64,000 nucleotides of DNA from a virus. Of this stretch, positions 1-64,000 are shown piece by piece. The position numbers and the translations under genes are program-made. The notes below the pieces were generated by a model. The model was not told where the DNA came from, did not search any database, and was given only the letters and a program-made list of their open reading frames with translations. The stretch is from the IMG/VR virus record IMGVR_UViG_3300033571_009591, positions 20,216 to 84,215 of that record, one strand, 5' to 3'. Position 1 is the stretch's first letter. Each line of letters starts with the position of its first letter.

Positions 1-1
1 G

Positions 2-31
2 AAGCCAGCGGCAAAAAAGAAGACCAAGTAA
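2..31 (+). CDS. C-terminal end of a Lys/Ala-rich protein (partial)
   Basis: Frame 2 runs in from the left edge and ends KPAAKKKTK-stop at 29-31. A short Lys/Ala/Pro tail is typical of actinobacterial HU-like or other basic DNA-binding proteins, but nine residues cannot identify the family. Confidence 0.4.
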   Translation, partial: KPAAKKKTK

Positions 32-44
32 CAACAACTTTGGT

Positions 45-97
45 AAGTCCCCGTCCCAGGTAAAACATATCCAAAATATATCTCTGGGGCGGGGCTT
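45..97 (+). terminator. GC-rich stem-loop, possible terminator
   Basis: The arms 45-59 (AAGTCCCCGTCCCAG) and 84-97 (CTGGGGCGGGGCTT) pair with G-U pairs and one bulge around a 24-base AT-rich loop, just after the truncated gene. No T-tract follows, so it may instead be a transcript-end or leader structure. Confidence 0.45.
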
Positions 98-110
98 ATC
101 ATTCGAAGGG

Positions 111-126
111 TAGCAAAAAGTAAAAA
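111..126 (+). repeat. R1 repeat, copy 1
   Basis: Exact TAGCAAAAAGTAAAAA. Its last A is the first base of the ATG at 126, and no purine-rich ribosome site lies between. Confidence 0.9.
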
Positions 127-1034
127 TGTCTGAAACGGTTCCATACGGCGGCAAGGAAGAGGAAGACCCAAGTCTTTCCCTACCTGACATTTCCATCCCC
201 TATGACTTGCGGCCAGACCTTTCCGACCTCGGAATGATTGAGCATGAGCGCGGCGTCTGTGAAGATACCTACGAAAACCGCGCCGCTCTCAGAAGAGCAC
301 ATTTAAATTGGGACCCCGTCTATGATCAGATGGGTGCGCCAACGGGCTTGATAGTGGCACGGTCAGAAGAAGCGATGAAAGAACGGCGAGTGATGTCGTT
401 GGCGGAAAAGCGTCCGCTTCTCCTGGACCCAACTAGCAACAACTCAGATTATTTAACGGGCCTCGACCTGATGCTTGAAGATTCAGCGGTGAAGGTAACG
501 CCACCTTGGGTTATCGGCGCGACTAAGGCTTGGCTTGAGGAACAGCGTAACGGCGGCCCGAAGAGTCCACGGCGTGCCCCTGCTAGTCTACCACACCGTT
601 GTCGAATTGTCAAGACGGACGGTATCCGCTGCATGCTCTGGACATCGGGACGGGTTAAAGATGACGGCTTGTGCCGCGTCCATCTACGAACAACTAGACG
701 GCCTGGAGCTGACATCGAGCGAGCGCGAGCGAAGCTGGTTCAGTCCGCCCCATACGCGGTTGATGTTTTGGAAGACATTATGGAGAACGGCCAGAGCGAA
801 CCCGCTCGCCTCAAAGCCGCTACAGAAATCCTTGACCGTGCTGGTGTGAGAGGCGGCGTGGAGATGGACATAGGTGTTGATGTCCAAGTTCGCTCAGCCG
901 CTGAGATTGTCAACGAAAGATTACAACGGCTTGCCCTAGGAGCAATTCACGCAGCGGCTAGGTTGCCAGATGCCCTAGTTGTTGATGCCGACCCTGTAAT
1001 TGAAGATTCAACTACTACCGAGGAGATAGCATGA
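126..1034 (+). CDS. Putative terminase small subunit with a Cys/His cluster
   Basis: A protein of 302 residues. Residues about 155-185 hold a probable zinc site (HRC from C159, then C-x3-W and CRVHL). The segment after it, with the motifs ARAKLVQSAPYAVDVLEDI and LKAATEILDRAGVRGG, resembles the helical DNA-binding part of phage terminase small subunits, which recognise packaging sites for the large subunit. The Cys cluster is familiar from actinophage proteins of this type. The start at 126 is the first in-frame ATG after the stem-loop and overlaps R1. The stop overlaps the next ATG (ATGA). Base composition is richer in GC than most small genes downstream. No large terminase follows, so the call rests on the C-terminal pattern only. 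Confidence 0.55.
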   Translation: MSETVPYGGKEEEDPSLSLPDISIPYDLRPDLSDLGMIEHERGVCEDTYENRAALRRAHLNWDPVYDQMGAPTGLIVARSEEAMKERRVMSLAEKRPLLLDPTSNNSDYLTGLDLMLEDSAVKVTPPWVIGATKAWLEEQRNGGPKSPRRAPASLPHRCRIVKTDGIRCMLWTSGRVKDDGLCRVHLRTTRRPGADIERARAKLVQSAPYAVDVLEDIMENGQSEPARLKAATEILDRAGVRGGVEMDIGVDVQVRSAAEIVNERLQRLALGAIHAAARLPDALVVDADPVIEDSTTTEEIA

Positions 1035-1201
1035 CTACGGACAACAATATCCAACTAATGACAGCGGAAGTAGAAAGACTTACCAATGCCATCAAACTAA
1101 GCAAGAACCGTGAAGAACATATACAACTGACAACGGAAGCAAATGAAGCAGCCTCAATACTGTCAGCGCTTATAGAGCACTCTCAAATTGGAAAAGAATA
1201 A
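1031..1201 (+). CDS. Small helical protein, unknown
   Basis: A protein of 56 residues, translationally coupled to the terminase-like gene through an ATGA overlap. It is predicted to be almost entirely helical (motif TAEVERLTNAIKLSK) with coiled-coil-like spacing of hydrophobic residues. The coupling suggests a partner of the upstream product. No family recognised. Confidence 0.6.
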   Translation: MTTDNNIQLMTAEVERLTNAIKLSKNREEHIQLTTEANEAASILSALIEHSQIGKE

Positions 1202-1213
1202 AACAAACGCCAA

Positions 1214-1309
1214 ATGAAAAAAGAACTAAAGGATTGTTTCTGGTGCGGCGAGACTTATGGAGCCGACACAAAGAACTGTCCCAACTGCGCAACAAAGACG
1301 GACAGCTGA
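1214..1309 (+). CDS. 31-residue zinc-ribbon mini-protein
   Basis: MKKELKDCFWCGETYG followed by NCPNCATK gives two CxxC knuckles, enough for one zinc ion. It lies 12 bases after the preceding stop. Phages encode many such mini-proteins, often to bind host factors. Function unknown. The short length limits confidence, but the paired CxxC motifs are unlikely by chance. Confidence 0.5.
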   Translation: MKKELKDCFWCGETYGADTKNCPNCATKTDS

Positions 1310-1328
1310 GCTAGCGGCCAGAGTTCCT

Positions 1329-1343
1329 GAGTTGTTTCTAGTT
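1329..1343 (+). repeat. R2 motif, single copy (variant)
   Basis: GAGTTGTTTCTAGTT, one base from the R2 reverse-complement form. No R1 partner lies within 60 bases. Confidence 0.55.
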
Positions 1344-1490
1344 GAACGGGCATCACAGCTTTCTGCAGTAGATTATTGTTCATAATGTATTACGGTTAGT
1401 ACAACCTTAGAATTAACCCTATACACAACGGCCTGCCTAATGGACGCCTGATTTGCATCAACGGCCTGACGGATGTACTCTGCGATTCTT

Positions 1491-1620
1491 GCTAGATGAC
1501 GGTCAACATAGAGGTTTCTGGGTTAATGATTTTCCCTTGTGATCTATGAAGGACGGTCATCACGGAGTTCTAGGTCGGAACCGCCACTTTCTCTCCTAGT
1601 CGTACCTGCCGTCATCTAGC
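1491..1620. ncRNA. Candidate structured element closed by a perfect 12-bp inverted repeat
   Basis: GCTAGATGACGG at 1491-1502 is the exact reverse complement of CCGTCATCTAGC at 1609-1620. The enclosed 106 bases include further partial complementarity. There is no reading frame and no obvious promoter. It could be a folded RNA, a recombination or packaging site, or a protein-binding cruciform. Confidence 0.4.
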
Positions 1621-1668
1621 TCCTTTTAAAATTAACGGCGTGCCCAGAGCTCAGCGGCCCGCCCACAT

Positions 1669-1680
1669 CCAAACAACTTC
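1669..1680 (-). repeat. R2 motif, single copy
   Basis: CCAAACAACTTC, 48 bases before the R2 arm of composite element 1. Confidence 0.55.
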
Positions 1681-1727
1681 TTGAAGCCGACAGCGATCCA
1701 CTGGAGGTGGGACGCCAGGTATCACTT

Positions 1728-1834
1728 CCAAACAACTTCTTTTAAAACGGTAGCTACCGCAGCTGATTTAGCAAAAAGTAAAAACGGCTTGCAGCTGTAA
1801 GCGGCCCGCCAGGAACCGCGAGTTGTTTGTAGTT
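1728..1834 (+). repeat. Composite element 1 (R2-R1-R2)
   Basis: R2 core CCAAACAACTTC at 1728-1739, exact R1 at 1769-1784, and GAGTTGTTTGTAGTT at 1820-1834. The R1-to-distal-R2 gap is 35 bases and holds a small hairpin (GCTT...AAGC around CAGCTG). Here the two R2 arms are inverted relative to each other. Confidence 0.75.
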
Positions 1835-1917
1835 TCATATGGCGGCCAGACAAACCTCCGCCTACACCTCCTCCACCTCCACCTGCAACAAAAAATTTAA
1901 CGGCGTGCTAGACTCCG

Positions 1918-1939
1918 CTTTGCGACTTCAGTCGCAAAG
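1918..1939. repeat. Perfect 10-bp hairpin
   Basis: CTTTGCGACT and AGTCGCAAAG are separated by only TC. No T-tract follows on either strand, so this is not an ordinary terminator. Confidence 0.6.
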
Positions 1940-1941
1940 TG

Positions 1942-2006
1942 AACTACAGACAACTTAACAACTTTGGATAGCGGCCTGGTAGCTGCACGGTTGCAAAAAG
2001 TAAAAG
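1942..2006 (+). repeat. Composite element 1b (degenerate R2 and R1)
   Basis: The R2 variant AACTACAGACAACTT at 1942-1956 and the R1 variant TTGCAAAAAGTAAAAG at 1991-2006 lie 34 bases apart, the same spacing as in intact elements. Confidence 0.55.
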
Positions 2007-2017
2007 CGGCCTGGTAG
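1970..2017. repeat. 13-bp direct repeat flanking an R1 variant
   Basis: AGCGGCCTGGTAG occurs at 1970-1982 and again at 2005-2017, bracketing the R1 variant at 1991-2006. It resembles a short duplication around an inserted unit. Confidence 0.5.
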
Positions 2018-2047
2018 AAGCGCCCGATATATAACGGTGTGTCTTCG

Positions 2048-2076
2048 TTGACAGTAAGCCAACGGTGCCTTAAAGT
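2048..2076 (+). promoter_or_regulatory. Sigma70-type promoter
   Basis: TTGACA 2048-2053, 17-base spacer, TAAAGT 2071-2076. The expected start of transcription is at about 2083, on the first ATG of the next frame. Confidence 0.45.
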
Positions 2077-2083
2077 AGTGGGC

Positions 2084-2302
2084 ATGCTAGTGGAGTTGTA
2101 TGTACTCAGCCGTGTAGTCAAAGCCAGGAAAGCGCGACAAGCATTAGCGGATGCTGAAGAGTACGAAGACGATGACGGATATCGCTATCCTGCCTACTTC
2201 CACTGTCGACGGTGTAAGAACCAGATGGACAAGATGCGCATCGAAGAACAACTTCAGGGATGGAAGAGGACTGGTGACGGTGGAGAAGAAATTCTCGATT
2301 GA
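2084..2302 (+). CDS. Small protein with one CxxC knuckle, unknown
   Basis: From ATG 2084 the frame encodes 72 residues with an acidic middle (EEYEDDDGYRY) and YFHCRRCKNQMDK. A longer version would use GTG 2039, but the promoter at 2048 makes 2084 more likely and near-leaderless. It overlaps the following frame, which carries the next two CxxC knuckles. Either two overlapping genes or a frameshifted three-knuckle protein is possible. Confidence 0.4.
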   Translation: MLVELYVLSRVVKARKARQALADAEEYEDDDGYRYPAYFHCRRCKNQMDKMRIEEQLQGWKRTGDGGEEILD

Positions 2303-2477
2303 TGCAAGAGGAGTCCCATCGCCGGTCTGCCCCAATTGCGGATGCATGCTCTTAAGAATTACAGTTCAGTTCGAATTAGATAATTATGAAATTTCTGGAT
2401 ACCTATTAGATGACGCTGAGTGTTCGTCATGCGGATGCCTCATTACCGCCCCCACTCCCATCGACCACATTAGTTAG
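2274..2477 (+). CDS. Zinc-ribbon protein, unknown
   Basis: GTG 2274 follows an AGAGGA ribosome site and gives 67 residues with SPVCPNCGCMLL and AECSSCGCLI, a two-knuckle zinc ribbon. The overlap with the preceding gene (29 bases, +1 frame) would allow coupling or frameshifting. The ATG at 2151 in the same frame lies inside the upstream gene and has no ribosome site. Confidence 0.45.
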   Translation: MTVEKKFSIDARGVPSPVCPNCGCMLLRITVQFELDNYEISGYLLDDAECSSCGCLITAPTPIDHIS

Positions 2478-2482
2478 TTAAC

Positions 2483-2511
2483 TTGACAACACGTCAATGG
2501 TGTACTAGTAT
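2483..2511 (+). promoter_or_regulatory. Sigma70-type promoter
   Basis: TTGACA 2483-2488, 17 bases, TAGTAT 2506-2511. It drives the gene at 2545, which has a good AGAAGGGG ribosome site. Confidence 0.65.
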
Positions 2512-2544
2512 GTATACATACCAATAGGACTAGAAGGGGATCAG

Positions 2545-2724
2545 ATGAATTACAAGGGAGTAGAGGTAAAGACTTTTATCTCATGCTACGAATGCCGAGA
2601 AGTTATTAGTAACTCCAAAAATGAAAAGGAAGTTACTTATCCTGACGGTTACCTTTACGCGGTTTGCGTAAAGTGCGCAGACTCTTTAAGTACACATCTG
2701 GATTTGACACTACCAAAAAAATAG
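2545..2724 (+). CDS. Small CxxC protein, unknown
   Basis: A protein of 59 residues with SCYECREVI and AVCVKCADS, a paired-CxxC zinc ribbon. The start is fixed by GAAGGGGATCAG. First gene of a run (2545-3489) of five small genes behind one promoter. No family recognised. Confidence 0.65.
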   Translation: MNYKGVEVKTFISCYECREVISNSKNEKEVTYPDGYLYAVCVKCADSLSTHLDLTLPKK

Positions 2725-2762
2725 TTATACTTGGAATACACACTCAAGCAAAGGGGATATAA

Positions 2763-2942
2763 ATGAATACAACTACTCAAGTAACAGCATTACCTCAGTG
2801 CGATATCTGCACGGGACAAACTGCTAAGTACGATGCAATGACATCTAGAGGTCCATGGGCCTACATGTGTCAAGAATGTTTTGGGGACTACGGCGTGGGC
2901 CTTGGTCTTGGAAGAGGACAGGAGTTATTACTATGCAAGTAA
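2763..2942 (+). CDS. Small CxxC protein, unknown
   Basis: A protein of 59 residues after AAAGGGGATATAA. QCDICTGQTA and YMCQECFGDY form a second zinc-ribbon type, similar in layout to bacterial single-ribbon proteins. Its last codons overlap the start of the next gene by 10 bases. Confidence 0.65.
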   Translation: MNTTTQVTALPQCDICTGQTAKYDAMTSRGPWAYMCQECFGDYGVGLGLGRGQELLLCK

Positions 2943-3181
2943 AAGATTTGATTAACGCACTTACAGAGTACTACAAACCAACTGATGAACTTGTAGTACT
3001 TTTCTACAGCAAAGATGAATTCGCTTTTGATGATGATGAGGAACTGGTCCTCACTGATGAAGGCTGGAACGAGATTGTAAAAGTCATGCACGAAAAGGGT
3101 GGCTTGGATTCTCCCGACCAATACATTACAGATTACATTAGGGACTTAGCAGGCGAGCACGGCGAGGAACGGGGAGAGTAA
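2933..3181 (+). CDS. Small acidic protein, paralogue of the gene at 12261
   Basis: A protein of 82 residues. ATG 2933 is chosen over the upstream in-frame start because GGACAGGAG precedes it. MQVKDLINALTEYYKPTDEL and VLTDEGWNEIV align with MKVRELVSQLQLNYLPDDEI and LSKTQWSLVV of the 12261 product, so the two are paralogues. Overlaps both neighbours (10 bases before, TAATG after). Function unknown. Confidence 0.7.
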   Translation: MQVKDLINALTEYYKPTDELVVLFYSKDEFAFDDDEELVLTDEGWNEIVKVMHEKGGLDSPDQYITDYIRDLAGEHGEERGE

Positions 3182-3387
3182 TGAAAGTTAAAATTAGTCT
3201 TGAACAGATCATAGATATAGATGATGCCATGTCTAACGATATAGGGTTTGAAATGTACGGCCCTAAAGATATGAGCACTGAAGATAAAGTGGATTATCTA
3301 ATGGCTCGCTTTGCTGAAGATATAGACACTATGGTTAAGTACGATGAAGTGTTAGGCAACATCTCTATAGAATATATAGAGGATTAA
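3181..3387 (+). CDS. Small acidic protein, unknown
   Basis: A protein of 68 residues whose ATG shares its first base with the upstream stop (TAATG), implying coupling. Sequence MKVKISLEQIIDIDDAM, strongly acidic, mixed helix/strand. No family recognised. Confidence 0.65.
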   Translation: MKVKISLEQIIDIDDAMSNDIGFEMYGPKDMSTEDKVDYLMARFAEDIDTMVKYDEVLGNISIEYIED

Positions 3388-3489
3388 ATGTTGACCTGTA
3401 ACTGGTGCGGTGACGAGATGAAGGCAGGCGTGTACGAGATACACAGATGCCTACAAGACGGTGAAGCCGAAACGGCTAGCGCTGAGTAA
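3388..3489 (+). CDS. 33-residue Cys-containing mini-protein
   Basis: Begins immediately after the preceding stop (TAAATG). MLTCNWCGDEMKAG has one CxxC and an extra Cys at residue 21. Last gene of the operon before a terminator. Confidence 0.5.
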   Translation: MLTCNWCGDEMKAGVYEIHRCLQDGEAETASAE

Positions 3490-3549
3490 GTAAAAGATTC
3501 GTACACCAATTCCATTGTGGGTTACTGGTAGACGAAGTACGGCAAGACG

Positions 3550-3576
3550 GCGTGTCCATAACGGGCACGCTTTTTT
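3550..3576 (+). terminator. Rho-independent terminator
   Basis: GCGTGTCC and GGGCACGC form an 8-bp stem (one G-U) followed by six T at 3571-3576. It ends the 2545-3489 operon. Confidence 0.8.
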
Positions 3577-3621
3577 GTTGCCCGAAAACTGAAGTCGCCC
3601 TATAACCTGGAACGGGCAAGC

Positions 3622-3723
3622 GAAGTTGTTTGTAGTTATGCAGTGATCGGATGCATTTAGCAAAAAGTAAAAAACGGCCTGGATACCTGGATGCTGTCGA
3701 ACAACGTTGAGTTGTTTGTAGTT
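3622..3723 (+). repeat. Composite element 2 (R2-R1-R2)
   Basis: GAAGTTGTTTGTAGTT 3622-3637, exact R1 3658-3673, GAGTTGTTTGTAGTT 3709-3723. The gaps are 20 and 35 bases and all three motifs point the same way. Confidence 0.8.
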
Positions 3724-3782
3724 GTGAAACGGATCTTAGCTGGACTGAACGAAACGGCAAGGTTGAGTGGCCTCGACTCAAC

Positions 3783-3812
3783 TTGACTGACGGCATGCCT
3801 TAGTGCTAGTAT
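3783..3812 (+). promoter_or_regulatory. Promoter of a probably leaderless gene
   Basis: TTGACT 3783-3788, 18 bases, TAGTAT 3807-3812. The ATG at 3819 is only 7 bases past the -10, so transcription should start at or next to the start codon. Confidence 0.55.
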
Positions 3813-3818
3813 GTACCC

Positions 3819-3968
3819 ATGAACAAGAAAGACGCACTCAACGGACTCCTTCGCATGAAGGGACGCTTTGTGCTGAACCAAAGTCCGAAGGTCTTTGCGG
3901 ACAAGAGGACAAAGCGAAACCGCACGCGCTCTGACAAGAAGCGCCGTGCCCTAGATGAACAGGAATAG
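3819..3968 (+). CDS. Small Lys/Arg-rich protein, leaderless
   Basis: A protein of 49 residues, very basic (KRTKRNRTRSDKKRR), with no ribosome site but a promoter ending 7 bases upstream. A nucleic-acid-binding role is plausible but not shown. Its TAG stop is the first three bases of an R1 copy whose last base begins the next gene. Confidence 0.55.
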   Translation: MNKKDALNGLLRMKGRFVLNQSPKVFADKRTKRNRTRSDKKRRALDEQE

Positions 3969-3981
3969 GAAAAAGTAAAAA
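3966..3981 (+). repeat. R1 repeat joining a stop and a start
   Basis: TAGGAAAAAGTAAAAA (C-to-G at position 4). TAG is the stop of the gene at 3819 and the terminal A begins the ATG at 3981. Confidence 0.85.
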
Positions 3982-4142
3982 TGTCACACACATACTTTGC
4001 CGTTGACGGGTCTTACGGAAACGGAGTAGACATCCTCGTTGTTGATACTTCGAGTTGGACGGAAGCGGATTGGGACGCGGTTGATGAAGCCAGCGACTCT
4101 GAAAGAATTGAAGTTGCTCGTAACTTGACAATCAAGAAATAA
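3981..4142 (+). CDS. Small acidic protein, unknown
   Basis: A protein of 53 residues (MSHTYFAVDGSYGNGVDILV...). Start at the end of R1, with AGGA as the only ribosome-like bases. No family recognised. Confidence 0.6.
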   Translation: MSHTYFAVDGSYGNGVDILVVDTSSWTEADWDAVDEASDSERIEVARNLTIKK

Positions 4143-4189
4143 AATGAGATACTTGGTTGTTGAACAGTTATTAAACAAAACTAGGGGAA

Positions 4190-4205
4190 TAGGAAAAAGT
4201 AAAAA
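4190..4205 (+). repeat. R1 repeat before a start codon
   Basis: TAGGAAAAAGTAAAAA, the same G variant as the copy at 3966, again ending on the A of an ATG (4205). Confidence 0.85.
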
Positions 4206-4468
4206 TGGAAAAATACCAAATAATCGAAGAACGCTGGAACGCTGGGTACTACGCTCAACTTGAAGGCGCAACAATCCTAAAGTTTTTAGGAACTGAACCT
4301 GAGTTTGCGAGTCGAGGATTTCCAAGATTTTCCGCAAAACTAAAAAATGGTGAAGTAGTCGAACTTGTTTTATCTCAAGATGAAGAAGGTAATGGTGGGG
4401 GATTTATGTTCGGTCTTCCTGACTACACACTTCCCGAGTTTCGTACTGACTTGACAGAATCAAAATAA
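4205..4468 (+). CDS. Small protein, unknown
   Basis: A protein of 87 residues (MEKYQIIEERWNAGYYAQLE...), mixed beta and acidic. The next promoter's -35 (4451) lies within its last codons, showing how tightly cassettes are packed. Confidence 0.65.
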   Translation: MEKYQIIEERWNAGYYAQLEGATILKFLGTEPEFASRGFPRFSAKLKNGEVVELVLSQDEEGNGGGFMFGLPDYTLPEFRTDLTESK

Positions 4469-4479
4469 AATGCGATAAT
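4451..4479 (+). promoter_or_regulatory. Sigma70-type promoter
   Basis: TTGACA 4451-4456, 17 bases, GATAAT 4474-4479, upstream of the gene at 4510. Confidence 0.65.
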
Positions 4480-4509
4480 TCGCTAACAACAACAAAAGGG
4501 GGAAAACAA

Positions 4510-4698
4510 ATGGTAGTAATTGGATATAACGTTAAGTTCTTAAATTGGATGTCATTACACAACAGTTACAATTTTGTAAGTCTTGAAGTCGCAACAGAGT
4601 TCTGTAAGAAATACGAGCGATTCGGCTATACATCAGAGATCAACACAATTTGGGCGCAAGAATCTGTAAGCCCTTCAGTCGAAATTTCGGTGGCATAA
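4510..4698 (+). CDS. Small protein, unknown
   Basis: A protein of 62 residues after AAAAGGGGGAAAACAA. Contains LEVATEFCKKYERFGYTSEI, suggesting a small alpha/beta fold. Coupled to the next gene by TAATG. Confidence 0.65.
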   Translation: MVVIGYNVKFLNWMSLHNSYNFVSLEVATEFCKKYERFGYTSEINTIWAQESVSPSVEISVA

Positions 4699-4952
4699 TG
4701 ACTACAAAAGCAAAGTGCTTGGCATTAGCCGAACAACACGGCATTGAGATTGAAGTAAGCAAAAACTATGATTATGAGTATAGCCTCTCAGTACCGAAGG
4801 GTTATCAACTCGAGGATTTTGATGGTGCCAGAAGTGGACTTTCAATGTGCGACATACCATCAGCCAAAGAACTCTGGAAAGATATTTACTCTGACTTAAA
4901 CACAATGATTAACTATAAGCCTTGGCATAAAGTTTCACAAGGTTGGGAGTAA
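4698..4952 (+). CDS. Small protein, unknown
   Basis: A protein of 84 residues from the ATG that shares its A with the previous stop. A longer in-frame version from 4650 would overlap the neighbour and lacks a ribosome site. Contains HGIEIEVSKNYDYEYSLSVP. No family recognised. Confidence 0.6.
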   Translation: MTTKAKCLALAEQHGIEIEVSKNYDYEYSLSVPKGYQLEDFDGARSGLSMCDIPSAKELWKDIYSDLNTMINYKPWHKVSQGWE

Positions 4953-4957
4953 TCATC

Positions 4958-5320
4958 ATGATTACAACAATAATCGCAGGAACTTTTCTTGGGGATTGGC
5001 AACCAGCCTCGGAAGATTGGTTTGCTAGTGCTGAACAAGGAACAGAGGACGCTAGTTGGATTGACCTAATCAACAAACTCTATGATGCTCCACAAATAAA
5101 AAGTGGAAAAGGATTTAGAGTAAAAGTTGAACTTACTGAAAACGAGGCTGAACTTCTCAAAGGAGAGGCAAAGTATCGTATGGAGTATTGGTCTTTGATG
5201 TATCAAGATTGTAAAGCAGATATAGATAGGAACGCCCACACCTGCGCCAAAAAACTTTACCTAAGTTTAGGTGGGGTTGTTACAGAAAAAATGTCTAGAC
5301 AAATGGGCATTAAAGTTTGA
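4958..5320 (+). CDS. Unknown phage protein
   Basis: A protein of 120 residues. ATG 4958 is preferred over the TTG at 4943 because GGGAG sits between them at the right distance. The N-terminal strand MITTIIAGTFLG is followed by an acidic alpha/beta body. Third gene of the operon begun at 4510. Confidence 0.65.
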   Translation: MITTIIAGTFLGDWQPASEDWFASAEQGTEDASWIDLINKLYDAPQIKSGKGFRVKVELTENEAELLKGEAKYRMEYWSLMYQDCKADIDRNAHTCAKKLYLSLGGVVTEKMSRQMGIKV

Positions 5321-5321
5321 T

Positions 5322-5350
5322 TTGACAGAAACAAAATAAAGTTTTATACT
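5322..5350 (+). promoter_or_regulatory. Sigma70-type promoter
   Basis: TTGACA 5322-5327, 17 bases, TATACT 5345-5350, a near-consensus promoter beginning one base after the preceding stop. Confidence 0.75.
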
Positions 5351-5380
5351 TGGAGCTAACAAACTAAAAAGGGGAAATAA

Positions 5381-5509
5381 ATGATTACAGTTACAAGCCA
5401 TCAGTTAAAGATCTGTATCGAAGCCTTGAAAATGGCAGAGGCTACAGAAAAAAATGACTCGAAGTTTGGGTCAGTTCTTGACGACCTACTACTCAAGACA
5501 GGAGAGTGA
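5381..5509 (+). CDS. Small helical protein, unknown
   Basis: A protein of 42 residues after AAAAGGGGAAATAA. Predicted helical (HQLKICIEALKMAEATEKN). Confidence 0.6.
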   Translation: MITVTSHQLKICIEALKMAEATEKNDSKFGSVLDDLLLKTGE

Positions 5510-5515
5510 TAACAA

Positions 5516-6184
5516 ATGCCAAACTGGGTTTTTAACGACCTTCACATTGAGGGAAGCAAAGAGGCTATACAAAAAGTAAAAGCGCAACTCAATGCGCCAT
5601 ACACTAGGAACACCACAGAGGGAGAAGAAGTTATTTACAGTAATCCTGTAATCTCTTTCTTAAACATAGTTCGACCACCCGAAGACAAGATGGACGAATA
5701 CGAAGGCGTACATGGTTACAAAGATGGCGAGAAGCAAGGGCAAGGCGAGTTCAACTGGTACAACTTTAATAATCGCGAGTGGGGAACAAAGTGGGATGTC
5801 GCAGTTCATGATGGCGAGAAGCACTCAGACACTCAACTCAACCAAGAAGAAGAAACCAAACTTCACTACTACTTCCAAACTGCGTGGTCACCACCACTTC
5901 CAGTAATCGAAGCCCTCTCACTTCAGCACCCTGAACTAGAAATAACTTTGAGGTATGAAGAAGAGCAGGGCTGGGGTGGAGAAATCTACTGGGATAAAAC
6001 TGGCTCGACTATTGTCGAAGAGTGGGACATACCTGACTCTCACGCAGATTATGTTAAGAAAGATGATGTTGATGGCTGTGTCTGCTCTAGAGAAGAAGAT
6101 ACAGATGAGTGGTATGACGATTGCCCCGGCAAAAAAACTATCATTGAACTTCACGCCAAGCGTGATGTGGTTCAACTCAAATAA
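5516..6184 (+). CDS. Api92-like (DUF1281-type) protein
   Basis: A protein of 222 residues. The N-terminus MPNWVFNDLHIEG and the later AWSPPLPVIEALS and GWGGEIYWDKTG blocks match the pattern of Api92-like ferredoxin-fold phage and plasmid proteins (MxNWxxNxLxIxG). The role of this family is not known. A Cys-containing C-terminal part (CVCSREEDT) is unusual. Six bases after the previous gene, under the promoter at 5322. Confidence 0.7.
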   Translation: MPNWVFNDLHIEGSKEAIQKVKAQLNAPYTRNTTEGEEVIYSNPVISFLNIVRPPEDKMDEYEGVHGYKDGEKQGQGEFNWYNFNNREWGTKWDVAVHDGEKHSDTQLNQEEETKLHYYFQTAWSPPLPVIEALSLQHPELEITLRYEEEQGWGGEIYWDKTGSTIVEEWDIPDSHADYVKKDDVDGCVCSREEDTDEWYDDCPGKKTIIELHAKRDVVQLK

Positions 6185-6191
6185 AAATCCT

Positions 6192-6207
6192 TAGCAAAAA
6201 GTAAAAA
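6192..6207 (+). repeat. R1 repeat
   Basis: Exact copy starting 8 bases after the stop of the Api92-like gene, directly followed by a promoter. Confidence 0.85.
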
Positions 6208-6216
6208 TAAATGGAT

Positions 6217-6244
6217 TTGACAATCCATAAAAAACCTTTATACT
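6217..6244 (+). promoter_or_regulatory. Sigma70-type promoter
   Basis: TTGACA 6217-6222, 16 bases, TATACT 6239-6244. Closely similar to the promoter at 15729. Confidence 0.75.
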
Positions 6245-6273
6245 TGAACCAACACCTAAGAAAGGGGAAGCAA

Positions 6274-6501
6274 ATGGAAATGAAATCAAAATCGTTTCTT
6301 GTTACTGTTTATTATCGAGGTAGTGATTTAGTCGCTGACACTAATCAAAGTGATTATGACTACGACCTCTCTACTAGCAAAGTAATTCGTGACCACCTAG
6401 AGGAGATTAACGAGGACACTAGCATTGTTGATGTTGCCATTGACACTAACTATCCTCGTATTCTAGAAGTTATGGACAGACAGATAAACGACCCTCTATA
6501 A
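6274..6501 (+). CDS. Small acidic protein, unknown
   Basis: A protein of 75 residues starting after AAAGGGGAAGCAA. The longer in-frame start at 6211 would overlap the promoter. FLVTVYYRGSDLV and IVDVAIDTNYPRILEV suggest two beta strands. No family recognised. Confidence 0.65.
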   Translation: MEMKSKSFLVTVYYRGSDLVADTNQSDYDYDLSTSKVIRDHLEEINEDTSIVDVAIDTNYPRILEVMDRQINDPL

Positions 6502-6507
6502 AAGGAT

Positions 6508-6535
6508 TTGACAATCTGTAAAAAAGTGCTAGACT
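6508..6535 (+). promoter_or_regulatory. Sigma70-type promoter
   Basis: TTGACA 6508-6513, 16 bases, TAGACT 6530-6535. Confidence 0.65.
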
Positions 6536-6565
6536 CAGATCAACACCTACAGAAAGGGGAACAAA

Positions 6566-6931
6566 ATGGGAGACAGAGCAGTAGTTGGATTTAAGGCAAA
6601 TGCTGAAAGTCCAGTTATTTATCTTTATTCACATTGGGCAGGTTCAGACATGGACTTCCTATTAGCACAGGCACTAGAAAAGGCAGAGCCTCGTTGGAGT
6701 GACTCAGACTATGCGACTCGTATAGTTATTTCACACTTGATTTCAGATGATTGGAAATCACTAACAGGCTGGGGTATCTCAGTAAATACTTTCGCTTACC
6801 CTGACTATCAGACAATTAAGGTAGTCGAGTGGAGTGAGGGGATTGTTTCTGAACGCCTCACAGATAGCCCTGACACAGTAATTCATACAGACACCTTCGC
6901 AGATTTCGTATCAGCGAAACAGAAAGTCTAA
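6566..6931 (+). CDS. Conserved phage protein of the MGDRAVVGF type, unknown
   Basis: A protein of 121 residues. MGDRAVVGFKAN, VIYLYSHWAGS, ATRIVISHLISDDW and TGWGIS are a signature I recognise from uncharacterised actinophage proteins. Single-gene cassette with its own promoter and an AAAGGGG site. Confidence 0.65.
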   Translation: MGDRAVVGFKANAESPVIYLYSHWAGSDMDFLLAQALEKAEPRWSDSDYATRIVISHLISDDWKSLTGWGISVNTFAYPDYQTIKVVEWSEGIVSERLTDSPDTVIHTDTFADFVSAKQKV

Positions 6932-6961
6932 GACACGCACGATTGAGTGGGCTAGATGGAT

Positions 6962-6991
6962 TTGACACTAGCCACTCTATCGTGTTAAACT
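6962..6991 (+). promoter_or_regulatory. Sigma70-type promoter
   Basis: TTGACA 6962-6967, 18 bases, TAAACT 6986-6991. It appears to drive the 7036 and 7512 genes. Confidence 0.65.
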
Positions 6992-7035
6992 CAGCCCAGC
7001 AAGAACCCAAGACACAATGACAAGGAGAACACCCA

Positions 7036-7497
7036 ATGTTAGACAAAGAAAAGAAAGTTCAAGGCATAGCAGTTTATGCTGAGTTTCGTCGAGCAGGTCA
7101 AACAATGCAGTTAATTGTTACACCTGACGCATACACAACAGAAGGCAATTTAGTTCCAATGACTTTAATTCGCCGAATTGTTACCAAAGAAACACCTAAG
7201 AAACAATGGAAGAATTCAACTCTTCGTGGACTAGACCTTAATGAAATTATTTCAGAAAAAAGAACTGTATCTGACTCAGACAAAAATGAGTTCACAGAGA
7301 AGCGCATGCGACATGCTATTCATTTCTTTGATCAAATTATTAGTCAAGGTTGGACTATCGAGCAGAAACCAATTCTCGTTGAGGTATCACGCCACGACGC
7401 AGATGATTTAATTAAAGGCAAGACACCAAACAAAATAATCTATCGCGTTCACATTTCTCGTAAAGCCTTAGGCTTTCCTGAATTAGTGGCTGCGTAA
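7036..7497 (+). CDS. Unknown protein in the MoxR-VWA operon
   Basis: A protein of 153 residues after CAAGGAGAACACCCA. Begins MLDKEKKVQGIAVYAEFRR, with an alpha/beta pattern and IIYRVHISRKALGF near the end. No family recognised. It ends 14 bases before the AAA+ ATPase gene and shares its promoter, so it is a candidate third component of that system. Confidence 0.65.
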   Translation: MLDKEKKVQGIAVYAEFRRAGQTMQLIVTPDAYTTEGNLVPMTLIRRIVTKETPKKQWKNSTLRGLDLNEIISEKRTVSDSDKNEFTEKRMRHAIHFFDQIISQGWTIEQKPILVEVSRHDADDLIKGKTPNKIIYRVHISRKALGFPELVAA

Positions 7498-7511
7498 GGG
7501 GGGATATAAAA

Positions 7512-8567
7512 ATGGAAAATCTTAAAGAGCGTTTCGACGCACTCACACCAAATCTAACACCAACACTATGGGATACCATTGTGGATGTTGCCTCACAAGG
7601 AGTCAATGAAAACGCAGGGCTAATCCTTAATGGAAGTGTTCTTCCACAAGGTCGTTATGTTGAACGCGCACTTGGCGCAGACAGAGCCCCACGCAAATCT
7701 AAGATGGCTATGGCAGGTGGCATTGTGGAAAATCTCGAAGGCGAAGAGCAATACCTTCGACCAAATGGCACACCATACTTCTCTCGTTTATGGGGAGAGC
7801 ATAGAGATGTAGAAACTTTGCGCAAAGCAAGAAGCGCAACTGCGATTTCTAATTCAACAGGTAAAGGCTCTGCTATGTATCCTTTACTTTATGGCGCACC
7901 CGGTTGCGGAAAAACTGCCCTTATTGAAGCAGCGTATGGAACTAATGTTCGTACTTTGCTAGGTAATGGAGATGTTGAAGCAGCAGACATGATTGGTTCT
8001 TATGTTCAAACTCCAAGTGGAAACTTTGAGTGGGTAGATGGTGACCTAGTGAAGGCTGCGGAAAATGGCGAAGTTTATTTCATTGACGAAATTGGTTTGA
8101 TTGACCCTAAGGTTCTCGCACTCGTGTATGGACTTATGGATGGTCGTCGTGAATTAACTATCACTACAAATCCTGAGCGAGGAACTATCAAGGCTCATCC
8201 TGATTTCTTCGTAGTAGCAGCGACAAATCCAAACGCACCCGGCGTTCGTTTATCTGAGGCGTTGCTATCTCGTTTCACACTTCAAGCAGAAATGACAACA
8301 GATTGGAATCTCGCTCGCAAATTAGGAGTACCAACAATTGTTGTAACTGCTGCTCAGAATCTTTATCGTAAGCAGATGAACAAGGAAGGCATTTCTTGGT
8401 CACCACAAATGCGCGAACTTCTAGCGTTTCGTGACATAGCAGAAACCTTTGGAACTGCGTTCGCACTTTCAAATCTAATCGCTGCTGCTCCACAGAACGA
8501 CAGAGCAAGTGTGGCTGATGTTCTTTCCCGTGCCTTTGGGGAAGAGATGAAGCCAGCCAAAATCTAA
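7512..8567 (+). CDS. MoxR-type AAA+ ATPase
   Basis: A protein of 351 residues. Walker A GAPGCGKTALIEA (G128-, K134), Walker B VYFIDEIG (D192, E193), and a sensor/arginine region AATNPNAPGVRLSEALLSRF around 237-256, as in MoxR/CobS-type ATPases. Such ATPases act with a VWA-domain partner to remodel or insert metals into target proteins, and the VWA partner is the next gene. About 110 residues precede the P-loop, including a charged Lys-rich stretch. CobS-like ATPases occur in other phages. The target here is unknown. Between this gene and its partner lie a pseudoknot-like structure and a second promoter. Confidence 0.85.
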   Translation: MENLKERFDALTPNLTPTLWDTIVDVASQGVNENAGLILNGSVLPQGRYVERALGADRAPRKSKMAMAGGIVENLEGEEQYLRPNGTPYFSRLWGEHRDVETLRKARSATAISNSTGKGSAMYPLLYGAPGCGKTALIEAAYGTNVRTLLGNGDVEAADMIGSYVQTPSGNFEWVDGDLVKAAENGEVYFIDEIGLIDPKVLALVYGLMDGRRELTITTNPERGTIKAHPDFFVVAATNPNAPGVRLSEALLSRFTLQAEMTTDWNLARKLGVPTIVVTAAQNLYRKQMNKEGISWSPQMRELLAFRDIAETFGTAFALSNLIAAAPQNDRASVADVLSRAFGEEMKPAKI

Positions 8568-8643
8568 GGACACCCCCGTCCTAGATTGAGGTGAGGGGTC
8601 GAGGGTTGAGCGTGGTTCTTGGGTGTCCTACGCTCCCCTCGAC
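8567..8643 (+). ncRNA. Predicted H-type pseudoknot between MoxR and VWA genes
   Basis: AGGACACCC 8567-8575 pairs with GGGTGTCCT 8621-8629, and GTCGAGGG 8598-8605 pairs with CCCTCGAC 8636-8643. The arms interleave (a-b-a'-b'), which is a pseudoknot rather than nested hairpins. No T-tract follows. It begins on the last base of the MoxR stop codon and could stabilise or terminate that transcript. Confidence 0.5.
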
Positions 8644-8650
8644 ACTTCCA

Positions 8651-8695
8651 AAATGGATTTGACAATAGAAAATTAAAATGAAATAATTGCTTTAT
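8651..8695 (+). promoter_or_regulatory. Sigma70-type promoter inside a duplicated 45-bp block
   Basis: TTGACA 8659-8664, 17 bases, AATAAT 8682-8687. The surrounding 45 bases are identical to 12717-12761. Confidence 0.7.
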
Positions 8696-8738
8696 TAGGT
8701 CGGAAGCCTAGTAACTAAAAAGAAAAGGGGTAAGAAAA

Positions 8739-10517
8739 ATGCGTCACTTAAAAACAGGTGAAACAAGAGCAGAGGCAACTCCAACAGAGTGGCTAAGAGC
8801 AGGACGCACGATTGGCGAACTAGCCAACAAATGGTCTTTGCGTAACGACATTGTTGCGTATGTAGGGCCGGGAGCAGGTGGGCAAGCCCCTGCGTGTTTC
8901 GCTCCAACAACTGCCGAGGTTGAAGTTAATGTTGATATTGCTTTCGGATTTGGCGTAAAGCCCGAAGAGGTCGAGCGACTTAACGAACGCAAAGTTCAAT
9001 ACGAATTCCCAAAGGGAACTGGCGCAATTATGCACGAGGCATTTCATGCTCGCTACTCTCGCTGGTCTATGCCTGAGGCATACAAAGAATTAAAGTCTGA
9101 CGAATATCAAGCACTTATCCTATTAGAGGAAAGTCGTATCGAGTTTCAGGGATTGAAGTCAATGCCTACTGCTCGTCCTTTCCTTCGCTCATGCGCTATG
9201 GAAATTGTAATTGGTGATGTTAAAGAAGATATGGAAAAACAAACTCCAACAAAATCACTAACAAATTTAATTGGTTTAGTTCACGCAAGAATTGACGCAG
9301 GTATTCTTGAAGAGCATGAAGTCGCAGTAATAATGGAATTAGTTGAAAACCAAATTCCAGCAGATGTAGTAACTCAACTACGAACAATTGCTCTATCTGC
9401 TCAAGCGCACGAACTTCACGAAGACGCTACTGAACTTTATCCACTAGCGATTGAGTGGGCGCGTATTGTTCGTGAACTCGCTAAAGAGCGTGGAGATGAA
9501 GAAGGTAATAATCCAGTAGGCGAAGCCTTGAAGAAACTTATGAGTGATGTTCTCGACGCTATGGAAGAAGCAAGTGATGAAATCTCTGCGACTAACTTTG
9601 GCGAACTAGCAGATCAAGAACAATCTGAGGATTGGAAAGATGAAGTCAAAGGCAAAGCAGAGGACGCGAAAGAGAAAGAAGAAAATCGCGAAATCGCAAA
9701 AGATGTATTTAGTAAATCTACTGGGGCAGGTTCAACAAAAAGCAGTAGTAGATTAGTAGATACTCGCAGCCCTAACGCAGACGAGTTAGTCGCAGCAGTA
9801 ACTATTGGTCAATGGTTAGAGAAGGCAAAGTATCGCGAGCGCGACGAACACGAGGTTGCCAGTATTCTCCCACCCGGACGACTTCGCACACGAGCCATTG
9901 TTCAAAACGCAGCATTGAAATCTCGTGGAGTGAACCAGCAAGTCGAGGCGTTTCGTCGCACAGTTCGTAAGCACACAGACGACCCAACACTTCATGTCGG
10001 AGTTATGGTGGACATTTCAGGTTCAATGGGTTCAGCCATGCAACCAATGGCAACAACTGCGTGGGTTATGTCTGAGGCAGTAAATCGTATTCAAGGTGAG
10101 TGCGCTATGGTCTATTTCGGAAATGATGTATTCCCTACTCTCAAAGCAGGGCAACGACTTAAAGAAGTTTCTATTTACTCTGCCCCTGATGGCACAGAGA
10201 AATTTGCTAAAGCGTTCTCGGCACTTGATGGCGCGTTGAACTTACTTCACGGAAATGGCGCACGATTGCTCGTCATAGTTTCAGATGGTCAATACACTTC
10301 GGAAGAAACTCGGAAGGCTGAGGAAATTGTTGCGAAGTGTAAAGAGGCTGGCGTAGCAATTCTGTGGTTGCCATTTGATAATGGACAGGGCGCGGATAGA
10401 TTGGCTGCCAACTATGCGGAAGTAATCCGAGAGATTACAAACCCAGCACAGGCTGCCGAAACTATTGGTAGAGCAGCAGAGCGTGTCATGACAAGGATTG
10501 GGCAACGAGTGGCATAA
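8739..10517 (+). CDS. VWA-domain protein with HExxH metallopeptidase-like motif
   Basis: A protein of 592 residues. IMHEAFHARYSRW gives HExxH (H99, E100, H103), as in the putative metallopeptidase domain found N-terminal to VWA-like domains (DUF2201 type). An acidic, Lys/Glu-rich middle (about 245-345) is followed by a VWA domain with the metal-binding DISGS motif (D425, S427, S429) and a later IVSDGQYTSEET. The layout also resembles CobT. It should be the substrate-recruiting partner of the MoxR ATPase at 7512, activated by metal at the VWA site. Own promoter and AAAGGGGTAAGAAAA site. A strong double hairpin follows it. Confidence 0.8.
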   Translation: MRHLKTGETRAEATPTEWLRAGRTIGELANKWSLRNDIVAYVGPGAGGQAPACFAPTTAEVEVNVDIAFGFGVKPEEVERLNERKVQYEFPKGTGAIMHEAFHARYSRWSMPEAYKELKSDEYQALILLEESRIEFQGLKSMPTARPFLRSCAMEIVIGDVKEDMEKQTPTKSLTNLIGLVHARIDAGILEEHEVAVIMELVENQIPADVVTQLRTIALSAQAHELHEDATELYPLAIEWARIVRELAKERGDEEGNNPVGEALKKLMSDVLDAMEEASDEISATNFGELADQEQSEDWKDEVKGKAEDAKEKEENREIAKDVFSKSTGAGSTKSSSRLVDTRSPNADELVAAVTIGQWLEKAKYRERDEHEVASILPPGRLRTRAIVQNAALKSRGVNQQVEAFRRTVRKHTDDPTLHVGVMVDISGSMGSAMQPMATTAWVMSEAVNRIQGECAMVYFGNDVFPTLKAGQRLKEVSIYSAPDGTEKFAKAFSALDGALNLLHGNGARLLVIVSDGQYTSEETRKAEEIVAKCKEAGVAILWLPFDNGQGADRLAANYAEVIREITNPAQAAETIGRAAERVMTRIGQRVA

Positions 10518-10645
10518 TTCGGTTTGGGTGGTCGGTAGATTGCTCAAAGACTTTCAGTTCGGGTGCGTCCTTCCAACGCTTTCCCACCAGAACCGAACGG
10601 AGAGTAAAGTGGGCAGAGTCCCTTAACCCCCTTTCGGGACTCTGC
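10518..10645 (+). ncRNA. Two strong stem-loops downstream of the VWA gene
   Basis: Stem 1: TTCGGTT and GGGTGG (10518-10531) with CCCACC and AACCGAA (10583-10597). Stem 2: GCAGAGTCCC 10613-10622 with GGGACTCTGC 10636-10645, a perfect 10-bp stem that extends outward. No long T-tract, but an R1 copy follows. Probably transcript-end structures. Confidence 0.55.
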
Positions 10646-10653
10646 TCACACTT

Positions 10654-10669
10654 TAACAAAAAGTAAAAA
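10654..10669 (+). repeat. R1 repeat
   Basis: TAACAAAAAGTAAAAA, directly after stem 2. Confidence 0.8.
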
Positions 10670-10700
10670 CGACAAATGACGAAATGACAAGGGGAAAGAA

Positions 10701-11132
10701 ATGACAGATGAACCGAAAGTAAAAAGGCATGTTATTGAGACAGACCTCGATAGAACAGACGCGGTGTTTTACACAGGCGAAGGTCTTATTGCCACAGTTA
10801 CATACAAAGGCTTTCATGTTGATGTTTATTGTGACGGCGTAACCCACGCAGAACTTTTAGACCAGCCTAACGGCTACCCTGTTTCAAGACTATCCTCTGC
10901 CTCAGATTTTATTAGTGCGGGGCTTAGTACGGATGACGCTATTAGTTTGGCGGTAGAGCAAGAAATACTCATATTCATAAACAACTCGTGGTTCGACTTG
11001 TATTGCGAAGGCGAACACTTAGACATTGTGTGCCACACAATAGGCGACGCCATAGACTCAGCAAAGACTTATGTCGAAGAACAGTATTTTGATGAACAAG
11101 AGTTGATGAAAGAACTTGACACGGCTAGTTAA
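10701..11132 (+). CDS. Unknown phage protein
   Basis: A protein of 143 residues after AAGGGGAAAGAA. Acidic, with GLIATVTYKGFHVDVYCDGV near the N-terminus. The downstream promoter overlaps its last codons. No clear promoter upstream. No family recognised. Confidence 0.65.
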   Translation: MTDEPKVKRHVIETDLDRTDAVFYTGEGLIATVTYKGFHVDVYCDGVTHAELLDQPNGYPVSRLSSASDFISAGLSTDDAISLAVEQEILIFINNSWFDLYCEGEHLDIVCHTIGDAIDSAKTYVEEQYFDEQELMKELDTAS

Positions 11133-11144
11133 TTTTGGTAAACT
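11116..11144 (+). promoter_or_regulatory. Sigma70-type promoter
   Basis: TTGACA 11116-11121, 17 bases, TAAACT 11139-11144, overlapping the end of the previous gene. Confidence 0.65.
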
Positions 11145-11173
11145 AACGGCAACAGAAAGAAAGGGGAAAACAA

Positions 11174-11689
11174 ATGCACACATGTCACATACTTTTAGTT
11201 GAAGCGGATAATGCCGAAGAGGCGTTGGATTATGTACGCTCTCAACTTAACGGCGAAGACCCATACCCAACTTGGTCTGATTGGCACGAAGTTGGCGGGC
11301 GTTGGTCTGGATTATTTCAAGGCTGGGACGATACAAAAGATGTTCTTGGCTATGCGGACAACCCAACACTAGCCGAAGACATCCTAAAACAATTCTCGGA
11401 CTTCAGGCTCGCGGAAATGAAGCGGTACAAAGAGCAACTGGACGAAGCGGACTTTTCACTAGACAAAGTTCTAGCCGACTACAAAATAAACGACAACAAG
11501 GCGAACTTTGAGAACGGCATGAATTTATGGCGTATGCAAAAACTAATGCAGACACTTCAAGATGATTGGACTTCCGATAGCGGTGTGTTCGACCTTCAAG
11601 AAGGAACGGCAAGTCTTACATACTTTAAGGAACGATTGACGGCTCGCCCCGAGAAACAATTTTTAGTCCCAGTAGATTTTCACTTCTAA
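11174..11689 (+). CDS. Conserved phage protein with WSDWHEVGGRWSG motif
   Basis: A protein of 171 residues. MHTCHILLVEADNAEEALDY looks like a small alpha/beta start, then WSDWHEVGGRWSGLFQGW, a motif seen in uncharacterised phage and bacterial proteins. The middle is helical and charged. Function unknown. Single-gene cassette with AAAGGGGAAAACAA. Confidence 0.65.
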   Translation: MHTCHILLVEADNAEEALDYVRSQLNGEDPYPTWSDWHEVGGRWSGLFQGWDDTKDVLGYADNPTLAEDILKQFSDFRLAEMKRYKEQLDEADFSLDKVLADYKINDNKANFENGMNLWRMQKLMQTLQDDWTSDSGVFDLQEGTASLTYFKERLTARPEKQFLVPVDFHF

Positions 11690-11703
11690 GAGAAACTCGC
11701 TTT

Positions 11704-11719
11704 TAGCAAAAAGTAAAAA
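11704..11719 (+). repeat. R1 repeat
   Basis: Exact copy 15 bases after the preceding stop and 9 bases before the next promoter. Confidence 0.85.
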
Positions 11720-11728
11720 CGGACAAGA

Positions 11729-11757
11729 TTGACACGGCAAGGAAAAATTGTTATTAT
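11729..11757 (+). promoter_or_regulatory. Sigma70-type promoter
   Basis: TTGACA 11729-11734, 17 bases, TATTAT 11752-11757. Confidence 0.65.
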
Positions 11758-11785
11758 TGCTTAAACACAACAAAGGGGAAACCAA

Positions 11786-12094
11786 ATGGAATACAAAGAG
11801 ATTACATACCGACTACGGCTTGTTCGTAAAATAAAAGGTTTCACACTACATGAAGTAGAGAAGCACTCGAACGGCGTGATAAATGCGGTTGCCTTAGGTA
11901 GTTGGGAACGAGGAGATAGAAAACCTACATTAGAACGATTGCTTGTTCTTTGTAGTGAAGTCTATAAAGTTCCGCTTTCTGCCGTTGTTAGCGGTAGTCA
12001 TGACGAATTCATAAAGCAAATGCTTACTACGATTTACGCAGACCCTAAAGACCCGAACTTATTAAGTAAATACTTACCAAAGGATAAAAAATGA
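11786..12094 (+). CDS. XRE-family HTH regulator
   Basis: A protein of 102 residues. Residues 5-68 fit the Cro/C1-type helix-turn-helix: RLRLVRKIKGFTLHEVEKHS, then GSWERGDRKPTLERLLVLC and the closing helix VYKVPLSAVV. Such proteins bind operators as dimers. The C-terminal 35 residues are charged. Own promoter and AAAGGGGAAACCAA site. Overlaps the next gene by ATGA. Confidence 0.8.
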   Translation: MEYKEITYRLRLVRKIKGFTLHEVEKHSNGVINAVALGSWERGDRKPTLERLLVLCSEVYKVPLSAVVSGSHDEFIKQMLTTIYADPKDPNLLSKYLPKDKK

Positions 12095-12240
12095 AACCTT
12101 GTATCAAATGCGGTTGGCTAGTCAAAGACGACTTCGGATTATTGAAAGACGAGATGAACGGGTATGTCTGCGACTTCGCAGGAACAACTCCGTTGCCACA
12201 TCAAATAACTTTAGAAAGGAGTTTTGCTTTCGTTGTATAA
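12091..12240 (+). CDS. Small Cys protein coupled to the XRE gene
   Basis: A protein of 49 residues, ATGA-coupled. MKPCIKCGWLVKDD has one CxxC, with a third Cys at residue 28 and His at 37, a possible minimal zinc site. Function unknown. Confidence 0.55.
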   Translation: MKPCIKCGWLVKDDFGLLKDEMNGYVCDFAGTTPLPHQITLERSFAFVV

Positions 12241-12245
12241 GCGAA

Positions 12246-12261
12246 TAGCAAAAAGTAAAAA
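12246..12261 (+). repeat. R1 repeat before a start codon
   Basis: Exact copy, five bases after a TAA stop and ending on the A of ATG 12261. Confidence 0.9.
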
Positions 12262-12491
12262 TGAAAGTTAGAGAACTTGTAAGTCAGTTGCAATTAAATT
12301 ATCTCCCTGATGATGAAATTATTGTTGCTTACTGGGATAAAGAAACGATAGAAAATTACGGCTCGCCTGAACTTTCTAAAACTCAATGGTCATTAGTTGT
12401 TGATGATTACGAGTCTGGTGAGTGGGGTTGGCAAAGTACGGCTGCCGAGGAATTTGTCGAGATTGCGGAAAGGATTGTCGGAGATGAGTAA
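12261..12491 (+). CDS. Small acidic protein, paralogue of the gene at 2933
   Basis: A protein of 76 residues. MKVRELVSQLQLNYLPDDEI, VAYWDKE and LSKTQWSLVVDDY align with the 2933 product. Here the start is fused to R1 and has no AAAGGGG site, unlike its paralogue. Function unknown. Confidence 0.65.
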   Translation: MKVRELVSQLQLNYLPDDEIIVAYWDKETIENYGSPELSKTQWSLVVDDYESGEWGWQSTAAEEFVEIAERIVGDE

Positions 12492-12648
12492 AACTTGGAA
12501 AGTTACTTTCGTATCCCACTTCGGTACTGAGGTCACCTCGGAAACTCAAAGAGGGGCGCAAGCCCTTGCCTCGGAGTGGTTGGAGAACGAGTACGGTCAC
12601 GATCTTGCTCGAGCCACCGAGATTGAGGTCGAGGAAGTCGAGCAATAG
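12484..12648 (+). CDS. Small protein, unknown
   Basis: A protein of 54 residues from ATG 12484, overlapping the previous stop by 8 bases, with GGAGATG as ribosome site. MSKTWKVTFVSHFGTEVTSE, then a helix AQALASEWLENEY. Its TAG stop belongs to an R1 copy. Confidence 0.6.
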   Translation: MSKTWKVTFVSHFGTEVTSETQRGAQALASEWLENEYGHDLARATEIEVEEVEQ

Positions 12649-12661
12649 CAAAAAGTAAAAA
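12646..12661 (+). repeat. R1 repeat supplying a stop codon
   Basis: Exact copy. Its TAG terminates the 12484 gene. Confidence 0.9.
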
Positions 12662-12716
12662 CTAGGGGGGCAAAATTGTGTCCTCTATCACAAAAGATTT
12701 TTTTGGCGACACGCTT

Positions 12717-12761
12717 AAATGGATTTGACAATAGAAAATTAAAATGAAATAATTGCTTTAT
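12717..12761 (+). promoter_or_regulatory. Sigma70-type promoter, duplicate of 8651-8695
   Basis: TTGACA 12725-12730, 17 bases, AATAAT 12748-12753, within 45 bases identical to the VWA-gene promoter. Confidence 0.7.
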
Positions 12762-12814
12762 CAAGTCAGATACTTGATGAACGACAAAACGACATAGTGA
12801 AGGGAATTGGGCAA

Positions 12815-13201
12815 ATGCCTAGAACCAACATAGAGCAGGAAGTAGTTGTTAAGACAACTATCGCAGTATCAACAACAACAGTTGCGCTAGACGCAACAAA
12901 TGCTAGTGAGTTAATCGCTAAACTTAACTCAATGCGTGACGCTATCAAGGCGCAACAAGACGCAGAGAAGGCTATCAAGGCTGAACTCTACGGACTTATG
13001 GGCTACACACTCGTTAATGATGAGTGGGTCGGAACTGCCGAAGTTGGCACTATCGCAGGTATTACAGTTGCGAAGGTCGCAACAGTAAATGCTACAAAGT
13101 TGAACAAAGAAAAATTGTTCGCTGAAAACCCAAACGCTGAAGCCTTGCTAAAGGCTTACACAGAGCCAGCACCCTACAAGGCTCTAAAGATAGGTAAGTA
13201 A
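12815..13201 (+). CDS. Unknown phage protein with coiled-coil segment
   Basis: A protein of 128 residues from ATG 12815 (AGGGA site nearby). GTG 12797 would add six residues. A Thr/Val-rich N-terminus is followed by the helix ASELIAKLNSMRDAIKAQQD, then GYTLVNDEWVGTAE and a conserved-looking end APYKALKIGK. It resembles small proteins that accompany phage recombination genes, but this is a weak impression. Confidence 0.6.
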   Translation: MPRTNIEQEVVVKTTIAVSTTTVALDATNASELIAKLNSMRDAIKAQQDAEKAIKAELYGLMGYTLVNDEWVGTAEVGTIAGITVAKVATVNATKLNKEKLFAENPNAEALLKAYTEPAPYKALKIGK

Positions 13202-13206
13202 TTCGA

Positions 13207-13240
13207 GAAGCCCTCGCACCGAAAGGTGCGGGGGTTTCTT
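13207..13240 (+). terminator. Rho-independent terminator
   Basis: CCTCGCACC-GAAA-GGTGCGGGGG hairpin with a short T-rich tail (TTTCTTT). Confidence 0.8.
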
Positions 13241-13258
13241 TACCAAAAATTAAACCAA

Positions 13259-13274
13259 CAACAAAAAGTAAAAA
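13259..13274 (+). repeat. R1 repeat (variant)
   Basis: CAACAAAAAGTAAAAA, running directly into the AAGGGG ribosome site of the 13291 gene. Confidence 0.75.
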
Positions 13275-13290
13275 AGGGGAAAAAGAAAAA

Positions 13291-13440
13291 ATGGAAACTG
13301 AAAAAACAGTATGGGCGTCAAGTGTTACAGAGACTATGGTCGCTGAAGCAGGGTTAAACGATAACGAGATAAGTATGCTCGTTGAGTCGCTTAATGACGC
13401 GGTTATGGAAGTCTGCCTTAATTACAACATTACTAACTAA
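13291..13440 (+). CDS. Small helical protein, unknown
   Basis: A protein of 49 residues after AAGGGGAAAAAGAAAAA. LNDNEISMLVESLNDAVMEV suggests two helices. No promoter is seen; it may be read through from upstream. Confidence 0.6.
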   Translation: METEKTVWASSVTETMVAEAGLNDNEISMLVESLNDAVMEVCLNYNITN

Positions 13441-13446
13441 AGGTGA

Positions 13447-13475
13447 TTGACAAAAAAGAATTAAAGTTTTATACT
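13447..13475 (+). promoter_or_regulatory. Sigma70-type promoter
   Basis: TTGACA 13447-13452, 17 bases, TATACT 13470-13475. Nearly identical over 38 bases to the promoter at 13723. Confidence 0.75.
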
Positions 13476-13501
13476 TAGCACTACACAACAAAGGGGGAAA
13501 G

Positions 13502-13717
13502 ATGAGTGAAATGTATAGATGTGTCGTGTGTGATAGCGACAAAGTAAATGAACACCCAAAGATTAAAGATAGTTTTTATGGACTCCAGTACCTATGTGAT
13601 GATGATGAAAAAGGTTGCTGGGATACTTACGAGGGTTGGTATTGCGACACTTGTAAGTTGCTACACGACCACGATACCACTATGGAAAGTGATAACAGTT
13701 GCCAAGTAAAGGACTAA
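13502..13717 (+). CDS. Zinc-binding mini-protein, unknown
   Basis: A protein of 71 residues after AAAGGGGGAAAG. YRCVVCDSDKV and YCDTCKLLHDHD plus CDDD and CQ give a Cys/His-rich protein able to bind one or two zinc ions. Confidence 0.65.
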   Translation: MSEMYRCVVCDSDKVNEHPKIKDSFYGLQYLCDDDEKGCWDTYEGWYCDTCKLLHDHDTTMESDNSCQVKD

Positions 13718-13722
13718 GGTAC

Positions 13723-13751
13723 TTGACAAACAAGAATTAAAGTTTTATACT
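13723..13751 (+). promoter_or_regulatory. Sigma70-type promoter, near-copy of 13447
   Basis: TTGACA 13723-13728, 17 bases, TATACT 13746-13751. Confidence 0.75.
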
Positions 13752-13792
13752 TAGCACTACCAACGCACGACTAACTAGAAAAGGGGAAATAA

Positions 13793-14275
13793 ATGACTAC
13801 AACAACAATAGAAAAAGTTACAGTTAAGCAAGCAAGTCAAGCAATAAACCAACTCGCAACAAACTTTATGGAGTCAAACGAGATTGACGCGGACTTACTT
13901 TTGATTGTCACTAAGGGAATTACAACTAATACAATTGCCCACTTACGCGACTACATGCTCGGTATGCCAGCAGATTTTGGCGTAGGGTTTATGATTAATT
14001 TTGCTGAAGCGATTGAAGCACAAACACCTGCGGAGAACTCTTACGCAATTAAAACAATTCTCTCGGCTTTCTATTATGAAAACTTAGACTCTACTAAGGC
14101 TAAGGCAAAGGTTGATGAAGCACTAGCAATTAATCCTTCATACTCACTCGCTCAATTACTCTCACGAGTATTCGGTTCGGGTTGGTCTGCGGAGTCTTTC
14201 GTAAGTATGCGGAGCGAACTTCACCCTAAAGTTATTCTTTCGATTAAAGATGACGCGGAAGTAGAACTTTCATAA
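13793..14275 (+). CDS. DUF4192-like protein (tentative)
   Basis: A protein of 160 residues. The C-terminal ALAINPSYSLAQLLSRVFGSG resembles the AL-I-PxYSLAxLL pattern of actinobacterial DUF4192 proteins, and a preceding segment (AKAKVDEALA) fits their helical repeat. Function of that family unknown. Single-gene cassette ended by a terminator. Confidence 0.5.
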   Translation: MTTTTIEKVTVKQASQAINQLATNFMESNEIDADLLLIVTKGITTNTIAHLRDYMLGMPADFGVGFMINFAEAIEAQTPAENSYAIKTILSAFYYENLDSTKAKAKVDEALAINPSYSLAQLLSRVFGSGWSAESFVSMRSELHPKVILSIKDDAEVELS

Positions 14276-14285
14276 GTAAGAGAAG

Positions 14286-14312
14286 CCCCGCAGAAATGCG
14301 GGGTTTTTCTTT
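14286..14312 (+). terminator. Rho-independent terminator
   Basis: CCCCGCA-GAAA-TGCGGGG followed by TTTTTCTTTT. Confidence 0.85.
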
Positions 14313-14334
14313 TCCCCGACACGCAGGTTAGGAT

Positions 14335-14363
14335 TTGCTATTTTGATTTTGATAGGATACAAT
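14335..14363 (+). promoter_or_regulatory. Sigma70-type promoter
   Basis: TTGCTA 14335-14340, 17 bases, TACAAT 14358-14363. Confidence 0.5.
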
Positions 14364-14392
14364 TAAGTTATCAAAACAAGGGGGTGAAATAA

Positions 14393-14614
14393 ATGTTAAG
14401 TTTCGGAGATTATGTAAATGGTCTTAATGACAACGCATGTTGTCAATGCGGACGCAAGGTGGGTAAGAGTCCTAAGTGGGTTCATCTATCTATCTTTGGT
14501 TCGATACTCCACCCCGCGAGTGACGCGGACGGAGGAACGCAATCACAGGGGTTTTGGCCGGTGGGGAGCGAGTGCGCCAAAGCGTTCGACCCTGCGGTGC
14601 TAGTAAAAAACTAA
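14393..14614 (+). CDS. Small Cys protein, DUF6011-like tail
   Basis: A protein of 73 residues. ACCQCGRKVGKSPKWVHLS and FWPVGSECAKAF look like the zinc site of proteins with a C-x2-C ... GxxC layout, as at 21341. Function unknown. Followed by a terminator. Confidence 0.6.
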   Translation: MLSFGDYVNGLNDNACCQCGRKVGKSPKWVHLSIFGSILHPASDADGGTQSQGFWPVGSECAKAFDPAVLVKN

Positions 14615-14626
14615 ATAGAAGTAAAA

Positions 14627-14660
14627 AGAACCCTCGCAGAAATGCGGGGGTTCTTTTTTT
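14627..14660 (+). terminator. Rho-independent terminator
   Basis: AGAACCCTCGCA-GAAA-TGCGGGGGTTCT with a run of T. Confidence 0.85.
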
Positions 14661-14666
14661 TAGGTT

Positions 14667-14728
14667 TAGCAAAAAGTAAAAATAGCACCAAGATCGCTAG
14701 TGCGGTGCTGGACTTCCAAACAACTTTC
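14667..14728 (+). repeat. Composite element 3 (R1-R2)
   Basis: Exact R1 14667-14682 and CCAAACAACTTTC 14716-14728, 33 bases apart. The gap holds AGCACC...GGTGCT, a 6-bp hairpin stem. Confidence 0.75.
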
Positions 14729-14782
14729 ATAGTTACCAAAACCTTAGCAAAAGAAGTGTTAAGACAAAACGGACATTTTGCT

Positions 14783-14798
14783 TGTGATGTATGTCACA
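14783..14798. promoter_or_regulatory. Crp/GlxR-type operator
   Basis: TGTGATGTATGTCACA is a perfect match to TGTGA-N2-TA-N2-TCACA, the consensus of actinobacterial Crp-family regulators such as GlxR. Its centre is about 70 bases upstream of the likely transcription start for the gene at 14885. Confidence 0.7.
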
Positions 14799-14846
14799 AA
14801 ATATTTTTTAGATTTTTGATTGACTTTTGTCCCTCTAATTCGTCTT

Positions 14847-14856
14847 ACATAATAGA
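14847..14856 (+). promoter_or_regulatory. Candidate -10 element for the Crp-linked promoter
   Basis: TACATAATAG lies 28 bases upstream of ATG 14885. The only -35-like sequence (TTGACT near 14818) is spaced too far, as expected for an activator-dependent promoter. Confidence 0.4.
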
Positions 14857-14884
14857 AGGATAAAAAATAACTAAGGGGGAAAAA

Positions 14885-15097
14885 ATGTACGATTACACAG
14901 ATTACTTAGAGAGTAAATACGCCATGCCAGCCGGCCCAAAGCGTATAGCCCGACCAAACCTAACTACGATTGTGAAGCCTCGCAAGGTCGCACCAGCCCG
15001 CTACTGCGAGTGCGGTCAAAAGTTATCTATTGCCAACGAAGGCGTTGCTTGCTTTATCTGTACGCGGAAAAAAGATAAAGAAAAGAGAAAGAAATAA
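14885..15097 (+). CDS. Basic zinc-ribbon protein, unknown
   Basis: A protein of 70 residues after AAGGGGGAAAAA. YCECGQKLSIAN and ACFICTRKK form a four-Cys ribbon, with a Lys/Arg tail (KKDKEKRKK). Likely nucleic-acid binding. Controlled, by inference, by the upstream Crp-type site. Confidence 0.65.
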   Translation: MYDYTDYLESKYAMPAGPKRIARPNLTTIVKPRKVAPARYCECGQKLSIANEGVACFICTRKKDKEKRKK

Positions 15098-15108
15098 GTT
15101 ATAGGTAT

Positions 15109-15137
15109 TTGACTTACTTATAGAAAAATGCTACAAT
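15109..15137 (+). promoter_or_regulatory. Sigma70-type promoter
   Basis: TTGACT 15109-15114, 17 bases, TACAAT 15132-15137. Confidence 0.65.
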
Positions 15138-15169
15138 TACGACAACAACAACTTATAGGGGGTAAATAA

Positions 15170-15298
15170 ATGTCAGACGCGGTTATCAAACACTTAGGCT
15201 TATACGCCAATGGGAAAGTTGTTCCTATTTGCGGAGAGTGCGAGAAGGCACTCACACCCGAGGATCTCGGGTATGGACACGATTGTGAGGTTAAGTAA
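15170..15298 (+). CDS. Small Cys protein, unknown
   Basis: A protein of 42 residues after AGGGGGTAAATAA. PICGECEKALTPEDLGYGH with a later HDC gives a CxxC...HxC zinc site. TAATG coupling to the next gene. Confidence 0.6.
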   Translation: MSDAVIKHLGLYANGKVVPICGECEKALTPEDLGYGHDCEVK

Positions 15299-15531
15299 TG
15301 GATACGATCTCAATGAGTTATCACTTGCGGGGAAATTTCTATCCACCGCTACCACTTGATTACGCTGAACCTGCCGTTAAAGCATGGGAGTTGTATCAAG
15401 AGGAAAACTATGATGCGGTAGTCGTACTACCTGCAAGCATAGAGCCCCACCCCGCTACTGCCGTAAAGACAGAGGCCGGCTGGGAAATAACTGCAAGCGA
15501 GTTGGTGCGGATACTTAGATTAGATCGATAA
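15298..15531 (+). CDS. Small protein, unknown
   Basis: A protein of 77 residues, coupled by TAATG. Contains YDAVVVLPASIEPH and WEITASELVRILRLDR, mixed beta/helix. No family recognised. Confidence 0.6.
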   Translation: MDTISMSYHLRGNFYPPLPLDYAEPAVKAWELYQEENYDAVVVLPASIEPHPATAVKTEAGWEITASELVRILRLDR

Positions 15532-15543
15532 GTTAAACTAAAA

Positions 15544-15576
15544 GAGCCCCGTCAGAAATGGCGGGGTTTCTTATTT
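15544..15576 (+). terminator. Rho-independent terminator
   Basis: CCCCGTC-AGAAAT-GGCGGGG followed by TTTCTTATTT. Confidence 0.8.
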
Positions 15577-15580
15577 CCCC

Positions 15581-15687
15581 CTACAAACAACTTTTTGATC
15601 CGTACTATCTACTAATGCAATTTTTACTTTTTGCTAATGCAGGTTTTTTTTTGCAGCTGACCAGTTCCCGACTTACAAACAACTTTC
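15581..15687 (-). repeat. Composite element 4 (R2-R1-R2, R1 inverted)
   Basis: CTACAAACAACTTT 15581-15594, R1 complement TTTTTACTTTTTGCTA 15621-15636, ACTTACAAACAACTTTC 15671-15687. Gaps are 26 and 34 bases. This is the mirror orientation of element 2 and lies between a terminator and a promoter. Confidence 0.8.
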
Positions 15688-15728
15688 TGACCTACGCTTT
15701 TTTATTTGGGCGACACGCTGATTTAGAT

Positions 15729-15756
15729 TTGACAATCTGTAAAAAACCTTTATACT
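15729..15756 (+). promoter_or_regulatory. Sigma70-type promoter
   Basis: TTGACA 15729-15734, 16 bases, TATACT 15751-15756. Near-copy of the promoter at 6217. Confidence 0.75.
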
Positions 15757-15787
15757 TAGACTTACAACCAAACAAAGGGGGAACAAA

Positions 15788-16027
15788 ATGAAAAAGTTTA
15801 TCTTGGTAAAGAAGTCTGACGGAGAACGCGGACAAAATGGCAAGAAGAAGATTTACGAAATTGTTCAAGAAGGAACTCGCGTTGTGATGATGTGGGGTAA
15901 GGCAGAAGAACTTAAGAAGCAAGAAAATGTCAAGACCTTCCAAACAGAACAACAGGCTTACTGGTTCGCACTTGATAAGCAATGGGAGAAGCAGAACAAG
16001 GGTTACGAGTTAGTAGCCTCTCTCTAA
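15788..16027 (+). CDS. WGR-domain-like protein
   Basis: A protein of 79 residues. KKKIYEIVQEGTRVVMMWGK, then AYWFALDKQWEKQNKGYEL, fits the WGR pattern (a W-G-x motif after paired strands, then a helix and KGY) of nucleic-acid-binding modules found in PARPs and bacterial regulators. The whole protein is just this module. Single-gene cassette. Confidence 0.6.
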   Translation: MKKFILVKKSDGERGQNGKKKIYEIVQEGTRVVMMWGKAEELKKQENVKTFQTEQQAYWFALDKQWEKQNKGYELVASL

Positions 16028-16036
16028 GATGTGGGG

Positions 16037-16059
16037 AAGCCCCACCGAAAGGTGGGGTT
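16037..16059 (+). terminator. Hairpin terminator
   Basis: CCCCACC-GAAA-GGTGGGG with only a weak T-rich tail (TTATCC). Confidence 0.65.
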
Positions 16060-16068
16060 ATCCAACAC

Positions 16069-16097
16069 TTGACTTTACTTAGGTAAAGTGCTAAACT
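16069..16097 (+). promoter_or_regulatory. Sigma70-type promoter
   Basis: TTGACT 16069-16074, 17 bases, TAAACT 16092-16097. Confidence 0.7.
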
Positions 16098-16123
16098 TAC
16101 GACAACAAAAGAAAAGGGAAAAA

Positions 16124-16438
16124 ATGAAAAACTTAGAACTGGTCAGAGAAAGAGTAAGCGAGGCTAAGGCTATCGCTTGGGATACCTGCCACAAGATTTA
16201 TGTCCTTATGGATGATGAGCAGGTAGAACTAATGCGCAAGTATCAGTATGACGACCTTATTACAAAAGAAAAAATGACAACTGATGAAATGGTAGACACC
16301 TTAGAAGATTGGTTCGGGGCGTCTTGCAGTCTTAGATTTATTGAAGCAGTAAGCACTAATCACGAAAACCCGAACGCGGGTTTTGAGTCGCTCATTGGTC
16401 AAGGTGAAGATGAGGATTATTATGACGACGAAAACTAA
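16124..16438 (+). CDS. Acidic helical protein, unknown
   Basis: A protein of 104 residues from ATG 16124, preceded by AAAAGGGAAAAA; the in-frame start at 16088 lies in the promoter. Highly acidic C-terminus (GEDEDYYDDEN). Overlaps the next gene by 17 bases. Such acidic proteins can mimic DNA, but this is speculation. Confidence 0.65.
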   Translation: MKNLELVRERVSEAKAIAWDTCHKIYVLMDDEQVELMRKYQYDDLITKEKMTTDEMVDTLEDWFGASCSLRFIEAVSTNHENPNAGFESLIGQGEDEDYYDDEN

Positions 16439-16814
16439 AAAACCACCACGCTATCTCTATCACGCAACTGCGGTTTGTAACCAAGAGGGCATTGAGAAAG
16501 AAGGACTTCGTGCTGGTTTCGGAGAAGTCTATGCGAGCGAGAGCGAAGATGATTGTCTAGCCTTTATGGGATTTCGGTTAATGTCACACTTTCACTTTAG
16601 TAAAAAAGGTGAAGAGCCTGTGTTTGTAGAACACGACAGATTACTTGTTTATGAGATTGACACAAAGGTTACTGGGAAAAGTAAATGGGAAGTTGGAACA
16701 GACCACAACCCTGAGTTTTTTGGTAACGCAACTTCATGGGTTCACTTTGGTTCGATAGAACGAGGAGCGATTGTTCGCTGCATTGAGTTCGCTCCACAGG
16801 TTAGCAAAAAGTAA
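16422..16814 (+). CDS. ADP-ribosyltransferase-fold-like protein
   Basis: A protein of 130 residues from ATG 16422 (GATGAGG site). RYLYHATAVCNQEGIEKEGL and GFGEVYASESEDDCLAFMG follow the H-xT ... I-xx-GL ... VYxS pattern of the KptA/ART superfamily N-terminal half. A later HFGSIERGAIVRCIEF fits a core strand. A transfer reaction from NAD to protein or RNA would be expected if active, but a clear catalytic Glu is not identified. The stop TAA lies inside an R1 copy. Confidence 0.5.
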   Translation: MTTKTKKPPRYLYHATAVCNQEGIEKEGLRAGFGEVYASESEDDCLAFMGFRLMSHFHFSKKGEEPVFVEHDRLLVYEIDTKVTGKSKWEVGTDHNPEFFGNATSWVHFGSIERGAIVRCIEFAPQVSKK

Positions 16815-16817
16815 AAA
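16802..16817 (+). repeat. R1 repeat overlapping a gene end
   Basis: Exact copy; read in frame it encodes the final Ser-Lys-Lys-stop of the ART-like protein. Confidence 0.9.
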
Positions 16818-16835
16818 CTGCGGTGATGCGGGTGC

Positions 16836-16864
16836 TTGACAAAAAACAACTCGCATGAGATACT
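16836..16864 (+). promoter_or_regulatory. Sigma70-type promoter
   Basis: TTGACA 16836-16841, 17 bases, GATACT 16859-16864. Confidence 0.65.
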
Positions 16865-16892
16865 TACACTACAAAGAAAGGGGGTCGCTCAA

Positions 16893-17150
16893 ATGAGTGA
16901 CAAAGAAACAATAGCAATAGAGATAGATGTTGAAGAAGGTGCTTTCCTTAACATGGGGTTAGCACTATTACTAGAGATGTTAGGTAACGACATTGAAAAT
17001 TGGGAGAACAAGAAAGAGTCCTCTATGGACAAATTGTTCTTCCTCATGGATACAAAGGTAGGAGTCGCAAGCCTATGGCGCAAGATTCTTATCACAATGG
17101 GAGCAAGCCCTGAAGACATTGCTGAACACTTAGAGAGTGCGGGTGAGTGA
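16893..17150 (+). CDS. Acidic helical protein, unknown
   Basis: A protein of 85 residues after AAAGGGGGTCGCTCAA. FLNMGLALLLEMLGNDIENW is a probable hydrophobic helix pair. First of four tightly packed genes. Confidence 0.65.
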   Translation: MSDKETIAIEIDVEEGAFLNMGLALLLEMLGNDIENWENKKESSMDKLFFLMDTKVGVASLWRKILITMGASPEDIAEHLESAGE

Positions 17151-17151
17151 T

Positions 17152-17376
17152 ATGGCTGAGCACCATTACATAATTAAGTTTGATGATGTTACTAAGGTAT
17201 GGTCACATGACACAGATTCCGAAGAAGTGCGGTTTGTTGATGGCACTATCTATGATGAAGCAGAGCAAGCGTGGTTCGTACCATACCAAGGTGATGGACA
17301 ATTCTACCGAAACGCTGATGAGATTGACGAGCGACTATCAACAGTTATAGACCTACTAGAAGGGTTGAAAAAATAA
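17152..17376 (+). CDS. Small acidic protein, unknown
   Basis: A protein of 74 residues beginning one base after the previous stop. HHYIIKFDDVTKVWSHDTD suggests a beta-rich fold. TAATG coupling to the next gene. Confidence 0.65.
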   Translation: MAEHHYIIKFDDVTKVWSHDTDSEEVRFVDGTIYDEAEQAWFVPYQGDGQFYRNADEIDERLSTVIDLLEGLKK

Positions 17377-17606
17377 TGGACGAGATTCTTTTAAGTCGAA
17401 CAGTTATGTTCGTAGGTGACTACTTTACTTTGATGACGACAGTTGTCCTTGACGAGAAGTTGCGGAACGACGATGAAGGTGACAACGATTTCGCAGTTAG
17501 AGTTGCCTCAGTTTTTATGAATGAATACTACGGATTTGATGTAGAGGCAGTATCTAATAACATTGGAGTTGTTGATGATGATGGAGAGGTAGTTGAAGAT
17601 GAGTAA
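17376..17606 (+). CDS. Small acidic protein, unknown
   Basis: A protein of 76 residues (MDEILLSRTVMFVGDYFTLM...), acidic C-terminus. Overlaps the next ATG by 8 bases. No family recognised. Confidence 0.65.
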   Translation: MDEILLSRTVMFVGDYFTLMTTVVLDEKLRNDDEGDNDFAVRVASVFMNEYYGFDVEAVSNNIGVVDDDGEVVEDE

Positions 17607-17949
17607 TCTCACACTTGACATGCTTTCTAATTTAGTTGATGACATTACAAATGGAAGTTTAGATGGTCAGTTGGATTCGATTAGTAAAGCAGTAGAGCAG
17701 AGAAAGAAAGACATTCGTAGTGGAACGACCATTGACGATTTTAGAGTTGGAGATGTTGTGACCATTAACGAGCGTTGCGGAACTAAGTACCTTATTGGAG
17801 AACGAGGCACAGTTGTCGGGATTCGTAGGACTAAGATAACAATTCAGTTTGAGAACCCGAAGGGTAGGTTCGTGCGGAAGAACGCAGATGGAACTACCTA
17901 TTCTTCAGATGTTGTAGTGCCAGTAGAAATTGTTGATAGAAAAAAGTAA
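17599..17949 (+). CDS. Protein with KOW/SH3-like C-terminal domain
   Basis: A protein of 116 residues from ATG 17599. The C-terminal half FRVGDVVTINERCG, GERGTVVGIRRTKITIQFEN has the GD-V ... G--GTV pattern of small SH3/KOW barrels that bind RNA or ribosomal partners. The stop TAA lies within an R1 variant. Confidence 0.6.
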   Translation: MSNLTLDMLSNLVDDITNGSLDGQLDSISKAVEQRKKDIRSGTTIDDFRVGDVVTINERCGTKYLIGERGTVVGIRRTKITIQFENPKGRFVRKNADGTTYSSDVVVPVEIVDRKK

Positions 17950-17952
17950 AAG
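17937..17952 (+). repeat. R1 repeat (variant) at a gene end
   Basis: TAGAAAAAAGTAAAAG, containing the stop codon of the preceding gene. Confidence 0.7.
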
Positions 17953-17980
17953 AGAAGGAAATGCGGTAAAGTATTATCAC

Positions 17981-18082
17981 CTCGGCAAATAGGCAACCCC
18001 TTCGCCTCCGCCGAGATGAGAGTGGGCTCACCCTTCCACTCCGCCAACTTCTCTCTTTAACCCCTTTTAGATGAGAAGTTGG
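17981..18082 (+). ncRNA. Multi-stem intergenic structure
   Basis: CTCGGC 17981-17986 with GCCGAG 18010-18015, AGTGG...CCACT at about 18021-18040, and a perfect 10-bp stem CCAACTTCTC 18044-18053 with GAGAAGTTGG 18073-18082. Likely a structured 3' region. Confidence 0.45.
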
Positions 18083-18095
18083 TGTAGTAGGGTGC

Positions 18096-18124
18096 TTGAC
18101 TTTCTATAAGAAGTTTGATAAAAT
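18096..18124 (+). promoter_or_regulatory. Sigma70-type promoter with no gene behind it
   Basis: TTGACT 18096-18101, 17 bases, TAAAAT 18119-18124. Transcription would start at about 18131, exactly where a terminator hairpin begins. Confidence 0.65.
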
Positions 18125-18127
18125 ACA

Positions 18128-18166
18128 AACAAGCCTCGCATGAAAATGCGGGGCTTTGTTTTTTCC
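18128..18166 (+). terminator. Rho-independent terminator at a promoter start site
   Basis: AAGCCTCGCAT-GAA-ATGCGGGGCTT followed by TGTTTTTT. Confidence 0.8.
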
Positions 18167-18203
18167 CTAATCACTAGTATGAAATGACGATACGATTTTA
18201 TAC

Positions 18204-18449
18204 ATGAAGATTGTTGATAAGGATTACCACCCAAATGGCTCAGCCAATCCTTTTGTTGTTGCTATCGTAGATAGTCCTGAAGAAGGGGACACGAAACTAG
18301 TAATAATGTTTGAGGATTATGATTATGTTGCGGTATTATCACTTGACTATCTTGTTCGTGATGAAGACATCTCTGTAAAATTCAATGGACATCACGGGGA
18401 CAAGTACGAAAAACTTCGTAACGATCTCTGGGATGACTTTGCTGGATAG
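18204..18449 (+). CDS. Small acidic protein, probably leaderless
   Basis: A protein of 81 residues. ATTTTATAC lies directly before ATG 18204 and there is no ribosome site. MKIVDKDYHPNGSANPFVVA, acidic beta-rich. Its TAG stop begins an R1 copy. Confidence 0.55.
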   Translation: MKIVDKDYHPNGSANPFVVAIVDSPEEGDTKLVIMFEDYDYVAVLSLDYLVRDEDISVKFNGHHGDKYEKLRNDLWDDFAG

Positions 18450-18462
18450 CAAAAAGTAAAAA
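18447..18462 (+). repeat. R1 repeat supplying a stop codon
   Basis: Exact copy whose TAG ends the 18204 gene; the next gene starts 18 bases downstream. Confidence 0.9.
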
Positions 18463-18479
18463 CTAAGGGTGGGGGTGAA

Positions 18480-19049
18480 ATGACAACTGTTGCAGCGGTG
18501 CAGGGTGAAGGCTGGGTTGTTGTTGGTTACGACTCTAGAGTCACGGAAAACCAAGAGAAGATATTTACTTTGGCTAAAGACAATGGCAAAGTAGTTAAGA
18601 ATGGAAATTACTTACTAGGCGCGGCCGGCGACATGAGAGCCATCAACTTACTCAGTTATGTCTTTAAGCCACCTGTTATTAATCCAACAACTTATGGCGT
18701 CAGGTTGGATAAGTTTATGACTGCAGTTTTTATTCCTGAACTCAAGAAATGTTTTGAGGAAGCCTCATACTCCAAAGATGGGGAGATGGAGTCCCAAGTG
18801 ATGGTTGTGGTCAATGGGACTATTTACGAGATAGGAAATGACTTTTCGTGGGCACATGATGAGTCAGGTATCTACTCAATAGGTTCGGGTGGCGACTACG
18901 CCATCAGCGCGTTGCTTGCCACATTCGAAACACGCAAGAGAACTATTGGAACTGCGAAGGCACTTGTGCGTCAAGCAATAACTATTGCCTCGAAGTTAGA
19001 CCCAAACACTGCACCGCCCATCTACATACAAGTACAGCACTTCGGTTAA
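18480..19049 (+). CDS. HslV/proteasome-beta-like Ntn-hydrolase
   Basis: A protein of 189 residues starting MTTVAAVQGEGWVVVGYDSR. After Met removal the N-terminal Thr fits the Ntn nucleophile; GYDSR corresponds to the conserved G-A/Y-D-xR loop. NGNYLLGAAGD and YSIGSGGDYAISALLA (about 133-148) match the K/G-xG-D and GSGG-YA motifs of HslV and proteasome beta subunits, and the length is usual for HslV. The enzyme would degrade proteins as an oligomer, normally capped by an unfoldase. No HslU or ARC-type partner is adjacent. GGGGGTGAA precedes the start. Followed by an inverted R1. Confidence 0.7.
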   Translation: MTTVAAVQGEGWVVVGYDSRVTENQEKIFTLAKDNGKVVKNGNYLLGAAGDMRAINLLSYVFKPPVINPTTYGVRLDKFMTAVFIPELKKCFEEASYSKDGEMESQVMVVVNGTIYEIGNDFSWAHDESGIYSIGSGGDYAISALLATFETRKRTIGTAKALVRQAITIASKLDPNTAPPIYIQVQHFG

Positions 19050-19050
19050 A

Positions 19051-19114
19051 TTTTTACTTTTTGCTGTTTAGCTCTGCAGCCGGCGTTCACTGGAAGCCAA
19101 CTACAAACAACTTC
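19051..19114 (-). repeat. Composite element 5 (inverted R1, R2)
   Basis: TTTTTACTTTTTGCTG 19051-19066 and AACTACAAACAACTTC 19099-19114, 32 bases apart, beginning two bases after the peptidase gene. In this orientation the T-rich R1 could help terminate rightward transcription. Confidence 0.8.
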
Positions 19115-19134
19115 GTGATGTCTGCTACAAGGAC

Positions 19135-19163
19135 TTGACATGTCACCTTCGTTAATATATACT
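19135..19163 (+). promoter_or_regulatory. Strong sigma70-type promoter of the small RNA
   Basis: TTGACA 19135-19140, 17 bases, TATACT 19158-19163. Confidence 0.8.
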
Positions 19164-19169
19164 TATGCT

Positions 19170-19257
19170 ATTCAGTAAGGGGGAAGTCGCTGGTCACCTG
19201 AACGACCTGAAACCTAGGGGGTCGGAAACAATACGACTCCCTTACTGAATCTTTTTT
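19170..19257 (+). ncRNA. Candidate small regulatory RNA, about 88 nt
   Basis: It starts at the predicted start of the 19135 promoter and ends with six T (19252-19257). ATTCAGTAAGGG at the 5' end pairs with CCCTTACTGAAT at the 3' end, extended through AGTCG/CGACT with a small bulge, so the ends form a long terminal stem that doubles as the terminator. The loop contains a second hairpin (GACC...GGGTC). There is no reading frame. Next to a secreted protease gene, which may or may not be its target. Confidence 0.7.
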
Positions 19258-19284
19258 GACATTACGAAATTGATGTACTAGAGT
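19256..19284 (+). promoter_or_regulatory. Sigma70-type promoter of the protease gene
   Basis: TTGACA 19256-19261, 17 bases, TAGAGT 19279-19284. The -35 overlaps the last T of the small-RNA terminator. Confidence 0.6.
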
Positions 19285-19324
19285 AACTAACACAAGGACA
19301 CAAAGACAAAGGGAGAAAAGATAT

Positions 19325-20209
19325 ATGAAAAGACTAATACTAATAGTCGCACTTGTAGCGTCATCGCTAACACCTGCGCATGCTCAACCAACTCAAACTA
19401 TTGCGGTGATTGACTCAGGAGTCAATACTGCGTTATTTAATAATATTGTTACAGAGGTATGTATTCTTGAATACTCCAACTGCGCTAATGGAAAGCCTTT
19501 CATGGAAGGTAAGGGTGCGGCTCATACAGGAGTGACAACTAATGCTGCGCTTAATCATGCGACTGGAATGATATCTATTATCAACAAAGTGAACCCTTCA
19601 GTAAATATTATTCCAATTCGTATTATTGGAATTACTGATAAAGGTAACCCATTTATTTACTCAAACAATGCGGTGAAGTTAGCACTCGACTGGGTTGTTG
19701 CTAACCACGCTAAATACAATATTACTGCGGTATCCGTATCGCAGGGTAAAGTTTTTGCTGGATGTAGAGTCCCTGATGGAACTGCCAATGCGGTAGCAAC
19801 ACTAAAGGCTAACAATGTTGCCGTAATTGGTGCGACAGGTAATGCTAGTAATCGAAAAGAGATGGACTCGATTGCCTGCCTACCTGATGTAATCTCGGTA
19901 GGGGCAACAGACAACCCTGATAAGGGAACTAGCGGAATTGCTTACGACCCTAAGGCAAAGCCATATATTGCTCGATACAGTAATGGTAATGCTCAGACAA
20001 GTTTTTACTTGAACGCTAGATGGTATGTACTTCAGAGTAATGGAACTCAGAAGTTTACAGTCGGAACTTCCAACTCAACTGCCTCACTCGCTGGACTATG
20101 GACGCTGAATAGGAAGTCAAGCGTTGCGGAAACGCAAGCAACTCTCAACTCTTTAGCAACAACTGCGAGTAACGAGTGGCTAACAGGAAAGTATCTTCAG
20201 ATTCCATAA
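19325..20209 (+). CDS. Secreted subtilisin-like serine protease
   Basis: A protein of 294 residues. The signal peptide MKRLILIVALVASSLTPAHA has an A-H-A cleavage site. The catalytic triad of family S8 is visible: Asp in AVIDSGVN (D30), His in NHATGMI (H78, instead of the usual HGTHVAG), oxyanion Asn in IGATGN, and Ser in GTSNSTASLAG (S249). No propeptide is evident between the signal and Asp30. A secreted phage protease could degrade surface proteins, receptors or debris at lysis. Own promoter, GGGAGAAAAGATAT site. Confidence 0.8.
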   Translation: MKRLILIVALVASSLTPAHAQPTQTIAVIDSGVNTALFNNIVTEVCILEYSNCANGKPFMEGKGAAHTGVTTNAALNHATGMISIINKVNPSVNIIPIRIIGITDKGNPFIYSNNAVKLALDWVVANHAKYNITAVSVSQGKVFAGCRVPDGTANAVATLKANNVAVIGATGNASNRKEMDSIACLPDVISVGATDNPDKGTSGIAYDPKAKPYIARYSNGNAQTSFYLNARWYVLQSNGTQKFTVGTSNSTASLAGLWTLNRKSSVAETQATLNSLATTASNEWLTGKYLQIP

Positions 20210-20219
20210 CCTAACCCCT

Positions 20220-20235
20220 TAGGAAAAAGTAAAAA
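20220..20235 (+). repeat. R1 repeat
   Basis: TAGGAAAAAGTAAAAA, 10 bases after the protease stop and just before a terminator. Confidence 0.85.
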
Positions 20236-20241
20236 TAGATG

Positions 20242-20263
20242 CCCCCTCCCCCGAGGGGGTTTT
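20242..20263 (+). terminator. Rho-independent terminator
   Basis: CCCCCTC-CCCC-GAGGGGG followed by TTTTC. Confidence 0.75.
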
Positions 20264-20278
20264 CTATTGTTGCGGTGC

Positions 20279-20306
20279 TTGACTTTCTACAAAAAAGTGC
20301 TAAACT
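20279..20306 (+). promoter_or_regulatory. Sigma70-type promoter
   Basis: TTGACT 20279-20284, 16 bases, TAAACT 20301-20306. Closely similar to the promoter at 21286, including the AACAAAACGAAAGGGGAAA leader. Confidence 0.7.
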
Positions 20307-20335
20307 TAGATCAACAAAACGAAAGGGGAAAGTAA

Positions 20336-20452
20336 ATGGAACTAGAAGTAGAATTGGCTCAATGTACGCGGTGTGAGGATGAAGTTGATGCGAGCACACT
20401 AATGGCTTATGGCGATTGGGAATTGTGTGAGATATGCCAGGACGACATTTAA
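20336..20452 (+). CDS. Small zinc-ribbon protein
   Basis: A protein of 38 residues after AAAGGGGAAAGTAA. AQCTRCEDEVD and LCEICQDDI form a four-Cys ribbon, almost the whole protein. Function unknown. Confidence 0.6.
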   Translation: MELEVELAQCTRCEDEVDASTLMAYGDWELCEICQDDI

Positions 20453-20461
20453 TATCAAGTA

Positions 20462-20490
20462 TTGACTTTCTAAAAAATTATTTTTATACT
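20462..20490 (+). promoter_or_regulatory. Sigma70-type promoter
   Basis: TTGACT 20462-20467, 17 bases, TATACT 20485-20490. Confidence 0.7.
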
Positions 20491-20520
20491 TACGCTACTT
20501 AATAAGAAAAGGGGAACACA

Positions 20521-20985
20521 ATGAAAGATACACACGAGATTGTAAAGTGTAAGAATTGCTTAAAAGATACCGAATACTCTTCATATGAAGTCTACGAAGC
20601 AATATGCTTAAAGTGCCAGAAGCAAGTGGTGGTATTAGAAAGCGATTGCGTGTGCGCAGATGAAGATGGTCCAGACTATGGTGAGTGCTTCGGTTGCTAT
20701 GATGATGCTAAAGATAATCTTAAGTATCTAATCAACGCTTGGGTAGATGCTCAAGGTAAAGAATTTTCTGAAGTCCGTATAGATGGAACGGGAATGGGAT
20801 GGCAACGCCAGAGTGGTTATGCCCATACGGACATAGATGATATTGCTCATGCCCTCGCACTTCGCGGTGACTTCCGTATTATCTTTACTTTAGAAAATGG
20901 CGAACTAACTGCGACTCGATCATCTCATGATGAACCTACGGGAGCGCACTTCACCTTCACGCCAAGCGACACGCCAAGCGAGTAA
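20521..20985 (+). CDS. Cys-rich protein, unknown
   Basis: A protein of 154 residues. VKCKNCLKDTEY, AICLKCQKQ, CVCADEDG and GECFGCYDDA give about eight Cys in the first 70 residues, likely two zinc sites, followed by an alpha/beta domain (FRIIFTLENGELTAT). Single-gene cassette with AAAGGGGAACACA. Confidence 0.65.
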   Translation: MKDTHEIVKCKNCLKDTEYSSYEVYEAICLKCQKQVVVLESDCVCADEDGPDYGECFGCYDDAKDNLKYLINAWVDAQGKEFSEVRIDGTGMGWQRQSGYAHTDIDDIAHALALRGDFRIIFTLENGELTATRSSHDEPTGAHFTFTPSDTPSE

Positions 20986-21000
20986 GGTTGCGTATATTGA

Positions 21001-21029
21001 TTGACTATGTTATGCTTACTCCATAACAA
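21001..21029 (+). promoter_or_regulatory. Sigma70-type promoter
   Basis: TTGACT 21001-21006, 17 bases, TAACAA 21024-21029. Confidence 0.5.
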
Positions 21030-21047
21030 TAACGAAGGGGGAATAAA

Positions 21048-21143
21048 ATGATCTGCTCAAGTTGCTCGATAAGAGGTATCCGTGTTTGCTACCATATCGC
21101 GGTAAGTAAAGATGAACTTTACACGGAATATCTCGAAGATTAA
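21048..21143 (+). CDS. 31-residue Cys mini-protein
   Basis: MICSSCSIRGIRVCYHI: one CxxC plus Cys14 and His16, after GAAGGGGGAATAAA. It has its own promoter and terminator despite its size. Confidence 0.55.
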   Translation: MICSSCSIRGIRVCYHIAVSKDELYTEYLED

Positions 21144-21154
21144 ATAGTAATTAA

Positions 21155-21187
21155 AAGCCCCCACCAAGTGTGGGGGTTTTTCTTTGC
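21155..21187 (+). terminator. Rho-independent terminator
   Basis: CCCCCAC-CAAGT-GTGGGGG followed by TTTTTCTTT. Confidence 0.85.
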
Positions 21188-21198
21188 CGCGATGCATT

Positions 21199-21257
21199 TA
21201 GCAAAAAGTAAAAATTCAACAGCTGCGGTTGTCAGCTGCGCAACTGCAAACAACTTC
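21199..21257 (+). repeat. Composite element 6 (R1-R2)
   Basis: Exact R1 21199-21214 and AACTGCAAACAACTTC 21242-21257, 27 bases apart; CAGCTG occurs twice in the gap. Lies between a terminator and the next promoter. Confidence 0.75.
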
Positions 21258-21285
21258 GCCACTTCCGCTTACTACCTACTAATAC

Positions 21286-21313
21286 TTGACTTTCTATAAA
21301 AAAGTAGTAGACT
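21286..21313 (+). promoter_or_regulatory. Sigma70-type promoter
   Basis: TTGACT 21286-21291, 16 bases, TAGACT 21308-21313. Confidence 0.7.
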
Positions 21314-21340
21314 TAGGTTAACAAAACGAAAGGGGAAAAA

Positions 21341-21766
21341 ATGTTAATTTCACCAAAGCAACTCGCGTTCGCGGGACGCCTTGCCAACGAACGCGGAGTC
21401 GCGCTCGCTACTGATTTTTCTACTTGGTCAATGAACCAAGCAAGCGAGGAAATTGCTCGCCTACTCGCAATGCCAAAGGTTGGCGTACGCGTACTTCCTG
21501 AAGGTATCTACTTCAAGGATGGGATTGTCTACAAGGTTCAAGTGTCTGGTGCTGGACGCTCATACGCAAAGGTCTTGCGTGAAAAGGGTGGGTTCGAGTA
21601 CGACAATACTGCCATCAAGAATCTTTCCATCGAGGATAAGATTACGATTGAGCAGGCTAAGGCATATGGCGTTCAGTATGGCGTCTGCGTTGTCTGCGGA
21701 GCGTTGCTTACGGACGCAAAGAGTGTGGCAGCAGGGATTGGGCCGGTGTGCGGTAAGCGCATCTAA
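21341..21766 (+). CDS. DUF6011-like zinc protein
   Basis: A protein of 141 residues. The C-terminus GVCVVCGALLTDAKSVAAGI followed by GPVCGKRI is the DUF6011 pattern (CxxCG-x-L ... S-x-GIGPxCxxK), a predicted four-Cys zinc site common in actinophage and actinobacterial DNA-associated proteins. The N-terminal ISPKQLAFAGRLANERG resembles the helical segment often preceding it. Function unknown. Confidence 0.7.
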   Translation: MLISPKQLAFAGRLANERGVALATDFSTWSMNQASEEIARLLAMPKVGVRVLPEGIYFKDGIVYKVQVSGAGRSYAKVLREKGGFEYDNTAIKNLSIEDKITIEQAKAYGVQYGVCVVCGALLTDAKSVAAGIGPVCGKRI

Positions 21767-21778
21767 GTATTAAAAGTT

Positions 21779-21810
21779 AAGCCCCTCGCATACGCGGGGG
21801 GTTTTTCTTT
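21779..21810 (+). terminator. Rho-independent terminator
   Basis: CCCCTCGC-ATAC-GCGGGGGG followed by TTTTTCTTT. Confidence 0.85.
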
Positions 21811-21813
21811 GCT

Positions 21814-21920
21814 CACTACAAACAACTTCGTTCAGATCTAGCTGCGTGCGGTATGTTTTTACTTTTTGCTAAATATCTCTGCATTTTTGAGATGCGTCTG
21901 AGAGAACTACAAACAACTTC
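21814..21920 (-). repeat. Composite element 7 (R2-R1-R2, R1 inverted)
   Basis: CACTACAAACAACTTC 21814-21829, R1 complement 21856-21871, AACTACAAACAACTTC 21905-21920, gaps 26 and 33. The gap after R1 holds ATCTC...GAGAT. The geometry is almost identical to element 4. Confidence 0.8.
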
Positions 21921-22003
21921 ATTACAATAAACGGTAGTACCTCTCGTCCAAAATGCGGTTTGCTTACTAAAATAGTAAGTAGAACCTAGAGAAAGGGAGA
22001 GAG

Positions 22004-22171
22004 ATGAGCAGAGATAAGAGCGAGGTAGAGTGCGCTGGGTGTAGTCAGGTAATGCTGAGTCAGAAAAAGACTATTGACACTTCGTGGCATTATGACAAGA
22101 GGACAGGCGACCTATGGCACTTGGAGTGCTGGGAAGCCTTCAGGGCTTGGTTTGACTTTCCTGACCTTTAA
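22004..22171 (+). CDS. Small Cys/His protein, unknown
   Basis: A protein of 55 residues after AAAGGGAGAGAG. VECAGCSQVM and the later HLECW give a CxxC...H-x2-C zinc site. The next promoter's -35 lies inside its last codons. Confidence 0.6.
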   Translation: MSRDKSEVECAGCSQVMLSQKKTIDTSWHYDKRTGDLWHLECWEAFRAWFDFPDL

Positions 22172-22180
22172 TGATAGACT
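22152..22180 (+). promoter_or_regulatory. Sigma70-type promoter
   Basis: TTGACT 22152-22157, 17 bases, TAGACT 22175-22180. Confidence 0.65.
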
Positions 22181-22211
22181 CGCGCTAACTAAATAGAAAG
22201 GGGGGTTAGTC

Positions 22212-22724
22212 ATGGAAAACCTAGACAACCTCGCAGTAATAGATGAGAGCGTGGAAGCACCGCGCTACGAGATTGAGTATCCACAAGAGTTGTGGTCTGA
22301 AGTCTTAGAAGGATTGTGGATTGGTGGAACAGATGACAATGACATCTACGACCAATTAGAGAAGCCAATGATTAGGCGAGAGCATTTCGATACGGTCTTT
22401 ACGGCGTATGCGTGGGCTAATCCTGTGGATTGGTTTGTCAAAGAAATTCGTTATGGTTTTTGGGATAGCCATGTTCAAGGTGAAGCAGGGTTTAATCCTG
22501 CGGAGTTAGATGACATAGCCTCAATGGCGTATGCGGATTGGAAAAAGGGTAAGAAGGTTTTATTCCGTTGCCAAGCAGGGCTTAATCGTTCGAGCCTATG
22601 TGCCGCTTTGGTGTTAATGAAAGACGGCTATACGGCAGATGACGCTATCGCCCTTATTCGTGAGAAGCGAAGTAAGTACGCACTATTTAATAAGACTTTC
22701 GTAGATTACCTGAGAAGCCTGTAA
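22212..22724 (+). CDS. Dual-specificity phosphatase-like protein
   Basis: A protein of 170 residues. LFRCQAGLNRSSLCAALVLM contains the CX5R(S/T) phosphatase loop (C120, R126, S127), followed by the usual helix and DDAIALIREKRS. The N-terminal EVLEGLWIGGTDDND matches the start of cysteine-dependent phosphatases. A general-acid Asp is probably in the 90-100 region but cannot be fixed by eye. It would dephosphorylate protein, RNA or a small molecule. GGGGGGTTAGTC precedes the start. Confidence 0.75.
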   Translation: MENLDNLAVIDESVEAPRYEIEYPQELWSEVLEGLWIGGTDDNDIYDQLEKPMIRREHFDTVFTAYAWANPVDWFVKEIRYGFWDSHVQGEAGFNPAELDDIASMAYADWKKGKKVLFRCQAGLNRSSLCAALVLMKDGYTADDAIALIREKRSKYALFNKTFVDYLRSL

Positions 22725-22749
22725 GCGACACGCCGAAGGTCAGGAAGGT

Positions 22750-22778
22750 TTGACTTATGTCAGGAAGGTCTGTATTAT
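22750..22778 (+). promoter_or_regulatory. Sigma70-type promoter
   Basis: TTGACT 22750-22755, 17 bases, TATTAT 22773-22778. Confidence 0.6.
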
Positions 22779-22821
22779 TAAGGTATTAACAAAAGTTGTT
22801 AATAAGAAAAGGGGTAGAAAA

Positions 22822-22977
22822 ATGAAAACAGAAGCGAAGTTCATCAGACGCCGTATCGCAGTTGCCGTTATATTTTTCGCTATGTTCGGTTGGGCGTTAG
22901 ACGCTACAACACCTGAAATGTGTAAAGTACCTGTGGAGCAGATGAACCAATACTGTATAGATTTAATCTACCCATAA
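22822..22977 (+). CDS. Small membrane protein
   Basis: A protein of 51 residues from ATG 22822 after AAAAGGGGTAGAAAA. One membrane segment (IAVAVIFFAMFGWALDA) after a basic start FIRRR, with two Cys beyond it, possibly outside the membrane. May relate to lysis, being one of several small membrane proteins before the lysozyme. Confidence 0.6.
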   Translation: MKTEAKFIRRRIAVAVIFFAMFGWALDATTPEMCKVPVEQMNQYCIDLIYP

Positions 22978-22994
22978 TCGAAAGGGGAATAAAA

Positions 22995-23147
22995 ATGAAA
23001 TGTTTAACTTGCGGAACTACTGAAGGCATAGTGTATTCAGGCGTAGATGCTTTCTGCCTCGGAGTAGAAACAGAAAAGATTTGCTACTCGTGCGCTAATG
23101 CGGTTGCCTCACAAAAGAGGTTGGAGTCAGCCAATGAAGGTAACTAA
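22995..23147 (+). CDS. Small zinc-ribbon protein
   Basis: A protein of 50 residues after AAAGGGGAATAAAA. MKCLTCGTTEG and KICYSCANAV are paired CxxC motifs. Overlaps the next gene by 14 bases. Confidence 0.65.
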   Translation: MKCLTCGTTEGIVYSGVDAFCLGVETEKICYSCANAVASQKRLESANEGN

Positions 23148-23367
23148 AAAAGGAAAGGCTTTCCTCAAAGAGAGAGAAAGAACTAGCCCACTTCGTGCGG
23201 AGTTTTTACTTAAGTTTGCCTTCATGAGTGACGAACAGTTTTGGAAGTGGTCTGAACTAAAGACAACTGCCGAAGCAAGAGCGTTTATGGAAGCAATACC
23301 AATGCCTCCAATGAGGACAAACAAAATGTTTATCGAACTAGAAAAACAGGAAGGTAGCAAAAAGTAA
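23134..23367 (+). CDS. Small basic protein, unknown
   Basis: A protein of 77 residues from ATG 23134 (GGAG site). Lys-rich N-terminus KVTKKGKAFLKERER, then AEFLLKFAFMSDEQFWKWSE. The last residues Ser-Lys-Lys-stop are encoded by R1. Confidence 0.6.
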   Translation: MKVTKKGKAFLKERERTSPLRAEFLLKFAFMSDEQFWKWSELKTTAEARAFMEAIPMPPMRTNKMFIELEKQEGSKK

Positions 23368-23370
23368 AAA
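23355..23370 (+). repeat. R1 repeat joining a stop and a start
   Basis: Exact copy. The stop codon of the 23134 gene is inside it (23365-23367) and its last base starts ATG 23370. Confidence 0.9.
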
Positions 23371-23519
23371 TGACACTAGACACGGGAACTTTAGTCGCAA
23401 TAATGATCGCACTTGCAGGCTCATGTACGGTGATGATTATTTCTATTCGCAGAATTGGCGATCTAGAAAGACAGAACAGATTTCTACGCAACCAACTAAA
23501 AACGAAAGCAGGTAAGTAA
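23370..23519 (+). CDS. Small membrane protein
   Basis: A protein of 49 residues with the N-terminal membrane segment TLVAIMIALAGSCTVMIISI and a charged tail RRIGDLERQNRFLRNQLKTK, a coiled-coil pattern. The layout is like small spanin or holin-associated proteins, unproven. Start fused to R1; TAATG coupling to the next gene. Confidence 0.6.
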   Translation: MTLDTGTLVAIMIALAGSCTVMIISIRRIGDLERQNRFLRNQLKTKAGK

Positions 23520-23707
23520 TGGATGACACAACTCAGGTAGTACTACCCGACAACTGCGGGTTTTCATGTCAGTTCGAGTGGATTGAGGTTTCCTCAAACT
23601 TCTTTAATGTTTCTGTCTATACGCCTGCGCTTATCGCTGGCTTGGCTGGGTATTTGATTTACCGAGTTATTAAGAAGAGCAAGAAGAGTCCATTTGAGAA
23701 AAAGTAA
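23519..23707 (+). CDS. Small membrane protein
   Basis: A protein of 62 residues. About 35 extracytoplasmic-type residues with two Cys, then PALIAGLAGYLIYRVI and a Lys-rich end KKSKKSPFEKK, suggesting N-out/C-in. The stop lies in an R1 variant and overlaps the next reading frame. Confidence 0.6.
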   Translation: MDDTTQVVLPDNCGFSCQFEWIEVSSNFFNVSVYTPALIAGLAGYLIYRVIKKSKKSPFEKK

Positions 23708-23888
23708 AAACATAGAGGCAGACGCTTCTAAACTCTATGACTCAGGATTGTCCATAGACAATGTTGCTTTGGAGTTAGATGTTTGCTACCGAACAGCAAG
23801 AAGGGCTATTAAGAACGCTGGCGTCACACTTCGTGACCCCTCTGCCCGCCTGAAAGGGCGTACAAGCCCTAAGAGAAAGAAGGGTTAA
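23694..23888 (+). CDS. Small HTH protein
   Basis: A protein of 64 residues from TTG 23694, the only possible start; no ribosome site, so probably coupled to the preceding gene. ASKLYDSGLSIDNVALELDV, then CYRTARRAIKNAGV, is a clear helix-turn-helix like those of resolvases and sigma-like adaptors, followed by a basic tail. Residues 2-6 (RKSKN) are encoded by an R1 variant. Confidence 0.6.
   Translation: MRKSKNIEADASKLYDSGLSIDNVALELDVCYRTARRAIKNAGVTLRDPSARLKGRTSPKRKKG
23695..23710 (+). repeat. R1 repeat (variant) in overlapping genes
   Basis: TGAGAAAAAGTAAAAA. It includes the stop of one gene and codons 2-6 of the next. Confidence 0.65.
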
Positions 23889-24041
23889 ATGAACAACCTT
23901 AGTATAGTTTGGACAGCCGTGGTAGCCGTTGTAGCAGGTCTAGCGTCAATTCTAGCCTCTATCGCTGGTAACGACTCGTTGTCTATAAGTTTCGGTCTGT
24001 GTGCGGTTGCTTCGTCAATGCTCGCAAGCCGAGAACGCTAA
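23889..24041 (+). CDS. Small two-segment membrane protein, holin-like
   Basis: A protein of 50 residues starting right after the HTH gene stop. VWTAVVAVVAGLASILASIA and a second hydrophobic stretch ISFGLCAVASSMLA, ending SRER. Size and layout would fit a small holin or antiholin. A strong terminator follows. Confidence 0.6.
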   Translation: MNNLSIVWTAVVAVVAGLASILASIAGNDSLSISFGLCAVASSMLASRER

Positions 24042-24057
24042 GCCGTTCCTTAGCACC

Positions 24058-24100
24058 GAAAGACTCACTAACAACCTTCCCCGTTGGTGAGTCTTTCTTT
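24058..24100 (+). terminator. Rho-independent terminator
   Basis: GAAAGACTCAC(TAAC) pairs with GTTGGTGAGTCTTTC, followed by TTTT. Confidence 0.85.
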
Positions 24101-24111
24101 TGGTGTGTCAC

Positions 24112-24140
24112 TTGCTTTAATTTTTTAATACTGTTAGTAT
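24112..24140 (+). promoter_or_regulatory. Sigma70-type promoter
   Basis: TTGCTT 24112-24117, 17 bases, TAGTAT 24135-24140. Confidence 0.55.
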
Positions 24141-24184
24141 TTGCCTTATCAGGGGAACAGCCCCTAAATATCGAAAGGTAAAAA

Positions 24185-24394
24185 ATGACCACTTACAAGC
24201 GCGTTGCGATTACAGAAAATGCTAAAGGTTTCTCATTTGACCTAGTTACAGAAAACTGGTTACGCCCAAATTCATATTCAAAAAATGCTCAAACAATGCT
24301 TACACTTGACCAAATTAAGTCAGTCATTACTTACTACTGTAACTACAGAAATGTGGAAGTCATCAATGGCATTATGTATCTTGGAAAGGTGTAA
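24185..24394 (+). CDS. Small protein, unknown
   Basis: A protein of 69 residues after GAAAGGTAAAAA. MTTYKRVAITENAKGFSFDL, then a helix LTLDQIKSVITYYCNYRN. No family recognised. Confidence 0.6.
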   Translation: MTTYKRVAITENAKGFSFDLVTENWLRPNSYSKNAQTMLTLDQIKSVITYYCNYRNVEVINGIMYLGKV

Positions 24395-24396
24395 AA

Positions 24397-24519
24397 ATGA
24401 CAAAAGGTACAAATCCGACAAAAGTTCAAATCATTTACATAAATTGCTGGAAGTGCGGGATTTCAATGTCCTTGCCTGAAAAAGATTACTATCACGGCGC
24501 AAGTTGCGGGAAGTGCTGA
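24397..24519 (+). CDS. 40-residue zinc-ribbon mini-protein
   Basis: Begins two bases after the previous stop. NCWKCGISMSL and SCGKC-stop supply four Cys, the last being the C-terminal residue. Confidence 0.6.
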   Translation: MTKGTNPTKVQIIYINCWKCGISMSLPEKDYYHGASCGKC

Positions 24520-24599
24520 CAAAAAGGCTACTTTCCTGACCTCTCTGTGCTAAAGTATTACCTATGAATGACGAAAGACGACTTGAAAGGTAAGTAATA

Positions 24600-24694
24600 C
24601 CTCCTCCCCAATGAGGGTGGCTGAGTTGGCTAGTACAGCAACCAACTGCGGTTAGTTGAACGCAGAGTCCATGTCCCCAAACAAAGGAATACCA
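24600..24694 (+). promoter_or_regulatory. Structured leader of the lysis operon
   Basis: Three short hairpins are possible: CCTCC...GGGTGG (24600-24620), GTTGG...CCAAC (24625-24646) and CTGCG...CGCAG (24646-24665), ahead of AAAGGAATACCA. It may control lysozyme expression. No known riboswitch class recognised. Confidence 0.35.
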
Positions 24695-25291
24695 ATGAAT
24701 ACAGTTCCTAATAAAACTGTCGAACAAATAATCAGCGTAGCCATTGCGGTTGTGTTGGTTTCTTGTTTCTCGAGTTATGTTCAAACTTCGAGCGCAGATG
24801 TAGTAACAAATAAAGTAACGAAGGCTCAACTGGCTGAAGAGATTGCTGTACATGAACAAAAGATTAAAGAACTTCAACTCAAGAGGTTTGCAGAACAACG
24901 AACACCATTTACAGATGAAGAACTAGCCCAGATGCTTTACGCAGTTGGCTTCGAGGGCAAGGCTCTCCGAGTTGCTTGGGCAGTTGTAAAGAAAGAGTCC
25001 AACGGACGACCACTAGCCTTTAATGGCAACACCCGTACTGGCGATAGTTCATACGGTATCTTCCAAATCAACATGATTGGTGGATTAGGCGTAGACCGCC
25101 GAGAAAAGTATGACTTAAAAACAAATAGAGAATTATTCGACCCTGTTGTTAATGCTGAGATTGCGCTTCACATGACGAACGAAGGTGAGAACTGGAGTTC
25201 TTGGAAAGTTGGAAGCGGGTATAATGGTAGAGATCAAGCCCGTTTCTTAGACTGGTACAAGAAATTTCCAGAAGGAGTAAACCTCTCATGA
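24695..25291 (+). CDS. Membrane-anchored lysozyme/transglycosylase (endolysin)
   Basis: A protein of 198 residues from ATG 24695 (AAAGGA site). An N-terminal membrane or signal-anchor segment QIISVAIAVVLVSCFSSYVQ, a helical linker, then an SLT/goose-lysozyme-like domain: AWAVVKKESNGRPLAFNGN with probable catalytic Glu101, and SSYGIFQINM. The C-terminal YNGRDQARFLDWYKKF resembles the end of such domains. It should cut peptidoglycan glycan strands; the anchor suggests export by the host secretion system. ATGA overlap with the next gene. Confidence 0.75.
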   Translation: MNTVPNKTVEQIISVAIAVVLVSCFSSYVQTSSADVVTNKVTKAQLAEEIAVHEQKIKELQLKRFAEQRTPFTDEELAQMLYAVGFEGKALRVAWAVVKKESNGRPLAFNGNTRTGDSSYGIFQINMIGGLGVDRREKYDLKTNRELFDPVVNAEIALHMTNEGENWSSWKVGSGYNGRDQARFLDWYKKFPEGVNLS

Positions 25292-25794
25292 CTGAAGAAG
25301 TAAACCCAATTCAAGGTCAAGTAGTTCCGACACCCGCCGAGTGGGTTGCTGAGCCACGCCATGAAGAACCTGTGGTTCCCGTTGAGGAACCTAAGGTTGA
25401 AGAAGTAGTTGTTGTTGTTGAACCAACACCAGAAGTTGTTGTTGAACCAACGCCGCCAGCTGCCAAAGAGCCAGTAGCAAAAAGTAAAAATGAAGAGCCT
25501 GTTGCAGCGGCAGCTCCAGCTCATGGCTTAGATGAAAAAGTTGTTCATACATCAGCCTTGGTTTTCAAGTCTAATTCTCACAATTCTGTATCAGTTGGTT
25601 TGGTACAAGAACGCTTAGTTGAGATGGGATTTGTCGATGCCAGTTCAGACAAGTACGGATGGCTATGCGAAGGAACAATGAAAGCCCTCGCTGAGTTTGC
25701 TAACATAAGTGTGGAAGAAGTTAATCTCAAGGACGCTTCAGTCATTGAAGCGTTGTTTGCGGGTACACAAGTTAAGGTCATTGACTGTAAGTAA
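25288..25794 (+). CDS. Pro/Glu/Val-rich protein with peptidoglycan-binding-like C-terminus
   Basis: A protein of 168 residues, coupled to the lysozyme by ATGA. Residues 1-80 are a low-complexity Pro/Val/Glu linker (EEPKVEEVVVVVEPTPEVVV) that also reads through an R1 copy as VAKSKN. Residues about 97-135 (SVGLVQERLVEMGF, YGWLCEGTMKALAEFA) fit the peptidoglycan-binding domain type 1 pattern. Probably the wall-binding subunit of a two-part lysin. Confidence 0.6.
   Translation: MTEEVNPIQGQVVPTPAEWVAEPRHEEPVVPVEEPKVEEVVVVVEPTPEVVVEPTPPAAKEPVAKSKNEEPVAAAAPAHGLDEKVVHTSALVFKSNSHNSVSVGLVQERLVEMGFVDASSDKYGWLCEGTMKALAEFANISVEEVNLKDASVIEALFAGTQVKVIDCK
25475..25490 (+). repeat. R1 repeat inside a coding sequence
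   Basis: Exact copy, translated in frame as Val-Ala-Lys-Ser-Lys-Asn within the linker of the 25288 protein. Confidence 0.9.
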
Positions 25795-25808
25795 TTCATA
25801 ATCAGCGT

Positions 25809-25858
25809 CCAGTCCCTCGTCTAAAATTGAGGGGCTGGGCGCTTTTTACTTTTTGCTA
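25809..25858 (+). terminator. Terminator whose T-tract is an inverted R1
   Basis: CCAGTCCCTC 25809-25818 pairs with GAGGGGCTGG 25829-25838; after GCGC comes the R1 complement TTTTTACTTTTTGCTA (25843-25858). Here R1 supplies the T-tract for rightward termination. Confidence 0.75.
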
Positions 25859-25892
25859 AGCGCTTTCGTGTGGAACATGGAAGGACGACACA

Positions 25893-26183
25893 ATGGCAAA
25901 GAAAACAATAACGGAAGATGAGCGTGAGAATGCTTTCCTAGAGAAGGCAAAGATGCTTATTGGTCGTGTAGTCGCGGTGTTCGCTGCGTCTGGATTGTCT
26001 GTAGTTGGTGCGGGTTCTCTCTTTGGTATCGAAGTGTGGAAGTCTATTGCGCTCGCTGGAGGTTTGGGTGTCGCTACTGTTGTAGAGGCTTTGTCCCGCG
26101 CCTATCTAGCGGACGGGAAACTTACTACCTCCGAGATTAACGATGCGTTTCGCTTAGTTGATAAGAAGAAGGCTGACGACTAA
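25893..26183 (+). CDS. Holin (r1t-like)
   Basis: A protein of 96 residues after GGAAGGACGACACA. Two hydrophobic segments (GRVVAVFAASGLSVVGAGSL and SIALAGGLGVATVVEALS), then AYLADGKLTTSEINDAF. This DGKLT-x-EIN-AF ending is typical of r1t-type actinophage holins. It should form lesions in the inner membrane and set lysis time. The terminator after it is shared with the convergent leftward genes. Confidence 0.75.
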   Translation: MAKKTITEDERENAFLEKAKMLIGRVVAVFAASGLSVVGAGSLFGIEVWKSIALAGGLGVATVVEALSRAYLADGKLTTSEINDAFRLVDKKKADD

Positions 26184-26194
26184 TACGGATTGTC

Positions 26195-26235
26195 AAAAAA
26201 GAAACCCCCTAGTTTTCACTAGGGGGTTTTCTTTA
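26195..26235. terminator. Bidirectional terminator
   Basis: AAACCCCCTAGT-TTTC-ACTAGGGGGTTT with T-rich sequence on both sides (TTTTCTTT rightward, TTTCTTTTTTG leftward), between the convergent holin and HTH genes. Confidence 0.85.
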
Positions 26236-26241
26236 ATTAGT

Positions 26242-26865
26242 TTAGGAAGTTGCCCTGCGGTTAGAGGCTTTGATTTGCGTATAGACACTAGAGCCACCAT
26301 TTGAAGTCTTATACCCATACCGAACAAGTCTGAAGACAAGTCCCGAAGTGGTAACTCCAAGTAACTTACCGAGTCTGTACATAGAAACCCCATGTACTGT
26401 GTGCGCTTCGTTGAGCAAGTAGGAATACTCTTCGGCTTCAGCGCGGTAGCGCGGTGAGTTTGAGCGAACCTTCTCTGCTATTGGCTTGAGTTCTTTGAGC
26501 CTTGCTAGTAGTTCAGCGGGAGGCAAGGCATGAATAGTCAATGAAGACTTAGGCTCATGCTTTGGAACCTCTGGAATTACTAGAGTTGGAGGTACAGGCT
26601 CTGCGGTGTGCTTGCCTATAATAATTCTTACCATCTCATTTGATAGCCCTGCCGATTTAGCAATGCTGACATGTGTCCACCCTGCGTGTACTAGCGCAAT
26701 GATGTAATCATTTCGCAAGTTTTTTAAGTTGCTTTTAGCCAATGCGGTGAAGTTGTTTGTAACCTCTTCAGGTAGTTGAACATTAGCAACCTTGTTCATG
26801 CCTGCGCGTTTGTAGTAGTTTTTACTTTTTGCTAACTGTGTTTCTTCGATTGTCGTTGTTGTCAT
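26242..26865 (-). CDS. Tandem-HTH DNA-binding regulator
   Basis: A protein of 207 residues. First HTH around residues 50-85 (YIIALVHAGWTHVSIAKSAG, LSNEMVRIIIG), a Pro-rich linker, then a second helical domain (LARLKELKPIAEKVR, SMYRLGKLLGVTTSGLVFRL). The layout and both domains resemble the 166-residue protein at 28227, so the two appear paralogous. Residues 10-16 (QLAKSKN) are encoded by an inverted R1 and residues 34-39 overlap an R2. Last gene of a leftward operon; a repressor role is plausible. Confidence 0.6.
   Translation of the reverse strand: MTTTTIEETQLAKSKNYYKRAGMNKVANVQLPEEVTNNFTALAKSNLKNLRNDYIIALVHAGWTHVSIAKSAGLSNEMVRIIIGKHTAEPVPPTLVIPEVPKHEPKSSLTIHALPPAELLARLKELKPIAEKVRSNSPRYRAEAEEYSYLLNEAHTVHGVSMYRLGKLLGVTTSGLVFRLVRYGYKTSNGGSSVYTQIKASNRRATS
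26749..26834 (-). repeat. R2 and inverted R1 inside the HTH gene
   Basis: GAAGTTGTTTGTAACC 26749-26764 and the R1 complement 26819-26834, 54 bases apart, both within coding sequence. Confidence 0.7.
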
Positions 26866-26886
26866 TTGTTATCTGTCCTTTGTCTT

Positions 26887-27219
26887 TTATAGTCCGAATA
26901 GTTTTCGTAGTTTGTTTGCGGTGGCTTCGTCAAGTCCAAGGGTTGAACCTTCTTCATCTACTCCACCCGTGAAGATTACATTTCCTTTAATTGAGTCTGT
27001 CTTTCCGAAAAACTCTTCCCATAAGTCTGTTGCTAGTGAGTTGAATGGTAAGCCGATTAGTTTGCCTTCTTCGTTACACCACATGGTAAGCGTTGGGTTT
27101 AGGTCTACGGCTTCTATCCATCCACCTACTGCTTCTTGAAGTTGCTTTAGTTGTGAACCCTGCTCTGCTAGGTCTACCTCCACCGCGACTCCATCTGTAT
27201 TTAACTTAATTGCTAACAT
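26887..27219 (-). CDS. Unknown leftward protein
   Basis: A protein of 110 residues with an AAAGAGGGGCAGACAA site. MLAIKLNTDGVAVEVDLAEQ and EATANKLRKLFGL suggest a beta-rich N-terminus and helical end. Shares the promoter at 27254 with the downstream HTH gene. Confidence 0.65.
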   Translation of the reverse strand: MLAIKLNTDGVAVEVDLAEQGSQLKQLQEAVGGWIEAVDLNPTLTMWCNEEGKLIGLPFNSLATDLWEEFFGKTDSIKGNVIFTGGVDEEGSTLGLDEATANKLRKLFGL

Positions 27220-27253
27220 TTGTCTGCCCCTCTTTCTTTGTTGTTATGCCGTA

Positions 27254-27282
27254 AGTTTAGTACTAGTGTTTTCATTTGTCAA
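27254..27282 (-). promoter_or_regulatory. Leftward sigma70-type promoter
   Basis: On the minus strand: TTGACA (27282-27277), 17 bases, TAAACT (27259-27254). It drives 27219 leftward. Confidence 0.7.
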
Positions 27283-27294
27283 ACTATCTTACAT

Positions 27295-27322
27295 AAGAAA
27301 ACCCCCGCATTTCTGCGGGGGC
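27295..27322 (-). terminator. Rho-independent terminator (leftward)
   Basis: CCCCCGCA-GAAA-TGCGGGGG with TTTTCTTA downstream on the minus strand, just after the 27336-27503 gene. Confidence 0.8.
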
Positions 27323-27335
27323 TTGTCTGTGAGTT

Positions 27336-27503
27336 TTAGTTAGTTGCCCAGAAGTCTTCTACTGCGAAGTTCTCGACCTTACTCACCTTGCGGTTTCGCT
27401 TGTTCATCTTGCGGTCTTGCTTGATTGTGTCAATTACGAAAGGTGAAGCGATTAGTAGGACACCTGTGAAGTAAGCGATAAATACTGCTGTATCTGATGA
27501 CAT
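27336..27503 (-). CDS. Small membrane protein
   Basis: A protein of 55 residues from the ATG at 27503, which has CAGGGGAAATAAA before it; the longer frame to 27575 covers the promoter. VFIAYFTGVLLIASPFVIDT is one membrane segment, followed by a basic stretch KQDRKMNKRNRK. Its promoter has a Crp-type site at about -62. Confidence 0.65.
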   Translation of the reverse strand: MSSDTAVFIAYFTGVLLIASPFVIDTIKQDRKMNKRNRKVSKVENFAVEDFWATN

Positions 27504-27547
27504 TTTATTTCCCCTGTTCTGTAAGCACCCCTTGTGCTTATGAGATA

Positions 27548-27575
27548 AGTTTATCAAACTGTAGGCTAGTGTCAA
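27548..27575 (-). promoter_or_regulatory. Leftward sigma70-type promoter
   Basis: On the minus strand: TTGACA (27575-27570), 16 bases, TAAACT (27553-27548). The predicted start is about 27541. Confidence 0.65.
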
Positions 27576-27595
27576 GTATTATCAAGCGTTTTCTT

Positions 27596-27611
27596 TGTGA
27601 TGTCTGTCACA
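27596..27611. promoter_or_regulatory. Crp/GlxR-type operator, class I position
   Basis: TGTGATGTCTGTCACA, perfect TGTGA-N6-TCACA. Its centre is about 62 bases upstream of the predicted start of the leftward promoter, the classic class I activation distance. Confidence 0.7.
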
Positions 27612-27628
27612 CAGATTGCTAGGCGATT

Positions 27629-27674
27629 ACTAGATATCTGACCAATCACGACCAGTTACGACCAGTCATCTAGT
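27629..27674. repeat. Three 10-bp tandem units inside an inverted repeat
   Basis: ACCAATCACG, ACCAGTTACG and ACCAGTCATC follow without gaps at 27641-27670, one helical turn each. ACTAGAT (27629-27635) and ATCTAGT (27668-27674) flank them as inverted copies. Iteron- or operator-like. Confidence 0.6.
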
Positions 27675-27675
27675 A

Positions 27676-27691
27676 GAAGTTGTCTGTAGTT
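27676..27691 (+). repeat. R2 motif (variant)
   Basis: GAAGTTGTCTGTAGTT, one base from consensus, directly after the tandem array. Confidence 0.6.
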
Positions 27692-27723
27692 CATAGACCT
27701 ACTACCTATCAGCCAAGACCTAT

Positions 27724-27960
27724 GTTACTCATTAGTAACCTACTCACTAGTAACTTACTCATCTTTTAGGTTAGTTCTTATATTAGTTTTTAGGTTACTC
27801 CCCAGTAACTTACTTATTTTTTATGTCACTATTTAATAACTTGCCCCCTACTAAATTACCCACTAATAAATTATCTATTAGTAGTCATTTACTTGCCTAC
27901 CCCCACCCACCAGTAGGCTACTCACTAGTAGATATTATTTCTCATAAGTTACTAATGAGT
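27724..27960. repeat. Cluster of TTACT/AGTAA half-sites
   Basis: GTTACTCATTAGTAAC 27724-27739 and GTTACTCCCCAGTAAC 27794-27809 are full inverted pairs; TACTCACTAGTAA and TACTCACTAGTAG occur between and after, with further half-sites up to about 27960. Confidence 0.6.
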
Positions 27961-28052
27961 ATTTTTTATATATTTTTTAAAATTCAATTTTTATCTTTTT
28001 TAGAAAAATTTAAAGTATTTAAATCTTAGTTGGCTATCGAAAAGGTAGAAGT

Positions 28053-28068
28053 CAGCAAAAAGTAAAAT
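28053..28068 (+). repeat. R1 repeat (variant), last copy
   Basis: CAGCAAAAAGTAAAAT. No further copy is seen in the remaining 36 kb. Confidence 0.7.
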
Positions 28069-28226
28069 CTCCGGAAACGATTAAGAAACGCTCTAAAACT
28101 ATGCAAAGCCGTCTCGCAGGCCAAAAGCAAAAAACGGTACTGTTCATATGTTTTAACGCTTCGTCCAATGCTTCCGCTGCTTCAATATCCACTGTACGCC
28201 TTTGAAAAAGACTGTACGATAAGCCA

Positions 28227-28727
28227 GTGAAACATAGCCAGAAATTGCCAGACGACGAAGTTCGTTTTATTTCTGCCATGCCTCCAGAACTTATTCCAGG
28301 ACGCCTCCGCGCCCTCTGGGAAGCAGGCTGGTCTCTGGGAGTTATTGCTAAATCCCTCAAACCTGTCCGCCCAAAGTCCACAGTTCATTTCTGGGTTAAA
28401 AACGCCGCTAATCAGGAGCAAACACGAACAATTCCCTCTCCTCCAGCTAAATCTTTAACTTCTTCCGCTCCGCTTGCCTCTTCTCCTCGTATGCGTAGCA
28501 TCTCTCCAGAGGTTCCTCTTGATATGGTCGCTCATATTGGCCAGTTGGCAGAGTTGTCGAAACGTTACAGGTCTAAAACTCCTTCCTCTAGTCCCCTAGC
28601 GCAGGCAAATAGAGAACTTACAGAGATTGCCCTAGACCTTTATCACCGAGGAGTCCCCGCAGCCTCTATTGCTCAGGCCGCAGGAGTTACTTATCGTGCT
28701 ATGGCAAGGAGGATTGCTAATGGCTAA
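28227..28727 (+). CDS. Tandem-HTH protein at the head of the late operon
   Basis: A protein of 166 residues from GTG 28227. RLRALWEAGWSLGVIAKSLK, then STVHFWV, is the first HTH; AELSKRYRSKTPSSS and ALDLYHRGVPAASIAQAAGV, then YRAMARRI, form the second. Same layout as the leftward 26242 product. Its position before the portal would also suit a small terminase subunit. The next gene overlaps its end. Confidence 0.6.
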   Translation: MKHSQKLPDDEVRFISAMPPELIPGRLRALWEAGWSLGVIAKSLKPVRPKSTVHFWVKNAANQEQTRTIPSPPAKSLTSSAPLASSPRMRSISPEVPLDMVAHIGQLAELSKRYRSKTPSSSPLAQANRELTEIALDLYHRGVPAASIAQAAGVTYRAMARRIANG

Positions 28728-29046
28728 GTCCGCGAGCAGTGAAGACCTTGTTGTAGCAGTCTGGGCTAATCCAAAGAAGCAAAAGGGACGCCCTAACGCC
28801 CGCACCCTTGAGACTCTTATCTCTGAGTCATCAATTCATCCTATTGCGATGTCTTTAGCCTCTTTGAAAGCAATTCAATCTTGGAAAAGCTGTCCAGTAG
28901 CAACAACTTCTATAGAAATAGACTTTTTGTTGACTCCAGAGATATCTAATAGAGAAAATCCTATTCTCATTCCGATATCTTTAGCCAAATCCTATCTGGG
29001 TTGGCAAGAATTCTATGTTTCACCGATACATGCGGAGAATAAGTGA
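28720..29046 (+). CDS. Unknown late-operon protein
   Basis: A protein of 108 residues from ATG 28720 behind AAGGAGG, overlapping the previous stop by 8 bases. Contains RPNARTLETLISESSIHPIA. No family recognised. Confidence 0.65.
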   Translation: MAKSASSEDLVVAVWANPKKQKGRPNARTLETLISESSIHPIAMSLASLKAIQSWKSCPVATTSIEIDFLLTPEISNRENPILIPISLAKSYLGWQEFYVSPIHAENK

Positions 29047-29405
29047 GAATCAGAGCAGATGTTTTTCCAGCAGTGCTCACGATTGCTGACTCAGGCTCTC
29101 TAGAGGATATAAATGAACTACTTCCACGAGGTGGTGCGCCTAAGGGGGCTAGAAAGTTAGACAGATGTAGGATTATTGCTACCGAGGAAAAAATTATGGT
29201 TGTTGTTGACGACCCTTCTGGCCCAAAACTTATCTTTAGTGAAAATATAACCTTCTACTCTAAGGAAGAGAAGGTTCATAGGGTGATTACCGAGTCTGGA
29301 AAGATGATTGCTTTCCGAAAAGACGAAAATTGCGGATGTGGCTCACGCCTACGCAGTTGGAGCCTATATGGAAGCATTTTAATGTCACAAACGGACGGAG
29401 AATGA
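29043..29405 (+). CDS. Conserved actinophage protein with GCGSRLRSW motif
   Basis: A protein of 120 residues from GTG 29043, overlapping by 4 bases. The C-terminal ENCGCGSRLRSWSLYG pattern is common in uncharacterised actinophage proteins encoded just before the terminase or portal. Function unknown. Confidence 0.6.
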   Translation: MRIRADVFPAVLTIADSGSLEDINELLPRGGAPKGARKLDRCRIIATEEKIMVVVDDPSGPKLIFSENITFYSKEEKVHRVITESGKMIAFRKDENCGCGSRLRSWSLYGSILMSQTDGE

Positions 29406-29692
29406 TGACAACGCTAGAGTTTTTAATTATGGGATTGGCTACATACAGAATCACTAGGCTAATTATTCGTGATGAATTACTAGCAAGACCTCGTAATTTC
29501 TTCTGGAAGAAGTTCCCTCCAGAGAAGTCTTTACTAGGGTATCTTCTGACTTGCCCTTGGTGTATAAGCATTTGGGTCGCATCAATTCTTCAGATATCTA
29601 GTATCATTAATCCAGAAGCCACGTATGTAGTCGAGATAATTTTTGCTCTATCTGCAATCGCTGGCCTGTTAACTGCACATGAAGAGCGGTAG
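29402..29692 (+). CDS. DUF1360-like membrane protein
   Basis: A protein of 96 residues. MGLATYRITRLIIRDEL, then LLTCPWCISIWVA and IIFALSAIAGLL, fits DUF1360 (YRxTRL, CPWCxxxW, membrane segments). Start overlaps the previous gene (ATGATGA). Function unknown. Confidence 0.7.
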   Translation: MMTTLEFLIMGLATYRITRLIIRDELLARPRNFFWKKFPPEKSLLGYLLTCPWCISIWVASILQISSIINPEATYVVEIIFALSAIAGLLTAHEER

Positions 29693-29730
29693 CCCCTCAT
29701 GTTCCGTAACAACGACGAGGAGTTAGATCA

Positions 29731-31494
29731 GTGAGCGTATTTAAGCGCAGCGAACCAAACAATGACTCTACCCCCGTCTCCGTGCCAAAAAAGAAATCTG
29801 CTCCTAAGAAAAAAAATCAGTCGAAGCAGACAACTCGTTCTCGCACACAATCTAGAATTCCTCAGGCTGCTCCGATAATTAGTGGAGCCGCATCTGTATT
29901 TTTATCTCAGTCAAATCAAGCTCAAGCAGTTCCATATAACCAACCTCGCTCTCTTACAGCAGCGGCGGTACAGGTAAAATTAAATGACAAAGGTGAATCA
30001 GAGCAATTTAGAAATCGCCGCTCTGCTGCTTCAAGCGCGTGGCAAGCAGAAGCATGGGAATACTACGACGCAATTGGTGAAATCAAGTACGCATTCAATC
30101 TTGTTGCATCAGTTGTATCACGAATCAGAATTTTTCCAGCAGTAATTGATGATCCTTCTCAGGCTCCAACATCAGTACGTTCTTCAACAACTTTAGATAA
30201 ACAACTATCTGCTGCAGCAGAGCGAGCACTTGCTCGTCTTGATTCTGCATACGGTGGACAAGCTGGACTCCTCCGAGATGCTGCACTCAACCTCTCAGTG
30301 GCTGGCGAATGTTATCTAGTGCAGATGCCAGAGCGTAAGGGCTCAGGTATTCCAGAGTCTTGGGATATTCGTTCTGTAGATGAAGTAGTTATAGATGCTC
30401 GTGGCGGATACAACGTAGTAAGTCGCCGTGAGCAGACAACTGGTGGCGGAAATACAGGACCAGCAACTCATTTAGGTAACAGCGCATTTGTTGGTCGCAT
30501 CTGGCGCTCACATCCACGCTTTTCTGATGAATCAGATTCTTCAATACGCGGTCTTTTAGACCTTTGCGCAGAGCTACTTCTTCTTAACAGAACATTCCGT
30601 GCGACTGCTCGCTCTCGCTTAAATGCTGGCGCACTTTATCTTCCAGATGGTTTATCAGTTGCTGCACAAGGCGACCCAGATTATCCGTATGAAGATGGAG
30701 ATGGTCAAACAGATCCTGGTTTCACAGCAGAAGAAGCAGAAGATGAGTTTGAAGATCAACTCATTGATGCGATGACAACTCCGATTCGTGATGAAGAGTC
30801 TGCATCCGCTGTTGTTCCACTTATTATTCGCGGACCTGCTGAACTTGGCGACAAGATTAAGCAGTTTAAGTTCGAACGTTCATTTGACCCAGCACTTGCA
30901 CAACGCGCAGACCGTGTTCTAGAACGCATCCTTCAGGGACTAGATGTTCCTAAGGATGTTGTTACAGGTCTTGCTAACGTTAAGTATTCAAACGCTTTAC
31001 AGATTGACGAAGGACTTTACAAAGCGCACATTGAGCCTTTGATGCTTCTTATTGTTGATGCTCTAACAATTGTTTACTTGCGTCCATACTTAATTGCTCA
31101 AGGCTATTCACCTGCAGATGTTGACCGCATTGTTGTTTGGTATGACCCATCAGCAGTTGCTACTCGCAATGACCGCGCAACTGATGCTGATGCTGGCTTT
31201 GATCGTGGCGCCGTTTCATACGAGACATGGCGTCGCGCTCATGGTTTCTCAAACGCAGATGCTCCTACATCAAACGAAATCGCAATTCGTATGTTGTTCG
31301 AGAAGGGTGCAATCACCCCAGAACTTACAGAATCAATGCTTGCAACTGTTGCCCCAGAGATGATGGAAGCAGTTCGCAATGCTCAGCAAGCAGCATCTGT
31401 TGCTCCGCTTCCACCAGGGCTTGAAGATATTCTCAAGGGAGCTACAGCAACCCCTGAGGCACCAGCAGAGCCTGCTCCAGGAACAGAGCAATAA
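29731..31494 (+). CDS. Portal protein
   Basis: A protein of 587 residues from GTG 29731. A basic disordered N-terminus is followed by a typical actinophage portal body: EAWEYYDAIGEIKYAFNLVA, AALNLSVAGECYLV, ILQGLDVPKDVVTGLANVKY and LYKAHIEPLMLLIVDALTIV. It forms the dodecameric DNA channel at the capsid vertex. The stop overlaps the next ATG (TAATG). Confidence 0.85.
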   Translation: MSVFKRSEPNNDSTPVSVPKKKSAPKKKNQSKQTTRSRTQSRIPQAAPIISGAASVFLSQSNQAQAVPYNQPRSLTAAAVQVKLNDKGESEQFRNRRSAASSAWQAEAWEYYDAIGEIKYAFNLVASVVSRIRIFPAVIDDPSQAPTSVRSSTTLDKQLSAAAERALARLDSAYGGQAGLLRDAALNLSVAGECYLVQMPERKGSGIPESWDIRSVDEVVIDARGGYNVVSRREQTTGGGNTGPATHLGNSAFVGRIWRSHPRFSDESDSSIRGLLDLCAELLLLNRTFRATARSRLNAGALYLPDGLSVAAQGDPDYPYEDGDGQTDPGFTAEEAEDEFEDQLIDAMTTPIRDEESASAVVPLIIRGPAELGDKIKQFKFERSFDPALAQRADRVLERILQGLDVPKDVVTGLANVKYSNALQIDEGLYKAHIEPLMLLIVDALTIVYLRPYLIAQGYSPADVDRIVVWYDPSAVATRNDRATDADAGFDRGAVSYETWRRAHGFSNADAPTSNEIAIRMLFEKGAITPELTESMLATVAPEMMEAVRNAQQAASVAPLPPGLEDILKGATATPEAPAEPAPGTEQ

Positions 31495-33014
31495 TGGCTG
31501 ATATTAACGGCTGCCCTCCTGCTACACAGGACATTGCAATTAATCTTACTAACCGTAAGAAGGCAATTGATACTGCGATGTATGGCCCGCTTAATCCTGC
31601 GGAACCAAACGAAGAATATTGGAATGCACTTGGTCAAGAATGGAATGTAGATGCAGAAACTGCAAAGAAACAACGTTGCGGTAATTGCGCTGTCTTTATT
31701 CAGACTCCAGAGATGCTTTCTTGTATTGAAAAAGGTTTAACAGATAACACAGACGAGTTTGATTCAATTAACGAGGCTGGCGAACTCGGCTACTGCGAAA
31801 TCTTTGATTTTAAATGCGCATCAGCACGCACCTGCCGCGCCTGGGTTGCTGGTGGCCCAGTAACTGCAGCAGCGATAGACCTTATTAGTGATGTAGAACC
31901 AATGACAGCAGCGCAAGGTCCCTGCTGGGATGGATACAAGCAAGTAGGTATGAAGAAAGGCAAAGACGGAAAGATGGTTCCTAACTGTGTACCTGTTGAT
32001 GCTTCAGATTCTACAGAGTTTGCAAGTAAAGATAGAACTATTGCCCAAACTCCTGCTCCTAAAAAAGATAAAATAAAAGGCTCTAGCAAAAATAAAAAAG
32101 GTTCAGCATCTGGAACTAGAAAAGTTGTATTTAGTAAGGCAACAGAGAATACACTTTCTGCCAAAGTCAAAGAGCACAATGAAAAAGCACCAGCAGGTAG
32201 AAAAGCCTCTTTAGGAATGCTTAAGGCTGTATATCGCCGTGGCGCAGGAGCATTTTCTACATCTCACCGTCCTGGTATGAACCGCAATCAGTGGGCTATG
32301 GGTCGTGTTAACGCTTTCCTTAAACTTCTTAAATCAGGTAAGCCAACAAACTCTGCCTACACAACAGATAATGATTTACTACCAGCTAAACACCCTCGTT
32401 CAACAAAAAGAGATAACTCAATCACCGCCTCTGCTGGTTTAGTTCCAGAAGAGTCAGACCTAGCTAATGCTCTCGTCGAAATCGCCGAGAAGTATGGAAA
32501 GTTTAATGAAGATGCCACAGGAATTTGGGCAGGATATGTCTCAGCCGAAGAGAATAAGTACAAGGGAATCGGAGTCAAGTGCTCTTCTTGCGTTTTATAC
32601 ATGGGCAATGGCTCGTGCAGAATCATCGAACAAGAAGTCGAAGACGAAGGTAAATGTCGTTTTGCGGTTATTCCAGATGGGGTCGTTGATGTCGGAGTTC
32701 TCGAAGGCGAAAAACTTGGAAACGAAAATCGACTAAGAGAAGAAACTCTGCAGGAGTATCGTTTTGAACAAGAATTATCTGTCTCTCTAGGCAGTAGAGA
32801 AGATTACGATTCTCCAGAAGATGCCATACTTGCTATGGCAGAGTTTTCTGGAGCAGGGTATGAAGCAGAAGATGCAATTAGAGCGTCTTGGCTTCGTGCA
32901 GTTCGTGCGGGTGGAGACCCGTTTAGAAGAGCATCTCTATTAGCATTACATGGAGAACTCAGTCTTGACTCAGATTTACTACCAAGTTCAGAAGAAGAAG
33001 AGGATGACAACTAA
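31494..33014 (+). CDS. Cys-rich structural protein with modular basic domain
   Basis: A protein of 506 residues. Two Cys-rich modules: CGNCAVFIQTP ... CEIFDFKCASARTCRAW (about 62-120) and KCSSCVLYMGNGSCRIIEQE ... GKCRFAVI (about 362-395). Between them LKAVYRRGAGAFSTSHRPGM, NQWAMGRVNAFLKLL and TDNDLLPAKHPRST, a basic module known from actinophage structural proteins and shared in part with the next gene. Likely a minor capsid or portal-associated component. Confidence 0.65.
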   Translation: MADINGCPPATQDIAINLTNRKKAIDTAMYGPLNPAEPNEEYWNALGQEWNVDAETAKKQRCGNCAVFIQTPEMLSCIEKGLTDNTDEFDSINEAGELGYCEIFDFKCASARTCRAWVAGGPVTAAAIDLISDVEPMTAAQGPCWDGYKQVGMKKGKDGKMVPNCVPVDASDSTEFASKDRTIAQTPAPKKDKIKGSSKNKKGSASGTRKVVFSKATENTLSAKVKEHNEKAPAGRKASLGMLKAVYRRGAGAFSTSHRPGMNRNQWAMGRVNAFLKLLKSGKPTNSAYTTDNDLLPAKHPRSTKRDNSITASAGLVPEESDLANALVEIAEKYGKFNEDATGIWAGYVSAEENKYKGIGVKCSSCVLYMGNGSCRIIEQEVEDEGKCRFAVIPDGVVDVGVLEGEKLGNENRLREETLQEYRFEQELSVSLGSREDYDSPEDAILAMAEFSGAGYEAEDAIRASWLRAVRAGGDPFRRASLLALHGELSLDSDLLPSSEEEEDDN

Positions 33015-36000
33015 TGAGCCGTATTCGCCGCTTAAGCCAAGTAATTTCTGAAGAGGGTCGCCGTGCATTGGCATCTCAGCAGGCATCACGTATTCGCGAC
33101 ACCGCTTTTGGAATTGTCGACGAAGCAAACTTAAACGCATCTACGAGTCGTAAGATTACAAAGAAGGCTGCCTTCACAGTTGTACTTCGCTCATTACAAT
33201 CAACACGCAATCTTCCATTCTCACTTCGCGAGCACATGGCTATTAAAGAGCTTTCTCAATACATCACTCTTGCTCAAAGCGATAAATCTAACTCTCTTAC
33301 TCTTTCTAACACAGACCTTCTACCAGTTTCACACCCACGTTCTACCCGCAACCACGCAATGACTGCTTCTGCTCTTCTGGAAGCTCGCGCACGCTGGGTT
33401 GCAGATGACCCTCGCATTGTTGATGGGTACGCAAAAACAATTATTGCTTCTGCTCTTACATCTAAATATGCATCTGTAGAACATGTCTACTACAACTCTA
33501 TTCTTTCTAGCCTTCCTCAGGGCGTAGTTCCTGCAGAGGTTATTGTTGCTGCTAGTAATCCATTCTCAGGTGGAAACTCAAGTGCGGAGCGCTCACTTCG
33601 TGCTCGTTTACAGCGTCGTGACCGCTACGGTAGATTCGCATTTATGGGCGGCGGACTCAGCGCTCTCGTTCGTAGAAGCAATGGCAGAGTTTATAACCTT
33701 GTAGGTCGCCCAATCATTGATGGACCTAACGGCGATGACATTCAGATGGAACTTCCTGATGGAAGAATTGTAAACATTCCCGCATCAAAGGGTATGTTTA
33801 TTAAGGCTGTTATTAATCCTACTCCAGATGGATACAGTAAAGACACTGCAAAGACAGCAACAACGGGAAACATCATTAATGAAGAAGATTTGGTTTTTGT
33901 AGACGCACCTAAGGGATGGAGCAAGACTGGCACCAATACTTGGAGTGCTGAAGATGGTTGGAGCATTGAAAAAGGCAGAGATAAAAATGGCTTCTTCCAA
34001 TATGAGATTAAAGATCCTGCTGGAAAAACAGTAGGGACTAGTAGCGGAGATTGGGAAGATGCTTTAGACAGTATTGCAGAAAAGAAAGAAGGAAAGAAAG
34101 CTGTCCTTCCTTCAGATAACATAAACAACATTGTTCCAAAAAAGGCTCCTGTAGAAATTGGTGGTAACGGAGAAGGACCTAAGCCTCCAAAACCTTTCGA
34201 GTTTAAATACCCTGAAGGCGCAGTTAAAATTAAAATTGATGAGTCATACGAGCCTGAAGGTCGTAATGAGGAAGAAAGCCCAGATTTTACAGATGACCCT
34301 GTAGAACTCGGTCAGAAGTTTGACCCTAGAGATTTAATTCAAGCTTTAGAGCAAGGTGTTATTCCTCAAAATAAGGGAGAGAACGCTATTGGTTATGGTG
34401 TTCTTCGCTTTAACGGTGGAGATGAGTACGTCCCTGTACAAGCAATTTATAACGCACTTGATGAAGCAGGAGAAGATGCTCCTTTAGAACTCGCACGTAT
34501 TTATGATAAAGGTTTAGGAAACAACAGTAACGAAAACGCTCTTAAGGATAACCGTAAAGGCATCGCACGACTTGATCAATCAAAGCCAGATGTTGCAGAG
34601 TCATTTGAGCGCACTGTTTCTATGAATCCAGATGAGGTTCCAGCAACTAAAACACCAAAGTTTAGTGAAGCAGAGATGAATGAATCTTCACTTCCTCCAG
34701 TTCTTGAGGGTCTATCAGAGGCGGAGATGAGGCAGTTCATGGAAACAGGAGACCACACTCCTTATCTTCCAGAAAATGAATCAATTGATATGCCAGAGGG
34801 CTATAACAGTCTTGACCCTTCACCTTTTTCTTCTTGGCGTGAAGTAACTGCTGATACACCAGATGCAGTTCTTCCAGAAGGTTTTAGCGATAACCCAGTA
34901 TTTCTTGCTCAGTCAATTGACAGGCAGAGTCTAGAAACAGAGCTTCGTCGTTCTATTGAACCAGACTCTGCAACACCAGGATATGCAAACATTTCACTTC
35001 AAGATGAAGATGGCGAAGAGTTTGTTGCTAACGTTCCAGGAGAAGCAGTGCGTGATGCGCTTCAACTTCAGGGCGTAGATACAAATGAACTTATCAAAAG
35101 CATTGCTGATGAAGGTTTTGCTGGTCAGGAAGATCAGATAATCATGGACCCACCAAAAGATGGTGGTCAAGATATTAAAGATGTAGATAAAGCATTAGAT
35201 TTCTTAGATAAGCACATGGATGATATGGGCACTACTGAAGATGCCGCGATGGGCATCTCTCAAGCGCAGGAGCACCTTAAGGAAGCAAAGAAGGACCTTG
35301 AAAATGGAGATATAAAGTCTGCTATTTCATCTCTTGAAGATGCGTTTAACTTAATGGATGGCCTAGAAAGACCAAGCGAAGGCATCTTCCCTAACGGTGA
35401 GAACTCCGCTGAAGCTGTAGACGTTGTAAATAAACTAATTACTCGCCTACAAGAAGCAGATACTTCTAAAACATCAGGAGAGAAGTCAGTTGTAGAGAAG
35501 AAGCCAATGAATGCTTACGAGCGTTTGATGGCAGAAAATAAGGCAGCAGAGGACGCTGTTAAAGAGCGTAAAGCAAAACTTGATAAAGATGCTCAAGACC
35601 GAGTTGATGATATGGGACGACCTATCCCTGAAGGCTGGGGATTTACAACAAAGAACAAGCCTAACTTCGGTCAACTAGATAGACCAGATAACTATTTCAA
35701 TGTCTATGGAAATAACAATTTTGAAGCATCAGTAGATTCTGAAGGAAAGATTCTTGTTAAGGACCGTAACGGTCTTGTCCCAGATAAGTCTTACGATAAC
35801 TGGGAAGACCTACAAGCAGACCTAGCAAACCAGAAGGCAGAATACTCTTCTGCTGCTCGTGCGCGTGTAGCAGAGATTGCAAAAGGATATGGATATTCCG
35901 ATGAGCAGATTGCTTCATTTGATTCAATGTCCCAGCAAGAACTTGCTGACTTCTTTGCTAACCCAGACAATCACACACCTGCCTACGCTGACGCACTTGT

Positions 36001-39000
36001 TGATTGGGTTAACTCATTTGCAGTGGATTTACCTAACCCTCAGCAAAAAGCACGTTGGGCTCAGATGGCAAAAGATGAAAAGATTCTTGCCCAGGCAGGA
36101 GATGCTCCTTCTAAGAGCGTAGAAGACCTTTTGATTGAAAAGCCTGCATTAGATAAACTTGTTTCAGAGATTAATAAGAAGGATGGATACGAGGCTAACG
36201 GTCTTAACTTCCGAATTAATACAGGAGCATTTGGTGTTAAAGATGACAACATTGAAGTAACTCCAATTAATTGGGAGCCAGGAGACCCTATCGTTGCTCG
36301 TATTGATATGGATGGTGAAATCGATTGGGAGAATGACGCTCAATTCGATAAGTATGCCAACGATATGAATGAAGCACTAAATGGTTTAAATACACCTGAA
36401 GAAATTAATGACGAGGCTTTATTAGATCGTCGTCTAGCTGGAGAGTCACTTGATGTAGTTGCCGAAGACTTAGGGATCTCTCGTGAAGAAGTTCGCCGCC
36501 GCGAGATGAATGCACTGCGTAAGCGTAGAGAAGCAAATCCAGAAGCACCTCTTGCACCTACAGGTTTAGATAAGCCTGAAAATAAAGAAGCAATTGCCGC
36601 ATTTAATAGACAATATGTAAAAGAGTTGCTAGATCAAGAAGAAGCACGAGCAGACGAGCTACAAGCAGAAGGCGATGGCATGCCTCGCGGTGATGCGCAA
36701 GGAATTGCTGAAGCAGAGATGAAGATTATGTATGGCAAGACTGCTGGTGAAGCTCTTGATGAACTTCCTCGCGAGGAGGCATTGAGAGTTCTTAGAGAAA
36801 GACAACACGAGTTTGATAAAGATGTAGTACCAGATATTTCTGAACCACCTACACAATCAAATGTTGTTCTTGCTGTTGATGTAAATAGTCCTAATCTTCA
36901 AGAAGAAATTCAATCTGCAATTGACAAGGGTCAAAAAATTGCCTTTTCCTATAATGGAAAAGAAAGAGTTGTTCTTCCAAAGGGAATTTGGACTAACCCG
37001 AAGAACGGAAACGTCAACCTTCGTGCTATAGAAGATGGAACTGATGGAGGACTAAAAGTCTTTACGTTGAACAAGATGGAGATGGCCGCTCCGCCTCCTC
37101 CTCGTAATACAACTAAGCCTAAAGAACTTAGTGAAGGCGATAAGGCTGTTATCAAGAACAACGCTTTTGTAGAAGAAAATGCTGGCTCACTGCAACCTAT
37201 AGCAGCAGAAGATGTTCAAGTTGGTGACTTCATTTGGAACGCATTCCATGGTCGCTATGAAGAGGTTCTCTCCAATAAGTACGCAGGAGTTATGAACCGT
37301 ATGGAGATGGAAGTCTTTAACGTTAAAAATGGACAAAGAGAAATCCGTTATTTTGAAATGGATTCTCCACTTCGCAATGTTCGTCGTCCTGGTGTTGAAG
37401 ATCAAGCAGAACCAATTCCATCTGCAAAAGCAGCACCTCGCGGAGGAAAGCGCAATGTAATTAAGCGTAAAGCACCTTCCGAGCGAGTTGTCGCTAAAGA
37501 AGGACGTCAAATGGGCGGAAACTTTGAAAAAGAAGGTTTCTATAGAGACATGAACGGTGTAGCACTTGTTCCTGGTGATGTAGTTATACATAGAGACCCT
37601 TCCCCTGGTAAAGGCGGTAAGTGGAAGCGTGGAGTTGTAAAACTTCGTATTGGTGCACAGGTTGAAGAAGGTAAGAAAGCTGGAGCAGTCGGCCGTAAAG
37701 GTATTGCCTATCTTGATTACTTAATTGTTCAATGGGAAGGCGAAGATGTTGAAGCAGCGCTTAACCAAGGTGGTCGTCAAGTAAAGGCTAAGAACCTTGT
37801 TAAGTTTGACGGAAGTGTTGACGGAATGGTTATGCCAGAGTTCCGTGGAGGAAATGTAAAACCTAATACTCCAGCAAATCCTGCTGCCCCTGCTAAGCCA
37901 AATGTTCGTCCTGGAGTACCAGAAAAGATTTACAATAATAAGTTCCAAGATAAAAACGGTGGAAACTTTGAAATTAATCTTATTAAAATAGATGACGTAT
38001 ATGAAGGCGCTCTTATTGATAGAAACGTAGCAGAAGATCCTCAGGACGCTAGAGTTCAGATTGTTGTCAGAGATAAAGATAAAAAAGTTGCAATGAATGC
38101 GTTAGCAGATGCTCGTGACATCATTAAGGATGCTGCCAACGGCCAAGAAGCTTTGCCAGATATTCCTAATCTTGATGGAGAATTTCTTGGAGATGAAAAT
38201 TTAAAACCTACTCAAGCTTTAGAACAAGGAAGACTTCTAGACACTCCTGAGGGTAGACCTGCCGCACCTGCTGGTCCAGGTATGCCTAAGCCTGTTTATA
38301 AGGCAGAGGTCGAAGATGAAAAAGGTAACAACTTTAAAATTAGTGTAATAAAAATTGATGACATGTATGAGGCTGCAGTATTTAATGAAAGTGGCGACCT
38401 TAATGCAGTTATTGCTAAAAATACTTCACTTGCTGAAGTACAAGGAGTAGTTGGGCGTTTTATTGGTGATGTCGCTGAGTCTAATGATGGAGACAAAGTT
38501 ATCCGTCTTTATGGAAATATCCCAGAGCCTGTTGAACTTGTATTAGATAAAGACAATATTACAAACGAAAACTTAAATGCAGCGCTAAAAGACGTACAGG
38601 CGCGTCTATCAGAGGGTCCTAATGACTGGAGGATTAGAGAAGCACAAAGGGCTGTAGAAAAGCTCATCAAAGATTTAGATAATGGCATAGACCCTATGTC
38701 GTTAAGCATAACGCGCCTTGGTCAAATCTTTACTGGATTGGGAGCCTCTTCAAATGCTTCTTATATTGAACTTGCCAAAAAACTAAAACCTATATTCCAA
38801 GTAATTATAAAAAAACAGAGAGAAAAACAGGTTCCAAATAGAAAAGCAAATCTTAATAAACCTGACCCTGTAGCTTTGGCTAACGAACGTGTACTAGCGG
38901 GAGAAAATATTGTAGATGCTCCAAATGTAAAAGATATTTTTACAAAAGATGATGTCTTTGCTGCTAATCCATTTCTTGAACCTTTCAAGGAAGAGTTACA

Positions 39001-40093
39001 AGGCTTCTTTGCTCCCGCGCAAGGACAACCTCTTGCTAAACTCAGCGCCCCTGCGCGTCAAGCGTTAAATCAATATCTTTCTGGTTCTATTCGTGATGTT
39101 AAAGTGCTTAAAGGATCAACTCCCGAGCAAACAGACAGCAACATTAGAGAAGTAGCAGACTTTATTCTTGCTTTAAGAAAAGAAGAGCTTGCCTATTCTC
39201 CAAATAGAGACAATATTGATGTTGCACAGGCGTTAAAAGGTATGGACCCTGAGAAAATTTTTAAATATGGAAACGAAGAGGCAACTCAGGAATTTGTTCC
39301 ACTAATTATTGACGGTGTTGATACTGGTTTTCTTATGAAACTTAATGAAAGAGGTGTTAATGCAGGAAATGGTAATAACTTCTGGCTTATTGACACTAAT
39401 TCAGGTCAAAAGTTAATCATTAAAAGAGAAACTATTAAAGGTAGATCAGATGCAGAAGTATGGTCAGCAAAACTACTTAATGCTTTAGGTGTCAGAGGCG
39501 TCTCCCACGTTGAACGTCATCCTAAAGATAAAGATATTCTTTTTGTAGCTTTTGCTGGAGATAATTTAGATTTAAAAACAACTCCAAACGTATATGATGT
39601 AGTTAGAAATGACCTTAATTTGTATGCTGAAAAAACAGCAGCAAGAGCAAAAGTTGCGGATCTCATTGGAATGATGATTTTTGATGGTGTTGCTTCTAAT
39701 ACTGACCGTCACGAAGAGAACTTCCTTGCAGCAGAGACTCCTAGAAACGGTGTTGCTGGAAATGGACATGAAGATTTACAACTTCTTCCAATTGACCACG
39801 GTTATGCGCATCGTTTGTCTCGTCGTAGAGGTGCTATATATGACCCAGAAACATTACTTCGGACAAATGGATATGCTACATCTCGTTTAATCTATCAAGA
39901 ACTTGTCAAATCGATTGGTGGAAGAGCTACACACCATCTTGTAGACTTAACTGTACAGCAAGCAATACAAGAACTTAAGAGAGATAATGGTGGAATAGAT
40001 TCCACTGTATTAAAAGAAGTAATAGCTCAGCTAGAAGTTTTAAGAGGAATAACCCCTGAGAAGTGGGCTAAATTTATGAAAGCGAGGGAGTAA
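33014..40093 (+). CDS. Giant structural protein with C-terminal PI3K/HipA-like kinase domain
   Basis: A protein of 2359 residues, TAATG-coupled. The N-terminus contains NTDLLPVSHPRST, shared with the previous protein, and an RLQRRDRYGRFAFMGGGL motif. A long acidic, repetitive middle has duplicated modules (NFEINLIKIDDVYEGALI and NFKISVIKIDDMYEAAVF). The last 240 residues form an atypical kinase: beta-strand Lys in KLIIKRE (K2137), a following Glu helix (AEVWSAKLLNALGV), catalytic loop NTDRHEENFL (D2231, N2236) and metal-binding IDHGYA (D2261). These match PI3/4K-, HipA- and FAM20-like kinases. It may be packaged and injected or act in assembly. Confidence 0.7.
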   Translation: MSRIRRLSQVISEEGRRALASQQASRIRDTAFGIVDEANLNASTSRKITKKAAFTVVLRSLQSTRNLPFSLREHMAIKELSQYITLAQSDKSNSLTLSNTDLLPVSHPRSTRNHAMTASALLEARARWVADDPRIVDGYAKTIIASALTSKYASVEHVYYNSILSSLPQGVVPAEVIVAASNPFSGGNSSAERSLRARLQRRDRYGRFAFMGGGLSALVRRSNGRVYNLVGRPIIDGPNGDDIQMELPDGRIVNIPASKGMFIKAVINPTPDGYSKDTAKTATTGNIINEEDLVFVDAPKGWSKTGTNTWSAEDGWSIEKGRDKNGFFQYEIKDPAGKTVGTSSGDWEDALDSIAEKKEGKKAVLPSDNINNIVPKKAPVEIGGNGEGPKPPKPFEFKYPEGAVKIKIDESYEPEGRNEEESPDFTDDPVELGQKFDPRDLIQALEQGVIPQNKGENAIGYGVLRFNGGDEYVPVQAIYNALDEAGEDAPLELARIYDKGLGNNSNENALKDNRKGIARLDQSKPDVAESFERTVSMNPDEVPATKTPKFSEAEMNESSLPPVLEGLSEAEMRQFMETGDHTPYLPENESIDMPEGYNSLDPSPFSSWREVTADTPDAVLPEGFSDNPVFLAQSIDRQSLETELRRSIEPDSATPGYANISLQDEDGEEFVANVPGEAVRDALQLQGVDTNELIKSIADEGFAGQEDQIIMDPPKDGGQDIKDVDKALDFLDKHMDDMGTTEDAAMGISQAQEHLKEAKKDLENGDIKSAISSLEDAFNLMDGLERPSEGIFPNGENSAEAVDVVNKLITRLQEADTSKTSGEKSVVEKKPMNAYERLMAENKAAEDAVKERKAKLDKDAQDRVDDMGRPIPEGWGFTTKNKPNFGQLDRPDNYFNVYGNNNFEASVDSEGKILVKDRNGLVPDKSYDNWEDLQADLANQKAEYSSAARARVAEIAKGYGYSDEQIASFDSMSQQELADFFANPDNHTPAYADALVDWVNSFAVDLPNPQQKARWAQMAKDEKILAQAGDAPSKSVEDLLIEKPALDKLVSEINKKDGYEANGLNFRINTGAFGVKDDNIEVTPINWEPGDPIVARIDMDGEIDWENDAQFDKYANDMNEALNGLNTPEEINDEALLDRRLAGESLDVVAEDLGISREEVRRREMNALRKRREANPEAPLAPTGLDKPENKEAIAAFNRQYVKELLDQEEARADELQAEGDGMPRGDAQGIAEAEMKIMYGKTAGEALDELPREEALRVLRERQHEFDKDVVPDISEPPTQSNVVLAVDVNSPNLQEEIQSAIDKGQKIAFSYNGKERVVLPKGIWTNPKNGNVNLRAIEDGTDGGLKVFTLNKMEMAAPPPPRNTTKPKELSEGDKAVIKNNAFVEENAGSLQPIAAEDVQVGDFIWNAFHGRYEEVLSNKYAGVMNRMEMEVFNVKNGQREIRYFEMDSPLRNVRRPGVEDQAEPIPSAKAAPRGGKRNVIKRKAPSERVVAKEGRQMGGNFEKEGFYRDMNGVALVPGDVVIHRDPSPGKGGKWKRGVVKLRIGAQVEEGKKAGAVGRKGIAYLDYLIVQWEGEDVEAALNQGGRQVKAKNLVKFDGSVDGMVMPEFRGGNVKPNTPANPAAPAKPNVRPGVPEKIYNNKFQDKNGGNFEINLIKIDDVYEGALIDRNVAEDPQDARVQIVVRDKDKKVAMNALADARDIIKDAANGQEALPDIPNLDGEFLGDENLKPTQALEQGRLLDTPEGRPAAPAGPGMPKPVYKAEVEDEKGNNFKISVIKIDDMYEAAVFNESGDLNAVIAKNTSLAEVQGVVGRFIGDVAESNDGDKVIRLYGNIPEPVELVLDKDNITNENLNAALKDVQARLSEGPNDWRIREAQRAVEKLIKDLDNGIDPMSLSITRLGQIFTGLGASSNASYIELAKKLKPIFQVIIKKQREKQVPNRKANLNKPDPVALANERVLAGENIVDAPNVKDIFTKDDVFAANPFLEPFKEELQGFFAPAQGQPLAKLSAPARQALNQYLSGSIRDVKVLKGSTPEQTDSNIREVADFILALRKEELAYSPNRDNIDVAQALKGMDPEKIFKYGNEEATQEFVPLIIDGVDTGFLMKLNERGVNAGNGNNFWLIDTNSGQKLIIKRETIKGRSDAEVWSAKLLNALGVRGVSHVERHPKDKDILFVAFAGDNLDLKTTPNVYDVVRNDLNLYAEKTAARAKVADLIGMMIFDGVASNTDRHEENFLAAETPRNGVAGNGHEDLQLLPIDHGYAHRLSRRRGAIYDPETLLRTNGYATSRLIYQELVKSIGGRATHHLVDLTVQQAIQELKRDNGGIDSTVLKEVIAQLEVLRGITPEKWAKFMKARE

Positions 40094-40094
40094 A

Positions 40095-40523
40095 ATGAAA
40101 GTTTCAATATATAGAGTGTATCCAGTCAGGTTTGATAACGACCCAGTTAACCCTGAAGAACATTTATTTTCAGTGATTGCTACCGAATCTAGTGCAGCAT
40201 ACGCAGTTCCCCCTGAAAATGATCTAAATCAAGAACGTATTGAAATGATTATTCAGATGTTTAAAGATAGTGATATAAATATACCTACTACCCCCGAAGG
40301 CTGGGTAAATTTAGCATTAGATAATATGAACTATGTTACCGCTATCTCGGTTGATGCTTCCAAATATGAAAATATTAAAGATGCTATTTTTGATGAAAGT
40401 AACGCTGCAGAAGTAGCTGCGAATATAAGAAAAGAGCAACATAAACTAAATAAAGAAGCAATGGACTCTCTAGGTATCTCATCACTAGGTAGTCTAATGG
40501 ATGATATAGAGGAAGGTATATAA
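40095..40523 (+). CDS. Unknown late-operon protein
   Basis: A protein of 142 residues one base after the previous stop (GCGAGGGAG site). Begins MKVSIYRVYPVRFDNDPVNP; acidic, alpha/beta, helical C-terminus. No family recognised. Confidence 0.65.
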   Translation: MKVSIYRVYPVRFDNDPVNPEEHLFSVIATESSAAYAVPPENDLNQERIEMIIQMFKDSDINIPTTPEGWVNLALDNMNYVTAISVDASKYENIKDAIFDESNAAEVAANIRKEQHKLNKEAMDSLGISSLGSLMDDIEEGI

Positions 40524-40524
40524 C

Positions 40525-40824
40525 ATGGCCTTTACACCAGATAAACCAGAAGATCCTAAGGATTTAGTCTGTCATTACGATAGCGATATCGACCAAGCGG
40601 CTATCCTTACTTACGAGTCAGATGATGGCTTCTTCTATCGTGATAACTTTGAGTGGAAAGAAATTACTCCAGAAGACGACTGGGAGTTGGATTTTGATGG
40701 TTTAATTAGAGTATATATCGACCCCGCCTTTATTGCCGTCTATGACGAAGCCGAAAAGCAAGACTTGGCTATTCCGATTGATGAAGTAATGAAGTACGAG
40801 TCAGTTGGTCCAGAGACGGAGTAA
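40525..40824 (+). CDS. Unknown acidic late-operon protein
   Basis: A protein of 99 residues one base after the previous stop (GAGGAAGG site). Very acidic (DNFEWKEITPEDDWELDFDG), beta-rich. No family recognised. Confidence 0.65.
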   Translation: MAFTPDKPEDPKDLVCHYDSDIDQAAILTYESDDGFFYRDNFEWKEITPEDDWELDFDGLIRVYIDPAFIAVYDEAEKQDLAIPIDEVMKYESVGPETE

Positions 40825-40826
40825 AA

Positions 40827-43800
40827 GTGCTATTTATTGGTCGTAGTGGCGATGAGATCCTATTTTCCGCAGGGGAATTAGCAGTAGTTGTCGACGAGAA
40901 AAGAAAATTAGTTTCTTCCGTAGGTAGTTCAGAGGTTCTAGTTGCCTCTTTTACTCCCTTTGGCGACCAAACAGCACCAGACTCTGTACCCTTTGAGTTA
41001 GCAGTAGCTGCTACAACAGACTTAGATGTCAAGGTTTTTTCAAATAATGACCGTCTTTATACAATCCCAAAAGCAGTTCAGGCAGAAGCAAAGCGTGCTT
41101 TAGAGTGGCGCAAAAAAGAAAAACGTGGCGGAACACCTGTTGGTTTAAACACTGCTCGTACTCTTGCTAAAGGTGGACAAATTGGAATCCGCAAGGTTCG
41201 CCACATTGCTAAGTACTTTCCACGCCATCAGGTAGATAAAAAAGGTAAGGGCTACGAGCCTGGAGAATCTAACTACCCATCAAATGGTCGTATCGCTTGG
41301 GCACTATGGGGTGGAGATGCTGCAGAGCGTTGGGCATCAGCAATTGTTGACCGTGAAAATAAAAAGGCTCAGTCAAACTCAATTACTGCCTCCTACAACC
41401 ACATTATGGGCGGCTACGAGAGCCCAGGTCGAATTGAGTTCGATGCGTTTATAGAGTCAGAAACACTTCCTATAGAGAGTGCTCCTCAGTTTTATATCCG
41501 AATCCGTTTGGACTCTGGAAAAGTTGACCGTATCTATAAAGTAATTCCAGATGGTGCTTGTTTTGTTTGGGATGACGGTATGTGGGAAGATTTAGGAAAT
41601 GTAAATCACGATTTTGAAACATACGATCGTTCATTAGATGACCCGTATGACAGAACTGTAAAGATGCATGTACCTGTAGATGTTCAAACATCGATCATTC
41701 TTTGCGGAATGTTTGACTCTAACCCATTTGAACCAGTATCAATCTCTCAACTAGCCCCTGAAGAGGCTCAACTCTTTGTTGACCAAGTCAGCGGTGTTGA
41801 CTGGGGTCTTATTGATGCAGTCTTGTTTGATAATACTGACAACTATGTAAGTTTTGAAGATTACTCAGGCAGTTCAATCACCGCAGCCGCTCCTGAAAAG
41901 GGAGACTCTGTAACTTTAAAGTCTACTATTACAGACCAAGATGGAAACTACACACCAGAAGAGCGCTCATCTAAGGCTCGGGGTCAGGTTCGTAATAAGA
42001 ATGGCGAGTTTGCTAAATCTGGTGGCCGTGTAGTTATTGGTGGAAATGCTAAATACTCAGGAACAGTTGAATCTGCAAACTCAGATACACAAACATTAAA
42101 AATTAAACTTGATAACGGAACATTTGTAGATGTTCCAGGAAACACAACAGAACCTGCAGATACTTTTAAACCTATGCCTCAAGTTCAATCAGCATCTTCT
42201 ACCAAACAACTTACCCGTAATATTTTAGGACAACCTCGCACACCTATTGATAGCCCTGTTGCAAACATGCCTAATAAGCTCCCGCAACTAAGAAGCAATC
42301 AAGTAAGTACAATTCTTGCTGACTTCTCTCCTTGGGCTACTGATGCTAGAACAGCTAAATTATCTACTGGTATTGGCTCTAAGGGCGCTAATGAAGACGC
42401 CGAGGTTGCTCGGATAGTAGCGAATAGTAAGGCACCTAATGCTTACAATGACCCATCACTCCGTGCGTTTTTAGAAAAGAGTACAAAAGCACCAAATGGA
42501 GAAACAATTTATCCAAATTCTATTTGGTATCGCCCAGACATATTTGGAGTTAAGCCAGGGGATGTAGATAAGTACAAGGCAACTAGAGACTTAACCCCAT
42601 CTCCAGGAAAAAATCCTGCAAATTGGCTACAACAAAAACCTAAAGGATTCACATCTGCAGCAGAGTCAGCTTCACAGACTAAAGAACTTACTCCAGATAC
42701 TTCAGATGTTCCACCAATTTATATGGCCATCGTTTCTCCTGATGATCCTCAGGCAGTTATGGATTTAGTTTCTTTAATACCTGTATCAACAACTTCTACT
42801 AAACCTATGACATTTATTCGTAAGCCTGGCAAGTGGGAAAAAAACGAACAAGTTCTTAATGACCTAAATAGTCCTACACCCCCACCAGTTGTTGTATTAG
42901 ATGATGAAACACTAGCGACTGTTCTAGAGCAGGTTGATTCAATAGAACCAATGACATCTTCTGGATACGATGAATCAGATATGAAGATTGTTGCTGTAAT
43001 GATTGCGGCAGGCGGGGCTGACAGAAATAAAGGAAACGCTGAGGAGTTACGTCAGTATTGGCTAACTGGTAAAGGCGCGGCAAAGATTCGTTGGGGAACT
43101 GGTGGAGATTGGACACGATGCGTTCGTCAGCTCTCCAAATATATGGGCCCTCGAGCAAAAGGCTATTGCGCACTTCGTCACAAGGAAGCGACTGGTCTTT
43201 GGACTGGCGATAGCAAACACAGACAACTTTTTGGGAAGAAAGGCAGAGCTAAAAACACATTTAGCAGCGACTTCATTGTCTCTTCAGAAGCAGTAATTGC
43301 TTCAGCAACTATTAGAGCAAGAGCAGAAGATGCTCGAATAAGAGTATTCGGTGAACAACCTATCTCAGAAAATAAGGGCGCAAGTTTCTTTATCCCTCTG
43401 GTAATTCCAGAAGGAATTGAGTCAGGAGATGGTCGCAAGTTTGATGCTGGCGCAATTACTATTCGCGACCTTCCTCTCCCATTTCTATGGCAAATCAAGA
43501 CTGGTGAAGGCCATTCAGGATCAGTTGTAGTTGGAACAATTACAAAGATGGAAAGAGTCGAAAACGGTATTGGAAATGCTTATGGGCATTTTGATACTGG
43601 AGAGTATGGAAAAGAAGCGGAAAGATTGGTTCGTGGAGGCTTCATTCGTGGAGTGTCTGCTGACCTAGATATGTTCGAAGCAAAAGAACATGAGAATGCT
43701 GCTAAAGATGATGCTGACGGCAAAGTTGGAGCAGGTAAAATGAAGATAACAAAGGCAAGAGTTATGGCTGTAACCCTTGTACCAAAACCCGCATATCAAG

Positions 43801-46025
43801 AATGCAAGATAGAACTTGTTGACGAGATGGGACTAGAGCAGGAGGAAGAAGTGATTCAAGATGGAGTGTACGTCGAAGGAGTAAATCCTCTCGATGCTTC
43901 AGCACTCATCGCTTGCGGAATGGTAGCTGGAGCAATTCCAGTAACCCCACCTAAAGAGTGGTTTAACAACCCTGGTTTGAAAAAACCAACCGCTCTTACT
44001 GTAACCGATGATGGAAAAGTTTTTGGTCATATTGCCGCTTGGCATGTAGACCATATTGGAATGGCGTTTGGTACTCGCCCTCCTCGTAGCAAGAGTAACT
44101 ATGCATTTTTTCATACAGGAGTTGTTCGCACTGAAGAAGGTGTAGATATGCCTGTAGGTCAATTAACTCTTGCTGGAGGTCACGCAGGACTTGAAGCATC
44201 TGCTCAGGAAGCGGTTCGTCACTATGATGACACAGCATCCGCAGTTGCTGATGTTCATGCGGGAGAAGATGCTTACGGCATCTGGGTATCAGGAGCACTT
44301 CGCCCTGGAACTAGTCCAGAACAGATTCGCTCACTTCGTGCGTCAGCACCATCAGGTGACTGGAGACCTATCAAGGGTGCTTTAGAACTTGTTGCTGTGT
44401 GTCAAGTAAACGTTCCTGGATTCCCTATTGCTCGCGCTCGCGTTGCTTCAGGTCAGGTAATGGCACTTGTTGCTGCTGGAGCAAGTGTTCTTGCTCAACT
44501 AAAGCATGACCCACTTGCAGAACTTCATAACAGAATTGATAAGTTAGAAGCACCACTAGTTGCTGCCGCAGGAGATGCTAGAACTCGTATGCAAGCAATG
44601 ACTGCAGCGATTAAGGCAGAAGAACTTTCAAATAAAGTTAAGGCAGCAAGAAATGAAGACTCCGCATACATGCTTCAAATGCTTGATGATTCAGATGCAG
44701 AACTTGCTGTTATCACACGCAAAGAGCGTATGAAATTGGCAGAGTCAAAGAAGGCTTTGCCAGATGGCTCATTCCCAATTCGTAATGCTAATGACCTTCG
44801 TAATGCTATTCAGGCATACGGACGTTCTAAACCAGGAAAGCGTGGAGCTGTTCGCCGTCATATTGCGAAGATGGCTCGCCAACTTGATAAGAAAGAACTT
44901 ATTCCAGCTAGCTGGAAAGAAGCATCTGATTCAGAGTCCATGGTTGCTAGCCTAAGAGAGCGCATCGCTATTGTTGAATCAGTAGTTGCTGCTGGAGGAT
45001 TAGACCGTAACTCGGGAAACGCTGAAAGGCTTCGTCACTACTGGACAAGAGGTGAAGGAGCCGCCAAAATTCGCTGGGGTACATCTGGCGATTGGAAGCG
45101 TTGCGTAAAGCACTTAGGTAAGTACATGGGAGTCCGTGCAAAGGGCTACTGCCAACTACGCCACAAAGATGCTTTAGGTTTCTACACATCAACTCACGCG
45201 AAGCGTGACAAAAACAGCAAAAATCTTTCTGAAATTCAGGAAAATATAAGCACTTTTGAAACACAGGTTTCAGAAGCTGATATGGCTATGGATATGGAAA
45301 AGATTTATCAGGAAGAAGATGGCGTATTCGAGCCAGACTTTAAACCATCTGATGAAATCATTGTAATTCTTAACGGTGGAGACACTGAAGAAGAAGCAAT
45401 GTCCGTCACAGCGGCGGCAGAAATTTCAGAGAAGGACCTAAAAGGTCTCACTGATGAAGAGTTGGACCTACTAAAAAAAGAAGTTAAGAGCAAGCAGAAG
45501 GCTGAATCAAAGTCAGGAATCTATACACCTAAAACACAACCCCGTGATACCAAGGGGAAATTTCGACAAGTGCTTGCTCGGTTGAAAGTTAATTTAGGTG
45601 ATTCTGGCTCAGATGAGGCGTTGAAAAAGATTGAAGAAGCAGAAAATCTCGATAACGTAGGCGATTACGCTGGTGCAGCCAATGCTGCTGGAGATTTATT
45701 AGGCGTAATCGACAGACTAGATACAGGGGCACTAAATGCCGAGTCTCTAGAGAATGTAAGAACCTCTGCAGGGCAATTAGGTTCGGTTATTGCTAACCTT
45801 CCTTTTGCCTTTGGTCAAGATGCTCAGAAAATTCGCTTTAGCGACATTCCTCCTGCGCTGAGTGATTTGATAGAGAAGATGATTACTCGTGTAGAGGCCA
45901 AGATTGGGCAGAAGGATGCCGATATAGCAACTAAAGACTTAAGAGGCTTTATGGCTGGCTCTGACTACTATAGTCAAAGCGAGATATCTAGTCAAATGTC
46001 TAAGTTACTCCGATTACTTACCTAA
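40827..46025 (+). CDS. Capsid maturation protease polyprotein
   Basis: A protein of 1732 residues from GTG 40827. Domains in order: N-terminal beta segment; basic module about 85-175 (GGTPVGLNTARTLAKGG, YFPRHQVDKKGKGYEPGESN, GRIAWALWGGD); linker; module A about 728-795 (GGADRNKGNAEELRQYW, AAKIRWGTGGDW, KGYCALRHKEATG); protease domain about 850-995 (FFIPLVIPEGIESGDGRKFD, TGEGHSGSVVVGTITKMER, VSADLDMFEAKEHEN, VTLVPKPAYQEC), as in prohead proteases; a further beta domain; DGSFPIRNANDLRNAIQAYG module; a second copy of module A about 1390-1455; helical C-terminus. It should cleave the capsid N-terminus during head maturation. The size is far above the usual 200-600 residues. Confidence 0.75.
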   Translation: MLFIGRSGDEILFSAGELAVVVDEKRKLVSSVGSSEVLVASFTPFGDQTAPDSVPFELAVAATTDLDVKVFSNNDRLYTIPKAVQAEAKRALEWRKKEKRGGTPVGLNTARTLAKGGQIGIRKVRHIAKYFPRHQVDKKGKGYEPGESNYPSNGRIAWALWGGDAAERWASAIVDRENKKAQSNSITASYNHIMGGYESPGRIEFDAFIESETLPIESAPQFYIRIRLDSGKVDRIYKVIPDGACFVWDDGMWEDLGNVNHDFETYDRSLDDPYDRTVKMHVPVDVQTSIILCGMFDSNPFEPVSISQLAPEEAQLFVDQVSGVDWGLIDAVLFDNTDNYVSFEDYSGSSITAAAPEKGDSVTLKSTITDQDGNYTPEERSSKARGQVRNKNGEFAKSGGRVVIGGNAKYSGTVESANSDTQTLKIKLDNGTFVDVPGNTTEPADTFKPMPQVQSASSTKQLTRNILGQPRTPIDSPVANMPNKLPQLRSNQVSTILADFSPWATDARTAKLSTGIGSKGANEDAEVARIVANSKAPNAYNDPSLRAFLEKSTKAPNGETIYPNSIWYRPDIFGVKPGDVDKYKATRDLTPSPGKNPANWLQQKPKGFTSAAESASQTKELTPDTSDVPPIYMAIVSPDDPQAVMDLVSLIPVSTTSTKPMTFIRKPGKWEKNEQVLNDLNSPTPPPVVVLDDETLATVLEQVDSIEPMTSSGYDESDMKIVAVMIAAGGADRNKGNAEELRQYWLTGKGAAKIRWGTGGDWTRCVRQLSKYMGPRAKGYCALRHKEATGLWTGDSKHRQLFGKKGRAKNTFSSDFIVSSEAVIASATIRARAEDARIRVFGEQPISENKGASFFIPLVIPEGIESGDGRKFDAGAITIRDLPLPFLWQIKTGEGHSGSVVVGTITKMERVENGIGNAYGHFDTGEYGKEAERLVRGGFIRGVSADLDMFEAKEHENAAKDDADGKVGAGKMKITKARVMAVTLVPKPAYQECKIELVDEMGLEQEEEVIQDGVYVEGVNPLDASALIACGMVAGAIPVTPPKEWFNNPGLKKPTALTVTDDGKVFGHIAAWHVDHIGMAFGTRPPRSKSNYAFFHTGVVRTEEGVDMPVGQLTLAGGHAGLEASAQEAVRHYDDTASAVADVHAGEDAYGIWVSGALRPGTSPEQIRSLRASAPSGDWRPIKGALELVAVCQVNVPGFPIARARVASGQVMALVAAGASVLAQLKHDPLAELHNRIDKLEAPLVAAAGDARTRMQAMTAAIKAEELSNKVKAARNEDSAYMLQMLDDSDAELAVITRKERMKLAESKKALPDGSFPIRNANDLRNAIQAYGRSKPGKRGAVRRHIAKMARQLDKKELIPASWKEASDSESMVASLRERIAIVESVVAAGGLDRNSGNAERLRHYWTRGEGAAKIRWGTSGDWKRCVKHLGKYMGVRAKGYCQLRHKDALGFYTSTHAKRDKNSKNLSEIQENISTFETQVSEADMAMDMEKIYQEEDGVFEPDFKPSDEIIVILNGGDTEEEAMSVTAAAEISEKDLKGLTDEELDLLKKEVKSKQKAESKSGIYTPKTQPRDTKGKFRQVLARLKVNLGDSGSDEALKKIEEAENLDNVGDYAGAANAAGDLLGVIDRLDTGALNAESLENVRTSAGQLGSVIANLPFAFGQDAQKIRFSDIPPALSDLIEKMITRVEAKIGQKDADIATKDLRGFMAGSDYYSQSEISSQMSKLLRLLT

Positions 46026-46197
46026 TCAGATAAAAATCGTACAAAATTAAAAATCACACTATTTGAACTAATGTAGTATCTGTTACTAGGTGGAGTGCCT
46101 CCCGCAGATTAAATGCGTCCTGGAGTCCCTCGGCCCCGATTGATTAGCGAAATGGGTAATAAGACCTATTTAGACTGGCCGTAGGAAAGGACAGTTC
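46026..46197. promoter_or_regulatory. 172-base leader of the capsid gene
   Basis: The longest gap in the head region. It holds an AT-rich stretch with TAGTAT near 46074, several short complementary blocks (GGAGTGCCTCC, GGAGTCCCTCGG) and an AGGAAAGGACA ribosome site. A capsid-specific promoter or processed leader is likely, but no good -35 is seen. Confidence 0.35.
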
Positions 46198-48306
46198 GTG
46201 GACCGAATTAAAGAACAAGTGGACCAACTTGCCGAGCTAGGTGACGATCAAGTTACTGAACTCCAAAATGAAATCCTTAGTGCATTTGAGTCGGTTGAGA
46301 AGGAAGATCCTACCCCGCAGACAGTTGACGCGATGACGTCGCTTGCCGATATGCTCGATGGAGTTAGAAACGAAGTCAAGCGCCGCGAGGCCGCAGCCGT
46401 AGAACTCGCTCAGCGAGCCTCCGAGGCCGCTTCCCGCGTTTATGGACAAGATGACAAATCAGCAGAAGAAAACATGGATGCTGCACCAGCAGATGCTCCA
46501 GCAGAAGAGGCACCAGCTGCCCCTATGGCTGAAGCTCCAATGGAAAAAGCACCTATTTCCGAAACTCCTGTCCCAGTACTGGAAGAGGAAAAGAAACCAG
46601 AAGCAGCAGGCGCAATGCCAGTTGCTCCTACAGAAACTCCAAAACCAGAAACTGAAGATGAGAAATCTCCTGTTGAAAAAACAGAAGAAGAAAAGGAAAA
46701 GGAAAAGACCATGACTGAAGCGTCTACTACAGCGGGAACAGAAACCGAGTTCTCAACCACAGAAGTTACTCCAGAAGCAGCACCTGCTGCTGTCGAGGAG
46801 ACAGTTGTTGCATCTGTTGAAACAACAGAAGCACCAGCAGCAGTACCAGCCGAAGAAGCACCAGCCGAAGAAGCACCAGCAGCAGAAGCAGAAGCATCAG
46901 TCGATGATGCCGCAGCAGACGCCGCTGTTGCAGATGCAGTTGATGGCTCAGAAGCATCAATTCAAACAACCGAATCAGCTGTGCCAATGGCACAAGAAAT
47001 TATGGAGGCACCCGTGACCGCCGCTGCAGATAACGCAGATAACCTCAACATTGAGGTACCAGCGAGCCACCGCCCTGTAGCACAGGCATCAGTAGCGGCA
47101 GTGGCAATCACTGCAGGTGCTGACATTCCTGGCTACACAGCAGGCTCTTCGCTAGACAACATGAACGTCGTTGCTGAGGCAATGGCAAAGCGTCTACATG
47201 GCCTACGCCGTGTAAACGGTGGAGATGGCGAGCAGCACATTGTTGCTTCTGTATCCACAGCATTCCCAGAGGCTCGCACTCTTACACAAGATGCAGAGTC
47301 AAACTGGAACAAGATTCAAGCAGTGACAGGTCCAGAAGCACTCGTTGCATCTGGTGGCCACTCAACACCATTCGCAGTTAAGTACGACATCTTCGGAATG
47401 GGAACAACAGCACGTCCAGTACGTGATGCTCTTCCTCGTTTCCAAGCTGATCGTGGTGGTATCCGCTTCATTACTCCTCCAAAGCTTGCTGATTACGGCA
47501 ATGCTGTTGGTGTATGGACAAACGCAGTAGATACAACACCAGAGTCTGCTACAAAGTCAAGCCTTACTATCACTTCTGCTTCAGAGAACACCGTCGCAAC
47601 AGACGCTGTAACTCTACAGCTACAGTTTGGTAACTTGATGACACGTGCTTACCCAGAACTCATCGCTCGTCACAACGAGTTGGGTCTGATTCAGCATGCA
47701 CGTGAAGCAGAGCAATACCTTCTTACAAAGATTGGTGATGCTTCAACAGCAGTTACAACTACTTCCCTAATCGGATTTGGTCGTGACTTCTTAGTACAAA
47801 TTGGTCGCGCTGCTGCTGCTTACCGTTCACGTCACCGCCTAGAAGCTGATGCACCACTTCGTGCAATCATTCCTGCTTGGGTAAAAGATGCAATGGCTGC
47901 TGACTTCGCACTAAACATGCCTGGAGACAGCCTTCTAAACGCATACGGTGAAATCGATGGATACGTCGCATCACGCAACGTAAACCTAACTGCTTCACTA
48001 GATGCAACTGTATCTGGTACACAGTCAACAGGAGCTCTTAACGAGTTCGCAGATTCATTCGTTTGGTACCTCTTCTCAGAGGGCTCATTCTTGTTCCTTG
48101 ATGGTGGCACACTTGATCTCGGAATCATCCGTGACTCAAGCCTTGTTGGCACTAACGACTACAAGATGTTCGTTGAAACATTCGAAGGAATTGCTTTCAT
48201 CGGAGTTGAAGCACTGAAGATCACTTCAACCATTTCTGTTAACGGTGTGGCTGCTGCCCTCCGCGACACAACTGGTGCTGCAACTGCTGCTGCGATTGAA
48301 TACTAA
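46198..48306 (+). CDS. Major capsid protein with N-terminal scaffold-like domain
   Basis: A protein of 702 residues from GTG 46198. Residues 1-95 are helical (VDQLAELGDDQVTELQNEIL, DMLDGVRNEVKRREAA), like a delta/scaffold domain. Residues about 96-270 are low-complexity Ala/Pro/Glu. The capsid domain follows, with LTQDAESNWNKIQAVTGPEA, GGIRFITPPKLADYGNAVGV, FGRDFLVQIGRAAAAYRSRH and a C-terminal beta-rich half, typical of HK97-fold actinophage capsids. The first about 270 residues are probably removed by the protease encoded just upstream. Confidence 0.85.
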   Translation: MDRIKEQVDQLAELGDDQVTELQNEILSAFESVEKEDPTPQTVDAMTSLADMLDGVRNEVKRREAAAVELAQRASEAASRVYGQDDKSAEENMDAAPADAPAEEAPAAPMAEAPMEKAPISETPVPVLEEEKKPEAAGAMPVAPTETPKPETEDEKSPVEKTEEEKEKEKTMTEASTTAGTETEFSTTEVTPEAAPAAVEETVVASVETTEAPAAVPAEEAPAEEAPAAEAEASVDDAAADAAVADAVDGSEASIQTTESAVPMAQEIMEAPVTAAADNADNLNIEVPASHRPVAQASVAAVAITAGADIPGYTAGSSLDNMNVVAEAMAKRLHGLRRVNGGDGEQHIVASVSTAFPEARTLTQDAESNWNKIQAVTGPEALVASGGHSTPFAVKYDIFGMGTTARPVRDALPRFQADRGGIRFITPPKLADYGNAVGVWTNAVDTTPESATKSSLTITSASENTVATDAVTLQLQFGNLMTRAYPELIARHNELGLIQHAREAEQYLLTKIGDASTAVTTTSLIGFGRDFLVQIGRAAAAYRSRHRLEADAPLRAIIPAWVKDAMAADFALNMPGDSLLNAYGEIDGYVASRNVNLTASLDATVSGTQSTGALNEFADSFVWYLFSEGSFLFLDGGTLDLGIIRDSSLVGTNDYKMFVETFEGIAFIGVEALKITSTISVNGVAAALRDTTGAATAAAIEY

Positions 48307-48344
48307 AAAGTATTTAATACAGTAAATATTAGATAACAATAGTT

Positions 48345-48442
48345 AACGCTCAAGAGATCAAGAGGAGATAAAAATGGCAGCATTTCGTGGGGTTTATACA
48401 GCTCCAGAATTGAAACCTACTCCTTGCGGTCTCTTGAGCGTT
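48345..48442 (+). promoter_or_regulatory. Perfect 13-bp inverted repeat around a ribosome site and start codon
   Basis: AACGCTCAAGAGA 48345-48357 and TCTCTTGAGCGTT 48430-48442 enclose the AGAGGAG site and ATG 48374 in a 72-base loop. In RNA this could form a long-range stem that controls translation. Confidence 0.6.
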
Positions 48443-49258
48443 GCTAGTGTTATGACGCACACATCCAGCGATTATGATGAACGTTGGGTTCGTGGTTTTG
48501 CATATGAGTTTGACTCGCTTGCTACAACACGTATTCTTACAACCAATGATGACTTAGTTACAGGCGGAGAATTATATGACGCCTCTGACGAGCCTTACTA
48601 TAGAGATTACTCTCCATTCTTCATTGAAGTAGAGATTGCACGTTCAACATTTGGTCTACCTGCACAGGACCGTTTTGCTATCGCACTCAAGCAACTTGAG
48701 GCAGCAACACAAAAGGCAGTCGAATTAGAATTATGGAGTGGAGTTGCTGCTACAGCAGCCACCAATTCAAATGTATTTTTATCAAAACAAGGCGCAGCAA
48801 CTGTCCCCGCTTCTGGAGCACACACTGCCTCTAACGCTCTGTTTCATTTAGAGCAAGCAATAGCAAATTCACCTACAGGCGCAGGAGGAGTTATTCATAT
48901 GACTCGTGATGTAGCCTCAATCCTTGGGTCAAAGATTGTTTATGCCTCAACAGATGGTGGAAAAACAGGTAAGGCAATGACACGTTTAGGGACAGAAGTT
49001 GCTATTGGCTCAGGCTATAGCGGAATTGGCCCATATAGCGTAACTGGAGCTGCACCATCTGCGACAAATCGTTGGATGTATGCGACAGGTCCAGTAGAAG
49101 TACATCTAAGCAAGTCAGAAATCGTAAACGAATCATTGAGCCAAGGAATTAATGCTAACATTAATGACATGGTTATCAAGGCAGTTCGCTCTGCGGCTGT
49201 TTATTTCGACCCATCAATTCATTTTGCAGTGCGGGTAGCAGTACCTGCAACTGTATAA
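48374..49258 (+). CDS. Capsid-associated structural protein
   Basis: A protein of 294 residues after AAGAGGAGATAAAA. RDYSPFFIEVEIARSTFGLP, RFAIALKQLEAATQKAVELE, GVIHMTRDVASILGSKIVYA and YFDPSIHFAVRVAVPATV resemble minor capsid proteins encoded after the capsid gene in actinophages, and the overall pattern (E-loop-like and long helix) could even be an HK97-type fold. Role: second shell or vertex protein. Confidence 0.6.
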   Translation: MAAFRGVYTAPELKPTPCGLLSVASVMTHTSSDYDERWVRGFAYEFDSLATTRILTTNDDLVTGGELYDASDEPYYRDYSPFFIEVEIARSTFGLPAQDRFAIALKQLEAATQKAVELELWSGVAATAATNSNVFLSKQGAATVPASGAHTASNALFHLEQAIANSPTGAGGVIHMTRDVASILGSKIVYASTDGGKTGKAMTRLGTEVAIGSGYSGIGPYSVTGAAPSATNRWMYATGPVEVHLSKSEIVNESLSQGINANINDMVIKAVRSAAVYFDPSIHFAVRVAVPATV

Positions 49259-49286
49259 GTAAAAACAAACTAAGGAGAATACTGGT

Positions 49287-50333
49287 ATGGCCACTCAGGA
49301 CTACGCAGCAAGCGTCCAAGGTGTGGCGATCCGAGTCACTAGACTGGACGCCTCAGGAAACCTACTCACCGAACCTGGTGATAGTTATACAACCTCGGCG
49401 TTCTTACGTACATCATTTACACCAGAGTATGAAGAAGGCGATGAAATCATCGAGAAGTCCGCAAATGGTGTCATTTGCGTTTCTTACAAGGCGCCAGATA
49501 CTCTTAAGCGCATCACTATGGAACTCGCAATCTGCGATCCAGACCCAGAATTAACAGCACTTCTTTCAGGTGGCTTGCTTCTTCGCAAGAACTTTGGAAC
49601 ATATTCATCAACAGACAACAAGTCTATTGGTTGGGCTGCTCCAGGAGTTGGCGATGACCCTTCAGGTAACGGTGTTGCTATTGAATGCTGGTCATTCGCA
49701 GTTAAGGATGGCAAGCGTGCAACATCACTTCCATACTTCTACTGGATTTTCCCATACGCAAAGCTTCGTCAGTCAGGTGACCGTGTTATTGAGAACGGTC
49801 TTCTTGCTAACACATTCGAAGGCTATGGCCTTGGAAACGTAGAATTCGGTACAGGTCTAGATGGCCGCTGGGAGTTCCCAGTTGCTACAGAGCGTCCATA
49901 TGCTTATGCACGTGATGACTGGGCTCCTACAGGTCTTAAAGGATTCTATCAATGGTTTGATAATAAGGCCGCAGTTATCAACAACAAGGCTCTTACCTCT
50001 AACGTTGCTACTTTAACAACAGCAACAGCTCACGGGTATGAAGTAGGTCAGAGCGTTGTTGTAGCAGGCGTAGATGCGACATTCAACGGTACATTTACAA
50101 TCAATGGAGTACCATCTACTACCACATTCACATATGCTAAGACAGCAACTAACGTAGTAAGTGCTGCAGTTAGCCCAGTTGGTTCAGCAGTTCGTCAACG
50201 TGGATACAAGGCAGTTACAGACTTTACGTCTCAGGGTTCTACAACATCCTACAACGTACCTGGTCAGCAGAGCTATAACGCAGACCTTCCAATTGACTTC
50301 ATTATCGCTTCATCAGAAGATCCATCAGCTTAA
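49287..50333 (+). CDS. Major tail (tube) protein with a C-terminal decoration domain
   Basis: A protein of 348 residues after AAGGAGAATACTGGT. FTPEYEEGDEIIEKSANGVI, KRITMELAICDPDPELTALL and ERPYAYARDDWAPTG are typical of actinophage tube proteins. Residues about 233-310 are an added beta module (SNVATLTTATAHGYEVGQSV, TFNGTFTINGVPSTTTFTYA) shared with three other tail genes. A terminator follows, so this gene can be expressed at high level. Confidence 0.8.
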   Translation: MATQDYAASVQGVAIRVTRLDASGNLLTEPGDSYTTSAFLRTSFTPEYEEGDEIIEKSANGVICVSYKAPDTLKRITMELAICDPDPELTALLSGGLLLRKNFGTYSSTDNKSIGWAAPGVGDDPSGNGVAIECWSFAVKDGKRATSLPYFYWIFPYAKLRQSGDRVIENGLLANTFEGYGLGNVEFGTGLDGRWEFPVATERPYAYARDDWAPTGLKGFYQWFDNKAAVINNKALTSNVATLTTATAHGYEVGQSVVVAGVDATFNGTFTINGVPSTTTFTYAKTATNVVSAAVSPVGSAVRQRGYKAVTDFTSQGSTTSYNVPGQQSYNADLPIDFIIASSEDPSA

Positions 50334-50344
50334 TTAAATAAAAC

Positions 50345-50402
50345 AAAAGGCGGACGACAGGCCAGTCGTGTCATCAGCACACATGGTAGTCGTCCGCTTT
50401 TT
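50345..50402 (+). terminator. Rho-independent terminator
   Basis: GCGGACGAC 50350-50358 and GTCGTCCGC 50389-50397, a perfect 9-bp stem with an inner loop that can also fold, followed by TTTTT. Confidence 0.85.
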
Positions 50403-50419
50403 GTATTTAAGGAGGAACA

Positions 50420-51562
50420 GTGGCTAGCAATCTATGGGTAACCGCAGAAGAACTCGGTGCATACGGGGACTCTACATACGCCTATGATGCTTGTAAGACT
50501 GCTTCCTATTTACTGTGGGGAATGTCTGGTCGTAAATACTCTGGAACAACTACTGTAACAGAAAAATATATTTCTTCTTATGACCCATATCTTCGTATGG
50601 GCGCATCGGCAAAGAACTACCAACCTGTATTAGTAGATGGACATGTCGAGAATGTCCGCTCAGATGGTTTTGGTCGGTTTGGCGAACATGATTTTATGGG
50701 AGATGGAACATCTTCTACCTCTCGCTTACGCCTTCGTGGTCGTAAAGTAATTAAGATTCATAATATGCGTGACCAATTCGGCAAAATTATTAGCCCGAGT
50801 AAATACTATCTTTCAGAGCATTCAACAATTATTGCAACTCCAGGAGCCAACTGGTCTTCTTCAAACGTAGAAGTTACATACACTTATGGAACCCCACCTC
50901 CAACTGCTGGCAAGGCTGCTGCTCGTATTCTTGCAATAGAACTAGTTAAGTTGTATGAAGGTGATGACACCTGCGCTCTGCCACAGCGTGTAACATCTGT
51001 TTCTCGTCAAGGTGTTTCTTACACTCTACTTGACAGCCAAGATTTTATTGATGAACTTCGCACTGGTATTTACGCAATTGATTTATTCTTAAAAACATCT
51101 AACCCTGACCGTGCTCGTGCACGTGCTCGAGTATTTTCTCCAGATGTACCTAAAGCCAGAAGAATCACACCTCATTCTCTACTTCTACCAGCAACTGCAT
51201 CTGACCTTCAAGTATTTCCTACAGGTGGAAGTCTTACCCTCTACTTTGATGAAATTGGCGGAGACTTTCTGCTTACACAAAACACTTGGACTATCTTCAT
51301 GTCCGTATCTGACTATACCGAGGCTAAGACAGCAGTTATTGCAAATGCAGTGACTTTAGATGTAGGAGCTGAACTTATCTCTGTGTATGCTCCGTATCAA
51401 GATGTATACGACGTTCTTGGCATTAGAGACCCTGGAACTTATGAAATTTACTGTACAAGACCTAGCCCAGCAAACTCAGCGGTAGAAGAGGTAGTAACTA
51501 TCCTCTCTGCTAACATCTCTATCAGTCTTGCTACAAGAGTAGAACCAATCTACACACCATAA
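50420..51562 (+). CDS. Head-to-tail adaptor
   Basis: A protein of 380 residues from GTG 50420 (AAGGAGGAACA). WVTAEELGAYGDSTYAYDAC, then ASYLLWGMSGRKYSG, is the usual start of actinophage adaptor proteins; GKAAARILAIELVKLYEGDD fits the later helix. The last about 130 residues (FPTGGSLTLYFDEIGGDFLL...) are an extra beta domain. It binds below the portal to link head and tail. Confidence 0.7.
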   Translation: MASNLWVTAEELGAYGDSTYAYDACKTASYLLWGMSGRKYSGTTTVTEKYISSYDPYLRMGASAKNYQPVLVDGHVENVRSDGFGRFGEHDFMGDGTSSTSRLRLRGRKVIKIHNMRDQFGKIISPSKYYLSEHSTIIATPGANWSSSNVEVTYTYGTPPPTAGKAAARILAIELVKLYEGDDTCALPQRVTSVSRQGVSYTLLDSQDFIDELRTGIYAIDLFLKTSNPDRARARARVFSPDVPKARRITPHSLLLPATASDLQVFPTGGSLTLYFDEIGGDFLLTQNTWTIFMSVSDYTEAKTAVIANAVTLDVGAELISVYAPYQDVYDVLGIRDPGTYEIYCTRPSPANSAVEEVVTILSANISISLATRVEPIYTP

Positions 51563-51587
51563 ATATAAAACGACGCATAGGAGTGAC

Positions 51588-52091
51588 ATGATTAATATAA
51601 ATAAAGCAACAGTTAGTAGTAACGCTAAAAACCTTGCCGTTTTTATGCAGGCAGTTCTTGACCAAGTTGTTACATCTTATGCCTCATACAACATGCCACT
51701 TCCTTTTAGAAAATACTGGACATTAGGCGCTCCTGCAGTAGACTGCGAACAAGTTGTAGTCTCTCTTATCCAAATGTATGTAGGTGCTCCAGGAGATGAA
51801 GCAACATCCCCACGTCGATGCTCAGACCCACGCAGTGCGACTATAACTGTTGCTGTCTCTAGACAAGTACCAACAGTTGGACCTAGCGGTAAAGCACCAG
51901 CAGCCGAAACCATTGAATCCTATGCAGAAGTTTCTGCCTACGATGCTTGGATTCTTCTTGACAGCGCTGCTCAGTTAGATACTTGGGAGGCTTCTGGTTT
52001 TGGTCTTGGAGTTATTGCAACTGTTGAAGTCAACGCTCCTGAGGGCGGATATCAAACAGTGACCTTGACACTTACGGCGGCAATTCCATAA
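51588..52091 (+). CDS. Tail terminator protein
   Basis: A protein of 167 residues after AGGAGTGAC. PFRKYWTLGAPAVDCEQVVV, SLIQMYVGAPGDEATSPRRC and SDPRSATITVAVSRQVP match the actinophage tail-terminator pattern (GxPAxDCEQ, PxxCxDPRxA). It caps the tail tube. TAATG coupling to the next gene. Confidence 0.7.
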   Translation: MININKATVSSNAKNLAVFMQAVLDQVVTSYASYNMPLPFRKYWTLGAPAVDCEQVVVSLIQMYVGAPGDEATSPRRCSDPRSATITVAVSRQVPTVGPSGKAPAAETIESYAEVSAYDAWILLDSAAQLDTWEASGFGLGVIATVEVNAPEGGYQTVTLTLTAAIP

Positions 52092-52474
52092 TGGCTAGAG
52101 TTGTAATTAGAAAAACAGCATATGATTTTGTATTTAATGACCCTAATGGCATGGTTGGAAGACACCTTGCAAAAAAAGGCAAGCGATTAGAAGTTCTAGC
52201 AAAAGCTCAGGTGGGGGTCCGAACAGGGGCACTTAGGGCATCTATCCACATGCGACACTCGCGTGACCCCCGTGGGCAATATGTGATGGTTGGCTCTAGA
52301 CTTAACTACGCATTGATGCATCATGAGGGTACAAAGCCTCATTTAATTGTTGCTGATAAGGCAAAAGTTCTTAGGTTTGTTAAAGGTTCTTCTATTGTCT
52401 ATGCCCACTCGGTCATGCACCCAGGGACAAAAGCTAATAGATATCTCTCAGACAACCTAAGAAAAGTAATGTAA
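52091..52474 (+). CDS. HK97 gp10-like neck protein
   Basis: A protein of 127 residues. AKAQVGVRTGALRASIHMRH, GSRLNYALMHHEGTKPHLIV and VMHPGTKANRYLSDNLR follow the gp10-like pattern (G-x-TGxLRxSI, Y-x-HxGT, HPGTKAxxYL). It joins the head and tail. Confidence 0.8.
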   Translation: MARVVIRKTAYDFVFNDPNGMVGRHLAKKGKRLEVLAKAQVGVRTGALRASIHMRHSRDPRGQYVMVGSRLNYALMHHEGTKPHLIVADKAKVLRFVKGSSIVYAHSVMHPGTKANRYLSDNLRKVM

Positions 52475-52533
52475 AATAACAATATTACTATGTAAATAGT
52501 AAAAAGACATAAGAGAAATGAGGAAAAGGAAAG

Positions 52534-52878
52534 ATGACAAGTAGATTCAAAGATTTTGGAAGTGCCGATGTAGTTGCAGAGCCGCTGTCGTTTAAATTGT
52601 ACGATGAGGATTTTAATTGCAAGACATCGCTTCAAGGAAAAGTACTTTTAGACATGGTTGCTGCTGCATCATCTGATGATGCTGGAGACGCTGCTAATTT
52701 AGTTACAGGATTTTTTGCTAAGGCTCTTACACCTGAAAGCTATACTCGCTTTAATATTCTTCTAGAGTCAGACAAGATTGTTACTGTTGAAACTCTAGGT
52801 GAGATTACATCATGGCTAGTTGAGCAGTACTCAGGCCGTCCCGTGGAGGGGCCAACGGACTCCTTGAGTGGGCAGTAG
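52534..52878 (+). CDS. Tail assembly chaperone, short form
   Basis: A protein of 114 residues after AGGAAAAGGAAAG. Helical, with SWLVEQYSGRPVEGPTDSLS at the end, the usual region of the frameshift in actinophage chaperones. It lies directly before the tape measure gene, with which it should interact. Confidence 0.75.
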   Translation: MTSRFKDFGSADVVAEPLSFKLYDEDFNCKTSLQGKVLLDMVAAASSDDAGDAANLVTGFFAKALTPESYTRFNILLESDKIVTVETLGEITSWLVEQYSGRPVEGPTDSLSGQ

Positions 52879-53258
52879 ACCATTGGCCTTATGTCAACGG
52901 GAAAGCACTGATGAGCGGCCTACGTCTTGGAGAGATGGACTCGGCAGAAATGCTGGATGTAATACATGTTATCTTTGAAGAAGACTATACAAACGCCACT
53001 AGTGGAGAACAAGTTGACGCAAAAAACAACGTAAGAAAGATTATATATAGAGAGTTTTATGAGAAGAGTTATAACCATGGCTCTTCAAATAAGACAGATT
53101 ATTCAGATTTAGAACCTGAAGAAAGTGGCTACGACTACAGCGATGTAGTTCCTTTTGATCCTGCTAAAGCAGAGAGAAAGCCATTCGTACCTTCTACAGA
53201 TTTTAATCCTGATGCAGCACTACCGTTTGGAAAGACATTAGACGCCCCCATGGGCTAA
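52824..53258 (+). CDS. Tail assembly chaperone, -1 frameshift extension
   Basis: The -1 frame is open from 52824 and reads GANGLLEWAVDHWPYVNGKA after the likely slip at GGGG 52848-52851 (codons GAG GGG CCA), then the C-terminal domain starting SGLRLGEMDSAEMLDVIHVI. The ATG at 52911 in this frame has no ribosome site, so the frameshift fusion (about 235 residues) is preferred over a separate gene. Confidence 0.7.
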   Translation, partial: AVLRPSRGGANGLLEWAVDHWPYVNGKALMSGLRLGEMDSAEMLDVIHVIFEEDYTNATSGEQVDAKNNVRKIIYREFYEKSYNHGSSNKTDYSDLEPEESGYDYSDVVPFDPAKAERKPFVPSTDFNPDAALPFGKTLDAPMG

Positions 53259-53278
53259 ACACTAGGAGGTGATGGCTT

Positions 53279-56200
53279 GTGGCAATAGTAGGTGATGCTT
53301 ATGTGATGATACATGCCATCACTTCTGGTCTTGATAAAGATATTAAAGATGCACTTAAGAATGTTGATAAACATGGAAGTGATGCTGGCGATAGAGTCGG
53401 AAGAAACTTTAATAAAGGATTTCAAAAAGGAAGTAAAAAAGGCAGTCCCTTTGGTGATTTTTTTAAAGGAAGTGACGCTGCTGCTGCTAAGTTTTCTAGT
53501 CTTACTAAGGCTGGCTATGCTATTGCTCCACTACTTACTGCTTTAGGTGGAACAATTGGTGTTCTAGGTACAAGCTTAATTTCTTTAGGTTCTATAATTG
53601 GTGCTATTACAGTTCCTGCAATGGCTGTTCTTGGTTCTTCAATGATGTCTCTTGCTCAGGCGGCTGTAACTGTAAAACTAGCATTTGCTGGAGTAGGAAA
53701 AGCTATTGCTGCTGGAAATAAAGCAGCAAAAAAAGGTACTGACAACTCTAAAGCACTTAAAAAAGCAAAAACTGCACTAGAACGTGCAGAAAGAGCTCTT
53801 GGTGAAGCATATGAAGATGCTGCTAAAGCAATTAAAAAAGCAGATGAAGAGTTGCTTGATTCAATGAAAGATCTGCATAAGGCTCGTGAACAGGCTAAAG
53901 AAGATTTAGAACAACTTGGTTTTGATTCCGAAGATGCCGCACTTTCAGAACAGAAAGCTGCTTTAGAGCTAGAAAAAGCTCGTGAAACTCTTGCTCGTGT
54001 TTCAGACCTGCCTCCCAACTCCCGTGCTAGAAAAGAAGCAGAACTTGCTTTTGCTGAGGCTGATCTCAATTATCGCCGTGCAATTGATAAAAACAATGAT
54101 CTTAAAAAGACAGAAGCAAAAAATGCCTTACTTGGTGACACAGTAGAAAAGCAAGTCGAGGGACAGGAAAATGTAGTAAAAGCACTAGAAGCAGTAGATG
54201 ATGCTAAGAAAAATATAGGAGAAACCGAACTTCAAAATGCAAGAGCAATTAGAAGCGCGACAGAGAGTCGAGATGATGCAAAAGATGCATTAAATGATAT
54301 AAAAAACAATACTAATGGTGTTGATGCCTATAAAGATGCCTTAGCTGAATTATCACCAGAAGCTCGTAAATTTGTTAAATACATTGTATCTCTTAAAAAT
54401 GTTTTTAAAGATCTTAAAGCTGCTGCTGGTAAAGACCTCTTCCCTAAACTAGAAAAAGCACTAAGAAACTTTTTTAGACCTGGAAATATAAAAATATTTA
54501 AAGGACTTCTTCAGGAAACTGGTAGTGTTTTAGGAGATGTTGCAATAAAATTCTCTAAAACAGTTACTAAGGGGGAGAATTTAGAAAGACTACAAGGTAT
54601 CTGGAAGACAAATAATAGACTTTTAGGTAAATTTGGAGATGCTGGAAACAATGTTTATGAAGCATTGCTTCTTCTTCTAGAGGCAGCTAAACCTCTTATT
54701 GACGCTTTTGGAGACTGGGTTGTAAACGTAACGGGAGCATGGAAAGAGACTCTTAAAGCAGATAAAGCAACTGGAAAACTTACTAGTAAATTTAAAATTG
54801 CTAAGGGTATTTTTAAAGACTTAGGTAAAATTTTTGGTAATGTTTTTGGCGGACTAGGTAAACTTTTTGAAGCCAATACTGGCCCTGGTAGCGGTGGTCA
54901 AATATTTTTAGACTACTTTAAAAAAATAACAGAAAACTTTAAAAATCTTAAAACTATTGATGGGAAGCCTCTCAAGCAATTTTTTGCAGGAGCCGCAGAA
55001 AATGGAACCAAACTTCTTGACCTTTTAGGTAAAATCCTTGGAGGATTCATTAAGTTGGCAGATGACACTGCTTTAGGTACTTTTTTTGACAATCTTGGGG
55101 AAGCAGTAGACATTCTTAACACTATAGACCTCGGCGGGGCTATGGTTGCTATAAGTGAGTTTGCAATAGAAATTGCAAAATTTGTAAAATTAGTAACAGA
55201 TAGTGGTTCGGTAGAAGTATTTTTTGGTGTTCTCAAGAGCGGCCTAAGTTTCTTAAATAAAATATTAGCCAGTGGTATTGGTCAAGCCCTTCTTAAAGTA
55301 GCTGCTCTTATCTTCCCCTTCCTCTTGGCCCTAGGCACCATTGCTAAAGTTGGAAAATTTGCATTATTAGTAGTTAAAGGAAATCTTGATAAAGTAGCTA
55401 AGGCTTTTAAATTTTTACTTCCTAACTCCGTGTATAAAAAAATAATATCTGGTTTAGACACTATAAAACTAAAAGCCATGTATGCGATGGATAAGGTAAA
55501 GGCTTCAGTTAAAAAAGCTGGCGCAGCGCTTATTAATTTTGGTAAAAAAGCCGTTTCATCAGCTGTAACAGGTATTAAATCTATTGGTACAAATGCCAAA
55601 GCAGCTGGAGTAAAACTTATTGCGATGGGTAAGGCTGCTGCTGGTAAGGCTCTAGGAGGTATTGTAAAGTTTGCTAAAGGCTCTATGATACTTTTAACAA
55701 ACCCTATATTTTTAATATCTGTAGCAATTGTTGCAATAATTGCAGGTCTTGTAATTTTATACAAGAGAAGTGAAAAATTTAGAAAGATTGCTAATAAAGC
55801 CTTTGGTGCAGTAAAAAAGGCTTTAGTAGATGCTCTCAACTGGGCTAAAAAGAATTGGCCTCTACTTCTTGCAATTTTAACTGGTCCTATTGGTCTTCTT
55901 GTTTTCTTTGTAGTTAAGAATTTTGACAAAATAAAAAAGATAGCAGGAAAAGTATGGGATGGACTTAAGTCAGGGCTTTCCAGAGTTTGGGCAGGAGTTC
56001 AGGTAGTTTGGGGTTTAATTATTAAGGGTGTAAAGCTCTCAGTAGCAGCTGTTGGTGCAGTGCTTGGTTTTGTCTGGGATGTATTAAAAACTAGCTTGGA
56101 GTTGGTATGGGCAGGCATTCAGATTGTCTGGGACTTAATTATTGCAGGTGTAAAAGTTTTTATATCAGCCCTAGGTGCAGTACTTGGTTTTGTGTGGGAC

Positions 56201-57106
56201 GTTCTTAAGACTGGATTAGAACTTGCTTGGGCAGGAGTACAGATTGTCTGGGACCTCATTATTGCAGGAGTTAAGATATTTGTAGCATCCCTAAAGGCTG
56301 TAATTGAGTTTATCTGGGATGTATTAAAAACAGGTCTTGAACTTGCTTGGGCAGGTATACAACTAGTTTGGGACTTAATTGTTAAGGGAGTTACAACAGT
56401 CATTGATAGTCTAAAAACTATTCTAGGTGGTGCTTGGAGTGTACTAAAGACTGGTCTTGATACTGTCTGGACTGCAATTAAACTAGTTTGGGACACAATT
56501 GTTAAGGGTGTGTCAGGTTATTTAACAACAGTTAAAACTGCTTTAGGTGGTGCTTGGAGTGTACTAAAGACTGGTCTTGATACTGTCTGGACTGAAATTA
56601 AAGCAGTGTGGACTACTATTATTACTTTTGTTACAGGTATTAAAGCTAAAATAGCAACAGCTGCCTCAGGTATGTGGAATGGGATAAAGGACTCTTTTAA
56701 GAGTGTTATAAACTATATAATTAATGGATGGAATAAACTTCAATTTAAACTTCCAAGCTTTAAAGGATTAACAGTTAAAGGCGTAACAATTATTCCAGCA
56801 TTTGAAGGTCCTTCTCTAGGAGTTCCTAAAATACCAGTACTGTTAGCAAAAGGTGGAGTTATTCGGCCAACTACTGGCGGAACTTTGGCTACAATTGGTG
56901 AAGCAGGCCGCCCAGAGCGCGTAGAGCCTCTTGATGCAGATGGTTTGTCAGTCCGTGACCGAGCAATTATTGCCGAACTTTCTGGTGGCGGAAGTGGGAC
57001 AACAGTAAACATGGTAATCAATCCTTCTGCTGGTATGGATGAGCGTGAATTAGCAGCAATTGTTTCTCGTCAGATTGCATTCCAACTTCGTAGAGGAGCC
57101 GCATAA
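53279..57106 (+). CDS. Tape measure protein
   Basis: A protein of 1275 residues from GTG 53279 (AGGAGGTGATGGCTT). Hydrophobic segments near residues 85-150 and 660-835, a long Ala/Lys/Glu coiled-coil region about 160-360, and a tandem array of about 40-residue repeats around 890-1120 (VWAGVQVVWGLIIKGVK, FVWDVLKTGLELAWAG). The C-terminus GGVIRPTTGGTLATIGEAGR is typical of phage tape measures. The length suggests a tail near 190 nm by the usual 1.5 angstrom per residue rule. ATAATG overlap with the next gene. Confidence 0.9.
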   Translation: MAIVGDAYVMIHAITSGLDKDIKDALKNVDKHGSDAGDRVGRNFNKGFQKGSKKGSPFGDFFKGSDAAAAKFSSLTKAGYAIAPLLTALGGTIGVLGTSLISLGSIIGAITVPAMAVLGSSMMSLAQAAVTVKLAFAGVGKAIAAGNKAAKKGTDNSKALKKAKTALERAERALGEAYEDAAKAIKKADEELLDSMKDLHKAREQAKEDLEQLGFDSEDAALSEQKAALELEKARETLARVSDLPPNSRARKEAELAFAEADLNYRRAIDKNNDLKKTEAKNALLGDTVEKQVEGQENVVKALEAVDDAKKNIGETELQNARAIRSATESRDDAKDALNDIKNNTNGVDAYKDALAELSPEARKFVKYIVSLKNVFKDLKAAAGKDLFPKLEKALRNFFRPGNIKIFKGLLQETGSVLGDVAIKFSKTVTKGENLERLQGIWKTNNRLLGKFGDAGNNVYEALLLLLEAAKPLIDAFGDWVVNVTGAWKETLKADKATGKLTSKFKIAKGIFKDLGKIFGNVFGGLGKLFEANTGPGSGGQIFLDYFKKITENFKNLKTIDGKPLKQFFAGAAENGTKLLDLLGKILGGFIKLADDTALGTFFDNLGEAVDILNTIDLGGAMVAISEFAIEIAKFVKLVTDSGSVEVFFGVLKSGLSFLNKILASGIGQALLKVAALIFPFLLALGTIAKVGKFALLVVKGNLDKVAKAFKFLLPNSVYKKIISGLDTIKLKAMYAMDKVKASVKKAGAALINFGKKAVSSAVTGIKSIGTNAKAAGVKLIAMGKAAAGKALGGIVKFAKGSMILLTNPIFLISVAIVAIIAGLVILYKRSEKFRKIANKAFGAVKKALVDALNWAKKNWPLLLAILTGPIGLLVFFVVKNFDKIKKIAGKVWDGLKSGLSRVWAGVQVVWGLIIKGVKLSVAAVGAVLGFVWDVLKTSLELVWAGIQIVWDLIIAGVKVFISALGAVLGFVWDVLKTGLELAWAGVQIVWDLIIAGVKIFVASLKAVIEFIWDVLKTGLELAWAGIQLVWDLIVKGVTTVIDSLKTILGGAWSVLKTGLDTVWTAIKLVWDTIVKGVSGYLTTVKTALGGAWSVLKTGLDTVWTEIKAVWTTIITFVTGIKAKIATAASGMWNGIKDSFKSVINYIINGWNKLQFKLPSFKGLTVKGVTIIPAFEGPSLGVPKIPVLLAKGGVIRPTTGGTLATIGEAGRPERVEPLDADGLSVRDRAIIAELSGGGSGTTVNMVINPSAGMDERELAAIVSRQIAFQLRRGAA

Positions 57107-58263
57107 TGACATATACACAGGGTTATAAAAATAATCAAGTAGATTCGTCCTTAACTCCGCTTCCAATCCCGCATCTAACGGGAATGAAGTTGGAGGAAGA
57201 CATTTCCCTTAACGATTTTGTTTTTAATACAATTGATGAATACGGTGTTGTTTGGGTAATTACAGACATTACTGGGTGGTGGCAACCCCCTACACCTGAC
57301 ATGCTTGATATCAAGCGTGGCTGGGGTGATGGTTCTTATGATGTTAAGGGTCGTTGGAATGCTCGAGACATAACTCTTGTAGGTGTGATTCTCTGCCCAG
57401 ACCCTTCCCTTGCTCCTGCTGCTAGGAACCGTCTTATTACAGCAACCAATCTTGTTTATTCTGGAGGCTGGCTTAAGACTAATGAAAACCCAACAAAAGC
57501 CTCTTGGGTACGCCTTAGCGGTGAGGCTCAGTTCGAGTCTGTGTCTGCCCGCGGCCGCATTGAGTTTTCTATTGGTCTTCGTGCTGCTGACCCGCTCAAG
57601 TATGAGTGGAACGATTCTGACCCTGACGGGTATTTTAATTCACAGATTCTTTGTAAGTCCGTAAGCCCTCCTCGTACAGGTTTAGGAACTATTACAAATA
57701 ATGGAAATTTTCCCGTTAGTACATACATAACAGTTACAGGTCCTATTGTAGGGCCAGCAGTAATTTCTAATAACACAAATGAAGAATTTATTACAATTAC
57801 TGGAAGTCTGCGTGGTGCGGTTACTAAAACTATCAACAACAGAGGTATAACAGATTCTTTAGTTACTATTGGAACCACATCGGCACACGGGTTAGTTGAG
57901 GGTGACATAGTTACTATTTCTGGTTTAGGCACTCCATATAATGGTGATCAGGTTGTTACAAGTGTAATTGGAGATGCAGCAACATCTACTCAATTTACTT
58001 ACGAGGCTACTGGAACAAATGTTTCATACGGTTCAGCATCAGGGTCTTTAGCATATGGCCCTGACACTTTAGAAATCGATACTTACAGTAGAAGCGTATA
58101 TTTAAATGGTCAGTATTATGGTGCACGTAGCAAACTAGAGGTATATAACGACTGGGTAACTTTATCCCCTGGAGCAAATATAATTTCTTTCTTTGATGAA
58201 GGTGCAGTCTCGGCATCAGCAGCAAAGATTGATGTTGAATATAGGTCTGGCCACCTCGGTTAA
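57106..58263 (+). CDS. Distal tail (Dit-like) protein
   Basis: A protein of 385 residues, TAATG-coupled to the tape measure. NDFVFNTIDEYGVVWVITDI, KGRWNARDITLVGVILCPDP and FSIGLRAADPLKYEW match distal tail/minor tail proteins at this position. An inserted beta module (TSAHGLVEGDIVTISGLGTP, then TQFTYEATGTNV) around residues 255-315 is of the type shared with neighbours. The last 60 residues (DTLEIDTYSRSVYLNGQYYG) resemble the usual phage tail C-terminal jelly-roll. Confidence 0.7.
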   Translation: MTYTQGYKNNQVDSSLTPLPIPHLTGMKLEEDISLNDFVFNTIDEYGVVWVITDITGWWQPPTPDMLDIKRGWGDGSYDVKGRWNARDITLVGVILCPDPSLAPAARNRLITATNLVYSGGWLKTNENPTKASWVRLSGEAQFESVSARGRIEFSIGLRAADPLKYEWNDSDPDGYFNSQILCKSVSPPRTGLGTITNNGNFPVSTYITVTGPIVGPAVISNNTNEEFITITGSLRGAVTKTINNRGITDSLVTIGTTSAHGLVEGDIVTISGLGTPYNGDQVVTSVIGDAATSTQFTYEATGTNVSYGSASGSLAYGPDTLEIDTYSRSVYLNGQYYGARSKLEVYNDWVTLSPGANIISFFDEGAVSASAAKIDVEYRSGHLG

Positions 58264-58290
58264 TACATTTTACGCAAAGGAAATAATGAC

Positions 58291-60693
58291 ATGGCAAGAA
58301 ATGAAATAGTATTAGCGGAGTACCGCTATTACGTTGTTGACATCTTAACTAATAGTGTTATTACTGAAATCCCTTTTAGTGGTGTTGTTTATGAGCGTGC
58401 TCTAAGTAAGGCTGGAAGTTTTTCTGGTCAAATCCCTGTTATTGAAGCAACTAAAAATTTAAATTTATATGAATCAACTATGCCTGGAAAAACAGCTCTA
58501 TATGTTCTTCGTAATGGCGCCTGTGTTTGGGGAGGGATAATCTGGAGTCGCAGTTACTCTCCTTCTGATAAAAAGTTAACAGTTGATGCTCAAGAATGGA
58601 TTAGCTACCTCTATCATCGTGCTGTTTGGCAGACCTTATTTTATGGTTCTGAGGGCATATTTTGTTTAAAGTATCAAGCCTTAGGGGGAGTTGCAGTTGT
58701 ATATACCGATATAGAGCATGGTTTTCTTGTAGGAGATACGGTTAAAGTTAATTCTTTAAACTCCGCACTTAACGGAACTCATGTGATAACTGCAGTAACT
58801 CCTGCATCGTTTAGCTTCTCAAGTACAGCAAATCTTTCCCTAAGCCCGTCTAGTACAGGCATTGCTAGAACTATTGTCGACTCTTATGATATTACTCGAG
58901 ACATTCTTGGGTGGCTTAGTGATGATTTTGGCTATAATCAATTTGTTAATGACGCTATTAAACCAGCGTCAGAAAACGAATATTCAGTAGTGAATAAAGT
59001 CATGACCTCTGGGTTGGCAACTCTTACTACATCAGTACCTCATGATTTAATAGAGGGACAACTTCTTGAAATTGTAGATGTTGATACAGCTCTTAATGGG
59101 TACCAAACCATCACATCAATACCTTCCTCTACTTCATTCTCTTTCCAAGTTGCTGGAAGTACCGCAAATATTAGTTCTTCATCGGTAACTGGTATAAATA
59201 TATATAATGTAATAACAAAAGCGACTGTAACTAATATATATACTGTAGGAACTAAATCTGCATCTAATAATATTATAACTTTAACTACCACTGTTGCTCA
59301 TGACCTCTCCGTTGGCGATGAGATTGCTATTGAGAGAGTGGATACAGAGTTTAATGGAAGATATACAGTTGCCTCTGTCCCAACCACTACTACTTTTACA
59401 TACATAAAATCAGTAGTAAATATGGCATCCACTCCTGTAGAAGCAGGAGAGCTTTCCTATAAAACAGCAGTTCTTGTTACTTCGGCGGCTCACGGGCTAT
59501 CAAAAAATAAAACAGTTGTAGTAGAAATAAATGACGAAGCATACGATGGAACGTTTGTAGTATCTAAAATAATAAACTCTACAACATTCAGATATAGCTT
59601 ATTTAGCACTCTTAACGATGCTCCTGAAGCGGTAGATGGAGGAATTATTAAGTGGGGCGGAAGAGCGGTTGCTGGGACATATGGATCTTTCTCTGCTAAC
59701 TCTGACCCTGGAATTGGTGTAACCAATCAAATAAGTAATAAATATATTGGTCTTATTCAACAGGTATTTAGAGGATCTGACCTAAGGTACTTTGGAGAAA
59801 TTCTAGAAGATTTTAGTAAAGACATCAATGGTTTTGAATACCGTATTGACTGCGACTTTCAGGATGGACAATTTACAAGAACCTTTAGATTTGTACCATT
59901 TATTCCCCCTCCTAGAAAATCTGTTGTTATTAATAAAGCGCTTACCTCTAATGTTGCCACTTTAACTACAGAAACTGCGCATCTGCTTGAGGTAGGAGAT
60001 GAAATTGTTGTTAGTGAAGTTGGATTATCTTTTGATGGGACAATTATTGTTGAAAGCATACCTACAGCAACTACGTTTACTTATAGGTCTTATAAATTAA
60101 ATGTTCCATCAACATCTTGCTATGGATATATAGGTCTAATACACCCCATAAGTATTTTAGGAGCAGACCAGTACGTTTTTGAGTACCCTGGAAATATTTT
60201 AGAGTTTAAGATTGATGAATCCGCAGAAAACGCTGCTACTAGAATGTGGGTCGGTGGAAACAATCAAGGTCTTGATGGAGAAGCAAGTCAGCCATATGCT
60301 GCAGCAAGTTCTATAGATTTATTAGGAGCAGGGTGGCCAATTCTCGACCAAATTGAATCCAGCTCCAATGATGAAGCAGGGGAGTCAATGCTTTATGACT
60401 ACGCTGAAGAATATCTTTTAGAGGCTAGACCACCAGAGATGACATTTACCATTTCAGTAAATGGTTCTCTATCCCCTGCTGTTGGAGACTATCTTCCAGG
60501 AGACTGGTGCACAATTATTGTTGATGATGAGTTTGTACGAATGCGTCTTGAGAGTAATCTAGAGCCACGCTCTGATGTTATTGTTCGTAAGATTGTTGGA
60601 TATAAGGTGAGCGTCCCAGACTCACCTGCTTTCCCTGAAAAGGTAGACTTAGAACTCGTTAGTGAATTTAAGGAGGATAGACGCAATGCCTAG
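58291..60693 (+). CDS. Minor tail protein (tail hub/Gp37-like) with repeated beta modules
   Basis: A protein of 800 residues after AAAGGAAATAATGAC. The ends match actinophage minor tail hubs: GKTALYVLRNGACVWGGIIW, LTVDAQEWISYLYHRAVW; and PPEMTFTISVNGSLSPAVGD, LPGDWCTIIVDDEFVRMRLE. Between them lie at least four or five copies of the 75-residue beta module (for example ATLTTSVPHDLIEGQLLEI, ITLTTTVAHDLSVGDEIAI, ATLTTETAHLLEVGDEIVV). Confidence 0.75.
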   Translation: MARNEIVLAEYRYYVVDILTNSVITEIPFSGVVYERALSKAGSFSGQIPVIEATKNLNLYESTMPGKTALYVLRNGACVWGGIIWSRSYSPSDKKLTVDAQEWISYLYHRAVWQTLFYGSEGIFCLKYQALGGVAVVYTDIEHGFLVGDTVKVNSLNSALNGTHVITAVTPASFSFSSTANLSLSPSSTGIARTIVDSYDITRDILGWLSDDFGYNQFVNDAIKPASENEYSVVNKVMTSGLATLTTSVPHDLIEGQLLEIVDVDTALNGYQTITSIPSSTSFSFQVAGSTANISSSSVTGINIYNVITKATVTNIYTVGTKSASNNIITLTTTVAHDLSVGDEIAIERVDTEFNGRYTVASVPTTTTFTYIKSVVNMASTPVEAGELSYKTAVLVTSAAHGLSKNKTVVVEINDEAYDGTFVVSKIINSTTFRYSLFSTLNDAPEAVDGGIIKWGGRAVAGTYGSFSANSDPGIGVTNQISNKYIGLIQQVFRGSDLRYFGEILEDFSKDINGFEYRIDCDFQDGQFTRTFRFVPFIPPPRKSVVINKALTSNVATLTTETAHLLEVGDEIVVSEVGLSFDGTIIVESIPTATTFTYRSYKLNVPSTSCYGYIGLIHPISILGADQYVFEYPGNILEFKIDESAENAATRMWVGGNNQGLDGEASQPYAAASSIDLLGAGWPILDQIESSSNDEAGESMLYDYAEEYLLEARPPEMTFTISVNGSLSPAVGDYLPGDWCTIIVDDEFVRMRLESNLEPRSDVIVRKIVGYKVSVPDSPAFPEKVDLELVSEFKEDRRNA

Positions 60694-62890
60694 TAGACGC
60701 CGTTCTAGAAGTAAAAACTTAGGCACTAACCTTGCTGATGTTCAGCGACGTATGCGCTACCTTGAGCGTCGCCCTGTCCGTACAAAACTTCAATCAAAAG
60801 TTGTTAGAGCTGTGCATATTAAACCAGAAACAATCACTCCTAGCGAAGTTAATTTTGGTACTGTAGTAATTACACCTACAGAACCTACAGACAGTCTTAA
60901 AGAAGGTGCTATTTGGATAAACCCTGATAGTGGAGCAGCCAATGTTTATAGCATTGATTCTGATGCATTTGTAACGATCACTGATGAAAACGCTGTAGAG
61001 GCGTTAACTATTGCACAGGGTAAAAACAAAACTTACGTTCAACCTGCTGAACCAACAGGTGGTACATATTTTGAAGGTGACCTTTGGATTGATACTGATG
61101 ACGGTAATAAACTTTATATCTATAGCGGAACCGCTTGGGTCTCACGGCAAGATACTGCAATTTCAGCAGCACAGACAACTGCAAATGGTAAAAATACAGT
61201 TTACTACTCTACTGCTGAGCCAGGTACTACTTTAAATACTGCTGGAGATATTTGGTGGAAATATGGATTTACTCGATCTGTATCAAATAAGGCTCTAACT
61301 AATAACGTAGCAACGCTCACTACTACTGGTGCTCATGGATTATCTGTCGGTGTTGAAGTAAAAATATCTGGTATTAACTCTACATTTAACGGTACCTACA
61401 CGGTTGCTTCAATACCTACAACAACAACTTTTACATACGCTAGAACAGCAACAAATGTAGCCTCGTCAGCTGTTTCACCTACAGGAACACTTCTCTATTC
61501 GGATGGCATTATTACTGGTCAATGGACAGGAGCAGGTGGGACAAGTTGGACATCTAACACTATTGGAAACTTAGTAATTGCTAATATTGATGCTGGAAAG
61601 ATTACAACAGGCTACCTTGATGTTGCTGGCGCGGTGAGGATTACAACAAGTGCTACAGCATCTGGTACAGGTGGATTTACACCTAGAATAGAAATAAACT
61701 CCAGCGGTTTTTTTGCATACGACGGAGCAGTTGCTACGGTATCTATTACTAACACTGGAACTGCTGTATTTTCTGGAACTGTAAACGCAACAGGTGGAAA
61801 TTTTACAGGTTTTGTTACTGCAGGAACTGCAAGATTTGGCGCGGCAGTTCAGCCTGGTAAAAATGGAATATACATAAATGCTAATAACTATTGGTATGAC
61901 GATGGAACTTTTAAAACAGGGACAGGTACATCTTCAATAACCTATGACGAAACAGGTGCACTAACTATTGGCTCGGGTGCCGCTATCGCAGGAATTACCG
62001 CTTCAGTATTGGCAGCAGGTGCATCAGAAGGTGCAACCGCTCTTCAACCTGGAAACGGTGTTTTAGATAACGGCAGTGATCAAATCACTAGCATTAGTAC
62101 AGCAAGCGGTATAGTGATTGGAACTGACCCAGCAAAATCAGGGAATGAAGCCCGTATTGAGCTTAGAGCCTCGGGTTTTTATGCATACAATGGAACAGAA
62201 CCAACTGTTAGTATATTAGCCAATGGTAATGCGGAATTTAAAGGAACTGTTAAAGCAGGATCTTTTATAGTTGGGACTGATGCATCAACTGTAGTATCAA
62301 ATGCTGCGCAAGGAGAGACTGCTCTTCAACCTGGAAATGGTATTGGAGACAACGCTAGTGACCAGATTACTAGTATCAGTACAGCCCAGGGGATAGTAAT
62401 TGGAACACGGGTTGATGGAACTGGTGCTCGCGTTGAGATGAATTCTACTGGTTTCTACGCATATAATGGTGTATCTGGAACTCCAACTGTCAGTATATTA
62501 AATACTGGTGCAGCAACTTTTACTGGAACTGTTACTGGTTCTAGCTTTTCATCTACAAACTATGCCAGTGGTGCAGGTGTAGCAATAATTTCTCCAACTT
62601 CTGGTATAGATCAAATTTTGTTTAACAAGGATGGCAGTCAGGTTTCTAGTTATTCCGTTGTAGCTAGTGGAGTAGTTATACAGACGGGGGCATCTCAACT
62701 GACAATGACAACTGCAGGGTCTACTCTTTTAACTTCTTCTGGTAATCAACTTTCTTTAGGCTCTAATATGTACTTACTTAGTGGTTCTGGTGGAAATAGG
62801 GCTGGAACAGGAAATATTAGAAATACTTTTGCATCAACAGGCGATCCTTCAGGCGGGTCTGATGGCGATGTTTGGTTAAAGTGGGAATAG
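60686..62890 (+). CDS. Minor tail protein, likely fibre
   Basis: A protein of 734 residues from ATG 60686, with AAGGAGGATAGACGCA inside the end of the previous gene. A basic N-terminus (PSRRRSRSKNLG), a beta module at about 205-275 (NVATLTTTGAHGLSVGVEVK), then several degenerate repeats of a GETALQPGNGIGDN ... ITSISTAQGIVIG ... GFYAYNG ... FTGTV unit that resemble a trimeric fibre. It ends GDPSGGSDGDVWLKW, a motif common at fibre ends. Confidence 0.7.
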   Translation: MPSRRRSRSKNLGTNLADVQRRMRYLERRPVRTKLQSKVVRAVHIKPETITPSEVNFGTVVITPTEPTDSLKEGAIWINPDSGAANVYSIDSDAFVTITDENAVEALTIAQGKNKTYVQPAEPTGGTYFEGDLWIDTDDGNKLYIYSGTAWVSRQDTAISAAQTTANGKNTVYYSTAEPGTTLNTAGDIWWKYGFTRSVSNKALTNNVATLTTTGAHGLSVGVEVKISGINSTFNGTYTVASIPTTTTFTYARTATNVASSAVSPTGTLLYSDGIITGQWTGAGGTSWTSNTIGNLVIANIDAGKITTGYLDVAGAVRITTSATASGTGGFTPRIEINSSGFFAYDGAVATVSITNTGTAVFSGTVNATGGNFTGFVTAGTARFGAAVQPGKNGIYINANNYWYDDGTFKTGTGTSSITYDETGALTIGSGAAIAGITASVLAAGASEGATALQPGNGVLDNGSDQITSISTASGIVIGTDPAKSGNEARIELRASGFYAYNGTEPTVSILANGNAEFKGTVKAGSFIVGTDASTVVSNAAQGETALQPGNGIGDNASDQITSISTAQGIVIGTRVDGTGARVEMNSTGFYAYNGVSGTPTVSILNTGAATFTGTVTGSSFSSTNYASGAGVAIISPTSGIDQILFNKDGSQVSSYSVVASGVVIQTGASQLTMTTAGSTLLTSSGNQLSLGSNMYLLSGSGGNRAGTGNIRNTFASTGDPSGGSDGDVWLKWE

Positions 62891-62893
62891 TAG

Positions 62894-64000
62894 ATGACAG
62901 CACATGTTAATGTCTCTGGGTGGAGATCTGTAGTAGCTCTTTATGTAAATGTTTCTGGCTGGAAAACAGTTAAAAATGGATATGTAAACGTAGCTGGCAC
63001 ATGGCGCACTTTTTTTACTTCTGTTCTTACCCCCACAATTGCGTCTAGAGTCACAATTTCACGCAGTAACGCAACGTACCCTTCAACTCTTACAGGCACT
63101 AACTTTAGATGGACTAACTCTACGTCCTTAACATACGTCTTTCAAAAATCTTCCGATAACTCTAACTTTGTAGACATAGGCTCTCCTGCTTTTATTGCTA
63201 ACCCTTCAGCTGGCTCTTCAAACACTGTAACCTACGCGCTTACACTTGCAGACATGCCTGCCTACACATCTTACTATCGTTTTGTCGTAACTGCGGTAAA
63301 CTCTACTTACTCTACGTCGGCTACATCTACTAGCACATCTGTATCGGTAAATCGCCCTGCGCCACTTAACACAGTGGCTCCAGTTATTTCTCCTACCTCT
63401 GGAACAGCAGGTGTCACTACCTACAGTGTAGTAAGCAATGGAACATGGAACCCAGAAGACGCAGATGGAATCTACGCGTATCAGTGGCAGTACAACGACC
63501 AAGGCTCTACATTCGTAAGTATTTCTGGAGCAACAAACTCAACCTATTCTCCACCATCTAACTTCTTATCGCTCTACGTGAGCCCTATCCGTTGTCGTGT
63601 AACTGCAACTAATCCTAGTGGCTCTACGGATGCGTTTTCTAACACGGCAACTGTAGCTTCTGCATTTACCGTTCCGACAGCTCCTCTAAATCTTTCACGT
63701 ACATTAGGTAATGGCGGCTCGAAGACATTTACCTGGTCAGCTCCTGCAAATGACGGCGGTACAGCGATTACGTCTTACCAATATAACCTTGACAGCTTAG
63801 GTTGGTTTACTACCTCGTCGAACAGTAGCCAGTCTCTTACCTTAACAGCAGGTGATCACGTTTTTCAGGTGCGCGCTGTAAATGCAGTTGGAGCTGGCGC
63901 AGCTGCGTCTACTGGCTCTTTTAGAGTACCTACTATTAACTCAGGACCGTCTGCAAGTTCGATAACTTCATCAAGCGCAACTATCTCGTGGACGTCTTCT
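62894..64000 (+). CDS. Ig/fibronectin-like tail protein (partial, runs off the window)
   Basis: Open from ATG 62894 to the right edge, at least 369 residues. It starts with two short WKTVKNGYVNVAGTWRTF-like repeats, typical of the N-terminus of actinophage tail fibres, followed by Ig-like domains (YAYQWQYNDQGSTFVSISGA) and a fibronectin type III domain (PLNLSRTLGNGGSKTFTWSA, ITSYQYNLDSLGWF, HVFQVRAVNAVGAG). Likely host-surface binding. Confidence 0.75.
   Translation, partial: MTAHVNVSGWRSVVALYVNVSGWKTVKNGYVNVAGTWRTFFTSVLTPTIASRVTISRSNATYPSTLTGTNFRWTNSTSLTYVFQKSSDNSNFVDIGSPAFIANPSAGSSNTVTYALTLADMPAYTSYYRFVVTAVNSTYSTSATSTSTSVSVNRPAPLNTVAPVISPTSGTAGVTTYSVVSNGTWNPEDADGIYAYQWQYNDQGSTFVSISGATNSTYSPPSNFLSLYVSPIRCRVTATNPSGSTDAFSNTATVASAFTVPTAPLNLSRTLGNGGSKTFTWSAPANDGGTAITSYQYNLDSLGWFTTSSNSSQSLTLTAGDHVFQVRAVNAVGAGAAASTGSFRVPTINSGPSASSITSSSATISWTSS

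Follow-up and report, generated by a model that had tools for sequence, protein, structure and literature searches.

A lineage-specific array of short asymmetric repeats in the non-structural block of a freshwater actinobacterial phage resembles mycobacteriophage stoperators

In cluster A mycobacteriophages, which are temperate and carry an integrase or ParABS, binding of the immunity repressor that they encode to stoperators halts transcription elongation. Phages of this cluster (L5, Bxb1, Trixie and TipsytheTRex) carry more than 20 asymmetric sites of about 13 bp per genome, which lie in short intergenic spaces, mostly along the direction of transcription, and the consensus of which varies among related phages (PMC6550527, PMC9283540). 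In cluster O mycobacteriophages (Corndog), from which no stable lysogens have been recovered, 17-bp repeats without known function are dispersed in more than 30 copies, many of them intergenic and about one third within genes (PMC4351075). Mycobacteriophages of cluster K and Microbacterium phages of cluster EF carry start-associated sequences (SAS and ESAS), short asymmetric repeats of non-structural genes; SAS are located nearly always 3-7 bp upstream of start codons, and a second motif goes with some of the repeats (PMC3203893, PMC7302621).

We analyzed 64,000 nucleotides (the window) of the IMG/VR record IMGVR_UViG_3300033571_009591, which comes from a freshwater actinobacterial phage, and in which an initial annotation had listed 27 copies of a 16-bp repeat, R1. 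At up to 3 mismatches, the 16-mer had 31 matches in the window, far above the mean of 2.16 and the largest count of 6 in 100 dinucleotide-preserving shuffles of the window. These shuffles exclude chance or A-richness as the source of R1, as does the fact that A-rich control 11-mers were not conserved. All 27 listed copies were real at this threshold, including the five correctly assigned to the minus strand, but a copy of the core at 5571-5581 had been missed, giving 28 copies of the exact 11-bp core AAAAAGTAAAA (Table 1), 23 of them forward and 5 reversed. All lie within the first 28.1 kb of the window. The rest of the 84-kb record, including the 20 kb to the left of the window, has no exact core; the claim that R1 is absent beyond 28.1 kb is thus true for the exact core, which the look-alikes at 32084, 42472 and 59498 lack. 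The match at 24169 is weak, with 3 mismatches. R1 recurs at about one site per kb over the non-structural block, and its consensus AGCAAAAAGTAAAAA is asymmetric, with 12-15 informative positions and no dyad symmetry. The array is confined to one block in each of the R1 genomes, save for single stray core matches.

Table 1. Positions of R1, the partner motif R2 and candidate binding proteins (window coordinates unless stated).
Feature	Position	Strand	Remarks
R1	111..126	+	Exact; block's first; last base overlaps ATG of gene 126-1034; position common to clades A, B, D
R1	1769..1784	+	Intergenic, flanked both sides by R2
R1	1991..2006	+	2 mismatches
R1	3658..3673	+	R2-R1-R2 composite
R1	3966..3981	+	Includes stop TAG of ORF 3819-3968; adjoins ATG of gene 3981
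R1	4190..4205	+	Adjoins ATG of gene 4205-4468
R1	5567..5582	+	Exact core 5571-5581; within gene 5516-6184
R1	6192..6207	+	Gene end on one side, TTGACA promoter at 6217 on other
R1	10654..10669	+	1 mismatch
R1	11704..11719	+	Follows gene 11174-11689
R1	12246..12261	+	Between ORF 12091-12240 and ATG of 12261
R1	12646..12661	+	R1 TAG is stop of ORF 12397-12648
R1	13259..13274	+	2 mismatches
R1	14667..14682	+	Directly after terminator-like hairpin; place common to clades A, C, D
R1	15621..15636	-	R2-R1-R2 composite
R1	16802..16817	+	At stop codon of gene 16581-16814
R1	17937..17952	+	2 mismatches; covers stop of gene 17599-17949
R1	18447..18462	+	R1 TAG is stop of gene 18204-18449; at this stop in 10/10 genomes compared
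R1	19051..19066	-	1 bp past stop of gene 18480-19049
R1	20220..20235	+	Among gene end, terminator-like hairpin and promoter 20279
R1	21199..21214	+	Terminator-like hairpin on one side, promoter 21286 on other
R1	21856..21871	-	R2-R1-R2 composite
R1	23355..23370	+	Covers both the stop of gene 23134-23367 and the ORF 23370 ATG
R1	23695..23710	+	3 mismatches; covers first codons of 64-aa HTH gene 23694-23888
R1	25475..25490	+	In frame, linker of gene 25288-25794; in-frame R1 in this linker in 10/10 R1 genomes compared
R1	25843..25858	-	Intergenic
R1	26819..26834	-	Within first codons of two-HTH gene 26242-26865(-)
R1	28053..28068	+	2 mismatches; block's last
R2 AGTTGTTTGTAG	3624..3635	+	Upstream partner of R1 at 3658
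R2	684	-	
R2	1330	+	
R2	1821	+	
R2	1944	-	
R2	3710	+	
R2	15581	-	
R2	15673	-	
R2	19101	-	
R2	21244	-	
R2	21816	-	
R2	21907	-	
R2	26751	+	
R2	27678	+	
207-aa protein	26242..26865	-	Two predicted helix-turn-helix (HTH) regions; candidate R1 binder, unproven
Two-HTH paralogue	record 7536-8126(-)		Outside window
64-aa HTH protein	23694..23888	+	R1 over start; second candidate, unproven

Between relatives, the R1 core was 98.5% identical; its flanks reached 86.5%, and A-rich 11-mers other than the core 89.1%. The core was 100% conserved in the reverse copies, the flanks of which dropped to 81%, and 97.7% conserved in the coding copies, which points to selection on the DNA and not on RNA or peptide. 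Many R1 sites keep the same gene position over four clades at about 70% identity, and one of these sites is within a coding linker. As judged by sequence conservation, the R1 site is old and selection acts on it. R2, the partner copies of which are located 40-50 bp from R1 in intergenic composites, was weakly conserved (88.4% vs 83.4% for flanks). The spacing of about one site per kb, the conservation of both orientations and the presence of these R2 partners could also be expected of a site that organizes the block for DNA architecture, segregation, replication or packaging. We give such a role a low probability, since R1 is found in one block rather than genome-wide and is strongly tied to gene direction and gene ends, and since no ParB was found in 13 genomes, many of them fragments; partition sites were rejected on the latter ground.

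The initial annotation had further proposed that R1 marks gene boundaries, and this is mostly right: in six genomes, 12 of 135 cores were located within called genes, with over 15 bp to each gene end, where 82 were expected. The array is also oriented, with 246 of 267 sites (92%) co-directional with the genes in ATPase-centred loci and about 8% reversed. Sigma70-like promoters numbered 20 in the R1 block vs 1 in the rest of the record. R1 itself was rejected as the promoter of the following gene for most copies, because it ends on the start codon or lies, at distances that vary, ahead of a distinct TTGACA promoter.

The second part of that proposal was that R1 serves as a boundary element for cassette exchange. 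It is located at gene ends within a gene-rich, variable block, and a small serine recombinase is encoded in most of the longer genomes. However, when gene-content breakpoints between close relatives were scored for R1 against random intergenic positions, 22 of 148 fell within 60 bp of R1 and 26.4 were expected, so the enrichment failed to appear; moreover, R1 positions are kept over about 30% divergence, and the serine recombinase is also present in the phage DSL-LC01, which is without R1. Exchange by recombination is therefore largely refuted, and we consider it very improbable.

R1 is absent from related phages, most of which have a dispersed word of their own instead, and in the near-complete related genomes this word is likewise nearly confined to one block. 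The R1 array is lineage-specific, each related lineage having a different word. GGTAAAAAW, which often sits at R1's positions in relatives, is co-directional with the genes at 91% of its sites, and 31% of them adjoin a start codon. The linker of the PG-binding-protein gene holds the lineage's own word in all phages scored, 10 of 10 with R1 and 7 of 7 representatives with GGTAAAAAW. The positions of the words were correlated when all gene-feature cells were taken together (r=0.38, permutation p=5e-5, with both the related phages and the genes treated as exchangeable), and the motif classes follow the ATPase tree with 9 changes, the least possible being 7. The TGCTACTAAG/TGCTATCAAG class is 59% co-directional, without strand bias. 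A k-mer search for such arrays detected none in five cultured relatives; the same search on Trixie returned a stoperator-like word as the top match. A single close relative emerged from a scan of genome contigs; it is a contig of an Aquiluna MAG and carries another word.

These comparisons bear on two further explanations. A host-protein site, such as that of a nucleoid protein or a restriction-modification target, is conceivable because uncultured hosts could force a word upon the phages infecting them, and a DNA methylase is encoded; we think it improbable, given that a host-wide site would need neither confinement to one block nor gene orientation, and that relatives with another word retain many of the same positions. 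An element acting in RNA or translation, for instance an A-rich leader or an RNA-binding-protein site resembling SAS, would suit the co-directionality of R1, the 93 of 372 distinct sites (25%) that adjoin a start codon along with their GGTAAAAAW counterparts, and R1 variants such as TAGGAAAAAGTAAAAATG that may serve also as a Shine-Dalgarno sequence. It is nevertheless unlikely: three quarters of the sites are away from starts, which also led us to reject R1 as an SAS; several conserved copies follow a terminator-like hairpin and stand ahead of the next promoter; and the reverse copies retain their core while the flanks diverge.

On balance, we favor, at slightly better than even chances, R1 as the binding site of a sequence-specific regulator, probably phage-encoded, that exerts stoperator-like control over transcription of the non-structural block. 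Protein binding to R1, its phage origin and its transcriptional output are what we infer; the conservation of the DNA, including coding and reverse copies, and the positions kept across clades are consistent with the binding site for a phage protein that the initial annotation had suggested. The regulator would bind its sites throughout the block and, by analogy with stoperators, would most likely serve as a roadblock to RNA polymerase moving past, or as a silencer, where small transcription units start and end; the whole block could in this way be damped or switched off. Points against this reading are the reversed sites (5 of 28 in the window and about 8% in the ATPase-centred loci) and the TGCTACTAAG/TGCTATCAAG class without strand bias; a further point, against a block-wide silencer, is that no lysogeny module was found in the records searched, many being fragments. 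More tentatively, and with some doubt, the block-wide roadblock may operate without recognizable lysogeny genes, a new regulator having repeatedly switched the word, with dozens of sites rewritten at kept positions. If true, one regulatory map would be spelled in differing words by lineage.

As to the binder, the two-HTH family was absent from the GGTAAAAAW genomes searched, or matched weakly and partly, and thus cannot serve all lineages. Searched by fold, the two-HTH model (pLDDT 77) had no significant match; the resemblance of its N-terminal HTH to sigma region 4 is weak, and hhalign of the family against the Trixie repressor returned a probability of 7.5%. The 64-aa HTH protein was rejected as the sole determinant of the word, since it differs little between phages with R1 and those with GGTAAAAAW and so does not explain the word change. 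The product of the block's first gene (record 19959-20246), considered HU-like because of its lysine-rich tail, had no HU match in Pfam and was rejected; by its sequence, it looks like a holin.

If the stoperator-like reading is right, such control reaches beyond temperate mycobacteriophages to freshwater actinobacterial phages with unrelated proteins. Relatives with differing words at shared positions would then provide a natural experiment, over some 20-30 sites, on a regulator changing together with its sites, which is normally hard to observe. R1-type arrays also mark the block formed by small non-structural genes in many unannotated phage contigs.

Among the known systems, the cluster O repeats are inverted with dyad symmetry, whereas R1 is asymmetric and mostly co-directional. 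The related Actinomycetia phage DSL-LC01 has a dispersed word in dozens of copies in the equivalent block, but that word, unlike R1, is a promoter with a TATAAT box, followed by a ribosome-binding motif, and all of its copies are co-directional. R1 shares with SAS and ESAS its shortness, its asymmetry, its association with non-structural genes and, in part, a second motif, but differs from SAS in the minority of sites at starts; SAS and T4-type cassettes had been named as the nearest analogues, and the cluster A stoperators, not named there, are closer. Like these, R1 has an asymmetric motif, a comparable number of sites (28 exact cores; stoperators 20-40), mostly one orientation, which is strong in the ATPase-centred loci and weaker in the window, and placement in short intergenic spaces and at gene ends. 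It differs in its sequence, its confinement to one block and its partly reversed copies; the words differ far more between relatives of the R1 phages than among cluster A stoperators, and the R1 phages are large, uncultured freshwater phages. The Trixie repressor, which as a query does find itself, matched nothing in the 14 family records searched, and no tyrosine integrase (PF00589) was found in 16 records, many of them fragments, which places the array outside the cluster A family. The best reading, by analogy, is that the R1 array works like the cluster A stoperators but outside that family.

The R1 16-mer TAGCAAAAAGTAAAAA matched the window (20216-84215 in a virus record of 84,215 bp) at 31 places with up to 3 mismatches, compared to 2.16 in shuffled sequence, and all 28 copies of its exact core, AAAAAGTAAAA, lay within window positions 115-28067. 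This confirms the initial annotation, in which R1 was described as a dispersed repeat restricted to the first ~28 kb. R1 avoids the interiors of genes, often lies between the end of one unit and the promoter or start of the next, and is co-directional with transcription at 246 of 267 sites; in intergenic R2-R1-R2 composites, the partner motif R2 (AGTTGTTTGTAG) is 40-50 bp away. The genes of the R1 block are small, and many have a sigma70-like promoter to themselves (TTGACA-N15-18-TANNNT: 20 in the block versus 0.8 expected there, and 1 in the remainder of the record); they code for a MoxR-type ATPase, a VWA protein and a proteasome-like protein, and some are lysis-related.

Features of the window phage considered here
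Feature	Position	Strand	Remarks
MoxR-type AAA ATPase, then VWA (CoxE-like) protein	window 7512-10517		conserved across these phages; no R1 inside either gene
Gene 18204	window 18204-18449		stop codon carries R1 in 10/10 genomes
Phage-encoded Proteasome/HslV-like protein	window 18480-19049		common to all R1 clades and DSL-LC01
Peptidoglycan-binding-like protein	window 25288-25794		contains R1 in 10/10 genomes
Two-HTH protein	window 26242-26865	-	R1 within first codons in the window phage's clade
Small serine recombinase, ~220 aa (resolvase domain and partial Recombinase domain)	record 1691-2359	-	left of the window; kept in most genomes of the phage family, DSL-LC01 included

Aligned over 74% of its length, the capsid protein of this phage shows 72% identity to its counterpart in Actinomycetia phage DSL-LC01, whose 129-kb genome was assembled from Dishui Lake (PMC10611076); more distant relatives occur among Microbacterium and Gordonia phages. 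R1 was also found in eleven other IMG/VR contigs (about 8-22 copies), which together with the window phage form four clades of about 70% mutual identity, and its positions are retained across these clades. Among close relatives, the core was 98.5% identical, compared to 86.5% for the flanks and 89.1% for other A-rich 11-mers, with values of 100% for reverse copies (n=14) and 97.7% for coding copies (n=20). Beyond the closest relative, identity of the peptidoglycan-binding-like protein drops to 38-62%, yet the DNA word GCAAAAAGTAAAA in its gene is retained, even though the codons are free to vary silently. These comparisons indicate that R1 is an old site under selection; it is real, selected and almost certainly functional.

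The initial annotation had further proposed, as one of two roles, that R1 marks boundaries of cassette exchange. Ten close pairs, which are not independent, gave 148 breakpoints at which a segment had been inserted, deleted or replaced; 22 of them fell no more than 60 bp from R1, compared to 26.4 expected for equally many random intergenic points. Such a lack of enrichment is what the initial annotation itself had named as refuting evidence, and it speaks against the proposal.

Among 80 loci around the block's ATPase taken from related viral contigs, 19 contained R1 (31 records overall once other R1 genomes are added), and on the ATPase tree the carriers group together as a single clade (support 100/98). 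GGTAAAAAW was present in 40 loci, co-directional with transcription at 588/646 sites; the remaining classes were TGCTACTAAG/TGCTATCAAG, CCCCTAAAAAATA, GGGAAATTATWAT and AAATTTCAGT, with the promoter word AAAGATGTTATAAT in DSL-LC01 and one relative, and six loci had no clear word. Where genomes are near-complete (R1, GGTAAAAAW, AAATTTCAGT and TGCTACTAAG classes), the word is limited to one 20-40 kb block, a few stray single matches aside. In orthologous genes, GGTAAAAAW often occupies the place of R1: the word is present in the linker of the peptidoglycan-binding protein (100% of R1 phages, 100% of GGTAAAAAW phages), at the stop of gene 18204 (100% and 44%), at the start of gene 126 (83% and 53%) and at the start of the HTH gene (82% and 42%). 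The positional agreement (r=0.38, permutation p=5e-5, 104 gene-feature cells) is partial, because other cells differ. This suggests that across lineages the word changes while positions often stay. The more distant cultured phages Pumpernickel, Zooman, Sixama, Phendrix and GMA2 have no such array around this ATPase.

Dispersed promoter-like words were also seen in DSL-LC01 (L157:22600-41000; about 30, TCTAAAG[AT]TGTTATAATNGAATC) and in locus L239; many of those in DSL-LC01 have short inverted repeats on either side, with arms that seem to covary (GATTC/GAATC, AGATC/GATCT), and the ribosome-binding word CGACGAAAGGACA often follows. An unusually well-kept ribosome-binding word, ACGACGAAAGGA, is repeated in many non-R1 relatives (loci L172-L193, L201-L204 and DSL-LC01, where it precedes start codons) and resembles start-associated sequences of other actinophages. 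The phage-like contig L267 (CAJXOD010000018.1) has a different word again, CAGAAAAAATAACTA (core present 11 times, 10 of them in the same orientation), and its binning in a freshwater actinobacterial MAG (Aquiluna) suggests a host group. In L188, a relative with 60% GC, the word TGCTATCAAGGGA, present 27 times, is similar to the TGTCAAG end of cluster A stoperators, which may be a chance likeness.

The direction bias, the conservation at the DNA level, the lineage-changing word and the confinement to a promoter-rich block fit regulator sites acting on transcription, and we infer that a protein would bind R1 with transcription as the output. One lead for the binder remains a ~207-aa family with two predicted helix-turn-helix (HTH) regions, of which one or two members occur per carrier record (R1 records G000, G006, G007, G010, G019, G021 and G028, and two phages of other classes). 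In GGTAAAAAW genomes and DSL-LC01 it was either not found or matched only weakly and in part, and two of the R1 contigs, 52 and 103 kb long, likewise gave no match or a weak one. Its N-terminal HTH weakly resembles sigma region 4; a fold search with its model (pLDDT 77) gave no significant match, and homology to the Trixie repressor was not detectable.

We found no published description of the R1 array in the literature searched. Of the arrays published for phages from which no lysogens have been recovered, the cluster O repeats are the most similar, but these are palindromes (PMC4351075). L5-type repressors are monomers with two DNA-binding domains that bind asymmetric sites and halt elongation in one orientation only (PMC9283540), and the stoperators of related phages are related yet distinct (PMC6550527). 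When the same k-mer search was applied to a 10-kb stretch of Trixie, the stoperator-like word GTGAATGTCAAG ranked first, and 8/8 TGTCAAG were on one strand. As far as its anatomy can show, the R1 array would work like a stoperator network, while standing outside the cluster A system rather than being a member of it.
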